Source: an uncultured Actinomycetes bacterium (GTDB lineage Bacteria; Actinomycetota; Actinomycetes; Nanopelagicales; Nanopelagicaceae). Taken from it: a DNA stretch of 40,149 nt. Of the stretch, positions 1-40,149 are shown piece after piece (position 1 is the stretch's first letter; each line of letters opens with the position of its first letter). The stretch spans positions 1-40,149 of the forward strand of contig CAILJM010000005.1 of the NCBI GenBank assembly GCA_903834515.1, in the 5' to 3' direction. Below the pieces are notes generated by a model. It searched no databases and was not told the DNA's origin. It saw only the letters and a list, made by a program, of their open reading frames with translations. Both the position numbers and the translations under genes were made by a program.

Positions 1-584
1 CTATCGAACTCAAAGTTGTCCAAACAGAACTTGAAGATGTCTCAATTGATTTGCGCCGTTCGCAGGTCGATGTTGAAGCTGTTGTAGACCGAATGAAGAA
101 AGATGAGGCGCGCCTTAACGCCGGAACCGCTTCTCCAAAAGAGCTCGAACAGACTCAGCACGAACTCGCCACACTCACCAAGCGCAAAGCTGAGCTAGAA
201 GATAGCGAGCTCGAGATCATGATGCGTCATGACTCGGTCCAGAAGCGTCTTGATGAATTAGCAAGCGATGAAATTGGGCTGAAGCAGTTGGAGCTTGAAC
301 TTAACGTCAGACTTGAAAATTCCAAGACCGATATCGGTGCAGAGCTTGATCGCGCAAAGAGCGAACGAGCTGCCTTGGTTCCGCAGATTGATGAGCCACT
401 CTACGATCTCTATGAGAAGGTCCGATCATCGGCAAACGGGGTCGGTGCTGCTCTGCTGATCGGCAATAAGTGCGATGGTTGCCACCTTGAGATCAATGCG
501 ATTGAAATCGAGCGTATTAAAGGATTGGCTTCCGATGAAGTCCTGCGCTGCGAAGAGTGCCGTCGAATCTTGGTTCGCATTTAA
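1..584 (+). CDS. C4-type zinc-ribbon coiled-coil protein (5' end cut by window)
   Basis: The reading frame is open from the first bases of the window, so the true start lies upstream and only the C-terminal ~193 residues are seen. The visible part is a long charged helical region (Lys/Glu/Ala-rich, probable coiled coil) followed by a zinc ribbon with two Cys-x2-Cys pairs, KCDGCH and RCEECR, at the C-terminus. This is the layout of the family typified by mycobacterial Rv2229c (zf-RING_7/C4 zinc ribbon), whose biochemical role is poorly defined; nucleic-acid or protein binding is usually suggested. It overlaps the next gene by one base (TAATG), so the two are probably translationally coupled. 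The same pair is conserved in Actinobacteria. Confidence 0.85.
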   Translation, partial: IELKVVQTELEDVSIDLRRSQVDVEAVVDRMKKDEARLNAGTASPKELEQTQHELATLTKRKAELEDSELEIMMRHDSVQKRLDELASDEIGLKQLELELNVRLENSKTDIGAELDRAKSERAALVPQIDEPLYDLYEKVRSSANGVGAALLIGNKCDGCHLEINAIEIERIKGLASDEVLRCEECRRILVRI

Positions 585-1654
585 TGGCTCGCCATTTTCA
601 GATCACAGCAGATGGTGGTTCAAGGGGTAACCCAGGGCCCGCTGCCTACGGTGCAGTAGTCACAGAGAATGGAAAAATTCTCGCTGAGCTCTACGCAACC
701 ATTGGGATAGCATCGAATAACGTCGCCGAATATTCAGGGTTAATCGCAGGGCTTGAACATGCACACTCACTCGATGCCGAGGCGACTATTGAAGTAAAGA
801 TGGATTCCAAGCTTGTTGTCGAGCAGATGTCGGGACGTTGGCAAATTAAGCACCCCGATATGCGCGAACTTGCCAAGAAGGCGCGTGAGTTACACCCGCT
901 CTCACTCATTACCTTTACGTGGATTCCTCGAGACCAAAACTCGCACGCTGATCGACTTGCCAATAAGGCACTTGATGGTGAAGTGGCGAAGGCGCCGATG
1001 ATCCAGAAGAACTTCCTCCACTCGCGATTGATCTCTGATGAAATTCCAACAACGATCTATCTCATTCGCCACGGCGAGACACCGCTAACACCAGAGCGTC
1101 GATTCAGTGGATCCGGTGGTTCAAACCCAGGGCTTACAGAGAAGGGTCGCAATCAGGCGAAGGCGGTCGGCAAGGAACTCGCCGCTCGCAAGCCAGATGT
1201 TCTTCTTGTTTCACCGATGCAACGCACAAGGGACACTGCAGAAGAGATTGCACAATTTGTTCCGCTCCAACCAGTCTTTGATGAAGATTGGATTGAGGCA
1301 TCTTTTGGCCACTGGGATGGATTAACTCCACATGAAGTTGAAGCCCAGCATGGTGATGAATTTAAAGCCTGGGTCTCTGACCCTTGGTATGCCCAAGGTG
1401 GGGGAGAGCCTTATGCAGCAGTGGCTGAGCGAGTCGCTACATCTCTCTCAAAAGTCGCAGCTGAGTTCCCAGGAAAAACTGTTGCCATTGTGACTCACAA
1501 TGTTGTGGTGAAGAGTGCGGTCTGCGTCGCGCTACAGACACCAATCGAGAGCATCTACCACGTTGATATTGCACCCTGCAGTATTACAACGATCAAGATC
1601 TGGCCATCAGATGGATTAATCGCAATGACGAGTATGTCGGAGCGCCCAGCTTAA
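584..1654 (+). CDS. Bifunctional RNase H / histidine-phosphatase protein
   Basis: The protein has 356 aa and two domains. The N-terminal ~140 residues are type I RNase H: the DGGSRGNPG motif carries the first catalytic Asp, and the catalytic Glu (AEYSGLIAGLEHA), second Asp (KMDSKLVVEQM) and terminal Asp (NSHADRLANKAL) are all present. It should cleave RNA in RNA/DNA hybrids. The C-terminal ~200 residues are a phosphoglycerate-mutase/CobC-like histidine phosphatase with LIRHGET, a GHWDGLTPHEVE region and the second catalytic His in VTHNVV. This fusion is characteristic of Actinobacteria (mycobacterial Rv2228c, where both RNase H and acid phosphatase activity are known). The start chosen is the ATG at 584, which overlaps the upstream stop, rather than an in-frame codon at 557 inside the preceding gene. 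Confidence 0.93.
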   Translation: MARHFQITADGGSRGNPGPAAYGAVVTENGKILAELYATIGIASNNVAEYSGLIAGLEHAHSLDAEATIEVKMDSKLVVEQMSGRWQIKHPDMRELAKKARELHPLSLITFTWIPRDQNSHADRLANKALDGEVAKAPMIQKNFLHSRLISDEIPTTIYLIRHGETPLTPERRFSGSGGSNPGLTEKGRNQAKAVGKELAARKPDVLLVSPMQRTRDTAEEIAQFVPLQPVFDEDWIEASFGHWDGLTPHEVEAQHGDEFKAWVSDPWYAQGGGEPYAAVAERVATSLSKVAAEFPGKTVAIVTHNVVVKSAVCVALQTPIESIYHVDIAPCSITTIKIWPSDGLIAMTSMSERPA

Positions 1655-3240
1655 ATTCCTGCGGCGTGGCCTTCGGCTCGTGGATCAGATCCAATTGCAA
1701 GCGTCCCTGTTGGTAGGACCTCAAGAACCTGCACCGACGATGCGTGGCCATATTCCGGAAGTACGACGACTTCGTGTCCACGAGATTTCAGATCAGCGAT
1801 AACCTCTTCACCGAAGCGAGATTCAATAGAAAGCACTCCCTTGATCGCTTCATTGACCGCTGATGTCGATGGATCTGAGAGATGCATCCAGCGTGGAGCT
1901 TCTGCTACTTCTTGAACTGTCATATTCTCGTCGATCAACCCTGTGACGAGCTGGAAGTTGGTCTGCACCTGAACATTCGCACCTGGGGTTCCACCTACAT
2001 ACTTGAGTGTTCCATCAGGGTCGGTGATGGTAAATGCTTGCAGAGTGTGTGCGGGACGCTTGCCCGGTGCAATGAAATTCGGTGATGCAGGATCGAGATT
2101 GAAACCGGTTAAGCGGTTATTCAAGATCATGCCAGTTCTAGGAACTGTCCATGATGAACCAAAGCCATGGAATACAGATTGAATCCAGGAGACAGCATTT
2201 CCTTCGCCATCTGCCACTAAGAAGTATGTGGTGTCGCTACCTTCGGCCGGGCTCTCACTGCGATTATCGGCTTCTGCCATATTGATTCCTGCGGCGCGAG
2301 CAGCGATATGTGATGTGTTAAGAATTGAATCAACATCGACCGGACTAGTTTCAGGATCAGCGATGATGGAGTTGCGATCGGTGAAGGCAATCTTCTTCGC
2401 TTCAACCTGCATGTGCAGCCAATCGGCCTGGCTCATTTTCGATTTATCAAAGGTATTTGCAATGAGCAATTGCTCCATCAAAATCATGCCTTGAGTTGGC
2501 GGGGGATTGCCGTGCACCATGTAGTCGCGATACTTAATACTGAGTGGTGCCGATACTCGAGTTGTGTGTGCTGCGAGATCCGCAGCGCTAAACCAGCCAT
2601 TCGTGCCATGAATGATTTTCTCTGCAATTGACCCACTGTAGAAAGCTTCACGACCGCCATTTACGATTTCTCGCAAGAGCCAACCCATATCGGGATTCTT
2701 TACAGTCTCACCAAGCTTTAATTCACGAGAGAGCCCTAGCTCTTCAAAGAGTTCGGTACTTGGGTATTGCTCGAGATGCCACTTGATACGACCGATGAAC
2801 CCTTCGTTAGCCGGGAAGCCCTCTTCGGCATAAGCGATGGCAGGTGCCAAGATTTCAGCCATCGACAACTTTCCGTAACGCTCGTGCGCTGCATACCAAC
2901 CAGAGACGACACCAGGAACTGTCGCAGATTTGAATCCATGGATTGGAATCTCGTTCTCGAAGGCGTCGCGCGTTGCACCATGTGGTGCTTCGCCCGATCC
3001 ATTGAAAGCAAGATTCTCTTTCGTAGCGGCATGGTGAGTGACGAGGAATAGGTCGCCACCGAGCCCTGATGCACCTGGTTCAATGACAGAGATGACTGCA
3101 GAGAGTGCGATACCGGCATCGATAAAGGAGCCACCAGCTTCGAGGATCTTAAGAGCTGCCGAGACGGCAAGCGGCTGAGATGCTGCAGCTCCACCATTCT
3201 TGGCATAGACGATTCCGCGGTGTGTAGTGGTCCGATTCAT
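1651..3240 (-). CDS. ggt: Gamma-glutamyltransferase family protein
   Basis: The 529-aa protein covers the whole Ntn-hydrolase family of gamma-glutamyltranspeptidases. The N-terminal region shows GGSFIDAGIALSAVISV and EPGASGLGGDLF. The self-cleavage and nucleophile site is the Thr of DTTYFLVADGEGNAVSW, and the small-subunit glycine motif is GGTPGANVQVQ. It would hydrolyse or transfer gamma-glutamyl groups from glutathione-like or gamma-glutamyl substrates. No signal peptide is evident, so it may act in the cytoplasm, unlike the secreted E. coli enzyme. Its stop overlaps that of the convergent RNase H gene by four bases. The ATG at 3240 lies 60-odd bases from the rnpB start, in divergent orientation. 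The substrate is uncertain because this subfamily includes non-canonical members. Confidence 0.88.
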   Translation of the reverse strand: MNRTTTHRGIVYAKNGGAAASQPLAVSAALKILEAGGSFIDAGIALSAVISVIEPGASGLGGDLFLVTHHAATKENLAFNGSGEAPHGATRDAFENEIPIHGFKSATVPGVVSGWYAAHERYGKLSMAEILAPAIAYAEEGFPANEGFIGRIKWHLEQYPSTELFEELGLSRELKLGETVKNPDMGWLLREIVNGGREAFYSGSIAEKIIHGTNGWFSAADLAAHTTRVSAPLSIKYRDYMVHGNPPPTQGMILMEQLLIANTFDKSKMSQADWLHMQVEAKKIAFTDRNSIIADPETSPVDVDSILNTSHIAARAAGINMAEADNRSESPAEGSDTTYFLVADGEGNAVSWIQSVFHGFGSSWTVPRTGMILNNRLTGFNLDPASPNFIAPGKRPAHTLQAFTITDPDGTLKYVGGTPGANVQVQTNFQLVTGLIDENMTVQEVAEAPRWMHLSDPSTSAVNEAIKGVLSIESRFGEEVIADLKSRGHEVVVLPEYGHASSVQVLEVLPTGTLAIGSDPRAEGHAAGI

Positions 3241-3268
3241 GCGTGAAGCCTAAGGCAAAAGATTTCAT

Positions 3269-3297
3269 TTGGAAGAGGGGAGTGGCCACCGTATCCT
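3269..3297 (+). promoter_or_regulatory. rnpB promoter (-35/-10)
   Basis: A -35 element TTGGAA (3269-3274) and a -10 element TATCCT (3292-3297) are separated by exactly 17 bases. The -10 is six bases from a start site at about 3304, just before the P1 helix of rnpB. If the gene segments downstream are not fully insulated, this strong promoter could also read into them. Confidence 0.7.
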
Positions 3298-3303
3298 TAA
3301 ACC

Positions 3304-3652
3304 ACTGAAGAGTCGCCCGGATCACCGCGTTACGTAAGTACCGAGGAAAGTCCGGACTCCACAGAGCAAGGTGATGGCTAACGGCCACTCGGAGAGATCC
3401 GCAGGAAAGTGCCACAGAAAATAACCGCCTCATTTCGGTGAGGTCAGGGTGAAACGGCGGTGTAAGAGACCACCGCATCTGCAGCGATGTAGATGGCAAG
3501 GTAAACCCCACTTGGAGCAAGACCAAAACGATGAAGAGCTGCTCGCTTAATTCATCAGGTAGGTTGCTTGAATCTGTTAGTAATGGCAGATCTAGATGGA
3601 TGGTGATCCGTTCGCAAGAACGACAGAATCCGGCTTATAGGGCGACTCTTCT
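3304..3652 (+). ncRNA. rnpB: RNase P RNA (bacterial type A), rnpB
   Basis: The catalytic RNA of RNase P matures tRNA 5' ends. Conserved signatures are present: GAGGAAAGTCCGGACTCCAC near 3342-3361 in the 5' part, and ACAGAATCCGGCTTAT (3624-3639) at the 3' end. Terminal helix P1 is explicit: AAGAGTCGCCC at 3308-3318 pairs with GGGCGACTCTT at 3640-3650. The length of about 350 nt is normal for the family. Ends are estimated from P1 and the promoter (start 3304-3307, end 3650-3653). The last ~25 bases recur downstream as direct repeats, which makes this gene the apparent anchor of the accessory block to its right. Confidence 0.95.
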
Positions 3653-3653
3653 T
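3626..3653 (+). repeat. rnpB-tail repeat, copy 1 (the functional rnpB 3' end)
   Basis: This 28-base stretch of rnpB holds the conserved GAATCCGGCTTAT and the 3' strand of P1. All of it recurs exactly at 4088-4115 and parts recur at 4251, 5326, 17898 and 18511. It is the probable insertion target, because it is the only copy attached to a complete gene. Confidence 0.9.
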
Positions 3654-3664
3654 TAAATTTGTAT

Positions 3665-3679
3665 TGCTACTATTCTTCG
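3665..3679 (+). promoter_or_regulatory. Leaderless promoter of the ASCH gene (extended -10)
   Basis: TG, one base, then TACTAT (3668-3673), followed by exactly six bases to the ATG at 3680. This matches the leaderless start pattern seen repeatedly in the window. It lies directly after the rnpB-tail repeat, so the gene carries its own promoter. Confidence 0.55.
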
Positions 3680-4102
3680 ATGAGCTTTCCGGTTGTTAAT
3701 GGCCTACGTGGAATCGAGTTCGGCACCAAAGGTGAATTTCGAGATGAGTTGATTGCACTGATTTTGCAAGGAAAGAAAAAAGCCACAGCAGGAACATTGG
3801 AGTGGGACTATCGGACTAACGGCGAACCCATCGAATTTGTTGGCGAAAAGCTCGCAGTACTCAACAACGATGGAGAACAAGTAGCAACTATTCAAGTAAC
3901 CCGAGTTGACGTTGTTCGCTTCGCTAATGTGCCTGATGAATTCGCTCTGGCTGAAGGCGAAGGAGATCTTTCCGGTGATGAATTCCGAAAGGGTCACATG
4001 CGCTATTGGACCAAACTGGGCCTGACAATCAATGAAGATACAGAGATTGTGCTTCTCTATTTCGACCTTATTTCTCCAATGAACAATGAATCCGGCTTAT
4101 AG
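3680..4102 (+). CDS. ASCH domain protein
   Basis: The 140-aa protein is essentially one ASCH domain (PUA-like fold, predicted RNA or nucleotide binding). It has the typical GKKKATAGTLEWDY segment, then a beta-rich core with VGEKLAVLNNDGEQVATIQVTRV and GHMRYW near the end. Related E. coli YqfB is an amidohydrolase acting on N4-acetylcytidine; whether this protein does so is unknown. The start is the ATG at 3680, which has a leaderless promoter; a TTG at 3659 in frame is less likely. The end is unusual: the last three codons and the stop (Ser-Gly-Leu-TAG) lie inside the second copy of the rnpB-tail repeat. The gene therefore fills the segment between two repeats almost completely. Confidence 0.85.
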   Translation: MSFPVVNGLRGIEFGTKGEFRDELIALILQGKKKATAGTLEWDYRTNGEPIEFVGEKLAVLNNDGEQVATIQVTRVDVVRFANVPDEFALAEGEGDLSGDEFRKGHMRYWTKLGLTINEDTEIVLLYFDLISPMNNESGL

Positions 4103-4115
4103 GGCGACTCTTCTT
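4088..4115 (+). repeat. rnpB-tail repeat, copy 2 (exact, 28 bp)
   Basis: All 28 bases are identical to 3626-3653. It supplies the last codons and the stop of the ASCH gene. The sequence after it continues into a GC-rich hairpin terminator. Confidence 0.92.
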
Positions 4116-4127
4116 AACAACATGTAG

Positions 4128-4160
4128 GCCCCGCATAGAAATGTGCGGGGCTTGCTCCTT
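4128..4160 (+). terminator. Hairpin terminator, possibly the original rnpB terminator
   Basis: GCCCCGCA (4128-4135) pairs with TGCGGGGC (4144-4151) across an 8-base loop, followed by a pyrimidine-rich TTGCTCCTTT. It would terminate transcripts entering from rnpB or the ASCH gene. It directly follows an exact copy of the rnpB tail, so it may be the ancestral rnpB terminator displaced by insertion of the ASCH segment. The remaining sequence to 4250 is AT-rich and I see no gene in it. Confidence 0.65.
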
Positions 4161-4250
4161 TATGCGCTGAAACTTTTTATAAGTATTACCAAAACCTAGC
4201 AAACTTTAATTTACATTTAAGGGTAAATCTTGGGGCAATTAGGGCAAGAA

Positions 4251-4264
4251 ATAGGGCGACTCTT
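4251..4264 (+). repeat. rnpB-tail repeat, copy 3 (right half only)
   Basis: ATAGGGCGACTCTT matches the right half of the rnpB tail exactly; the left half (CCGGCTT) is absent. It sits 26 bases before the ATG of the phosphotransferase gene, the position expected for a segment boundary. At 14 bases a chance match is possible, but its placement supports a degraded or hybrid site. Confidence 0.6.
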
Positions 4265-4278
4265 TTTGTGCCGAGATG

Positions 4279-4290
4279 TATTCTTCCTAA
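4279..4290 (+). promoter_or_regulatory. Leaderless promoter of the phosphotransferase gene
   Basis: TATTCT (4279-4284), preceded by TG, stands six bases from the ATG at 4291. No Shine-Dalgarno sequence precedes the start, in line with a leaderless transcript. Confidence 0.55.
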
Positions 4291-5277
4291 ATGGAATATC
4301 GGGATCTTGATCAAGATAGTCAGATCGCAGAGGTTCAAAAACTTGTACCAAGTCTCTTGGCAAAGTATGGAATCACAGCCAAGTCAGTTGAGAATGTAAA
4401 CCATAGTTACAACTCAACATTCAAAATTGAGAGTGCCAGTGGGGATTACGCCTTGAGGGTCAATCTTGGAGTCTCTCGGCAAGTAAACCAAGTATTGGCA
4501 GAGATGCAGTGGTTGGAGGTGCTAGCGGAAGAAGGCTCATTGCTTACCCCTGTTCCAGTTCGGACCCTAGATAACGAACTTTGCGTAAGTACCCGTTTTG
4601 ATGCTTTAGATCTAGACACAACGGCTGTCTTGGCCAAATGGATTCCAGGCGAAGAAGTGGGTGATGAACCGAGTGCTGATCAGCTCTATGAAGTTGGACG
4701 CAATATTGCCAAGCTTCAACTGATCTCAAAAGAGTTTACCTTTGAAGGTGATGCTTATCGCCCGACAATCAATCGGACCCTCTTGGATGCAGAGGACAAT
4801 CTCAGAAGCGGGCAACCCGAATTAATAGATGACAAGCTCTATGGCCAGATCCTTGAAGGACTCTCTCTGTGTGACTCGGTGTACTCCAGAATCTCAGCAC
4901 GAGAGGATGTACTCCTTATCCATGCAGACTTACACACCTTTAATGTCATCCAATCTGACAAAAGGCTCGGGGTAATTGACTTCGATGACTGCGGTCTAGG
5001 GTTGCCGGTACAAGATTTGGTCATTAATAATTATTACCTGCGCGAAGATCGGCAGCGCGAGGAGTATGTCAAAGCTGGATATTCATCGCTACTAGAGCTA
5101 CCAAAAGTTTCTACGGAGGATTATGAGGTCCTTCTCATGGGAAGACTCCTGCTGCTGTTGGGGACTGTTCTTGAAATGACGGCCGCAGATGACGTTGCAG
5201 CGATACCCGGATTTCTCATCAAGGTAAGGAATCGGCTCAACCACTTCTTCGATACTGGGGAATTTTCGCTGATCTAA
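4291..5277 (+). CDS. Aminoglycoside phosphotransferase (APH)-family small-molecule kinase
   Basis: The 328-aa protein has the protein-kinase-like fold of the APH/choline kinase/homoserine kinase II group. The catalytic loop is HADLHTFNV (H-x-D-x4-N Brenner-type motif) and the metal-binding loop is VIDFDDCG, both close to the usual spacing. The N-terminal lobe includes an ATP-binding beta sheet around NSTFKIESASGDYALRVNLG. The substrate cannot be read from sequence: aminoglycosides, amino acids, sugars and choline are all used in this family, and most members are not resistance genes. It is alone in its segment, between copies 3 and 4 of the rnpB-tail repeat, with a leaderless promoter and no upstream ribosome-binding site. 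Confidence 0.85.
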   Translation: MEYRDLDQDSQIAEVQKLVPSLLAKYGITAKSVENVNHSYNSTFKIESASGDYALRVNLGVSRQVNQVLAEMQWLEVLAEEGSLLTPVPVRTLDNELCVSTRFDALDLDTTAVLAKWIPGEEVGDEPSADQLYEVGRNIAKLQLISKEFTFEGDAYRPTINRTLLDAEDNLRSGQPELIDDKLYGQILEGLSLCDSVYSRISAREDVLLIHADLHTFNVIQSDKRLGVIDFDDCGLGLPVQDLVINNYYLREDRQREEYVKAGYSSLLELPKVSTEDYEVLLMGRLLLLLGTVLEMTAADDVAAIPGFLIKVRNRLNHFFDTGEFSLI

Positions 5278-5325
5278 TTGGTGGAGACTGTCTCCTTGGA
5301 AATAGATTTTCTAAACTCTTTGTTT

Positions 5326-5349
5326 TCCGGCTTATAGGGCGACTCTTCT
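5326..5349 (+). repeat. rnpB-tail repeat, copy 4
   Basis: This 24-base copy runs from TCCGG through GACTCTTCT, with no mismatch to rnpB. It separates the phosphotransferase segment from the catabolic segment. Apart from the repeat, the 190 bases between 5277 and 5468 hold no gene. Confidence 0.9.
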
Positions 5350-5467
5350 GTATTCATGATCCTTACCAGCTGAGCTGTTCGGAACATAATCGAATGAGAA
5401 CGCGTAACAGAATCCTTTTCAATTACAGACGATCACCGTCTCTGCACAAGAGTTCGTTGAGCTTTTT

Positions 5468-6256
5468 CTAATTGGGCCAGACGCTTCCGAGCTCTTGATT
5501 GATTTCGGCGGCCGTCTTCTTCAAAATCGGCCAAATTCTCTCCTCTAACTCCTTCATGCTCAATCGTGAAGAAGGCACGGAAATATTGATCGCCGCATAC
5601 GTATCGTTGACGTGGCTGCCGATCGAAACTCCTATGGAGCGAAGGCCAATCTCTAGCTCCTCATTAATGATGCAGAAGCCTGATTTGCGTACCTTGGCCA
5701 ACTCCTTCTTCATCTCCGACATCGTTGCAATTCCATTCTTGGTGGGTGGGTCGAGCTTCATGCCAGAAAGGTACTTATCGAGTTCTTCTTCTGGTAACTG
5801 AGCGAGCATCACTCGGCCCATCGAGGTATAGAGCGCTGGAAGCTTGGTTCCAACCGATAATCCAATTGTCATCAATCGATTGGTCGAAGCGCGCGCAACA
5901 TATACAACATCAGGAAATACGAGAACTGAAGCAGATGCGGATTCGTGGAGTTCGGTCGCTATGGCGTTGAGATGTTTTTGAACGATGTCATTGAAGGAGA
6001 GCGTGGATAGGTAGGAGTACCCAATCTCCATCAATTTGGGCCGAAGGTAAAAATACTTTCCATCAAATCCAACATATTCCAGATCGACCAAAGTAAGAAG
6101 TAGGCGCCGAGCAGTTGCTCGCGATAGGTCGGCAAGGGCGGCAACCTCTGTCAGGGTCATTCGAGATTTTCCGCGGTTGAAGGCCATCAGCACGTTTAGT
6201 CCACGGGTAAGCGATTGCACGGAATCGGATGCATGGGGAGTTCGACCTTCCTTCAT
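5468..6256 (-). CDS. IclR-family transcriptional regulator
   Basis: The 262-aa protein has the two IclR domains. The N-terminal winged helix-turn-helix runs over roughly residues 10-75 (SVQSLTRGLNVLMAF, then TLTEVAALADLSRATARRLL), and the C-terminal effector-binding GAF-like domain over roughly residues 85-260. It resembles regulators of protocatechuate and other aromatic pathways (PcaR/PcaU type). It is transcribed away from the catabolic operon, with a 128-bp shared region containing a TTGACA -35 box and two inverted repeats, so it very probably controls that operon in response to a pathway compound. The start at 6256 has a good GGGAG ribosome-binding site. IclR proteins may repress or activate; the operator position just past the operon's start site suggests repression. 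Confidence 0.9.
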   Translation of the reverse strand: MKEGRTPHASDSVQSLTRGLNVLMAFNRGKSRMTLTEVAALADLSRATARRLLLTLVDLEYVGFDGKYFYLRPKLMEIGYSYLSTLSFNDIVQKHLNAIATELHESASASVLVFPDVVYVARASTNRLMTIGLSVGTKLPALYTSMGRVMLAQLPEEELDKYLSGMKLDPPTKNGIATMSEMKKELAKVRKSGFCIINEELEIGLRSIGVSIGSHVNDTYAAINISVPSSRLSMKELEERIWPILKKTAAEINQELGSVWPN

Positions 6257-6296
6257 CTCGCACTCCCATCCGACTTGATAATCAAATTGTTATAAA

Positions 6297-6311
6297 GATG
6301 TCGTTGACATC
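6297..6311 (+). promoter_or_regulatory. Inverted repeat over the -35 box (candidate IclR operator 1)
   Basis: GATGTC, three bases, GACATC: perfect six-base arms overlapping the TTGACA -35 element (6304-6309) of the catabolic operon. With a 17-base spacer the matching -10 is AAGAAT (6327-6332). Confidence 0.45.
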
Positions 6312-6341
6312 TGGCTCCACGCTACCAAGAATAGTGCAAAT

Positions 6342-6359
6342 AGCGAACAATTGTTCACT
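6342..6359 (+). promoter_or_regulatory. 18-bp palindrome (candidate IclR operator 2)
   Basis: AGCGAACAATTGTTCACT has an inner perfect 12-bp palindrome GAACAATTGTTC and one mismatch in the outer arms. A further half-site, GAACAAG, follows at 6364. It lies a few bases after the predicted operon start site, where a bound repressor would block transcription. Confidence 0.55.
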
Positions 6360-6383
6360 ATACGAACAAGAGATTTTGGGGGC

Positions 6384-7454
6384 ATGATGGAGTTCATCCA
6401 CGAGACTCATACCCCGCGCGTAATTTTTGGCGAGCATTCACTTTCTTCGGTCAAAGCGGAATTGGAATTACTCGGCGCAACTTCAATTACCTTTATTTCG
6501 GATGAGAATACACAAGCAGTTGCTCAGAAGATTTCAGCAGAACTCGGCGAGAAAGTTAATCAAGAGATCACACAAGTTGCCATGCATGTGCCAGATGAAT
6601 TTTCTGAACCCATCATTTCAACTGCAGCCGAACTTGGAATAAATGCGATTCTGGCTATCGGGGGAGGCTCTTCGACGGGACTAGGCAAGATCATGGCCCT
6701 CGAACTTAATCTTCCTCTCGTGGTCATTCCCACGACGTACGCCGGCAGTGAGATGACTCCCATTTGGGGGAGAACACGCAATAAAGAGAAGATCACCGGA
6801 GTTGATCGCAAAGTACTTCCTAAGACCGTTCTCTATGCTCCTCAACTTACGCATACGCTTCCACTTTCCATCACGGTAAATAGCGGAATGAATGCGATTG
6901 CTCATGCGGTTGAAGCGCTTTACGCACCTCAACTCTCCCCACTTGTTGAACTTGCCGCCCTCAAGGGAATTGAAGTAATGGCTCAAGGGCTACGAAAGAT
7001 CGCAAATAGCCTCGATGATCATTCGGCACGTGAAGATCTCTTTTATGGCGCGATGCTCTGTGGTTTTGCTCTTGGAAATAGCAAAATGGGTATCCATCAC
7101 AAGATTTGTCACACTCTGGGGGGCATGTACAACTTGCCACACGCTCAAATGCATTCCGCGGTTCTTCCCTACGCCGTTAAATACAACGAAGGCGTTGCTC
7201 GTATCCAGATGTCCAAAGTCGCCGAGATCCTAGGGGCAGAAAATGCAAGCCAAGGTTTGTGGGACCTTTCTACCGCAATCGGAGCTGAGACTTCACTCGG
7301 CAAACTGAATTTCCCCGCAACCGAATCGGCGAAGGTCGCTGATTTTATGTCCTCTTACCCTTTGGTAAACCCACGCGCTTTCGATTACGAAATTGTCGTG
7401 AAGTTACTTCAGGCGGCAAGTTCGGGATCTCGCCCAGATGACGAGTCCTGGTAA
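6384..7454 (+). CDS. Maleylacetate reductase (iron-type alcohol dehydrogenase family)
   Basis: This enzyme would reduce maleylacetate to 3-oxoadipate with NAD(P)H, the step after hydroxyquinol ring cleavage. The ~356-aa protein shows the family's nucleotide-binding region AILAIGGGSSTGLGK and the maleylacetate-reductase signature YAGSEMTPIWG, followed by LPKTVLYAP and SGMNAIAHAVEALYA. The second domain contains HHKICHTLGG and LPHAQMHS. In the wider Fe-ADH family these His positions bind metal, but maleylacetate reductases are usually metal-independent. ATG codons at 6384 and 6387 follow a GGGGG tract; 6384 is used, though 6387 has the better spacing. It is the first gene of a single long operon to 17369. 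Confidence 0.9.
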   Translation: MMEFIHETHTPRVIFGEHSLSSVKAELELLGATSITFISDENTQAVAQKISAELGEKVNQEITQVAMHVPDEFSEPIISTAAELGINAILAIGGGSSTGLGKIMALELNLPLVVIPTTYAGSEMTPIWGRTRNKEKITGVDRKVLPKTVLYAPQLTHTLPLSITVNSGMNAIAHAVEALYAPQLSPLVELAALKGIEVMAQGLRKIANSLDDHSAREDLFYGAMLCGFALGNSKMGIHHKICHTLGGMYNLPHAQMHSAVLPYAVKYNEGVARIQMSKVAEILGAENASQGLWDLSTAIGAETSLGKLNFPATESAKVADFMSSYPLVNPRAFDYEIVVKLLQAASSGSRPDDESW

Positions 7455-7484
7455 GTCAACCAAGCAGATGAGGAGAGTTACGCA

Positions 7485-8762
7485 ATGGTTGAGTTGAAAA
7501 GAAAGAAAGTAATCGCAGGAGTTCTTGCATCAGCACTTGTTGTTGCGCTTGCGACAACGTCCGGTGCAACAGCTGCGAGTGTGAAGACACTCAAAGTTGG
7601 ATTTGTCTCGCCTCAAACTGGACCACTTGCTGGTTTCGGTGAAGCAGATAAATACGAAGTAACTCAAATGACTGCTTACTTCAAGAAGAATCCAATCACC
7701 ATCGGATCTTCAAAGTACGCAGTTCAGGTAATCCTTAAGGATGCTCCTTCATCTGCTGCAGCCGCCACGGCTGCGTCAGATCTCATTAATAATGACAACG
7801 TCGACTTAATCCTTGCTTCCAGCACGCCGGATATTGTCAATCCAGTATCTGATCAGTGTGAAGCAAATGCTGTGCCTTGCATTACAACAGTTGCGCCATG
7901 GCAGGCTTATTACTTCGGTCGCCAGAAGGATCCGGCACACCCAGTTGCATTCAAATGGACCTATCACTTCTTCTGGGGTCTAGAGGATGTCATGTCTACA
8001 TATGAAGATATGTGGAGCAAGGTTGTAACCAATAAGGCTGCAGCAGCGCTCTGGCCAAACGATCCAGATGGTCAAGCTTGGAGTGGTGCTAACGGCTTCC
8101 CAGCAACAACCAAGTCCGTCGGCGTCTCGGTAACAGATCCAGGTCTCTATCCAAACGGAACTCAGGACTTCACTTCCCAGATCTCAGCATTTAAGTCAGC
8201 AGGTGCTCAGATTCTTCTCGGTGTCCCAATTCCTCCAGACTTCACCACCTTCTGGAACCAAGCCGTACAGCAGGGTTACAAGCCAAAGATTGCAACTATT
8301 GGTAAGGCACTTCTCTTCCCATCCGCAATCGAAGCACTCGGCAAGAATGGTCAGAACTTGGGAACCGAAGTTTGGTGGCACCCAACCTCTCCATTCAAGA
8401 GCTCACTTACAGGTCAGACTGCAAAGCAATTGGCAGCTGCCTACGAGAAGACAACAAAGAAGCAATGGACACAGCCACTTGGTTTCTCCCACGCACTCTT
8501 TGAAGTCATGAGCGCAGCTCTCAAGTCTGCTGGTTCAACCGATAAAGCTGCAGTTGCGAAGGCAATCTCGAAGCTCAAGGTTAAGACAATCGTAGGTACT
8601 GTTGATTGGACTTCCGGACCAGTTGGTAACGTTGCTAAGACTCCTCTTGCAGGCGGTCAGTGGCGTGCTGGCGTGAACGGTCACAAGTATGACTTGGTCA
8701 TTGTCTCTAACAAGACAGCACCAATGGTTCCACTTGGCGGGCAAGTTCAAGCACTTAAGTAA
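7485..8762 (+). CDS. ABC transporter substrate-binding protein, Liv/aromatic type
   Basis: The 425-aa extracellular solute-binding protein belongs to the periplasmic-binding type 1 (LivJ/LivK-like) family. It begins with a signal peptide (KRKK, then a hydrophobic stretch to about residue 31, ending TSGATAAS). There is no lipobox Cys, so anchoring by lipidation is not expected. The mature part starts KTLKVGFVSPQTGPLAGFG, typical of the family. The ribosome-binding site AGGAGAG lies 8 bases before the ATG. Four transporter genes for the ATPases and permeases follow. Because the operon is otherwise devoted to hydroxyquinol catabolism, the ligand is probably an aromatic compound or aromatic acid rather than an amino acid; this is inferred from context. 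Confidence 0.92.
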   Translation: MVELKRKKVIAGVLASALVVALATTSGATAASVKTLKVGFVSPQTGPLAGFGEADKYEVTQMTAYFKKNPITIGSSKYAVQVILKDAPSSAAAATAASDLINNDNVDLILASSTPDIVNPVSDQCEANAVPCITTVAPWQAYYFGRQKDPAHPVAFKWTYHFFWGLEDVMSTYEDMWSKVVTNKAAAALWPNDPDGQAWSGANGFPATTKSVGVSVTDPGLYPNGTQDFTSQISAFKSAGAQILLGVPIPPDFTTFWNQAVQQGYKPKIATIGKALLFPSAIEALGKNGQNLGTEVWWHPTSPFKSSLTGQTAKQLAAAYEKTTKKQWTQPLGFSHALFEVMSAALKSAGSTDKAAVAKAISKLKVKTIVGTVDWTSGPVGNVAKTPLAGGQWRAGVNGHKYDLVIVSNKTAPMVPLGGQVQALK

Positions 8763-8782
8763 AAGTAGGTAGAAGATAGATC

Positions 8783-8816
8783 GATTGGGCAACCACAACG
8801 TTGTGGTTGCCCAATC
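8783..8816 (+). promoter_or_regulatory. Perfect 34-bp palindrome after the binding-protein gene
   Basis: 17-base arms (8783-8799 and 8800-8816) are perfectly complementary with no spacer, in the 74-base gap between the binding protein and the first ATPase. There is no T-run, so it is not a standard terminator. It probably acts as an mRNA-stabilising or attenuating hairpin that leaves binding-protein message in excess, as is common in importer operons. Confidence 0.7.
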
Positions 8817-8836
8817 CACTCAATGAAAGGATCACA

Positions 8837-9601
8837 ATGGTTAACGAAACCCAGTCTCATGTAAGTGCGCTAACTGTTTCTGATCTCAATAAAAAATTTG
8901 GACGAGTAATCGTCGCTGAAGGAATCTCGTTCGATGTGAAAGCGGGCGAGGCGTTTGGAATAGTGGGACCTAATGGCGCTGGAAAATCAACGCTTCTTAA
9001 CCTCATTAACGGGACAGAGCCAAGTGATAGCGGGGAGATTCTCTTTCACGGCGAGCCACTCAATTCGCTCGATCCAGCAGAGCGCACCCATAAAGGAATT
9101 GCCCGTACCTTTCAGATCCCTAAGCCATTTAGTGAAATGACTGTCTACGAGAACGTACTTGTCGGAAGTACCTTTCTCAAGAGCCATCACTCACGCCACG
9201 AGCGTAGTGAACTTGCCATAGATGCCATCACTCGGGCCGGGCTCACCCCATTTTTTAACACCCCAGCCGGAAAGCTCCGGTTACTCGATCGAAAGCGGCT
9301 TGAACTTGCTCGTTCTCTGGCTTGCCAACCCAAATTGCTACTTCTTGATGAGATCGCCGGTGGACTCACCGATGCTGAGTTGCCAGTGCTACTTGAGATA
9401 ATCCGCGAATTGAATGCAAGTGGCGTAGCCATCGTCTGGATAGAACATATCGTTCATGCTCTCGTTTCTGTAGTAGATCGATTGATGTGTATTGCCGGGG
9501 GAAAAGTCATCGCTATTGGTGACCCGCACACGGTTCTTGAAGATCCAAAAGTTATAGAAATTTATCTTGGAAGCGACTTCCAAGTTGGTGGAGCAGTATG
9601 A
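8837..9601 (+). CDS. livG: Liv-type ABC transporter ATP-binding protein (LivG-like)
   Basis: The 254-aa ATPase has Walker A GPNGAGKST, a Q-loop region in ARTFQIPKPF, Walker B LLLLDEIAGG with the catalytic Glu, and the switch His in WIEHIVHAL. The usual LSGGQ or LxYGxQ signature is replaced by LRLLDRKRLELARSLA, a variant that may mark a subfamily. The start is the ATG at 8837, which has an AAAGG ribosome-binding site at 7-base spacing; an in-frame codon at 8801 falls inside the palindrome. Its end overlaps livF by four bases (ATGA). It powers uptake together with LivF and the LivH/LivM permeases. Confidence 0.9.
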   Translation: MVNETQSHVSALTVSDLNKKFGRVIVAEGISFDVKAGEAFGIVGPNGAGKSTLLNLINGTEPSDSGEILFHGEPLNSLDPAERTHKGIARTFQIPKPFSEMTVYENVLVGSTFLKSHHSRHERSELAIDAITRAGLTPFFNTPAGKLRLLDRKRLELARSLACQPKLLLLDEIAGGLTDAELPVLLEIIRELNASGVAIVWIEHIVHALVSVVDRLMCIAGGKVIAIGDPHTVLEDPKVIEIYLGSDFQVGGAV

Positions 9602-10305
9602 CACTCCTTGAAATCGTCAACGTTGAAGCCAGGTATGGTGACCTCAATGCACTTTTTGGGGTATCTCTGCAAATAAGCGCTGGAGAAGTTCGCTCGGTTA
9701 TTGGTGCAAATGGTGCGGGAAAATCAACGCTACTTAAAGTCATCGCCGGAACGATGCCGGCTACCCAAGGAAGTATTAAATTTAATGGGCACGACATCAA
9801 GGGGCTATCGGCCGACAAGAGAGTGCGAGCTGGAATCTCACTTGTGCCAGAAGGTCGGCGGATCTTCCCCTCGCTCACCGTTGAAGAGAATCTTAAGGTT
9901 GGCGCATATTCCAAACGCAAAGGGCATTGGGATCTCAACACCATCAAGGCGCTTTACCCACTTCTTGCAGATCGCTGGGATCGTATTGGCTTTCATTGTT
10001 CTGGGGGTGAATTACAAATGCTCTCGATTGGCCGAGCGCTTATGGCAAACCCAGAAATTCTTCTGATTGACGAAGCGTCTCTGGGGCTTGCTCCCGTAGT
10101 CGTTGCGCAAGTGTATGAGTCACTCTCTCAAATAACTTCACAGGGAACTGCTGTTCTCATCGTGGAACAAGATATGCGCCAGGCGTTAAAAGCCTCTACA
10201 TACTCCTCTGTTCTTCTTGAAGGACGAGTAGTCCTCGAAGGAAAGTCAGCAGAACTCAATGAGAATGCAATCCACAAGGCTTACTTTGGAATGGGTGATC
10301 GTTAA
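9598..10305 (+). CDS. livF: Liv-type ABC transporter ATP-binding protein (LivF-like)
   Basis: The 235-aa ATPase has Walker A GANGAGKST, signature CSGGELQMLSIGRALM (Cys in place of the usual Leu), Walker B EILLIDEASLGLAP and switch-region VEQDMRQAL. The family pattern VPEGRRIFPSLTVEENL is typical of LivF. It overlaps livG upstream by four bases and livH downstream by one base, indicating tight translational coupling. It forms the second nucleotide-binding subunit of the importer. Confidence 0.93.
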   Translation: MTLLEIVNVEARYGDLNALFGVSLQISAGEVRSVIGANGAGKSTLLKVIAGTMPATQGSIKFNGHDIKGLSADKRVRAGISLVPEGRRIFPSLTVEENLKVGAYSKRKGHWDLNTIKALYPLLADRWDRIGFHCSGGELQMLSIGRALMANPEILLIDEASLGLAPVVVAQVYESLSQITSQGTAVLIVEQDMRQALKASTYSSVLLEGRVVLEGKSAELNENAIHKAYFGMGDR

Positions 10306-11168
10306 TGGTCTGGACCAACGCCATTATTCAGGGCCTTCTTACGGGTGGCCTCTATGCACTACTCGCTTCAGGGCTCTCGCTGATTTTTGGAGTTATGCGA
10401 ATCGTGAATTTGAGTCACGGAGATTTCTCAATACTTGCGGCTTACGGCGTCGTCGCACTCGCTATTCATAGCAACATGTGGGTAGGAATTCTCGTTTCGC
10501 TACCAGTGATGGCGATTCTTGGATATCTACTCCAGCGCACCATTCTTAATCGCTCGCTAAGTCAGGGAGCGCTTGCACCATTGCTTGTAACATTTGCTTT
10601 TAGCATTATCATTCAAAACTTATTGCTCCAATTCTTTAGTGCAGATAATAAGAGTATTCAAACGGGTCGATTTGCGTCGATGAGTATCCATCTTCTAAAA
10701 AACCTTCAAATTGGGATCTTGCCGCTTGTCACTTTCCTGATGGGAATTTTCGTCACCCTGACTCTTCATGTTTTCCTCAACTACTCGCGAGTTGGAAGAG
10801 CGCTCCGTGCAAGCAGTGATGATCCGGGTGCTGCCGACTTGGTTGGTATCAATAATCGTCATATCTATGGAATCGCTACAGCTATCGGACTCTTCTCAGC
10901 TGGCATCGGTGGCGTACTTTTCGGAATGCGGACTCAATTCGCGCCCAGCTTTGGGCCAATAGCTCTGATCTTCGCCTTTGAAGCGGTGATTATTGGTGGG
11001 CTTGGTTCACTGTGGGGAACTTTGATTGGTGGGATCGTGCTGGGTATTGGACAGAGTATCGGTGCCCAAATTCGACCATCTTATGGAGTTCTCGCGGGCC
11101 ACCTTGTCTTTATCGCCATCTTAATCTTCCGTCCACAGGGCCTCATGCCAAAGCAGAAGGAGCGATAG
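10305..11168 (+). CDS. livH: Liv-type ABC transporter permease (LivH-like)
   Basis: The 287-aa membrane protein is largely hydrophobic with about eight predicted transmembrane segments. It has the family's N-terminal GLLTGGLYALLASGLSLIFG and LSHGDF motifs, and the cytoplasmic coupling region RALRASSDDPGAADLVGIN that contacts the ATPases. It ends EAVIIGGLGSLWGTLIGGI followed by a Pro-rich tail (RPQGLMP), as LivH proteins do. It starts at the ATG overlapping the livF stop (TAATG). Confidence 0.93.
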   Translation: MVWTNAIIQGLLTGGLYALLASGLSLIFGVMRIVNLSHGDFSILAAYGVVALAIHSNMWVGILVSLPVMAILGYLLQRTILNRSLSQGALAPLLVTFAFSIIIQNLLLQFFSADNKSIQTGRFASMSIHLLKNLQIGILPLVTFLMGIFVTLTLHVFLNYSRVGRALRASSDDPGAADLVGINNRHIYGIATAIGLFSAGIGGVLFGMRTQFAPSFGPIALIFAFEAVIIGGLGSLWGTLIGGIVLGIGQSIGAQIRPSYGVLAGHLVFIAILIFRPQGLMPKQKER

Positions 11169-11170
11169 TG

Positions 11171-12175
11171 ATGGCTACATATTCTGTTTCTCGGGGAACC
11201 CGACTCAATAAGTTCTTGCCCGTTATTTTTTCCGCTGTCGTTGCCCTACTCGCTTTTCTGCCCAAGTTTTTGCAGATTCCATATCAAGTCAAATTTGTGC
11301 AGGCGTTTATCCTCATCATTTTGGCAACGATGTGGAATCTCTTAGCAGGCTTCGGCGGCCTTGTCTCCATCGGGCAACAAGCATTCATCGGAATTGGTGC
11401 ATATGCATTGGTTTACTTTGCCGATATCCAAGGAATCAATCCCTTTCTTTCACTGATTCTTGCTGGCTTGGTTTGCGTGGTTTTTGCTCTGCCGCTCTCA
11501 TTTCTAGTCTTTCGACTATCTGGTGGCTACTTCGCGATTGGAACTTGGGTTATTGCGGAGATAATCAAACTTTTCACGGTTCAAATTTCGCAGTTGGGAG
11601 GGGGTTCCGGAATCTCGCTCGGCGCATTTTCTGGAATGGGTCGCGAGATGCGAATTGCTGCTGTCTACTGGAGTGCACTTGTGACGATCTTTTTGGTTCT
11701 ACTATCGACCATTCTCTTGATGCGAAGCAAGGTTGGTTTAGCGCTGACGGCAATACGCGATGATCAAACTGCTGCTGGAGTCCTGGGCGTTAATGTTCAG
11801 CAAACTCGTCGTTTGATATTCCTGCTCGTCTCCATTGGATTTGGACTCGCTGGCGGACTCATTGCCATGAGCAATCTTCGAGTCCAGCCAGACGATATCT
11901 TCAGCGTTAATTACAGCGCGATCATGATTTTTATGGTGGTCATAGGTGGGCTAGGCAGTATTGAGGGACCGATCATTGGAGCCGTGGCTTACTACTTCTT
12001 ACAGGACAAACTCAAAGACCATGGAACTCTCTACCTCATCATATTGGGTGTGCTCGGTATCTTGATTGTTACCATCGCACCCCGTGGGCTCTGGGGCTTC
12101 ATCTCTCGAGAGAAGATCTCACTCTTTGCTACGAAATACCGCATTTCGGAGAATAAGCAGAAGGAAGGTGCCTAG
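11171..12175 (+). CDS. livM: Liv-type ABC transporter permease (LivM-like)
   Basis: The 334-aa multi-pass membrane protein is the LivH partner. Family marks are WNLLAGFGGLVSIGQQAFIG near the N-terminus, the coupling segment SKVGLALTAIRDDQTAAGVLG in the middle, and VVIGGLGSIEGPIIGA before the C-terminus. An upstream in-frame extension reaches into livH, but the ATG at 11171, two bases after the livH stop, is the sensible start (the GTG at 11168 is an alternative). It completes the five-gene importer, whose genes are uninterrupted and directly precede the ring-cleavage gene. Confidence 0.92.
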   Translation: MATYSVSRGTRLNKFLPVIFSAVVALLAFLPKFLQIPYQVKFVQAFILIILATMWNLLAGFGGLVSIGQQAFIGIGAYALVYFADIQGINPFLSLILAGLVCVVFALPLSFLVFRLSGGYFAIGTWVIAEIIKLFTVQISQLGGGSGISLGAFSGMGREMRIAAVYWSALVTIFLVLLSTILLMRSKVGLALTAIRDDQTAAGVLGVNVQQTRRLIFLLVSIGFGLAGGLIAMSNLRVQPDDIFSVNYSAIMIFMVVIGGLGSIEGPIIGAVAYYFLQDKLKDHGTLYLIILGVLGILIVTIAPRGLWGFISREKISLFATKYRISENKQKEGA

Positions 12176-13008
12176 TGGCCACATCAGAAAGCGAATTGAC
12201 TGCAGAAGTTATTGAGAGTTTCAAGAATACAGCCGATCCACGCCTTAAAGAGATTATGCAATCTCTCGTAAAGCATCTTCATGCTTTCGCGCGCGAGATT
12301 CGAATCACGGATGAAGAGTGGCTCTTCGCTATCGATTTCCTCACCAAAACGGGTGCGATGTGCTCAGATGTCCGGCAGGAGTTCATCCTTCTCTCTGACA
12401 CTCTTGGCCTCTCAAGTTTGGTTGATTTGATTAATCACTCTAAAGGCGATGATCGAGCGACCGAGCCGACAATTCTTGGACCTTTCCATGTTGCCAACTC
12501 GAAGCTCCTCAATTACGGCGATTCCATCGTCGCTCGAGCGTTATCAGAGGGCGAACCGGCAATTGTGCGGGGCCGTGTAGTGGATGTTGACGGTGCACCG
12601 ATCGCAAATGCGATGATTGATGTTTGGCAGACAGATGCCAATGGACTCTATGACATTCAAGAATCCAACGAGGTGAGCGGAAACCTTCGTGGCCTCTTTA
12701 AGACTGATAGCGATGGTCGATATGAATTCAAGACAATTCGTCCAGTTCCATATCCCATCCCTGCAGATGGTCCCGTCGGAAAGATGCTTCGTTCAGTCAA
12801 TCGACATGAATGGCGAGCGGCTCACATCCACGCAATAGTTGAGGCGCCAGGATATCGCCAGGTAACAACTCATATCTTTGACGAGGAGAGCAAGTATCTC
12901 GATAGCGATACTGTCTTTGGAGTTAAGGGCTCGCTCATAAAAAAGTTTGTGAAGCAACCAAGCGGAGATCTTCTTTTGGAATATGACTTTGTATTGGTTA
13001 AGGGATAA
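12175..13008 (+). CDS. Hydroxyquinol 1,2-dioxygenase (intradiol)
   Basis: The 277-aa non-haem Fe(III) intradiol dioxygenase has the N-terminal helical domain of the catechol/hydroxyquinol group (residues ~10-90) and the catalytic beta-sandwich after it. Iron ligands are visible: Tyr in GLYDIQ, Tyr in PVPYPIP, and the two His of AAHIHAIV. It would cleave hydroxyquinol (1,2,4-trihydroxybenzene) to maleylacetate. That substrate, rather than catechol, is favoured because maleylacetate reductase is in the operon and muconate cycloisomerase, muconolactone isomerase and enol-lactone hydrolase are not. Chlorocatechol cleavage is the main alternative. The GTG start overlaps the livM stop by one base and has an AAGGAAGG ribosome-binding site. 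Confidence 0.88.
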   Translation: MATSESELTAEVIESFKNTADPRLKEIMQSLVKHLHAFAREIRITDEEWLFAIDFLTKTGAMCSDVRQEFILLSDTLGLSSLVDLINHSKGDDRATEPTILGPFHVANSKLLNYGDSIVARALSEGEPAIVRGRVVDVDGAPIANAMIDVWQTDANGLYDIQESNEVSGNLRGLFKTDSDGRYEFKTIRPVPYPIPADGPVGKMLRSVNRHEWRAAHIHAIVEAPGYRQVTTHIFDEESKYLDSDTVFGVKGSLIKKFVKQPSGDLLLEYDFVLVKG

Positions 13009-13011
13009 CTA

Positions 13012-13776
13012 ATGATTAATAAAGTTGTATCAAGTGCTGACGAGGCAGTCGCCGACCTCTTTGATGGCGCCTCTTTGGCCGTCGGCGGATTTGGTCTCGT
13101 CGGAGTTCCCAATGTCTTGATACAGGCGATTTTCCGAAAAGGAAATCGCGAACTGCGTGTTGTCTCTAATAACTGCGGTGTAGATGGTGGAGGGCTCGGC
13201 ATACTGCTCGAGGCGGGAAGAATTGCCCACGTTACCGCTTCATATATTGGAACTAATAAAGAGTTTGAGCGGCAATATCTCGAAGGTCTCATTGAACTCG
13301 AACTTACTCCGCAAGGAACACTGGCCGAGAAATTACGATCTGGTGGCGCAGGCATTCCAGCTTTCTTTACCCCCGCGGGAGTTGGAACATGGGTTGAGAG
13401 CGGCGAGCTTCCCACTCGATTTGATAGTAGTGGTGGAGTTATCAAGTATGGAGCTCCAAGAGAGCGGCGAGAGTTCAACGGCAAGCAATTTATTCTCGAA
13501 GAGACCATTACCACCGACTTTTCGTTAGTGCGCGCATATAAAGCGGATACCCAAGGCAATTGCATCTTTCGTAAGTCTGCTCGTAACTTCAATCCTAACG
13601 CCGGCATGGCTGGGCGAATCACTATCGTTGAAGCGGAAGAGATTGTTGAGGCCGGGACACTGGACCCAGAGAACATTCATTTGCCCGGGATCTATGTAAA
13701 ACGAGTTGTTGCATTGACTGCAGAAGAATCTGCAATAAAGGGAATTGAACAACTCACAGTAAGGAAGCGTGGTTGA
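13012..13776 (+). CDS. pcaI: 3-oxoadipate CoA-transferase, subunit A
   Basis: The 254-aa alpha subunit of a class I CoA-transferase transfers CoA from succinyl-CoA to 3-oxoadipate. It carries the family's glycine-rich N-terminal segment [36 protein letters not shown], and the [17 protein letters not shown] signature. The protein is close to succinyl-CoA:3-oxoacid transferases (ScoA), so acetoacetate is a possible alternative substrate, but the operon context points to 3-oxoadipate. Three bases separate it from the dioxygenase, and the B subunit follows directly. Confidence 0.88.
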
Positions 13777-13777
13777 A

Positions 13778-14416
13778 ATGGCGCTTACTCGCGAAGAACT
13801 AGCTCAACGTGCCGCCAAGGAATTGCGTAATGGCGAGTACGTCAATCTCGGAATCGGGCTGCCGACTCTTATCCCCAATTATCTTGATCCAAGCGTCAAC
13901 GTGATACTCCACTCCGAGAATGGGCTACTAGGGGTAGGTCCGTATCCCTTTGAAGATGAAGTTGATCCGGACCTCATTAATGCCGGCAAGGAAGTGGTTA
14001 CCGCCCTACCTGGTGCCTCATTCTTTGATTCTGCACTCTCCTTCTCCATGATTCGAGGTGGAAAAGTCGATGTCGCCATTCTGGGTGCAATGGAAGTATC
14101 CTCGAGTGGCGATCTTGCTAATTGGATCATTCCTGGGAAGTTAGTTAAGGGCATGGGCGGTGCAATGGACTTGGTTCATGGCGCTGGTCGGGTAATCGTT
14201 TTAATGGAACATGTCTCGAAGAACGGTAAGCCTAAGTTGCTTGCCAAATGTTCCCTACCATTGACGGGTATCCAAGTCGTCCATAGAGTCATTACCGATC
14301 TGTGCGTCCTGGACACTTCCTCTGAAGGTTTCTACTTACGTGAACTTGCGCCTGGAGTCACGTTAGAAGATGTTCTCAACAATACTGATGCAACCGTAAT
14401 AGATAAGAGGAGCTGA
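13778..14416 (+). CDS. pcaJ: 3-oxoadipate CoA-transferase, subunit B
   Basis: The 212-aa beta subunit contains the catalytic Glu in [10 protein letters not shown], where the enzyme-CoA thioester forms. It also shows [15 protein letters not shown] near the N-terminus and [19 protein letters not shown] in the core, all typical of ScoB/PcaJ. The start used is the ATG at 13778, ten bases after an AAGGAAG ribosome-binding site; a GTG at 13769 would overlap the A subunit but lies almost on that site. A and B together form the active heteromer. Confidence 0.9.
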
Positions 14417-14418
14417 CT

Positions 14419-16179
14419 ATGTCAACAGATACACAATTAATCGAGACCGATGTGCTTATCGTCGGATCGGGTCCGGCGGGATTGACGACAGCTGTTGGGT
14501 TGGCAAGTCAGAAGATAGACCACATTGTTATTACCAAGTATCAGTGGACTGCAAATACACCGCGCGCACACATCACCAATCAAGGCGCGATGGAGATCTT
14601 CCGCGATTACGGAATTGAAGAAGATGTTAAAGAGAAGGCAACAGAACATAGTTTGATGGGCGATACCGTCTTCTGTACCAGCTTGGTAGGCGAGGAGATC
14701 GGACGTATCCGCACGTGGGGATGCCACCCACGCCGAGAAGCAGATTATGTCTTGGCAAGCCCCACCGAGAATTGCGACATTCCTCAAGATTTGCTTGAAC
14801 CAATACTCCTGACTCGTGCAGCTGAGCAAGGTTCCAAGGTGCGCTTCAATACTGAGTTCATCAAATTCGAAGAAGATGCTGATGGAGTAACAACAACAGT
14901 TCTTGATCGCATCTCCGGGACGCAATACCAGATTCGAAGCAAGTATCTTGTTGGTGCTGATGGCGGTCGTTCAAAAGTTGTTGAACAACTTGGACTTCCT
15001 ATGGAAGGTCAGATGGATGTCGCAGGTTCAATGAATATTGTCTTTAAGGCAGATCTCACTAAATTCGTCGCTCACCGTCCGAGCGTTCTCTACTGGGTTC
15101 TCCAACCCGGTTCAACCATTGGCGGAATCGGACTTGGCTTAGTTCGCATGGTTCGTCCATGGAATGAATGGCTCATTGTTTGGGGGTATGACATTTCACA
15201 GCCAGCACCTGTGGTTACTGATGAAATGGCGATCTCGGTTGTCCGCAATCTCGTTGGAGATCAAGAGCTAGAGGTGGAGATAACCTCCACATCGGTCTGG
15301 GGTAATAACAAGATGTATGCCAAGCAGTACAACAAAGGTCGCGTATTTGCCATGGGTGATGCCACCCACCGCCACCCACCTTCAAATGGCCTCGGCTCCA
15401 ATACCTCGATCCAGGATTCTTATAACCTCGCCTGGAAACTTGGCTACGTTCTTAAAGGAAAGGCCGGCACTGAATTGCTCGACTCCTACAGCGCAGAGCG
15501 CGCACCAGTAGGAAAGCAGATCGTTCTTCGCGCCAACAAGTCGATTGAAGAGTTCGGCGCAATTCTTGAAGCCCTTGATGTACTTGGTACAAATGATCCT
15601 GTTGTAATGCGTCGCAACATTGAAGCTCGTCGCGATAACACTCCAGAAGGAGCCAAGCGTCGTGAGGACCTTCGAAAGGCGCTTGAACTTAAGGATTATG
15701 AGTTCAATGCGCATGGTGTCGAACTTGGTCAGCGGTATGCCTCCTCAGCCGTTGTAGCCGATGGGACGCCAGAGCCTGAGTACGCGCAAGATTCTGAACT
15801 CTTTTATCATCCAACAACTTGGCCAGGCGCTCGCGTACCTCACGTTTGGGTTGGCAAGGATGGATTCAAGGTGAGCACCAAAGATTTGGGTGGGAAGAAT
15901 CGCTTCGCTCTCATCACTGGAATCGCCGGTAGCCCTTGGGATGAGGCAGCCAAAGCTGTTTCTAAGGAGTTAGGAATCGACTTGAGCTCGTACATCATCG
16001 GTCCGGGACAGGAATATACCGATCTCTATGATGACTGGGCTCGTGTCCGCGAAGTACGGGAAGATGGTTGCATTCTCGTGCGCCCCGATAACTTTGTTGG
16101 ATGGCGAAGTGACTCTATGGTCGCGGATCCGAAGGCCGCGTTATTGAAGGCTCTTAAGTCAATTCTTAGTTTGGCATAA
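14419..16179 (+). CDS. FAD-dependent aromatic hydroxylase (TfdB/PheA family)
   Basis: The 586-aa single-component flavoprotein monooxygenase has all three group A motifs: the dinucleotide-binding VLIVGSGPAGLTTAVGLASQ at the N-terminus, the DG motif GADGGRSKV, and the GD motif GDATHRHPPSNGLGSNTSIQ. The last is very close to 2,4-dichlorophenol and phenol hydroxylases. A thioredoxin-like C-terminal domain follows. It would add a hydroxyl group to a phenol or resorcinol-type ring using NAD(P)H and O2. Given its operon, the product is probably hydroxyquinol, so resorcinol or a related dihydroxybenzene is the favoured substrate; this is inference. The start ATG has a GGAG site 7 bases upstream. Confidence 0.88.
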   Translation: MSTDTQLIETDVLIVGSGPAGLTTAVGLASQKIDHIVITKYQWTANTPRAHITNQGAMEIFRDYGIEEDVKEKATEHSLMGDTVFCTSLVGEEIGRIRTWGCHPRREADYVLASPTENCDIPQDLLEPILLTRAAEQGSKVRFNTEFIKFEEDADGVTTTVLDRISGTQYQIRSKYLVGADGGRSKVVEQLGLPMEGQMDVAGSMNIVFKADLTKFVAHRPSVLYWVLQPGSTIGGIGLGLVRMVRPWNEWLIVWGYDISQPAPVVTDEMAISVVRNLVGDQELEVEITSTSVWGNNKMYAKQYNKGRVFAMGDATHRHPPSNGLGSNTSIQDSYNLAWKLGYVLKGKAGTELLDSYSAERAPVGKQIVLRANKSIEEFGAILEALDVLGTNDPVVMRRNIEARRDNTPEGAKRREDLRKALELKDYEFNAHGVELGQRYASSAVVADGTPEPEYAQDSELFYHPTTWPGARVPHVWVGKDGFKVSTKDLGGKNRFALITGIAGSPWDEAAKAVSKELGIDLSSYIIGPGQEYTDLYDDWARVREVREDGCILVRPDNFVGWRSDSMVADPKAALLKALKSILSLA

Positions 16180-16184
16180 ATCGC

Positions 16185-17369
16185 ATGAGTGCATACATCG
16201 TTGATGCTGTACGTACCCATGTCGGTAGATATGGTGGTGCACTTGCCAACACTCGCGCTGATGATCTAGCCGCTGCCACCATTGAAGCTCTTCTCCAGCG
16301 AACTATGGTGAGTGGAGAAATCCTTGATGAAGTCATCATGGGAGCAGCTAATCAATCGGGCGATGACAATCGAAACCTTGCGCGTATGGCGCTGCTTCTA
16401 GCGGGCGTTCCTGAGTCGGTTCCGGGATACACCGTAAATCGACTTTGCGCCTCTGGCTTACAAGCGATCGCTTCTGCCGCAGAATCAATCAATTCTGGTC
16501 GCACAGAAGTAGTGATCGCAGGTGGTGCTGAATCTATGACCCGGGCTCCATGGGTGAGCGAAAAGCCAAGTAAAGCGTGGTCTAAGCCTGGCCCGGTATT
16601 TGATACCGCCCTTGGTTGGAGATTCATCAATTCGAAGATGAAAGAGCACGACAGTGGTCGATCGGTCTTATCGCTCGGCGAAGCCACCGAAAGACTTGCT
16701 AGAGAACACGGCATCTCAAGATCGGATGCAGATCTCTGGGCGGCAGCTTCGCATCAGAAGGCTCATCAAGCATGGCAGGATGGCTTCTTTACTAGCGCGC
16801 TCATTTCTGTACCGGGAAGCGAGAAACTCACCGCTGATGAGACGATTCGTGAGAGTACAACCTTTGATGTATTAAGTAATTTAAAGCCATCATTCACAAG
16901 CGATGGTGTAATTACTGCTGGAAATGCATCACCGCTTTCTGATGGCGCAAGCGCTGTAATGGTGGTCTCAAAAGAGGCGTTGGAGCGTCATCACTTAACA
17001 CCCCGCGCCGAGATTTTGGGATTCGATGCCGCAGGCGTGCTTCCCTATCAATTTGGTTTTGGTCCAGTACCGGCAACAGAAAAATTGCTTACCCGACTTG
17101 GTATGTCTGTTCAGAATCTTGATGCCATTGAGATCAACGAAGCTTTCTCTGCGCAAACTCTCTTATGCATCCGAGCTCTCGGTCTTGAAGAGGAGCGAGT
17201 TAATAACCGTGGGGGAGCAATCGCACTCGGTCACCCATTGGGCTCATCCGGCAGCCGTTTAATCGGAACTCTTCTTTCTCGTCTGGAGCAAGATGATCAA
17301 GAGATCGGTCTAGCCACGCTCTGTATTGGAGTCGGTCAAGGCGCATCCATGATCATTAGAAGGATCTAA
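16185..17369 (+). CDS. pcaF: 3-oxoadipyl-CoA / acetyl-CoA C-acyltransferase (thiolase)
   Basis: The 394-aa thiolase has the acyl-accepting Cys in VNRLCASGLQAI, GGAESMTRAPW, the NEAF motif (EINEAFSAQTLL), the catalytic His in GGAIALGHPLGSSGSR, and the second Cys in TLCIGVGQGASM. In this pathway it would cleave 3-oxoadipyl-CoA with CoA to succinyl-CoA plus acetyl-CoA, the last step. General acetoacetyl-CoA thiolase activity is possible because the family is hard to subdivide. It starts five bases after the hydroxylase gene with no clear ribosome-binding site, and ends the operon. Confidence 0.9.
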   Translation: MSAYIVDAVRTHVGRYGGALANTRADDLAAATIEALLQRTMVSGEILDEVIMGAANQSGDDNRNLARMALLLAGVPESVPGYTVNRLCASGLQAIASAAESINSGRTEVVIAGGAESMTRAPWVSEKPSKAWSKPGPVFDTALGWRFINSKMKEHDSGRSVLSLGEATERLAREHGISRSDADLWAAASHQKAHQAWQDGFFTSALISVPGSEKLTADETIRESTTFDVLSNLKPSFTSDGVITAGNASPLSDGASAVMVVSKEALERHHLTPRAEILGFDAAGVLPYQFGFGPVPATEKLLTRLGMSVQNLDAIEINEAFSAQTLLCIRALGLEEERVNNRGGAIALGHPLGSSGSRLIGTLLSRLEQDDQEIGLATLCIGVGQGASMIIRRI

Positions 17370-17406
17370 TAAACTTTTTACATAGAACCAGCATTTGTAA
17401 CTGGAA

Positions 17407-17436
17407 AACCAATGACATGGCTTAGCCATATTGGTT
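17407..17436 (+). other. Imperfect hairpin after the catabolic operon
   Basis: AACCAA and ATGGC at 17407-17421 pair with GCCAT and TTGGTT at 17425-17436 with a small internal bulge. No T-run follows, so it may be a weak terminator or a regulatory dyad for the VOC gene. The rest of 17370-17524 holds a possible -10 TAAAAT at 17461. Confidence 0.4.
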
Positions 17437-17524
17437 GGGATCGATTCTTTGGGAATGGGCTAAAATACGATTCATATTTCAAGCACACTCACCTTGATGA
17501 TCTGAATAAAAGAAAGGTACCTTC

Positions 17525-17887
17525 GTGACCGTAAAATTCTTGGGACTTAGATCTTTGATTTATCCAGCGCCGAGAATTCAAGAATCTAAAGAATGGTGGA
17601 AGAAGACCCTAGGTAAGGATCCGTACTTCGATGATGGCGGATACGTCGGTTTCGACCTCGGCGGATACGAGCTTGGCCTAAATAGTTTTTCAGAGTCGCT
17701 CAAAGGTCCACTCACATATATTGGTGTAGAGGACGTCCAAGCTGCAGTTGATTCACTCGTCGCGGATGGAGCAAAAGTATTAATGGGTCCGATGGATGTA
17801 GGTGGCGGAATCATCTTGGCGGATATTGAGAGTCCTACTCGAGAAGTTTTCGGCGTTATTTTTAATCCTCAATTTAAGCTACTTTAG
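17525..17887 (+). CDS. VOC (glyoxalase/extradiol-like) family protein
   Basis: The 120-aa protein has one vicinal-oxygen-chelate domain of two beta-alpha-beta-beta-beta modules: RSLIYPAPRIQESKEWWKK in the first, and YIGVEDVQAAVDSLVADGA followed by ILADIESPTREVFGVI in the second. Members include glyoxalases, bleomycin-binding proteins and small dioxygenase-like enzymes; the function cannot be told from the sequence. The GTG start has a GAAAGG site at nine bases. It lies between the catabolic operon and the fifth rnpB-tail repeat, and may be a separate passenger, since it has its own upstream region and no link to aromatic breakdown. Confidence 0.8.
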   Translation: MTVKFLGLRSLIYPAPRIQESKEWWKKTLGKDPYFDDGGYVGFDLGGYELGLNSFSESLKGPLTYIGVEDVQAAVDSLVADGAKVLMGPMDVGGGIILADIESPTREVFGVIFNPQFKLL

Positions 17888-17897
17888 AAATTTAATA

Positions 17898-17920
17898 CGG
17901 CTTATAGAGCGACTCTTCTT
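17898..17920 (+). repeat. rnpB-tail repeat, copy 5 (one variant base)
   Basis: CGGCTTATAG, then AGCGACTCTTCTT: a 23-base match to rnpB with one G-to-A change. The same variant base recurs in copy 6, so the two copies flanking the DUF4287-DUF2200 segment share it. Confidence 0.88.
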
Positions 17921-17941
17921 CAATTTCCTCGTAAATTGATT

Positions 17942-17953
17942 TATGATTTATTC
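17942..17953 (+). promoter_or_regulatory. Leaderless promoter of the DUF4287 gene
   Basis: TATGAT (17942-17947) followed by exactly six bases to the ATG at 17954, 21 bases past the end of repeat copy 5. It resembles the promoters of the other segment genes. Confidence 0.55.
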
Positions 17954-18166
17954 ATGGCTGAAAAGAAAGTAACTGGACCGGCTTCGTATTTCCCCTCTAT
18001 TGAGAAGAAGTACGGCAAGCCAATCGAGCATTGGATGAAGGAACTCAAGAAGGTCTCCAAGCTTGCCCATATGGAGCAAGTAGCTCACCTCAAGGAAAAG
18101 TTTGAGATGGGCCACGGCCACGCAAATGCGATAGTCCATGTATTTCGCCAAAAGAATGGGCTATAA
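17954..18166 (+). CDS. DUF4287 domain protein
   Basis: The 70-aa protein matches the small DUF4287 family: FPSIEKKYGKPIEHWMKEL at the N-terminus and HMEQVAHLKEKFEMGHGHANAIV after it. The predicted structure is all helical; no biochemical role is known to me. The ATG at 17954 with its leaderless promoter is preferred to a TTG at 17936 in frame. It precedes the DUF2200 gene by two bases, and the pair forms the complete content of one repeat-bounded segment. Confidence 0.85.
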   Translation: MAEKKVTGPASYFPSIEKKYGKPIEHWMKELKKVSKLAHMEQVAHLKEKFEMGHGHANAIVHVFRQKNGL

Positions 18167-18168
18167 AA

Positions 18169-18522
18169 ATGGATGTAGATAAGATTTCGAAAATGCCCGT
18201 TAATGGCGTTTATCAGGCCTACTTGAAGAAGGTGGAGCGCAAAGGCGGGAGTGAATCAGATCTCGTTAAGGTGATCGGCTGGCTCACAGGATTTGATTCG
18301 AAGGTATTGAAGTCGCATCTCAAGAATGAGACTAATTTTGCGGATTTCTTCAAGAAGGCAAAGTTAAATCCGAACGCCAAACTTATTACAGGGTCGATTT
18401 GTGGGGTCAGGATTGAAGAGATTGAGGATCCCCTCATGAAGAAGATCAGATATATGGATAAGTTAGTGGATGAACTAGCTAAAGGTCGCCCAATGGAGAA
18501 AATTCTTCGTTCCGGCTTATAG
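18169..18522 (+). CDS. DUF2200 domain protein
   Basis: The 117-aa protein matches DUF2200 along its full length: VYQAYLKKVERKGG, VIGWLTGFDSKVLKSHL, then the diagnostic ICGVRIEEIEDPLMKKIRYM and DKLVDELAKGRPMEKIL. Family function is unknown. The C-terminus is notable: after the normal family end (MEKILR) it has Ser-Gly-Leu and a TAG stop that all belong to the sixth rnpB-tail repeat, just as in the ASCH gene. It is co-transcribed with DUF4287. Confidence 0.88.
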   Translation: MDVDKISKMPVNGVYQAYLKKVERKGGSESDLVKVIGWLTGFDSKVLKSHLKNETNFADFFKKAKLNPNAKLITGSICGVRIEEIEDPLMKKIRYMDKLVDELAKGRPMEKILRSGL

Positions 18523-18526
18523 AGCG
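18511..18526 (+). repeat. rnpB-tail repeat, copy 6 (left half only)
   Basis: TCCGGCTTATAGAGCG, including the variant A of copy 5, after which similarity stops. It codes for the last residues of the DUF2200 protein and appears to be the right end of the accessory block. Confidence 0.75.
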
Positions 18527-18538
18527 TCACCTCATGTA

Positions 18539-18562
18539 ACAAAAAGAGTGAGGGCTTTTTGT
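18539..18562. terminator. Hairpin between convergent genes
   Basis: ACAAAAAG (18539-18546) pairs with CTTTTTGT (18555-18562) over an 8-base loop. It lies between the DUF2200 stop and the end of the convergent antiporter gene. The A/T-rich arms mean T-runs on both strands, so it could serve both, though the stem is weak. Confidence 0.45.
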
Positions 18563-19359
18563 CAGCCAACTCCATCGCTTGTGAAGCGGAGCCAGAGGGC
18601 GCCACACACGCCTGAAATAAGTGCAGAGATAAAGAGACCAATTCGCACTTGGCCTAACTCATCCTGAGTTGTCAGGGTGATTTCTGCAATAACGATAGAG
18701 ACAGTGAGACCCATGCCAGCGAGGGTTCCAACCCCAACAACTTCTTTGAGATTAAGCCCTTGGGGAAGTTGTAGTTGAGTGAATCTAGTGAAAACCCAGG
18801 CCGCGAAGGTAATACCGACAACCTTTCCGACGACGCGAGAGAGAATCAAAGCGACACTTATTTTGTTAGTTGCTAGTGAGAAATTTAGATGCGATAGGAG
18901 ATTGATCCAAATATAGATAGGTATCACAACGAAGGTAGTTGCCGGTGAGAGCCACTTGATGAGCTGGGTGCGAAAGGGGAGAAGCGCCCCAAGAGTTGCC
19001 GCCCCGAGTGTGTAGGTAGCGCTTGCAATGTGAAGTTGATGCCGGAAGAAGATTCCGATTACGACGAGAGAGAAGAAGTCGTCAGCTACTGCAAGGGTCA
19101 GTAAGAATAATCGTACCGACGGGTTGACCCGCTTCCCAAGAAGACTGAGGGCGGCAATAGCGAGAGCCACATCCGTGGGCATAGCAACCGCCCATGAGTT
19201 AGCGCCAGTTCGTAGCGAAATAAAAATGATCGCCGGGACGATCATCCCTGACAGCGCGCATAAGCCCGGAAGTAGAGCATCCTTGGGTTTCGTTAACCCT
19301 TCCCGAATCTCCAACCCAATCAATACAAAAAAGATGAAGGTTAAGAGTTCTGAAAGCAC
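18562..19359 (-). CDS. nhaA: Short NhaA-family Na+/H+ antiporter
   Basis: From the GTG at 19359 the protein is 265 aa, against about 390 in E. coli NhaA. It keeps the FFVLIGLEIREGL segment, the WAVAMPTDVALAIAALSLLG segment and the paired catalytic Asp of TLAVADDFFSLVVIG, and ends with the last helix and WLR as the family does. The first transmembrane helix before the GLE motif is missing. The frame can be read up to 19518, but that extension is not NhaA-like and overlaps the DUF1059 gene. The GTG at 19359 has a leaderless promoter (TACGAT, six bases, GTG). Expected role: sodium or proton exchange at the membrane. Whether so short a form works is uncertain. Confidence 0.72.
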   Translation of the reverse strand: MLSELLTFIFFVLIGLEIREGLTKPKDALLPGLCALSGMIVPAIIFISLRTGANSWAVAMPTDVALAIAALSLLGKRVNPSVRLFLLTLAVADDFFSLVVIGIFFRHQLHIASATYTLGAATLGALLPFRTQLIKWLSPATTFVVIPIYIWINLLSHLNFSLATNKISVALILSRVVGKVVGITFAAWVFTRFTQLQLPQGLNLKEVVGVGTLAGMGLTVSIVIAEITLTTQDELGQVRIGLFISALISGVCGALWLRFTSDGVG

Positions 19360-19438
19360 CCCCACATCGTACTCGCGACAGTTCTGGCTTACTCTGAATA
19401 TGCTCCCCGGTTTTGCGGCTATGTGGTTGAATATGAAG

Positions 19439-19678
19439 ATGAAAACGATGACCTGTAAAGATCTTGGTGGGCCATGCGAAGTTGCGCATTCGGGTATGGA
19501 TGCAAATGTGATCATCAAGGCTCAGGACAAACATCTTCGCGAGGCAGTGGCTGGGGGAGACCAGACTCATGCGCCCGCTCTTTTGGAGATGAAGGGTCGT
19601 TGGAAGAATCCAATTGGCGGTATGGGTTGGTACCGCAAGGTCAAAAAGGATTTTGCGGCGCTTCCTTCTTGCAATTAG
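19439..19678 (+). CDS. DUF1059 family small protein
   Basis: The 79-aa protein starts MKTMTCKDLGGPCE, the hallmark of DUF1059, whose conserved CKDLGG-Cys segment suggests metal or thiol chemistry; no function is established. The remainder includes NPIGGMGWYRKVKKDF. The frame continues upstream to 19124, but that part is the opposite strand of nhaA. ATG codons at 19433 and 19439 are both possible. It is divergent from nhaA with about 80 bases shared between them. Confidence 0.75.
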   Translation: MKTMTCKDLGGPCEVAHSGMDANVIIKAQDKHLREAVAGGDQTHAPALLEMKGRWKNPIGGMGWYRKVKKDFAALPSCN

Positions 19679-19738
19679 TGACCTTTAATTAACTTACCCA
19701 CATGGCCTTCTTGCGTGTTCAAGGAAAACGATGTGCGG

Positions 19739-20026
19739 TTACTTTAAGAGTTTCCTTGCTGATGCGGTTAAGGAGTAATACGCCCATTTGCCACGTTGGG
19801 ATCTCTCTAGAAGCCCAGCATCGACCAATAACTTCAAATGATGGCTGACGGTGCTTTGGGCGAGTCCGGTATCTGGAGTTAAATCGCAGACGCAAGCCTC
19901 GGCATTCTCCCCGGCCGCTACCGCCATGATGAGTTGGAGGCGAGTCGGGTCGCCGAGTGCCTTAAATTGCTCAGCGAGCAGGCTCAGCTGCGCAGGAGAT
20001 TTTCCCAGCATGATCGATGTGGACAC
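19739..20026 (-). CDS. arsR: ArsR-family arsenic-responsive repressor
   Basis: The 95-aa winged-helix repressor has FKALGDPTRLQLIMAV, the As(III)-sensing ACVCDLTPDTG segment (Cys-Val-Cys in the recognition-helix region, as in classical ArsR), and TVSHHLKLLVDAGLLERSQRGKWAYYSL. Arsenite binding would release DNA. The GTG at 20026 has a leaderless promoter pattern (TAGGCT, six bases, GTG); the ATG at 20011 is an alternative. It is divergent from the arsenic permease gene across an 82-bp region rich in TCGAT motifs. Confidence 0.92.
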   Translation of the reverse strand: MSTSIMLGKSPAQLSLLAEQFKALGDPTRLQLIMAVAAGENAEACVCDLTPDTGLAQSTVSHHLKLLVDAGLLERSQRGKWAYYSLTASARKLLK

Positions 20027-20049
20027 GATTGAAGCCTACACCTAACCCA

Positions 20050-20098
20050 TTGATGTTTATCGATATGACCTGATACTCTTCCATCGATGAAATTCGAT
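20050..20098. promoter_or_regulatory. ars intergenic region with repeated TCGAT motifs (candidate ArsR sites)
   Basis: ATTGAT, four bases, ATCGAT at 20050-20065 forms an imperfect dyad. CCATCGATG and TTCGATAG follow nearer the permease ribosome-binding site (AGGAG, 20098-20102). Placement between arsR and its presumed targets suggests operator function. Confidence 0.35.
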
Positions 20099-20108
20099 AG
20101 GAGAAATC

Positions 20109-21263
20109 ATGGCGATTGAGCTCAAAGTTGTAGATGCAGGTTCGACTTCCTGCTGCGCTCCGGTCGAGGCGAGCGAAGATCTCTGCTGCACCCCCGAAGA
20201 GGCGGCACAAGAATCTTGTTGTGCCACCCAAGAAGTGGGTAAAGCGGATCTTGCCCTGTGGAAGTCTGCAAGCATCTTTCTGGGTCTAGTCGGCCTCTTT
20301 ATCGTCGCTCACTATTGGTTTGGCAATTTTCTTAAGGCTCATTTTGCTGGTTTCTCACCGGCCGTCGAGGACTCTCTCTCATTCTTTATCGCCCATTCAA
20401 TTGGATTATTGAGTTTGTTGGCAGCGATAACTACTCTCGCAGTCTTTCTTAGATCTTTTATCAATTCTGACAAAGTGCGGACGCGCATGGAGAAGGTCAA
20501 TTCCTTGAAAGGTCATGGCATCGCTGCAGGAATTGGAATGGCAACTCCGTTTTGTTCATGTAGCGCAGTCCCGGTTTTCACCGGATTTGTCCGAGCAGGG
20601 GTACCAGTGAGCCAGGCGATGTCCTTTCTTGTCGCGAGCCCGCTAGTAAATGAGATCGCCGTAGTCATGCTTGCGACAACAGTCGGGTGGGGGATTGCTG
20701 GCGCATATGCGGGGATGGGATTTGCAATCGCTGTCGGCGCCGGAATCGCGCTTCGTAGATATGCCAAGCCAGATCTCACGGAAGTAAGCCCGGTAAAGAG
20801 TTTGAATATCATTGATGCACATGGCGTCACGATCAGACCTTCGAGTGAAAAGCGTGCGCATGCCGCACTGCTCGAAGCGAGAGATACCGTTAAAACGACA
20901 TTCGTTTATATTCTCATCGGTGTAGCCGCTGGGTCGCTCATCCACGGCTGGGTACCCACAACAGCGATCCAAACTATTGCCTCTTGGGGGCCGGTGGTTG
21001 GCGTGCTAGCTGCGACGGCGATCGGCGTCCCGCTCTACTCTGGAATTGCTACTGTCATACCTATTATTACTGCGCTCTCCGAAAAGGGAATGCCGATGGG
21101 TACGTTGCTTGCCTTTGCGATGAGCGTGACAGCCTTATCTTTTCCTGAAGCTCTGCTACTTCGTAAAGTTATGAAACCAAAATTGCTCGCGGCATACTTT
21201 GCTACAGTGACAACTGGCATCGTTCTAGTGGGCATTACCTTCAACGTACTGCTTAATAAGTAA
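20109..21263 (+). CDS. ArsP-type permease (DUF318) with N-terminal Cys-pair repeats
   Basis: The 384-aa membrane protein of the ArsP/DUF318 permease family has about eight to ten transmembrane segments and the diagnostic TPFCSCSAVPVFTGFVRAGV and FLVASPLVNEIAV. ArsP proteins export trivalent organoarsenicals; related permeases handle other metals. The first 45 residues are soluble and hold three Cys-Cys pairs at 15-16, 26-27 and 37-38, an exact 11-residue period, each followed by Ala or Thr. This could be a metalloid-binding or donor segment. The gene lies under ArsR control, 8 bases before the aquaporin, which supports an arsenic role. The ribosome-binding site is AGGAG. Confidence 0.85.
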   Translation: MAIELKVVDAGSTSCCAPVEASEDLCCTPEEAAQESCCATQEVGKADLALWKSASIFLGLVGLFIVAHYWFGNFLKAHFAGFSPAVEDSLSFFIAHSIGLLSLLAAITTLAVFLRSFINSDKVRTRMEKVNSLKGHGIAAGIGMATPFCSCSAVPVFTGFVRAGVPVSQAMSFLVASPLVNEIAVVMLATTVGWGIAGAYAGMGFAIAVGAGIALRRYAKPDLTEVSPVKSLNIIDAHGVTIRPSSEKRAHAALLEARDTVKTTFVYILIGVAAGSLIHGWVPTTAIQTIASWGPVVGVLAATAIGVPLYSGIATVIPIITALSEKGMPMGTLLAFAMSVTALSFPEALLLRKVMKPKLLAAYFATVTTGIVLVGITFNVLLNK

Positions 21264-21271
21264 GGGATCTC

Positions 21272-21940
21272 ATGCGTAAATATTTTGCTGAGTTCCTCGG
21301 CACGGCCACTCTCGTTGCAGTTGTTGTGGGCTCTGGAACCATGGCGACTCAGATGAGTGCAGATCGTGGTGTTGAGCTTCTTATCAATACGATTTCAACC
21401 ATCTTTGCTCTCGGGATACTGATTTTAGTTCTTGGCCCCATCAGTGGCGCCCACTTCAACCCAACCGTATCTTTGAGCGAGTGGGCTCAAAAACGCCTGG
21501 CCTTCTCATCGCTCATTGGTTATCTCATCGCACAATTCGCAGGTGGAATTTCTGGGGCGATGGTTGCAAATCTCATGTTTAGAAACCCGGCTTATTTCCC
21601 CTCTCATCATCTTCGGAGCGGGGCAAACCTCTGGCTTGGTGAAGTTGTTGCTACGGCAGGACTCCTATTCCTCATTCAGATGCTGAGGGGGCAGAAGAAA
21701 GATGCCTTGGCATCTGTAGTTATCGCCTCCTGGATTGGGAGTGCTTACTTCTTCACCTCTTCGACATCTTTTGCTAACCCGGCGGTCACTCTCGCTCGCA
21801 CCTTTTCAGATACCTTTTCGGGTATTGCCATGGCATCGGTCGCGGCCTTTGTGCTTGCTCAGCTAGTCGGCGCCTTCATTGGCTCCATTCTTGGAAACTA
21901 TTTCGGACACGTTCAGACACCCAACGCCTCACAGAATTAA
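21272..21940 (+). CDS. MIP-family aquaporin / aquaglyceroporin (AqpS-like)
   Basis: The 222-aa channel has six predicted transmembrane helices and two half-helices carrying the NPA-type motifs: HFNPTVS (Asn-Pro-Thr) and FANPAVT (Asn-Pro-Ala). It begins AEFLGTATLVAVVVGSG, typical of the family. In some ars operons (AqpS of Sinorhizobium meliloti) an aquaglyceroporin lets arsenite formed by ArsC flow out down its gradient. The placement between a permease and arsC, with no ArsB or Acr3 pump in sight, fits that role here. Confidence 0.9.
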   Translation: MRKYFAEFLGTATLVAVVVGSGTMATQMSADRGVELLINTISTIFALGILILVLGPISGAHFNPTVSLSEWAQKRLAFSSLIGYLIAQFAGGISGAMVANLMFRNPAYFPSHHLRSGANLWLGEVVATAGLLFLIQMLRGQKKDALASVVIASWIGSAYFFTSSTSFANPAVTLARTFSDTFSGIAMASVAAFVLAQLVGAFIGSILGNYFGHVQTPNASQN

Positions 21941-21950
21941 GGATCAACAA

Positions 21951-22352
21951 ATGACTAAGAAACCAACAGTGCTCTTTGTATGTGTTCATAATGCTGGCCG
22001 GTCACAAATGGCCGCAGGATTTATGCGCGAACTAGGTGGCGACAGGGTTGAAGTTCTATCCGCTGGCTCTGCTCCGAAGGATTCAATCAATCCGATTGCG
22101 GTCGAAGCAATGGCCGAACTTGGCATTGATATAGCTAATCAGCAGCCTAAGGTCCTGACGACTGAGGCAGTCATGGAATCTGATGCAGTGATCACCATGG
22201 GTTGTGGCGACGCTTGTCCATTCTTCCCAGGAAAGCGATATGAGGATTGGGTCCTAGAAGATCCAGCAGGTCAAGATATTGAATTTGTACGTAAAGTACG
22301 AGATGAGATCAAGAGCCGAGTCGCATCTCTTCTTGGCGAACTTCTCGCGTAA
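21951..22352 (+). CDS. arsC: Arsenate reductase, low-molecular-weight phosphatase type
   Basis: The 133-aa enzyme has the P-loop CVHNAGRSQMA with the nucleophilic Cys, the resolving-Cys region MGCGDACPFFPGKRYEDW, and the catalytic Asp in LEDPAGQ. It would reduce arsenate to arsenite using thioredoxin or mycothiol/mycoredoxin, the latter being usual in Actinobacteria. The start is the ATG at 21951 with an AAGGA site 8 bases upstream; an in-frame codon at 21879 falls within the aquaporin gene. It is the last gene of the ars operon. Confidence 0.95.
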   Translation: MTKKPTVLFVCVHNAGRSQMAAGFMRELGGDRVEVLSAGSAPKDSINPIAVEAMAELGIDIANQQPKVLTTEAVMESDAVITMGCGDACPFFPGKRYEDWVLEDPAGQDIEFVRKVRDEIKSRVASLLGELLA

Positions 22353-22374
22353 AGCGCCGCGCTTAAACTAAATA

Positions 22375-22833
22375 TCAATCCTCTTCAAAAATTAGAAGTC
22401 GCGTTTTCCATAAAGATTGACTTGTGACTTCAATTCCCGCATGTACGTGGGCGTTCTTGATGGATTTTCGAACTGCGTTTCTACTGAATTGGAAGAGAAG
22501 AAATGCAGTCGGAAGTTCTACGACGATTGCTGAAGAGAGTGCAATTTTAAAGTCCCAGCCTGGCTTAGAAGTAACTACATCGAACCACGAATCGATGATG
22601 AGAAAAGTTGCCGAGATCATCGCGCCTGGAATTGCTGCCTGACGGTGATTCCACAGTGCCCAGCTCGTTGCAAGCAAAGTAACAGTCATGCCAAGGTCAT
22701 AGCCGAACCACGCCACATTCCAATGTTCAGCGCGGTAAGAGGTGGGTAACGCTTTGAGAAGATAGATCATCCATCCAACAAGAATGAACGAAGCAAGCAC
22801 AAGTAAGAGGCTTCTAATTCGGTTTCGGCGCAT
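22375..22833 (-). CDS. Four-helix membrane protein of unknown function
   Basis: The 152-aa protein has about four transmembrane segments (SLLLVLASFILVGWMIYLL, a second at GYDLGMTVTLLATSWALW, a third at IPGAMISATFLIIDSWFDVV, a fourth around IALSSAIVVELPTAFLLF) and a positively charged C-terminal tail. I do not recognise a characterised family. It is divergent from the sulfide:quinone oxidoreductase gene, and the CstR-type dyad overlaps its own -10 (TATACT on the minus strand, 22862-22867), so it is probably induced together with the reactive-sulfur operon. The ribosome-binding site AAGGAGAGG precedes the ATG. Confidence 0.7.
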   Translation of the reverse strand: MRRNRIRSLLLVLASFILVGWMIYLLKALPTSYRAEHWNVAWFGYDLGMTVTLLATSWALWNHRQAAIPGAMISATFLIIDSWFDVVTSKPGWDFKIALSSAIVVELPTAFLLFQFSRNAVRKSIKNAHVHAGIEVTSQSLWKTRLLIFEED

Positions 22834-22863
22834 CAGGCCCCTCTCCTTGATTACTTGTTTTAG

Positions 22864-22881
22864 TATACCCCCAGGGGTATA
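22864..22881. promoter_or_regulatory. CsoR/CstR-type operator
   Basis: TATACCCCCAGGGGTATA: eight-base arms TATACCCC and GGGGTATA around CA, the classic operator of CsoR/CstR repressors. It overlaps two divergent -10 elements, TATACT (minus strand, 22867-22862) and TATAGT (plus strand, 22878-22883). A single bound repressor would silence both directions. The CstR-like gene is at 24568. Confidence 0.85.
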
Positions 22882-22924
22882 GTCGTGGATAGGGGCAAGG
22901 GAGCCTCAGAATTCGGAGAGTGAA

Positions 22925-24382
22925 ATGGCAAGAGTCGTCATCCTTGGAGCGGGAGTAGCTGGGCACACAGCGGCCCTCCACGCCAAGCGCTTACTGGGCA
23001 AAGAGCATGAAATCATCGTGATTTCGCCTAACTCCAAGTACAACTGGATCCCATCGAATATTTGGGTTGGCGTGGGGAAAATGAGCGCCGAGCAAGTGAC
23101 CTTTCCGCTAGCGCCTGTTTACACGAAGAAGGGAATAACCTTTCATCAGGCCCTAGCCAGAGAGATTCATCCCGAGGGAGATACAACTACCAATTCTGGC
23201 TTTGTCTCCGTTTCGTACACCGACCCTGCTCGGAGCGGTGAAGAAGGAAAAGTTGAATATGACTTTTTAGTAAATGCGACTGGACCAAAACTCAATTTCG
23301 CAGCGACCCCGGGCCTTGGCCCTGATGGCCATACTGTCTCAGTCTGCACCTTTGGACATGCAATCGAAGCAGCAAAGTCTTTGAAAGAAGTTATTGCTGT
23401 AATGAAGTCAGGTAAGCGACAAGCGATTGCTGTCGGGGTAGGGCATGGCACTTGTACGTGTGAAGGTGCTGCCTTCGAATATGCCTTCAATGTCGAGCAC
23501 GAGATTCGCGCCGCGGGCGTCCGAGATTTGGCCGATATTACATACATCACCAATGAATACGAGCTGGGAGATTTCGGCGTTGGCGGAATGATCTTCTCTC
23601 AGCAAGGATTTCAAACATCATCGAAGATGTGGACCGAATCACTCTTCCGAGAGCGAAATATCAAGGCGATCCTTGGCGCCCATGTTGAGAAGATTGAACC
23701 ACATGAAGTTCACTATGAGCTCGCAGACGGTACGAAAGACGTTTTGAACTTTGATTTTGCAATGCTTCTGCCGCCATTCCGTGGAGTCGATATGAAGGCC
23801 TTCGATAAGACTGGGGTCGATATCACCGATAAATTATTTGCACCATCCGGATTTATGAAAGTTGATGCAGACTATTCAGGCAAGCCATACGAAGAGTGGT
23901 TGGCTTCTGACTGGCCGAAGACATATCGAAATCCACTTTATCCAAATATTTTCGCCGTTGGGATCGCATTTGCGCCTCCGCATCAAATCTCAAAACCCCG
24001 CAAATCTCCGAATGGAACACTCATCGCACCTTCGCCTCCCCGCACCGGGATGCCATCAGGAATCATGGGGAAGACCGCAATATTAAGTATTCAAGCACTC
24101 ATCAAATCAGGCGTGGATGCTGACGTGGCATCAGCCTCGATGTCTGACATGGGCGCTGCCTGCGTCGCCTCGGCTGGCTCGGGAATGAAGCTTGGCTCAG
24201 CGGCTTCAATGACGATGTACCCCGTCGTTCCGGACTACGTGAAATATCCAAATACTGGCCGAAGCTTAGATGACACCTACGGAGAGATCGGTCTCGCGGG
24301 GCATTGGATAAAACTACTTCTGCACTACATGTTTATTTATAAGGCCAAGGCCCGCTTCGGCTGGTTCTTGATTCCGGAATAA
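22925..24382 (+). CDS. sqr: Sulfide:quinone oxidoreductase-like flavoprotein
   Basis: The 485-aa FAD protein of the SQR/flavocytochrome c sulfide dehydrogenase group has an N-terminal FAD-binding site (VVILGAGVAGHTAALHAKRL) and the family motif GHGTCTCEGAAFEYAFN with its redox Cys. A further Cys lies in SVCTFGHA, a third in SDMGAACVASAGSG, and the C-terminal part is amphipathic and aromatic (LLLHYMFIYKAKARFGWFL), suited to membrane docking. It would oxidise sulfide to polysulfide or persulfide and pass electrons to quinone. It heads an operon with rhodanese and persulfide-reductase genes, and is regulated from the dyad at 22864. The ribosome-binding site is GGAGAG. Confidence 0.88.
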   Translation: MARVVILGAGVAGHTAALHAKRLLGKEHEIIVISPNSKYNWIPSNIWVGVGKMSAEQVTFPLAPVYTKKGITFHQALAREIHPEGDTTTNSGFVSVSYTDPARSGEEGKVEYDFLVNATGPKLNFAATPGLGPDGHTVSVCTFGHAIEAAKSLKEVIAVMKSGKRQAIAVGVGHGTCTCEGAAFEYAFNVEHEIRAAGVRDLADITYITNEYELGDFGVGGMIFSQQGFQTSSKMWTESLFRERNIKAILGAHVEKIEPHEVHYELADGTKDVLNFDFAMLLPPFRGVDMKAFDKTGVDITDKLFAPSGFMKVDADYSGKPYEEWLASDWPKTYRNPLYPNIFAVGIAFAPPHQISKPRKSPNGTLIAPSPPRTGMPSGIMGKTAILSIQALIKSGVDADVASASMSDMGAACVASAGSGMKLGSAASMTMYPVVPDYVKYPNTGRSLDDTYGEIGLAGHWIKLLLHYMFIYKAKARFGWFLIPE

Positions 24383-24396
24383 GGGGAGAGTCGAAA

Positions 24397-24564
24397 ATGG
24401 AAAATCCTAATGAGAGTATCGCAAGAGCGCCGCTTCCTACAGAAAAGACGCTCAGACAGAGAAGCAATGTATTGATTCAAATCACCAGATTTTGTGCCAT
24501 CAACCTGAAGATGGTCAGAATGATTCGCAAAGGCCATCACCCTATGGAAAAGAAAGTGAAGTAA
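24397..24564 (+). CDS. Small basic protein (55 aa) in the sulfide operon
   Basis: This short gene runs from ATG at 24397 to TAA at 24564, with a strong GGGGAGAG ribosome-binding site six bases upstream, 14 bases after sqr and 3 bases before the CstR-like gene. The protein is basic: a polar N-terminus, then LIQITRFCAINLKMVRMIRK and GHH near the end, with a single Cys. The central part could form an amphipathic or membrane-associated helix. I do not recognise a characterised family. Its tight spacing inside the operon, good ribosome-binding site and sensible composition argue that it is real. Confidence 0.7.
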   Translation: MENPNESIARAPLPTEKTLRQRSNVLIQITRFCAINLKMVRMIRKGHHPMEKKVK

Positions 24565-24567
24565 TTA

Positions 24568-24858
24568 ATGTCTTCAAAGAAGCCACCTACTCATACTCTA
24601 CAAAATGCTGAAATCACTTCGGCATTGGTTGCAAGAGTGAAAAAAGCCCAAGGTCAGCTGGGAGCCGTCGCAAGAATGTTAGAAGAAGGCCGAAACTGTG
24701 ACGAGGTTGTTCACCAGATGTCCGCTGTATCCAAGGCCGTTCACACTGCAGCATTCACTCTGATTTCGGCAAGCCTTGAAGAGTGCATTCTTGAGGGTAA
24801 GAGTGATCAGCGTGAGGTCTCAGAGAAACTTCAAAAACTATTCCTAAGTTTGGCTTAA
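24568..24858 (+). CDS. CsoR/CstR-family repressor, probably persulfide-sensing
   Basis: The 96-aa all-helical repressor of the CsoR/RcnR/CstR family has the first Cys in GRNCDEVVHQMSAVSKAV and the second in LISASLEECIL. Copper-sensing CsoR needs a His four residues before the second Cys; here that position is Ser, leaving only the two thiols, as in CstR, which forms a di- or trisulfide bridge with persulfides. It sits inside an operon for sulfide and persulfide handling, so reactive sulfur rather than copper is the likely signal. The target should be the dyad at 22864-22881. Confidence 0.85.
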   Translation: MSSKKPPTHTLQNAEITSALVARVKKAQGQLGAVARMLEEGRNCDEVVHQMSAVSKAVHTAAFTLISASLEECILEGKSDQREVSEKLQKLFLSLA

Positions 24859-24860
24859 AT

Positions 24861-25250
24861 ATGAAAAAACTCATAGTTGTTCTATTCGTTTCAATCTTTG
24901 CCTTAACTGCTTGCGGAAATACTGGGGGAAAAGTGAATAATTTATCGGTCGCAGATTTCGCTACGAAAATTTCCGATAGCTCTGTTGTATTGATGGATGT
25001 GCGAACCCCAGGGGAGTTCGCCTCAGGTCATATCGCCGGGGCAACTAATCTAGATTTTGAATCGGGTGTTTTTGACCAAGAGATTCAGAAACTTGATAAA
25101 TCGAAGGTCTATGCCGTTTACTGCCGAAGCGGCAATCGATCCGGCCAAGCAACGGCCATTATGGCGAAAGATGGTTTTAAGGCGATATTCAATCTAGATG
25201 GTGGGATTATCAACTGGAGCACCTCGGGACGTGCGCTGGTGACCAACTAG
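24861..25250 (+). CDS. Rhodanese-domain lipoprotein
   Basis: The 129-aa protein begins with a lipoprotein signal peptide (MKKLIVVLFVSIFALTACGN; lipobox LTAC), so it should be anchored outside the membrane. A single rhodanese domain follows: VVLMDVRTPGEFASGHIAGA and the active-site loop YCRSGNRSGQA with the catalytic Cys. It would carry or transfer sulfane sulfur at the cell surface, plausibly receiving product from the quinone oxidoreductase. It overlaps the next gene by one base (TAGTG). Confidence 0.9.
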   Translation: MKKLIVVLFVSIFALTACGNTGGKVNNLSVADFATKISDSSVVLMDVRTPGEFASGHIAGATNLDFESGVFDQEIQKLDKSKVYAVYCRSGNRSGQATAIMAKDGFKAIFNLDGGIINWSTSGRALVTN

Positions 25251-26908
25251 TGAGAAAGATTGTTGTTATAGGCGGGGTAGCCGGCGGCATGTCATTTGCG
25301 GCAAGGATGCGAAGGCTCGACGAAACCGCCGAAATTATTGTGATCGAAAAGAGCGGCTTCGTCTCCTACGCAAATTGTGGACTTCCTTATTACCTGGGAG
25401 GCGTTATTGAGAAAGAGGAGTCCTTGCTCCTGCAGACGCCATCATCTCTCTTTAAGAGATTTCGACTCGACGTGAGAGTGGATACCGAGGTTTTATCAAT
25501 AGATCGCACCTCAAAAACGGTCGCCGTCCTAAATCACGCCGATGGTAGTAAATATTCGATTGATTTCGACTACTTAGTTCTTAGCCCTGGTGCAGCCCCC
25601 ATCCGTCCTTCCCTCCCTGGAATCGAGCGTACGCTCTCGTTGCGCAATATTGAGGATGTAAAGAAACTTTTCCAGGTGGCCACTGATCATCCTAAGAACG
25701 CTGTAGTAATCGGTGGAGGTTTTATCGGGGTTGAGATGGCTGAAAACTTAACGCATCGCGGCATTCCAACTTCGATAGTGGAGGCTCAAGATCAAGTTCT
25801 GATGCCTCTTGATCCTGAAATGGTTTCATTTATACATGCCGAACTCGTAAAAAAAGGGGTGAGGTTGTATTTGGGTTCTGCTCTTTCGGAGATTACAGCG
25901 AACTCTGTGAAGCTTGCTAACGGGGTGGAGATTGAAGCCGAATTAGTAATCATGGCGATTGGTGTTCGACCTGAAGTGACTCTGGCAAAAGCTGCTGGAT
26001 TGGCTATTGGCGAACGCGGCGGCATCAAGGTTGACGAATATCACCGGACAAGTGACCCGAGCATTTACGCAGTAGGTGACGCCGTGGAGAAGAAGGATGC
26101 ATTGGATGGGAGCGCGGCCTTGGTGCCGCTTGCAAATATCGCCAATCGCCACGGACGAGTTATCGCCGACCATATTGCGGGCAAAAATATTCGTCGGATT
26201 GATGCACAAGGAACAGCCATAGTGAAGGTTTTTGACCTGACAATTGCTTCCTCGGGCTGGAATGAAAAGCGATTAAAGGCCGCTGGGAGAGAATTTCTGG
26301 CGATCCACAGCCATCCGGCATCTCACGCAGGTTATTACCCAGGCGCCCAAGGCATGTCCCTCAAATTATTGGTTGATCCAACCAGTGAGAAGATCATTGG
26401 CGTGCAAGGCGTTGGCGGCGAAGGTGTCGACAAACGCATTGATGTGATTGCAACAGCTATGCGAGGTGGCATTACTGCGCCGGAATTAGCTGATCTTGAG
26501 CTTGCCTACGCACCGCCATATGGATCTGCAAAGGATCCAGTAAATATGTTGGGTTATATTGCCGAAAATGTTCTTTCGGGCATCACCCCAACAATCCAAT
26601 GGAGCGCCGTTGATGAATGGATCTCGGATGGTTTCCCCATCATCGACGTTCGAAGCGAAAGCGAAGTCGCTGGGGGATCAATTCCTGTTGCGATCAACAT
26701 TCCCATCGATGATATCCGTCAGCGAAAAGCCGAACTTCCTCTTGGAAAAATCCTCGTGACATGTCAAGTGGGCCAAAGAGGACATGCGGCGACACGTCTC
26801 CTACGTGAAATGGGCTACGACGCCTACAACCTTGATGGTGGCTATATGACGTGGAGCAATTCACCTGCACATTCAAAGATCACTCATGAACAGAAAGTAG
26901 GAAAATAG
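25250..26908 (+). CDS. CoA-disulfide / persulfide reductase with C-terminal rhodanese domain
   Basis: The 552-aa fusion has an FAD- and NAD(P)H-dependent pyridine-nucleotide disulfide oxidoreductase (residues 1-~450: VVIGGVAGGMSFAARMRRL, single active Cys in SYANCGLPYY, second dinucleotide site VVIGGGFIGVEMAENL, GDAVEKK). A rhodanese domain follows (residues ~460-545, DEWISDGFPIIDVRSESEV, active loop VTCQVGQRGHA). This CoADR-RHD architecture reduces CoA persulfide and other persulfides or polysulfides. The GTG start overlaps the lipoprotein stop. Within this operon it would dispose of persulfides made by sulfide oxidation. Confidence 0.9.
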   Translation: MRKIVVIGGVAGGMSFAARMRRLDETAEIIVIEKSGFVSYANCGLPYYLGGVIEKEESLLLQTPSSLFKRFRLDVRVDTEVLSIDRTSKTVAVLNHADGSKYSIDFDYLVLSPGAAPIRPSLPGIERTLSLRNIEDVKKLFQVATDHPKNAVVIGGGFIGVEMAENLTHRGIPTSIVEAQDQVLMPLDPEMVSFIHAELVKKGVRLYLGSALSEITANSVKLANGVEIEAELVIMAIGVRPEVTLAKAAGLAIGERGGIKVDEYHRTSDPSIYAVGDAVEKKDALDGSAALVPLANIANRHGRVIADHIAGKNIRRIDAQGTAIVKVFDLTIASSGWNEKRLKAAGREFLAIHSHPASHAGYYPGAQGMSLKLLVDPTSEKIIGVQGVGGEGVDKRIDVIATAMRGGITAPELADLELAYAPPYGSAKDPVNMLGYIAENVLSGITPTIQWSAVDEWISDGFPIIDVRSESEVAGGSIPVAINIPIDDIRQRKAELPLGKILVTCQVGQRGHAATRLLREMGYDAYNLDGGYMTWSNSPAHSKITHEQKVGK

Positions 26909-26910
26909 TT

Positions 26911-27081
26911 ATGTGTACAAGAACAACATGTCGTAAGTGCGGGAAGGTCTCTTGGTCAGGTTGTGGTCAGCATGTAGCGCAGGTAATGCGCGGAATTCCA
27001 AAATCTCAACAATGCCAAGGCCATGCCAATGATCCCAAAGAGCCAGGATTGTTTTCGCGCTTATTTGGAAAGAAAGGGTAA
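26911..27081 (+). CDS. Cys-rich miniprotein, probable zinc-binding (56 aa)
   Basis: Starts MCTRTTCRKCGKVSWSGCGQ, then HVAQVMRGIPKSQQCQGH, giving Cys/His ligands for a small zinc knuckle: Cys-x4-Cys-x2-Cys, Trp, GCG-x-H and a last Cys-x2-His. The remainder is basic (FSRLFGKKG). This pattern occurs in a widespread family of small bacterial proteins without a known function. It is the last gene of the sulfur operon, two bases after the persulfide reductase, with an AGGA site. A paralogue lies at 38453-38599. Confidence 0.82.
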   Translation: MCTRTTCRKCGKVSWSGCGQHVAQVMRGIPKSQQCQGHANDPKEPGLFSRLFGKKG

Positions 27082-27153
27082 TAAATGTGCAGTGCGAGGT
27101 AATCACTCAAGATTGAGAGAGCACCTCGTGAGTGCGGCGTGTACCCTTTCATA

Positions 27154-27930
27154 ATGCGTATACCTGTCGGAGATTATTGGCGAGAAGCTCTTTCAACCTG
27201 GGCGATCCCACAAGCGATACTCGATCAGGCCCCAGAAGATCCTTGGATCCACCCACCCGTAATGTTTCAAATCCCAGAGCTGATTGAAGACTCGATCTCT
27301 CACCAAAGAGCCCGAGAGGTAATTCCAGCGGGTGGATCGATTCTCGACATTGGATGTGGTGGAGGAATCGCAGCTTTTGCAGTGACACCACCCGCAAGCC
27401 ATGTGATCGGAGTGGATCACCAAGGCGAAATGCTCGAGATGTTTACCCAAAATGCAAAGGCAAGAGGCGTAACTTCGGAAGTTTTCGAAGGGTTCTGGCC
27501 TCAGGTTGAAACCTCCGTCCCAGTTGCTGACGTAGCAGCGGCCCATCACGTGACCTATAACGTCCCCCAGATTGAAGACTTTCTTCTCGCAATGAGTTCC
27601 CATGCAAAAAAACGTGTCGTTCTGGAGATGCCGCAACGTCACCCATTAACAACGGCCGCGCCACTATGGAAACATTTTTGGAACCTCGATCGCCCAGTTG
27701 ATCCAACTCCACGTGACCTAATGACGGTTATCCGCGAGCTAGGGTTTAATCCTCACCTAGAACTATGGGATGGCTCAATGCGTTCTGAAGCTGATCTTGA
27801 ATCTACGGCACATTTTTCCCGAATTCGACTCTGCTTGCCGGAGAGCCGCGAGTCCGAGGTTTTGGAGTTTTTAAAGAGTGAACCAAAGATCGCAATTCGC
27901 AATCTCGCAACAATTTGGTGGGATGTGTAG
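27154..27930 (+). CDS. Class I SAM-dependent methyltransferase
   Basis: The 258-aa protein has a Rossmann methyltransferase core: motif I GSILDIGCGGGIAAFAV with the SAM-binding glycines, motif II VIGVDHQGEML, and a post-I acidic region; VADVAAAHHVTYNVPQIEDF corresponds to motif IV. The substrate is unknown. The start used is the ATG at 27154, which has a leaderless promoter (TACCCT, six bases, ATG); a GTG at 27139 would include that promoter. It lies alone between the sulfur operon and the potassium module. Confidence 0.85.
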   Translation: MRIPVGDYWREALSTWAIPQAILDQAPEDPWIHPPVMFQIPELIEDSISHQRAREVIPAGGSILDIGCGGGIAAFAVTPPASHVIGVDHQGEMLEMFTQNAKARGVTSEVFEGFWPQVETSVPVADVAAAHHVTYNVPQIEDFLLAMSSHAKKRVVLEMPQRHPLTTAAPLWKHFWNLDRPVDPTPRDLMTVIRELGFNPHLELWDGSMRSEADLESTAHFSRIRLCLPESRESEVLEFLKSEPKIAIRNLATIWWDV

Positions 27931-27984
27931 CCGAAAATAATGCGAATTGGGTCGAGTTGTCTCAACCATCTGGTGGATCTCTTA

Positions 27985-28036
27985 GTTAGGGCCATGGGAG
28001 CTTTCTCCTTGGGGCTGTGTTAGGAATTCGTTAGGA
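27985..28036 (+). promoter_or_regulatory. GTTAGG direct repeats upstream of the membrane regulator
   Basis: GTTAGGA occurs at 28019 and 28030, an 11-base period, with a further GTTAGG at 27985 and an inverted CCCTAA at 28037. Tandem sites one helical turn apart are what OmpR/PhoB-type winged-helix proteins bind, and the next gene encodes one. The sites lie 60-75 bases upstream of the GTG at 28096. The 165-bp region has no other clear element. Confidence 0.5.
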
Positions 28037-28095
28037 TCCCTAAAACGGGGCCGAGTTTCAATCCAAGTCGCCCGTAGAGGGGTACCTTTCTATTC

Positions 28096-28854
28096 GTGAG
28101 CGGGCGAGAGCAGAAGGTTTTTTGGGAAAAATTGCGGTGGGTGGCATCACCGATTTTGGTTCTCTTGGTAATGCCGACCACCCTCTATATTTTTAGAATT
28201 GCACTCTCTGAACGACTAGCCCTTTCATCCTGTACCTTGATTCTGCTTGTCATCACCGTAATCTTTTCATTAGGTTCGCGGGCCATTGTCTCGATTTTGC
28301 TCTCGGTTGAGAGCACGCTCTTCTTGAACTATTACCTCACTCCTCCTTTCCACTCCTTTCGAGTGGCTACTTCCGGTGACATCGTCACACTCATTGTTTA
28401 CATCTTTGCCAGCATCTCAGTCTCTGGATTGATCAACCTGATAGTGACGAAGCAGAGCGAAATCGAAAATCTCATGAAGCGCCTCGAAAATGTGAAGGCG
28501 CGGAGCAACCAATCGCCAGAAGCTAGCTACTTGCTGGGGCACTGGCAGATTGACTTCGAGAAGCGGACTATCTCATCGACTCTTGGGGAGAGCTCCCATG
28601 TTCATCTGACCCCCATTGAGTGGCAATTACTTGAGGTCTTATCCCGGGCCGAAGGCGGCTTGGTGAAGCAGGAACAGATTTTGAAAGCTGTCTGGGGCGA
28701 GAAATACGAGAAAGAGACAAACTACTTGCGACTCTATTTGAGCCAACTTCGCAAGAAGCTCGAGGCATCTCCCAAGCGTCCAGAGCTTCTCTTAACCGAA
28801 TCGGGTTCTGGTTATCGCGCCATCGCCCACAAGGTGAGCGCCAGAAGTGAATAA
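28096..28854 (+). CDS. Membrane-bound one-component regulator: KdpD-like DUF4118 domain fused to KdpE-like winged helix
   Basis: The 252-aa protein has two parts. Residues ~15-117 hold four transmembrane helices (about 16-34, 42-60, 62-80, 95-117) with the KdpD-type DUF4118 pattern SLGSRAIVSILLSV and YYLTPPFHSFRVAT. After a short coiled linker (SEIENLMKRLENVK), residues ~146-248 form an OmpR/KdpE winged helix: VHLTPIEWQLLEVLSRAEG, LKAVWGEKYEKETNYLRLYL, and SQLRKKLEASPKRPELLLTE followed by SGSGYRA, very close to KdpE. There is no histidine kinase and no receiver domain. It would sense potassium, turgor or membrane state and bind DNA directly from the membrane. It overlaps the KimA-like transporter gene by eight bases. 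The GTG start has TACCTT seven bases upstream. Confidence 0.85.
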   Translation: MSGREQKVFWEKLRWVASPILVLLVMPTTLYIFRIALSERLALSSCTLILLVITVIFSLGSRAIVSILLSVESTLFLNYYLTPPFHSFRVATSGDIVTLIVYIFASISVSGLINLIVTKQSEIENLMKRLENVKARSNQSPEASYLLGHWQIDFEKRTISSTLGESSHVHLTPIEWQLLEVLSRAEGGLVKQEQILKAVWGEKYEKETNYLRLYLSQLRKKLEASPKRPELLLTESGSGYRAIAHKVSARSE

Positions 28855-31201
28855 AACCTGGCTAGATAACTCTCCTGAACCGACGGTTCTGGTTGAGCAA
28901 GAAGAGATACGCGATACGTTTCAGTACGCCTTGAAAAGAAAGCTACTAGGCGCCCCATTGAACCGTCACGATCTCGGTCATCAACGGCTTGCAAAGCGAT
29001 ATGCGCTTGGAATTCTCTCAAGCGATTGCATCTCTTCATCAGCATACGGAAGTGAGCAGATTTTGATCGCCCTCATCCCATTTATGGGGATGCTCTCGTT
29101 TGGCGTTTTGATGCCAATGACGGCGTTAATTTTGTCGATTTTGGTATTGCTTACGCTGTCGTACAACAATGTCATTTCAAAGTACACCTCATCTGGTGGT
29201 GCATATATTGTTGCAAGAGAAAATTTAGGAACCTTTTGGTCGATTGTCGCTGCTGTTGCGTTGATCTTGGATTACATCGTCACTATTGCGATTCAAAGTG
29301 CTGCTGGCGTAGTAGCGGTGGTCTCTTTCTTCCCCTCTCTTGCTCCCTATCTCAATGTTATGACCATTGGCGTCATTATTTTCCTGACGTATGGAAATTT
29401 ACGGGGAGTTAAAGAAGCGGGTAAGGCATTCGCGTTACCTACGTACCTCTTCGTTCTGAGCATGTTTGTCGTCTTCGGGTTGGGTTTATGGCGGGAATTC
29501 ACTCATGGCCTCACAGCTTCTGTGCAAAACGGCGAAACCATGCAACTTGGAAATCATTCCGGACTACTCTCGGTGGCATCGATATTCATTCTCTTTAGGG
29601 CCTTTGCCAACGGTGGGTCATCGCTAACAGGCTTAGAAGCGATATCAAATGGAGTTTCCCTCTTCAAATCGCCCGAAGGTAAGAATGCGCGAATAACGAT
29701 GAATATTATGAGTGGACTATTGGGAACTCTAGTCTTTGGTGTCTCATGGTTTGCATCTCATCTCAAGGTCGTTCCTTACTCTTCAGGTACACCATCGGTA
29801 ATTTCGATTATTGCAAAATCACTTTTGGGGAACGGAATTTTTGGCCACATTTGGTTTGGTTTTACTCAGTTCGCAACGATGTTGATTCTGATTGCTGGCG
29901 CCAATACCGTGTACAACGCATTTCCAATTCTTGCTGCAAATATATCTGCCGATGGGTTCCTCCCTCGACAGTTCGCAAGTCGTGGGCATAAATTGGTCTA
30001 TTCAAATGGCATCATCGCCTGTTCATTATTTGCGATTTTTCTCATTATCTTCACCGGCGGATCGGTAAACAAACTCGTAGCTCTCTATGCACTAGGTGTC
30101 TTCACCGCATTTACGATTACTGGATATGGCATGTTCATTCATTCTCGTCGGCACAGGGAGAAGCGCTGGATCGTCAAAAGCGTCGTGAGCCTTTTAGCTT
30201 CATTCACTTCAGCGATCGTGGTGCTGATCTTTGCAACTGTGAAATTTACTGAGGGCGCTTGGCTTATAGTCGTTGTTGGACCAACTTTGGTTTACTTTAT
30301 GTATCGCTTCGCAAAGCAGTACGAACGCGAACAGCGAGCTCTCAATTTGCACGATGGAGCGGCGGCCGCCTCAGCGCAGGCACGGCACGATGTGACCCTA
30401 CTTGTCGACTCAGTCGATGTTGCGTTGGCCGGTGCTGTGAAGTATGCACGATCGCTTGGACCCCACCGGATCGAGGCTGTGCACTTTGTGCTTGATGATC
30501 AGAGGGCGGCCCAGATAAAAGAAAAATGGGAATCGACCACATCGTTGCGAGGCATCTCTCTGAAATTGGTGGATTGCCCAGATCGTCGACTCGCACGATC
30601 AGTAACAAAATACGCTAAACGTGCGATTGCGGATGGAGATGTTGAATTAACACTTCTATTGCCTCGCCGCATCTATTCAAAATTCTTGGGCAGGGTTCTT
30701 CACGATCAAACAGCAGAGCAGATAGCAGCAGCGGTTAGCTCCACTCCAAATGTTGTCGCGACTATCGTCCCGTTCGATGTGGCAAGCGTTATTGCTTCAG
30801 ATCTTGAGGGAGTTACTGTTCAGGCTCAGTCGCATGTCGTCGACCAGCGCGAGAGCGCATCGGCAGATCCAATCAAGCGTGAGTCGCCGGTTGTTGTGGA
30901 CTTTCCCTTTACGCACTTTGAACCAAATCTCAAACGAATTTGCGACATTAAGTGGCGGCAACGTTCCCACGTATCAGGTCAGGTGGTATCAATAGCTACT
31001 TCCCATAACCCATCAAAATCAGTGAGTGTGGAGATATGGGATAGCTCGGGAGGGGTATTTCTTCAATTTCTTGGCCGAACCGAACTCTTGGGCGTGAACG
31101 TAGGGACGTATCTAACCGCAGAGGGAATGGTTGGCGAAGTTGATGGCAATCTGACCATCATGAACCCTCGTTACGAAATATTGACTCAACAGAGACGTTA
31201 G
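28847..31201 (+). CDS. KimA-like APC potassium transporter with extra C-terminal domains
   Basis: 784 aa. Residues ~30-490 are an APC-superfamily permease close to the KimA/YdaO group: RYALGILSSDCISSSAYGSE near the N-terminus and SSGGAYIVARENLG, with about twelve transmembrane helices. KimA of Bacillus is a high-affinity, proton-coupled K+ importer. A cytoplasmic region follows: a USP-like segment (DVTLLVDSVDVALAGAVKYA to VVATIVPFDV), then a C-terminal ~100 residues resembling an OB-fold (RSHVSGQVVSIATSHN ... VSVEIWDSSGGVFLQFLGR ... TAEGMVGEVDGNLTIMNPRY). In mycobacteria an OB-fold protein is encoded near a similar permease and the CeoB/CeoC potassium genes; here it seems fused. It is translationally coupled to the membrane regulator. 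The ion specificity is inferred. Confidence 0.82.
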   Translation: MNKTWLDNSPEPTVLVEQEEIRDTFQYALKRKLLGAPLNRHDLGHQRLAKRYALGILSSDCISSSAYGSEQILIALIPFMGMLSFGVLMPMTALILSILVLLTLSYNNVISKYTSSGGAYIVARENLGTFWSIVAAVALILDYIVTIAIQSAAGVVAVVSFFPSLAPYLNVMTIGVIIFLTYGNLRGVKEAGKAFALPTYLFVLSMFVVFGLGLWREFTHGLTASVQNGETMQLGNHSGLLSVASIFILFRAFANGGSSLTGLEAISNGVSLFKSPEGKNARITMNIMSGLLGTLVFGVSWFASHLKVVPYSSGTPSVISIIAKSLLGNGIFGHIWFGFTQFATMLILIAGANTVYNAFPILAANISADGFLPRQFASRGHKLVYSNGIIACSLFAIFLIIFTGGSVNKLVALYALGVFTAFTITGYGMFIHSRRHREKRWIVKSVVSLLASFTSAIVVLIFATVKFTEGAWLIVVVGPTLVYFMYRFAKQYEREQRALNLHDGAAAASAQARHDVTLLVDSVDVALAGAVKYARSLGPHRIEAVHFVLDDQRAAQIKEKWESTTSLRGISLKLVDCPDRRLARSVTKYAKRAIADGDVELTLLLPRRIYSKFLGRVLHDQTAEQIAAAVSSTPNVVATIVPFDVASVIASDLEGVTVQAQSHVVDQRESASADPIKRESPVVVDFPFTHFEPNLKRICDIKWRQRSHVSGQVVSIATSHNPSKSVSVEIWDSSGGVFLQFLGRTELLGVNVGTYLTAEGMVGEVDGNLTIMNPRYEILTQQRR

Positions 31202-31626
31202 TTTAAGTACGCGATGATCGCGCCGGCGATCGTCAAATTGATCGCATCGTTTGCGGTCTCGATGATCCACACTTTCAAAGTTTCGCCACTAAAGAGACGA
31301 TGGCTCAAAGAAGAGAACATTGAGATGCCAACCCCGAGGGCGAAGCCAATACCGGCGCCATCTAGGATTCCAAGATTTGGCTGGAACTTTTGCAGCGAAT
31401 TAATGATCAATCCGAGAGTGGTTACCTGGATTGCAAGTCCAATGATTGTTCCGCCAAACATCAGCGCGGGCTTATTTTGATTCGCGCTGAGCTGACCAGA
31501 CTCGATTCCGCGAGCTTTCATCCAGACCGGGTAAAAGGTCTTTGGTCCAAACCAAATAGCCCCGCTTGCGAACGAGAAGAAGAATGCAACGAGCACACCA
31601 ACGATATTGAGTCCAGTAAATGTCAT
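31198..31626 (-). CDS. DUF1761 membrane protein
   Basis: The ~142-aa protein has about four transmembrane helices and matches DUF1761: NIVGVLVAFFFSFASGAIWF, GPKTFYPVWMKARGIE, LMFGGTIIGLAIQVTTLGLI and the closing TANDAINLTIAGAIIAYL. Function unknown. The ATG at 31626 places the first helix where the family has it. A GTG at 31680 preceded by AGGAAGGGGG is a possible longer start, as is an ATG at 31641. Its stop overlaps that of the transporter gene. Confidence 0.78.
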   Translation of the reverse strand: MTFTGLNIVGVLVAFFFSFASGAIWFGPKTFYPVWMKARGIESGQLSANQNKPALMFGGTIIGLAIQVTTLGLIINSLQKFQPNLGILDGAGIGFALGVGISMFSSLSHRLFSGETLKVWIIETANDAINLTIAGAIIAYLN

Positions 31627-31702
31627 GTCTAATTTTCTCATGAGTCTTCGATCAAGGCGAGGATTTAGAGCGAATTCCACCCCCCTTCCTTATACTTTCG
31701 TT

Positions 31703-31975
31703 GTGGCTAAACCGGGATCCAAGGCAAGAGCGTCCAAGCGTCCTGTCCTAAACGGGGAAGTAGATGCCGCATTTTATGAAGCCCTTGATGGCGAGTGGCG
31801 CAAAGTCGGATTGGCTGCACCGGCCAGACGGGCGCTGGTTGATGCAAAGCTGTATAAAGTCTCAGATCTACGAAAAATCACGTTATCGGATCTCACAAAT
31901 CTGCATGGCATGGGCAAGTCGGCAATTGCCAGGCTCACCAATCTCATGGAAGCAAAGAAGATTCGCTTCCGCTAA
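31703..31975 (+). CDS. Helix-hairpin-helix small protein
   Basis: The 90-aa protein has a basic N-terminus (MAKPGSKARASKRPVL) and one helix-hairpin-helix-like region: APARRALVDAKLYKVSDLRK, then LSDLTNLHGMGKSAIARLTN. The LHGMGKSAI turn is the HhH signature that contacts the DNA backbone; the fold resembles the RNA polymerase alpha C-terminal domain and related small proteins. DNA binding is therefore likely but its purpose is unknown. The GTG at 31703 has a perfect leaderless promoter (TATACT, six bases, GTG), so the longer in-frame reading to 31607 is rejected. Confidence 0.78.
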   Translation: MAKPGSKARASKRPVLNGEVDAAFYEALDGEWRKVGLAAPARRALVDAKLYKVSDLRKITLSDLTNLHGMGKSAIARLTNLMEAKKIRFR

Positions 31976-31977
31976 AA

Positions 31978-33102
31978 CTACTTGGCAGCCAATGCGATCT
32001 TCTGAATCGCTTTGACGATAGGTCTGATGCGTGGATCCATTCCACCGGGGTAAGTAAATCGACGTACCGTATAACCGAGAACGATTTCGCCAACAGGGTC
32101 GGCAAAGACCATCGCGCCGGCTGCGCCATCGTGGCCAAAGGCAGAGATCGACCCAAATGGTTTCGCTCCACAAGGTTTCATGAAGATAGTTCCAAAGCTC
32201 ATGTTGTAGGTATCAAGTACTAGATCGAAACCATTCACCTGCAACTGAGAGAAGTCCTCGATAACATCCTTATCGAGCCCAGAGTTTTCCTGCCCATATC
32301 CGACTGCCCATTGAAAGACAGTTGCCAATCCTTCAGCTGATGCGAGTCCGCCCGCTGCAGGGTGACCAAAGACCATTCCGCGCGTTGCGGTGAGACTGTA
32401 ATCGGCTTCTGGACCTGCAGTGGGTGCAAGTCCTGCAAAGACATGCGCGTTATAGGGGCCAGGCACAAAATTCTCTGGTGGTCCGTACGCCTTCAATTGT
32501 TCGGCGCTCGGAATTTTTCCTGGCAATAGAGGAGCGACACGATGATGTTCTGATTCTGGTAGCCCAAGGAATGCTTGAGCACCTGAAGGTTTGCGAACAT
32601 TCTCTTCAAAGTATTGCTGAATCGTTTTACCAGTCACTCGAAAAGCTAGTTCACTCATAAATGTTCCAATAGAGAGGCCGTGATAACCAAAGGCTTTCCC
32701 CGGAGCCCAGAGCGGGCGCTCAGCCGCGAGGAGATTCGCTGCTTCGTGATCGGTGAGCCACTGAGAATTCTTTATTCCAACTCTTGTTTCAGGGAGTCCC
32801 GCTTGATGAGAGAGAAGTTGTCGGACTGTGATCTTCGTCTTTCCCTTTGCGCCAAATTCGGGCCAATACGTGACAACGGGGTCATCTACATTGATCAGAC
32901 CGCTCTGGACGATATGTGCAAAGGCGATACCACTCAACGCCTTAGAACACGAGAAGACATTGATTAACGAAGCTGGGTCGACCCCAGTTGAAGTATTAAT
33001 TACCTGCTTGCCCCCGACAAAGACGGATAGTTGAGCACCATCCTCTTCGGGAATTGCAGAGGCAAATAGGTCGACTACTTCTTGATACTGTGAATCACTC
33101 AT
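31978..33102 (-). CDS. Serine hydrolase of the beta-lactamase / EstB-like family
   Basis: The 374-aa protein is of the class C beta-lactamase/DD-peptidase fold. The catalytic Ser-x-x-Lys is FSCSKALSG; the Tyr motif is GYHGLSIG; the third motif is GHDGAAGAMVF, where His replaces the usual Lys-Thr-Gly, as in esterases of the group. LLSHQAGLPETRVG is the typical family block. There is no signal peptide, so a cytoplasmic esterase or amidase is more likely than antibiotic resistance. Leaderless promoter: TAAGAT (33114-33109), six bases, ATG. Confidence 0.88.
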   Translation of the reverse strand: MSDSQYQEVVDLFASAIPEEDGAQLSVFVGGKQVINTSTGVDPASLINVFSCSKALSGIAFAHIVQSGLINVDDPVVTYWPEFGAKGKTKITVRQLLSHQAGLPETRVGIKNSQWLTDHEAANLLAAERPLWAPGKAFGYHGLSIGTFMSELAFRVTGKTIQQYFEENVRKPSGAQAFLGLPESEHHRVAPLLPGKIPSAEQLKAYGPPENFVPGPYNAHVFAGLAPTAGPEADYSLTATRGMVFGHPAAGGLASAEGLATVFQWAVGYGQENSGLDKDVIEDFSQLQVNGFDLVLDTYNMSFGTIFMKPCGAKPFGSISAFGHDGAAGAMVFADPVGEIVLGYTVRRFTYPGGMDPRIRPIVKAIQKIALAAK

Positions 33103-33178
33103 CCTGGAATCTTAGAGGCAAAGCTTTGCCCGCAACAGGTCTGAAGAGAGGTTTAAAGAGAGGTCCAGGGTGAAGTTT

Positions 33179-33925
33179 TTACTTCTCTTTAAAGAGTAAT
33201 TCTTCGACAGGAATTCGATGCGCCCTGAAGGAGTTGTCCTTGGCATCACTGGGGTAACCGATCGCAATGCCACAGAGAATTTGGTATTCATCAGATATCT
33301 CAAACTCTGCTCGGACCGCATCTTCCCAGATCGCAACCGCACCTTGGGCGCATGTGCCAAGACCATGTGCATGGGCAGAGAGAATGAGGTTCTCCATCAT
33401 CAGTCCGGCATCACTGGCAGCGAAGATATCCAGACTCGTATGAATAAAGACGAAGAGTTCAGTGGGGGCGCCATAAAAATCGTAGTTGGTACCCCACCAT
33501 GCATCTCGGGCATCGCGATCATCTCTTGCAATGCCTAGAGTTCCAAAGAGTTCGGCGCCAAGTCGCATCGAGGCGGGTTTCAAATCGGCATGGTATGGCT
33601 TGCTTATTAATCGATTGCTCGTTGGCGATCCGTAACGGGTAAGGAAGAGTTTTAACTTCCCAATTTTTCCTCGTTTGAGATTTGTCGCGACCGTAGACCA
33701 GCGAGCCCCAAACTCAGCACTGAGGCGATCTCGTTTATCTCCAGAGGCAACCGCAATTTTAAATGGTCTGGTGTTAGACCAACTTGGTGCGGTTAACGCA
33801 TCGGTCAAGACCTGATCGAGCAACTCTTGCGGGATTGGCGTCGGTAAGAATGAACGAGTTGTGCGCCGTGAAGCTAAAAATGCTGAGACCCACGCACTCT
33901 GGGATTCATTGGGGCTCATTGTCAT
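33179..33925 (-). CDS. Nitroreductase-family flavoprotein
   Basis: The 248-aa FMN-dependent oxidoreductase has SRRTTRSFLPTPIPQELLDQ and DALTAPSWSNTRPFKIAV at the N-terminus (FMN phosphate and ring contacts), and AGLMMENLILSAHAHGLGTC with ILCGIAIGYP at the C-terminus, all standard for the family. It would reduce nitro compounds, quinones or related acceptors with NAD(P)H; the physiological substrate is unknown. Leaderless promoter: TACGAT (33937-33932), six bases, ATG at 33925. It is divergent from the YCII gene with 51 bases between them. Confidence 0.9.
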   Translation of the reverse strand: MTMSPNESQSAWVSAFLASRRTTRSFLPTPIPQELLDQVLTDALTAPSWSNTRPFKIAVASGDKRDRLSAEFGARWSTVATNLKRGKIGKLKLFLTRYGSPTSNRLISKPYHADLKPASMRLGAELFGTLGIARDDRDARDAWWGTNYDFYGAPTELFVFIHTSLDIFAASDAGLMMENLILSAHAHGLGTCAQGAVAIWEDAVRAEFEISDEYQILCGIAIGYPSDAKDNSFRAHRIPVEELLFKEK

Positions 33926-33976
33926 GTTGAAATCGTACCCTCTTGATTATGAAGAACTTTCCATTATGTTAAAGCC

Positions 33977-34309
33977 ATGAGATTTTTTATGGCAGTCATC
34001 GACAATGGAAAGACGATCGATGGTCCGGAGGTAATGCCCCGCATCGATGCCTTTAATGACCTTTTGAGAGAGAAGGGTTATTGGATCTTTGCTTGGGGGC
34101 TTGAATCGCCTGCACAATCGAAATTATTTGATAATCGAAATGGGGCAGGTATTGTCACCAATAGCGCTCTCATTCCCCATGTCGATGGTCAGGAATATAT
34201 CTCTGGACTTTGGATCGTTGATGTACCAAGCGCAGAAGTAGCCGCTGAACTTGCTGCGGCAGGATCACAAGCCTGTGATCGCAAAGTAGAACTGCGACCA
34301 TTCCATTGA
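33977..34309 (+). CDS. YCII-related (DGPF) domain protein
   Basis: The 110-aa protein has the ferredoxin-like YCII fold: RFFMAVIDNGKTIDGPEVMP, a central FNDLLREKGYWIFAWGLES, and GLWIVDVPSAEVAAELAAAG with a C-terminal KVELRPFH, typical of the DGPF subgroup often linked to sigma factors or small-molecule turnover. No specific reaction can be assigned. Leaderless promoter: TATGTT (33965-33970), six bases, ATG. Its stop overlaps the start of the APC permease gene (TTGA). Confidence 0.85.
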   Translation: MRFFMAVIDNGKTIDGPEVMPRIDAFNDLLREKGYWIFAWGLESPAQSKLFDNRNGAGIVTNSALIPHVDGQEYISGLWIVDVPSAEVAAELAAAGSQACDRKVELRPFH

Positions 34310-35829
34310 GCCAGGGGAGTCGGGCTGGCCAGCCTAGTGATTCACATACCCACCTCACGTCCCTAGCGGCCGCTCAGGAACATAAGCTTGTAAAGTCATT
34401 AGGACGAATAGATATCGTCCTCTTCATTATTGCCGCGTACATCTCGTTGGATACGATCGGGAGTATCGCTGCAGGTGGATCACAATCTCTCTTCTGGGCA
34501 ATATTTATAGTCATCACCTTCATGATTCCAAATGCGCTCATCATGGCCGAGACTGGCTCGGCGTTCCCTGAAGAGGGTGGGCCGTACCAGTGGGTGAAGT
34601 TTGCGTATGGTCGACTGCCTGCCGGAGTTGCATCGGTTCTTTACTGGATCACAAATCCGTTGTGGCTCGGTGGATCACTCTGCTTCATTGCCTATGAAGC
34701 ATTTACTACGTACCTCGTTCATATCAAGTCGGGTTCGATTTTTGAATGGATTTTCAAACTCGCATTTATCTGGCTTGCAATCGGCCTTGCCATGATTAGT
34801 TTGAGGAGCGGCAAGCGGCTTATTAATATCGCTGCATACTCAAAGATCGCCGTACTTGTCATCATGGTACTCACCACGGCTATCTATGGAATAAAGCACG
34901 GATTCCAACCTTTTGATTTCAAGGGACTCACCCCAACGATTTCAGGATTCATGGGAGTTGCTCCCATCATCCTCTTCTCTTATGTCGGCTTCGAAGCGCC
35001 CAATGCCGCTTCAGGCGAGATGTATGACCCTCAGAAAGATACGGCTCCCTCAATTCGAGTAGGGAGCATCGTTTCTGCCCTCGCCTACGTACTACCAGTG
35101 CTCGCAATTTTATTAGTTGTGCCTCGCAAAGATGTTGGTGGGCTCTCTGGTTTCATGAGCGCTGTCGAAACTGTCTTCAGTGTTTATGGGGGAGCGAGCA
35201 AGTTCCTGCTCGGGATCGCAGCGCTCCTCTTCATTTTTGGTTTGTTGGGACTTGGCTCATCGTGGATGATGGCAACTGACCGCGTGCAAGCGATCGCTGC
35301 TGCAGATGGTGCATTCATGAATGGTTGGTTCGGTGAATTTAGTCAACGTTTTGGCACACCGCTTCGCGTCAATACGCTCTCAGGAGTTATGGCATCTCTC
35401 TTTCTTGTGGCCGGCATGCAACTCGTCAACGGTGACTCGGGAGCAATCTTCAAGGTTGTCCTATCTTGCGCCGTCTCTACGCTACTTGTCTCTTACTTGA
35501 TCATCATTCCGGCGATCATGAAATTGAATCGCGATTTCCGCGACACCCCAAGACCATTTTCAACACCCGGGGGAGTGCACGGCTTTCAAGTTATGGGATG
35601 GATCATATTCGCGTATATCGCGATCGGATCCATGGGGGTCGTTTTCCCCGGGACTATCGAAGGGCTCCTCGGAATTGATTACAGCTTTAAAGATATCTGG
35701 GGTTTAACTCGTGGACGGGTAGAACTCTTCACGCTCGGCACGATCACAGTCGATCTGCTCGTTGGATTTATCGGATATGCGCTTGCTCGTAAAGTTCGCG
35801 CAGATCTTGTCAAGCGGAGCGAACTTTAA
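34306..35829 (+). CDS. APC-family amino acid permease
   Basis: The 507-aa membrane protein has about twelve transmembrane helices. APC features include SLGRIDIVLFIIAAYISLDT at helix 1, AETGSAFPEEGGPYQWVKFA between helices 2 and 3, and ILFSYVGFEAPNAASGEMYD at helix 6. The group resembles amino acid/polyamine and glutamate:GABA-type antiporters, so amino acids or amines are plausible substrates. The start is the TTG at 34306 overlapping the YCII stop; no Shine-Dalgarno is visible and no better ATG or GTG precedes the conserved region, so it is probably coupled translationally. Confidence 0.87.
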   Translation: MSQGSRAGQPSDSHTHLTSLAAAQEHKLVKSLGRIDIVLFIIAAYISLDTIGSIAAGGSQSLFWAIFIVITFMIPNALIMAETGSAFPEEGGPYQWVKFAYGRLPAGVASVLYWITNPLWLGGSLCFIAYEAFTTYLVHIKSGSIFEWIFKLAFIWLAIGLAMISLRSGKRLINIAAYSKIAVLVIMVLTTAIYGIKHGFQPFDFKGLTPTISGFMGVAPIILFSYVGFEAPNAASGEMYDPQKDTAPSIRVGSIVSALAYVLPVLAILLVVPRKDVGGLSGFMSAVETVFSVYGGASKFLLGIAALLFIFGLLGLGSSWMMATDRVQAIAAADGAFMNGWFGEFSQRFGTPLRVNTLSGVMASLFLVAGMQLVNGDSGAIFKVVLSCAVSTLLVSYLIIIPAIMKLNRDFRDTPRPFSTPGGVHGFQVMGWIIFAYIAIGSMGVVFPGTIEGLLGIDYSFKDIWGLTRGRVELFTLGTITVDLLVGFIGYALARKVRADLVKRSEL

Positions 35830-35859
35830 TCTTCACCAATTTTCTTGATCTCAATATTT

Positions 35860-36573
35860 CTAGATTGGAATTGTGAAGTTCGATCCTTCCTGAAATCTTC
35901 CGGTCTGATTTCCAGTAAGTAGGTGGACTGCACCTTTGCCAACGACGCCCCACGTAGTCGCATCGTCAGACCACATCGCGGTATCTTCATCGATCCCAGT
36001 GACCCAGACATGCTCTGGCACTTTCAGAAATAGTTGGGCTGCGCCATCAGGTATCCAGCCAAAAATTTTGTTGTAATGCGGAATTGTTCGGATGGCAGGA
36101 AGCAGACCTAGCCCTACCGAACCTGGAGATTTCATCTTGCGAAAATTAGGTATATCTGGACCGAGAGCCATCGCTCCAGCGCTGCATCCAGCAAGAGATG
36201 ACCCGGCCCGCCAATTGCGTGTTATCGCTTCCCACACCGGCGTTCCATACAACGTCTCGGCGAGGTAATGGGGATCGCCACCACTGAGATAGATCAATCC
36301 CGCGCCATCAACTTGTCGAGCCAAATCTTCGCGCATGGCATCCTCGCGATTAAATATGGGGAGAAATATTTGTTCTGCTCCGAGGCGATCGGCCTGCTCT
36401 TTGCCAATTCGTTCCCAATATTTCAATCGCTCAGCGTTCTCACGACCGGCGGCTGTCGGAAGCTGCACATACTTATTGGAGCCACCAGCTTCAAGAAGGA
36501 TCCGCTCAAAATCCTGCATGACTGGCAGATACTCACCCGAGCCAACGAGTGCGATGCGGCCATGGTTCTTCAT
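35860..36573 (-). CDS. Peptidase S51-like (cyanophycinase / peptidase E fold) protein
   Basis: The 237-aa class I glutamine-amidotransferase-like protein belongs to the S51 group. It has GRIALVGSGEYLPVM at the N-terminus, LIYLSGGDPHYLAETLY, the nucleophile elbow SSLAGCSAGAMALG with catalytic Ser, and GIDEDTAMW near the C-terminus. Family members are aspartyl dipeptidases or cyanophycinases; the actual substrate is not evident. Leaderless promoter on the minus strand: TACGGT (36585-36580), six bases, ATG. Confidence 0.87.
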   Translation of the reverse strand: MKNHGRIALVGSGEYLPVMQDFERILLEAGGSNKYVQLPTAAGRENAERLKYWERIGKEQADRLGAEQIFLPIFNREDAMREDLARQVDGAGLIYLSGGDPHYLAETLYGTPVWEAITRNWRAGSSLAGCSAGAMALGPDIPNFRKMKSPGSVGLGLLPAIRTIPHYNKIFGWIPDGAAQLFLKVPEHVWVTGIDEDTAMWSDDATTWGVVGKGAVHLLTGNQTGRFQEGSNFTIPI

Positions 36574-36592
36574 CTCTTAACCGTACTCGTCA

Positions 36593-36955
36593 TTACTGCG
36601 CCATGATGGCATCGTGAACGTATTGCGCCAGCCCACGAACTCGCACATCGTAATATTCCTTAAAGCGTTGATCCTGGATATACATCACCGCAAGCATCTT
36701 TTGCATATCAATGGAACAGTCGTAAAACCACTTAGTAATGGCAGCTCGATGTGAGGCCACCGCCGCGCGGACCTCATCTGAGCTAATGTCCAAACTGTTT
36801 CCGTAGGCATAGACAAATAGTTCAGTCGCTGCCTCTTGATCGACCCGTGCCGCCGCAAAATAAGTTTGAGAGTATTTGGATGTGCGACTTTGGGATTGCC
36901 GGAACTCAGGACTCTCACCCCACCGCTCTTCAGCCTCTTTCTGATACTCATCCAC
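36593..36955 (-). CDS. Stand-alone TipAS-like antibiotic-recognition domain
   Basis: The 120-aa protein is a single TipAS domain: EYQKEAEERWGESPEFRQSQ near the N-terminus and ITKWFYDCSIDMQKMLAVMY later, all helical. In TipA/TipAL and albicidin-type regulators this domain is fused to a MerR DNA-binding domain and traps thiopeptides or other peptides; here no DNA-binding domain is present, so a sequestering role is possible. The GTG at 36955 has a leaderless promoter (TACAAT, 36967-36962, six bases). It is divergent from the DUF1801 gene. Confidence 0.85.
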   Translation of the reverse strand: MDEYQKEAEERWGESPEFRQSQSRTSKYSQTYFAAARVDQEAATELFVYAYGNSLDISSDEVRAAVASHRAAITKWFYDCSIDMQKMLAVMYIQDQRFKEYYDVRVRGLAQYVHDAIMAQ

Positions 36956-37006
36956 GTCATGATTGTAGGGTCTCGTAACATTCTTTAGGTGGATTAAACT
37001 TATAGA

Positions 37007-37585
37007 GTGAATAAGCGCGTAGATGTAGCACTTTCTAAAGAGACCAGATGGCCGATTGAGATGGCAGAGTTACGAAAGGTTGCCCTTGCCTCGGGTTTAA
37101 CCGAGGAGCTCAAATGGGGTCAACCTTGTTACACACTCGATGGCAAGAACGTCTTCCTCATTCACGCCTTTAAGGATTATTTTGCGATTCTCTTCATGAA
37201 GGGCGTCCTCATGAAGGATCCCAAGAAGATTTTGATTCAGCAAACGGCAAATGTGCAGAGTGCTCGCCAGATTCGTCTTTCACATTTAAGTGAACTCAAG
37301 AAAATGAAGAGCACGATTAAGAGTTACATCGCCGAAGCAATTGCCGTTGAAGAATCGGGTGTCCAAGCCCCGGTTAAGAAGGCGGCTGATTTCGAAATTC
37401 CAGATGAGATAACGAAGGCGATGAAGAAGATAGTCGGCCTCACGCCAGCATTTAAGAAGTTAACCCCAGGAAGACAACGGGCCTACGTACTTCACTTCCA
37501 AGGGGCAAAACAAGAAGCGACTCGAATTTCCCGAATAGAAAAAGCGGTTCCTCGAATTCTGCAAGGCAAGGGCCTCAACGACTAG
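37007..37585 (+). CDS. DUF1801 / YdeI-family protein
   Basis: The 192-aa protein has an N-terminal DUF1801 domain (WPIEMAELRKVALASGLTEE, then LKWGQPCYTLDGKNVFLIHA and FKDYFAILFMKG) and a C-terminal YdeI/OmpD-associated segment (IPDEITKAMKKIVGLTPAFK, LTPGRQRAYVLHFQGAKQEA). Function is unknown. The GTG start at 37007 is leaderless (TAAACT at 36995-37000, six bases). It ends just before a strong bidirectional terminator shared with yceI. Confidence 0.88.
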   Translation: MNKRVDVALSKETRWPIEMAELRKVALASGLTEELKWGQPCYTLDGKNVFLIHAFKDYFAILFMKGVLMKDPKKILIQQTANVQSARQIRLSHLSELKKMKSTIKSYIAEAIAVEESGVQAPVKKAADFEIPDEITKAMKKIVGLTPAFKKLTPGRQRAYVLHFQGAKQEATRISRIEKAVPRILQGKGLND

Positions 37586-37601
37586 TCAGAGAAAGAAAAA
37601 A

Positions 37602-37625
37602 GCCCCTGAATAATCAGGGGCTTTT
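37602..37625. terminator. Bidirectional rho-independent terminator
   Basis: GCCCCTGA (37602-37609) and TCAGGGGC (37614-37621) form an 8-bp stem with a 4-base loop. It is flanked by an A-run on the left and TTTT on the right, so it serves both the DUF1801 gene and the convergent yceI gene. Confidence 0.93.
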
Positions 37626-37637
37626 CTTTGAAGCTCT

Positions 37638-38180
37638 TTACTTTGCAGCGATTGCTGAGATTTCAAACTCAAGCTTGATGTTCTCAGAGACGAGGATTCC
37701 GCCAGTCTCAAGCGCAGCGTTCCATGTAAGACCGAAATCCTTACGATTGATCTCTGCTTCGCCTTCGAAACCAACGCGAGCGTTTCCGAATGGATCGGTC
37801 GCAGCGCCTGTGTATTCGAATGTGATCGAAATTGGCTTTGTGACATCCTTGATTGTGAGGTTTCCATCAACAACAACCTTGTCAGATCCAGAATCCTTGA
37901 CACCGGTTGAAACGAAAGTGATCTTTGGGAAGTTTGCTGCATCAAAGAAATCAGGTGATTGCAAGTGGCCGTCACGATCAGCGCTACGAGTGTCGATCGA
38001 TGAAACGGAGATCTCGACATTTACAGAGGCAAGGCCATCGGCGATCGAGCCAGTTCCTGAGAACTCGTTGAAGGCGCCACGGACTTTAGTTACCATTGCG
38101 TGACGAGCGCTGAAGCCGATGCGGCTGTGGGATGGATCGATGGTGAATGAACCGGCTGGCAAAGTTGAAATAACTGACAT
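37638..38180 (-). CDS. YceI-family lipid-binding protein
   Basis: The 180-aa lipocalin-like YceI protein has FTIDPSHSRIGFSARHAMVT, VKDSGSDKVVVDGNLTIKDV and RKDFGLTWNAALETGGILVS, which are standard family blocks. Members bind isoprenoid lipids. It lacks a signal peptide, so unlike E. coli YceI it should be cytoplasmic, as is common in Actinobacteria. It has a clear AAAGGA ribosome-binding site seven bases from the ATG, in contrast to its leaderless neighbours, and so a transcribed 5' leader. Confidence 0.92.
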   Translation of the reverse strand: MSVISTLPAGSFTIDPSHSRIGFSARHAMVTKVRGAFNEFSGTGSIADGLASVNVEISVSSIDTRSADRDGHLQSPDFFDAANFPKITFVSTGVKDSGSDKVVVDGNLTIKDVTKPISITFEYTGAATDPFGNARVGFEGEAEINRKDFGLTWNAALETGGILVSENIKLEFEISAIAAK

Positions 38181-38295
38181 GAATATTCCTTTTCTCTATC
38201 TGGTAAGTACCTAGTGAGTATCTGTTGTGTAGCTGGTGAATCTAAATCTGCTTACAGTGGAACCGTAAACCGTGTAGGTGAACAATAGGGGTTGA

Positions 38296-38313
38296 TAGTT
38301 GAAAATTCAACTA
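38296..38313. promoter_or_regulatory. Palindrome upstream of yceI (MarR-like site)
   Basis: TAGTTGAA, AA, TTCAACTA: perfect eight-base arms 116 bases upstream of the yceI start. TTGAA/TTCAA dyads are typical MarR-family operators, and MarR-controlled yceI genes are common in Actinobacteria. No MarR gene is in the window. Confidence 0.45.
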
Positions 38314-38403
38314 AACAGATGTGATCTCAGACCTATCTATTTGCGACCTCCTTGCAACTAGGATTGATATCAGGATTTAAAAGGGATACGGGCAGTCTTT
38401 CCA

Positions 38404-38439
38404 GATAGACGCGATAGGCGAGATAGACGAGATAGAAGG
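38404..38439 (+). repeat. Four tandem 9-bp units starting GATAG
   Basis: Units at 38404, 38413, 38422 and 38431 each begin GATAG and differ only in the last four bases. They end 13 bases before the ATG of the Cys-rich miniprotein, with its GAGGTG ribosome-binding site between. The rest of 38181-38403 holds the yceI leader and the palindrome. Confidence 0.6.
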
Positions 38440-38452
38440 GTGAGGTGCTGAT

Positions 38453-38599
38453 ATGTGTAGCGCCATCAGATGCAATACATGCGGGAAAGCCACGTGGAGT
38501 GGGTGCGGGGAACATATTGAGGAAGCCCTTGCTCCCTTTAGCGATGAGCAGCGATGCAAATGTGAATCAGGCGTGACCACGTGGGTATCAGATTCCTAG
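38453..38599 (+). CDS. Cys-rich miniprotein, probable zinc-binding (48 aa), paralogue of 26911
   Basis: MCSAIRCNTCGKATWSGCGE followed by HIEEALAPFSDEQRCKC: the same ligand pattern as the 56-aa protein at 26911 (Cys-x4-Cys-x2-Cys-Gly-Lys, Trp-Ser-Gly-Cys-Gly-x-His, final Cys pair). About half of the first 22 residues are identical between the two. The tail differs: acidic and polar here, basic in the other. GAGGTG stands five bases before the ATG. Function is unknown; zinc binding is inferred. Confidence 0.8.
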   Translation: MCSAIRCNTCGKATWSGCGEHIEEALAPFSDEQRCKCESGVTTWVSDS

Positions 38600-38631
38600 A
38601 GAAATTTCGCCTACAGTGAGTACCCTCGCTC

Positions 38632-39966
38632 ATGGCTAAACGCGGCAAGTATGTGATGGATTGGGCCAGCCTGATTGTGGGCACAGGTGCCGGACTAACG
38701 CTCGCCCTTTATGCAGAGACTCTGCTCCATGCAGATTTTGATTCACTGAATTCCATTGTCACATCACTTTCGCGCATATTCGCATTAATGGGCTCTTACT
38801 TTGCTTTAGTGGTGCTGGTCTTGGTCTCCCGCATCTCGTGGATCGAGAAGTCGGTCGGCCACGATCGGTTGGTGCAATGGCATCGCAAGTTAGCCCCTTA
38901 CTCTCTGTACTTGATCGCAGCTCACGTGCTCTTCGTCCTCTTTGGTTATGCGGCAAATGACGGCCTCTCAATTGGTCGCGAGCTCTGGACGATGACTTGG
39001 CATTACTCGTGGATGCTGCCTGCTGTTGTTGCCTTTCTATTCTTTATGGCTGCAGGCATTACCTCTTACAAGAGAGTGCGCAGGCAGATGAGTTATGAGA
39101 CCTGGTGGTCCATACATATTTATACCTACCTTGGAATCACTTTGAGTTTCATGCACCAACTTCTTACTGGTCCGATCTTTGCGGGGCATCCTCTTAATAA
39201 GGCTTATTGGATCGCTCTTTATGCGATCACAATAGTGACGATTATTTATTGGCGCGTAGCTGTTCCAACGATTCGTTCGTTCAAACATGGGTTGCGTGTA
39301 TCTGCGGTCATCAACGAGGGCAACAACATCACTTCTATCGTTATGACTGGTAGAAAGTTGAAGAAGTTGAAGGCGCAGGGCGGACAATTTTTTAGTTGGC
39401 GCTTCTTTACTCCGGGGCAGTGGTGGGTTGCTCACCCTTACTCACTCTCGGCGGCACCAACTGATACTGAAATGCGCATCACGATCAAGAACCTTGGAGA
39501 TGCCTCCGGAGGGGTCTCGCAGATCCCGGTGGGGACAAAAGTATTCTTTGAAGGGCCATATGGAATCTTTACCGCCTCAAAGGCAACGAAGGGCCTGGGC
39601 CATGCAGTACTCGTTGGTGGGGGAGTCGGCATCACTCCGATTCGAGCACTTATGGAGGAGTTCGATGCTTCGATTGAGGTCGACCTACTATTTAGAGCGA
39701 GCTCAAAAGAGAGTTTTGTATTAAAGGATGAGCTCGATCAACTTGCAAAATCGCGGAACGCGAAAGTCCACTACTTAGTCGGTTCCCGTAAGGATCATCC
39801 GATGAATGCAAGCCACATAATGAAATATGTACCGGCATTTCAATTCTGCGATGTCTACGTATGCGGTCCAACCCAACTTGTCGAGTCTGTGAGAGAAGCA
39901 GCAATTGCCTGTGGAATCCCGAAGGAACGTTTCCATGCGGAGGCCTTTGAGTACCATGGCGAGTAA
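38632..39966 (+). CDS. Ferric reductase-like transmembrane flavoprotein
   Basis: The 444-aa protein of the FRE/NOX type has an N-terminal ferric-reductase membrane domain of about six helices with haem-ligand His pairs (QWHRKLAPYSLYLIAAHVLF; TWWSIHIYTYLG; SFMHQLLTG). FAD binding follows at HPYSLSAAP, then the NAD(P) site VLVGGGVGITPIRALMEEF and C-terminal VYVCGPTQLV. It would carry electrons from NAD(P)H through FAD and haem across the membrane. Next to it begins a secreted protein; in many Actinobacteria such a reductase is followed by an FMN-binding protein and an FMN transferase, suggesting an extracytoplasmic electron-transfer chain. The start at 38632 is preceded by TACCCT five bases upstream. 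Confidence 0.9.
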   Translation: MAKRGKYVMDWASLIVGTGAGLTLALYAETLLHADFDSLNSIVTSLSRIFALMGSYFALVVLVLVSRISWIEKSVGHDRLVQWHRKLAPYSLYLIAAHVLFVLFGYAANDGLSIGRELWTMTWHYSWMLPAVVAFLFFMAAGITSYKRVRRQMSYETWWSIHIYTYLGITLSFMHQLLTGPIFAGHPLNKAYWIALYAITIVTIIYWRVAVPTIRSFKHGLRVSAVINEGNNITSIVMTGRKLKKLKAQGGQFFSWRFFTPGQWWVAHPYSLSAAPTDTEMRITIKNLGDASGGVSQIPVGTKVFFEGPYGIFTASKATKGLGHAVLVGGGVGITPIRALMEEFDASIEVDLLFRASSKESFVLKDELDQLAKSRNAKVHYLVGSRKDHPMNASHIMKYVPAFQFCDVYVCGPTQLVESVREAAIACGIPKERFHAEAFEYHGE

Positions 39967-39975
39967 TATCCGCCT

Positions 39976-40149
39976 ATGAGTAAGTGGAAGATTGGCGCGG
40001 TTGTTGTCGCGACTGTAGGCGGCCTCGGGGCTGTACTTGCCTACTCTCCACCGAGCACAAATGCAGGTGGGGTAACCCCGGCGCCACTTGATACCCCGAC
40101 AGATGCCGGTGCGACGCCTGCTGCCTCAGAATCTGCGACCGAATCTGCA
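39976..40149 (+). CDS. Secreted protein, N-terminal part only (3' end cut by window)
   Basis: 58 codons are visible. MSKWKIGAVVVATVGGLGAV begins a signal peptide or membrane anchor, followed by an Ala/Pro/Thr/Ser-rich linker. This is consistent with the exported FMN-binding protein that often follows ferric-reductase-like flavoproteins, but the diagnostic domain lies beyond the window, so that identity is only contextual. Leaderless promoter: TAATAT (39964-39969), six bases, ATG. Confidence 0.7.
   Translation, partial: MSKWKIGAVVVATVGGLGAVLAYSPPSTNAGGVTPAPLDTPTDAGATPAASESATESA

Follow-up and report, generated by a model that had tools for sequence, protein, structure and literature searches.

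Gene cassettes probably stacked by site-specific integration at the 3' end of the RNase P RNA gene in Nanopelagicaceae

Described systems of stacked segments and the literature on rnpB

Integron cassettes contain one gene, mostly lie in one orientation and carry their recombination site right behind the gene; that site, attC, is made up of long imperfect inverted repeats. The pdif modules of plasmids are recombined by XerC and XerD at a dif-like core. Other systems stack segments behind RNA genes. Multiple tandem islands lie downstream of the Dehalococcoides tmRNA gene ssrA, with 20-bp repeats of the gene's 3' end separating them; 15 of the islands are described as having no integration module, and it is suggested that they are cis-mobilizable and moved by accretion (PMC3146451). 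The Methylopumilus island fGI-2 at tRNA-Lys has 20-bp repeats and islands that range from 330 bp to 42 kb and encode 1 to 63 CDS, and tycheposons are 4-200 kb elements that target tRNA genes and have a tyrosine recombinase (PMC10872708). Additive flexible genomic islands with tRNA cassettes are also described for Ca. Actinomarinales (PMC7771536), and CIMEs are described as elements that no longer have their genes for integration and transfer and that accrete in tandem (PMC5704250).

The array described here lies behind rnpB, the gene of RNase P RNA. Its tandem segments behind a single-copy structural RNA gene, 3'-end repeats and integrase-less units are like those of the Dehalococcoides ssrA islands, but the target is rnpB rather than ssrA and the recombinase is of the tyrosine type, whereas that of Dehalococcoides is a serine recombinase (DsiB). 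With the additive flexible islands of Methylopumilus and Ca. Actinomarinales the rnpB arrays share RNA-gene-end repeats, cassette exchange and streamlined aquatic hosts; they differ in using rnpB and not a tRNA gene, and in that a cognate integrase family, an excisionase and arm-like repeats were identified. As in additive islands and CIMEs, direct same-orientation copies of the RNA 3' end mark the boundaries, and as in CIMEs att-flanked units lacking an integrase are stacked at one site.

To our knowledge rnpB has not been described as a target of site-specific gene exchange. No report of it as an integration site was among the matches listed in the open-licence literature; where rnpB stands beside island or site terms it serves as a promoter or a phylogenetic marker or occurs in a cited reference, and it goes unmentioned in the literature on aquatic bacteria checked by term. 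The preliminary description of this locus knew of no described system like the array. This was overstated in part: integrase-less stacking behind RNA-gene repeats is already described for Dehalococcoides ssrA and the tRNA islands, whereas what is new is the choice of target, the spread and a scale of single genes. The best reading is that the rnpB arrays are of the additive-island type found at tRNA and tmRNA genes, with those three features new.

The array in the window

The window, the whole stretch of 40,149 nt analysed, comes from a member of the Nanopelagicaceae (acI), a family of abundant freshwater bacteria. Its block behind rnpB is very probably a tandem array of cassettes integrated site-specifically, with the final ~25 bases of that gene serving as attB. 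The class A rnpB at 3309-3653 (+ strand) is full length (Rfam RF00010, 301.5 bits) and both P1 strands are intact (GAAGAGTCGCCC at 3307-3318 and GGGCGACTCTTC at 3640-3651), as expected of a target gene regenerated upon integration. Sequence comparison places the native core, TCCGGCTTATAGGGCGACTCTTCTT, at 3629-3653 (+); we propose the 3' end of the gene as attB, and this core as that of attB or attL.

Exact copies of the rnpB 3' end recur at 4088-4115 (28 nt), 4251-4264 (14 nt) and 5326-5349 (24 nt), where the preliminary description had placed them, and all copies are on the + strand, in keeping with the single orientation it had given. The two further copies it gave are present in weaker form: 17898-17917 matches the core 20-mer with one mismatch, and the copy at 18511 retains mainly the left half (TCCGGCTTATAGAGCG). 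At up to three mismatches the 20-mer matches four times in the window and never in 100 shuffles. Throughout the 1.48-Mb genome the 16-mer, at up to two mismatches, has five matches behind rnpB and one elsewhere (contig C23, two mismatches), the latter chance-like because a reversed-pattern control yields four in the same genome.

The segments, all assigned to the + strand, begin with cassette 1 (3654-4115), composed of an ASCH-domain gene (3680-4102; Pfam PF04266) and a core at 4091-4115; the stop codon of the gene lies inside the core (translation ending in SGL). Similar cassettes of 65-66% identity lie between cores at L101 and L129. A geneless mini-cassette (4116-4264) follows, recognized by folding and comparison. 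It consists of a rnpB terminator-like hairpin at 4124-4155 (-26.6 kcal/mol), direct G-rich repeats at ~4219-4249 and the partial core 4251-4264; the repeats, read from the sequence, appear arm-site-like, and the automatic repeat test graded this copy merely 'arm?'. A 92% identical copy lies flush to a core in another genus (L274/L127). The third segment (4265-5349) has an APH-family kinase gene (4291-5277; PF01636) and the exact core at 5326-5349.

The large segment that follows (5350-17378) includes an IclR regulator on the minus strand (5468-6256). Pfam supports IclR, Fe-ADH, Peripla_BP_6 (substrate-binding protein), Dioxygenase_C (intradiol dioxygenase) and FAD_binding_3 (FAD hydroxylase), and the ABC transporter, CoA transferase and thiolase were named by reading the translations. 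Behind it lies the relic of a DUF4260-gene cassette (17379-17528) in which the start of the gene is fused to its C-terminal end, the two parts having 30/46 and 9/14 identity to parts of the L063 DUF4260 protein. No core is left between this relic and a glyoxalase-like gene (17525-17887; PF00903), whose segment (17525-17920) ends in a core at 17896-17920 with one mismatch. The glyoxalase-like gene is a single-gene cassette in other genomes: those of L054 and L068 (84% and 80% DNA identity) have their right edge flush with the core, and protein identity is 87%. The last segment (17921-18534) contains a small ORF (17954-18166), a putative DUF4287 gene by its earlier label, and a DUF2200 gene (18169-18522; PF09966) with its stop inside the degenerate core at 18511 that closes the segment; DUF2200 cassettes are flush with the core in L245, L268 and L278.

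Hence Pfam located the gene sets previously named (ASCH, APH-family, IclR, Fe-ADH, dioxygenase, glyoxalase and DUF2200), and no integrase was found in the block, in line with the first description, the two PF00589 matches of the genome being on other contigs. One segment of the earlier division needs correcting: 5328-17898 is a composite that includes the DUF4260 relic followed by the glyoxalase cassette.

Core copies and cassette exchange across the family

The core occurs at up to one mismatch in 177 of 296 Nanopelagicaceae genomes, 107 of which have at least two copies, and the reversed-pattern control gave no match at that threshold. When two mismatches were allowed within the genus the reversed control also matched in 10 of 32 genomes, so lone two-mismatch matches mean little. 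At loci that also hold rnpB, 101 core copies are on the same strand as the gene and 6 on the opposite strand, with 100 downstream and 1 upstream. The core is not scattered genome-wide: 48 of 49 copies are at rnpB or within ~13 kb downstream in 17 genomes with chromosome-sized contigs, a non-systematic selection. In the non-native copies conservation begins sharply at TCCGG (94% T at position 0, 31% at position -1) and covers 24-27 nt only, unlike integron attC. 'Native' here denotes a core with a BLAST match to rnpB in the 300 bp upstream of it, and the native count therefore takes in a small number of second cores that follow mini-cassettes, as well as cores that follow partial copies of rnpB (G271 and G050).

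We counted 189 distinct segments between cores, ranging from 93 bp to 12.6 kb (median 709 bp); 141 are 1.5 kb or less and 95 of these have one ORF, on the strand of the core in 72 cases and on the opposite strand in 23. (Collapsing cores across loci changes 189/141/95/72 to 186/139/93/70.) The small size of 141/189 segments and the family-wide use of the site set the arrays apart from the Dehalococcoides islands, as does the proportion of compact single genes (95/189, half) from CIMEs, and both the size range and the rnpB target from tycheposons. The one-gene cassettes are like those of integrons: mostly in one orientation, with the site just behind the gene (a right gap of 30 bp or less in 54 of the 72 same-strand cassettes, median 10) and with such cargo as GNATs and an SMR-type transporter. 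Cassettes up to 1.5 kb fell into clusters with 80 representatives, of which 63 were scanned for cargo; the remaining 17, set aside by eye, are ORFs of 60-122 aa. In 13 of the 72 the reading frame terminates inside the core.

Flanks are shuffled at the core. Sequence after the core is common and that before it different in 468 pairs of core copies, and the reverse holds for 279 pairs of non-native cores (BLAST pieces of at least 40 bp within 300 bp; the pairs are non-independent). As most family genomes are MAGs that break at the array, individual examples may suffer from mis-binning; the comparison of G098, G099 and G123 rests on chromosome-sized contigs. G099 and G123 belong to different genera (g9 and g11) and their rnpB genes are 83.7% identical over 330 bp, whereas their 4,080-bp first cassettes have two differences. 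G098 and G099 are identical over the core and the final 200 bases before it (99.1% over 330), and G099 has 4,104 bp extra exactly at the core, after which both resume with a common cassette (95.3%) and downstream gene (95.7%). Identical downstream DNA (300/300 and 88/88, the latter ended by a contig edge) follows an empty rnpB end at L087, a 654-bp cassette at G022 and an 11.1-kb integrase element at G024. Relatives thus have empty or less filled sites, and their segments differ while the junctions keep the same core, which is what the preliminary description had proposed to look for.

It is unlikely that these patterns reflect homologous recombination of array pieces between strains, or slippage between the 24-bp repeats, with no site-specific enzyme active today. 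The recombination arms would then be the flanking genes and shared cassettes. Such an origin would fit genomes without a cognate integrase (290 of 296), and since G099 and G123 have two neighbouring cassettes in common, a single block transfer could carry both. However, the two cassettes are unequal (2 differences in 4,080 versus 97.3% identity) and therefore speak against one joint transfer, the left break falls at the core inside an rnpB of only 83.7% identity, the non-native copies begin at one base, and an integrase and arm-like repeats occur at fixed places.

Integrase, mechanism and implications

One tyrosine integrase family (at least 47% identity) accounts for seven loci in 6 of the 296 genomes. 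A core lies 5-314 bp past the integrase gene at 7/7 of these loci, versus 0/24 loci of other integrases, so the search for a recombinase adjoining a core copy succeeded in relatives of the window genome. The test used the right 19 bases of the core on the same strand at up to four mismatches, and the controls were 24 of 29 other integrases from the same search, one with just 36 bases behind the gene. Some elements thus carry a cognate integrase beside att, and that of G024 has an adjacent excisionase. In L178 an exact core lies 131 bp beyond the end of a different integrase (26% identity). The integrases are unlike IntI, three of them scoring 58.4, 47.4 and 44.6 bits against TIGR02249 (cut-off 265). 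Arm-like repeats, found at a fixed position ~+91 after the core, accompany 35/97 native and 19/231 non-native cores versus 1/317 and 1/318 controls. A fixed order with cassettes always between rnpB and the arms was not supported, as arms are both first and inner.

Several observations count against the integrase model. The cognate integrase is absent from the window genome and from 290 of the 296 family genomes; most genomes, unlike integrons, have no integrase beside the platform; the arm motif is absent at most non-native cores; and the right cores of some integrase elements are divergent (2/7 have 4-5 mismatches over 24 nt, and one has 4 over its right 19). Moreover, in 12 of 18 genomes examined the sole two tyrosine recombinases resemble XerC and XerD. 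Searches of the 18 genomes with PF00589 and PF00239, the latter found in 1/18, gave no conserved third recombinase that could act in trans in every genome.

We consider it improbable that host XerC/XerD recombine the cassettes as in plasmid pdif modules. All 12 genomes in which these were the only tyrosine recombinases found have the core, and 10 of the 12 have at least two copies, but the integrase family found beside the core at 7/7 loci is a separate one, and the arm-type repeats suggest an integrase of another kind. Retention of the repeats for RNA function, as processing or termination signals behind genes, is very improbable: frames that end within the core make its sequence part of the gene end, but a lone core lacks its partner strand (the 5' strand of P1 lies ~320 bp away), its upstream flank is unconserved and the shuffling of flanks is left unexplained.

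Phage was rejected as the vehicle, as viral contigs gave no match to the exact core 18-mer or 16-mer; the 14-mer had 24 matches with unrelated flanks. Among the best 80 of 95 integrase relatives in viral contigs identity was at most 33% with one exception, a 62-residue piece at 60% with no core behind it. Against phage and plasmid records the integrase matched at below 60% throughout, and at 25-29% among the eight matches listed for each. rnpB matched 14 phage records, none past base 294 of 352, and thus none of these shows an rnpB 3' end.

The behaviour of relatives, the confinement of the core and the core-adjacent integrase support the original proposal of a cassette array anchored on rnpB. 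In the mechanism we propose, a tyrosine integrase would recombine the rnpB core with the core carried by a circular element, whose incoming end would restore rnpB and often bring a terminator hairpin together with integrase sites of the arm type (~+91 after the core). The former rnpB end would be pushed downstream to become the next core, so that cassettes would stack through repeated integration, and they may be expressed by read-through from rnpB. Autonomous elements, with cargo, an excisionase and an integrase ending just before the right core, are rare. Most of the observed cassettes are integrase-less and many have a single gene; an integrase present occasionally presumably moves them, either in trans or in cis.

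A more integron-like system is possible, a suggestion we make tentatively. The rnpB end with a resident arm-bearing left end would be a fixed platform, into which a visiting integrase acting in trans would insert circles bearing only the 24-bp core, and first cassettes without a terminator would be read from the rnpB promoter. The incoming 24-bp core sometimes holds the gene's own stop codon. The 72:23 strand bias only hints at cassette expression from such a platform promoter.

For these bacteria the rnpB core is one precise site for single genes entering and moving between genera, and an essential ribozyme gene joins the RNA genes used as integration targets. The system provides an integrase for which rnpB is a ready-made target, and the arrays predict where reads from lake populations would show genes being gained and lost. 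Should the platform reading be true, the arrays would be another natural route, besides integrons, for stacking promoterless single genes.

Core copies in the window and in the family

The window carries an intact class A rnpB (3309-3653), the gene for RNase P RNA, whose last ~25 bases (the core, a proposed attB) recur behind it. The repeat claimed at 4088 in the preliminary description is indeed exact over 28 bases (4088-4115), and further copies comprise 24 bases of the rnpB end (5326-5349), a partial 14 bases (4251-4264), a version with one mismatch (17896-17920) and a half-degenerate version at 18511. Shuffled sequence gave no rnpB-end repeats. Across the 39 contigs (1.48 Mb) of the window's own genome, the core is restricted to the rnpB array, the tandem cassettes lying between successive cores, besides one chance-like match with two mismatches.

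Within the genus, 25 of 32 genomes carried the core when two or fewer mismatches were allowed; at that setting the reversed control matched in 10 as well. At no more than one mismatch it was present in 177 of 296 genomes of the family (Nanopelagicaceae, or acI; the records listed include the closed genomes IMCC25003, IMCC26103, IMCC19121 and IMCC26077) and in 90 of the 108 best assemblies, and the reversed pattern had no match in the family. At least two copies occurred in 107 of the 296 genomes and at least three in 64, the maximum being 8. On chromosome-sized contigs (17 genomes), 48 of 49 copies lay at rnpB or within ~13 kb downstream, on the same strand as rnpB. The sole exception (G134:C1:347007, locus position L202:3005) is an ectopic insertion, and the sequence that follows it is 87-88% similar to cassettes of the rnpB arrays in L203 and L101.

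Several segments of the window recur in other arrays, and the window therefore belongs to a shared cassette pool. ASCH cassettes lie between cores in loci L101 and L129 (65-66% vs the window), the gene-less piece 4113-4250 is 92% identical in L274 of another genus, the glyoxalase gene is a cassette by itself in L054 (84%) and L068 (80%), and DUF2200 cassettes are flush with the core at their end in L245, L268 and L278. The APH and aromatic segments were not among the matches listed at the sensitivity used. An internally deleted relic of a DUF4260 gene (17379-17528), which has no core behind it, shows decay of array boundaries. Adjoining ORFs at 19739-22352 are, from their translations only, ArsR-like regulator, permease, aquaporin-like and arsenate-reductase-like.

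Exact 20-mer cores were also seen in MAGs labelled Dehalococcoidia, Chloroflexi, Sedimentisphaerales and Ilumatobacteraceae (L188, L185, L184, L160 and L082), with G+C falling near the core in L188 and L160; these contigs are likely mis-binned or chimeric, or the cores may reflect real transfer. MAGs titled Bifidobacterium breve (L099, L110, L149 and others) carry acI-type arrays, and their titles look wrong. Several MAG contigs (e.g. G010, G016, G012 and G004) end within or just past the array, which would follow from array variation within the population.

Boundaries, exchange and content of cassettes

The boundary set, drawn from 163 loci, held 352 distinct copies (no more than 4 mismatches over 24), of which 107 were native-like (at rnpB), 239 non-native and 6 too near an end. 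Upstream of native copies ACAGGA is conserved too (82-99%); in non-native copies conservation begins at the T of TCCGG (94%), the preceding base being at 31%. At loci also containing rnpB, 101 copies were on its strand and 6 on the opposite strand, with 100 downstream and 1 upstream; core-to-core spacing spanned 93-12,570 bp. A few copies are inverted within arrays (L249 of G101, L250 of G102, and L150), indicating that inversions or reverse-direction insertions occur.

In 468 pairs of copies the following sequence was common and the preceding one was not, and in 279 non-native pairs only the preceding sequence was common. Like cassettes at different loci formed 267 pairs. For 61 of them both contigs carry rnpB, and cassette identity exceeded rnpB identity by more than 5 points in 27 of the 61. 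The plainest example is that of genomes G099 (genus g9) and G123 (genus g11), each on one contig, which have a 4,080-bp first cassette with 2 differences, their rnpB genes being 83.7% identical. This cassette is absent from G098, a congener of G099 whose core and last 200 bases before the core are identical to those of G099. In G098, rnpB leads straight into the second cassette of G099 (95.3% over 387), beyond which both genomes share the downstream gene (95.7% over 529). Likewise, downstream DNA common to L087, G022 and G024 (300/300 and 88/88 bases) lies directly after rnpB in L087, after a 654-bp cassette in G022 and after an 11.1-kb element in G024.

Neighbouring same-strand cores bounded 189 distinct segments, 141 of them 1.5 kb or less, and 95 of those 141 contain exactly one ORF (at least 60 aa), oriented away from rnpB in 72 and toward it in 23. 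Among the 72, the median distance from the previous core to the ORF start was 35 bp and that from the ORF end to the core 10 bp (30 bp or less in 54), with the stop codon inside the core in 13, where the protein ends in SGL or the like. Cargo (63 representatives; 25 of 76 families listed) included GNAT acetyltransferases, EamA and SMR-type transporters, DoxX, DUF2200, DUF4260, TerC, isochorismatase and DNA alkylation repair, among others. The scans also gave some matches to candidate defence or phage families, including a RelE-like toxin family; no recombinase was named among the families listed in the three scans.

Integrases and the movement of cassettes

A profile search of core loci found tyrosine integrases adjoining cores in a few arrays. 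They form one family (45-50% identity to its first member; Phage_integrase and SAM-like domains), present at 47% or more in 6 of 296 genomes, the rest giving 30% or less except for a 61-residue piece at 56%. A single rule was applied to all loci: the right 19 bases of the core on the same strand, with no more than 4 mismatches and at most 400 bp past the integrase gene. Such a match was present at all 7 of the family's loci (5, 6, 27, 39, 94, 172 and 314 bp) and at 0 of 24 loci of other integrases. In L178, from a MAG labelled Pseudobdellovibrionaceae, an exact core lies 131 bp past the end of an integrase of another type. The 11.1-kb element of G024 carries type III restriction-modification genes, an excisionase (TIGR01764, above cut-off) and, last, the integrase. 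Because the right cores of some integrase elements deviate in their left halves, the sequences suggest that strand exchange would occur within CTTATAGGGCGACTC, which the partial core at 4251 of the window fits.

Behind many rnpB copies there is a hairpin, with direct repeats from ~+91 onward, e.g. GTGGGCA-AAAAC-GTGGGCA, which resemble the arm-type sites of known tyrosine integrases. An automatic test (at least three spaced G-rich 5-mers between +78 and +165) scored 35 of the 97 native copies and 19 of the 231 non-native ones as positive, compared with 1/317 and 1/318 control stretches. The window piece 4116-4264 has the hairpin and weaker repeats, scoring only 'arm?'. In genome G271 (2.2 Mb), an isolated core whose left end is arm-like (C2:558203, L282) lies ~13 kb away from a disrupted recombinase fragment, and the array at 1,076,677-1,082,238 (L209) repeats ~150-nt 3' parts of rnpB.

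Naming the enzyme that acts in most genomes is the weakest step. Since 12 of the 18 genomes examined have only two tyrosine recombinases, XerC- and XerD-like, the integrase that stocks the arrays would usually be absent; serine recombinases occurred in 1 of the 18. Stocking would then fall to transient elements, in trans or in cis, or to the Xer enzymes.

Relation to known islands

The rnpB cassette arrays are well supported as real, and are of the same kind as known RNA-gene islands. These include the ssrA islands of Dehalococcoides (PMC3146451), the tRNA-Lys repeats of Methylopumilus fGI-2 (PMC10872708), the tRNA cassettes of Actinomarinales (PMC7771536) and CIME accretion (PMC5704250). The arrays resemble integrons in cassette stacking but differ in integrase and site. 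Relative to the known islands the new elements are the target, the one-gene size of many cassettes and the spread through the family; searches of open-licence literature, including passages on rnpB, yielded no report of rnpB as an integration target.
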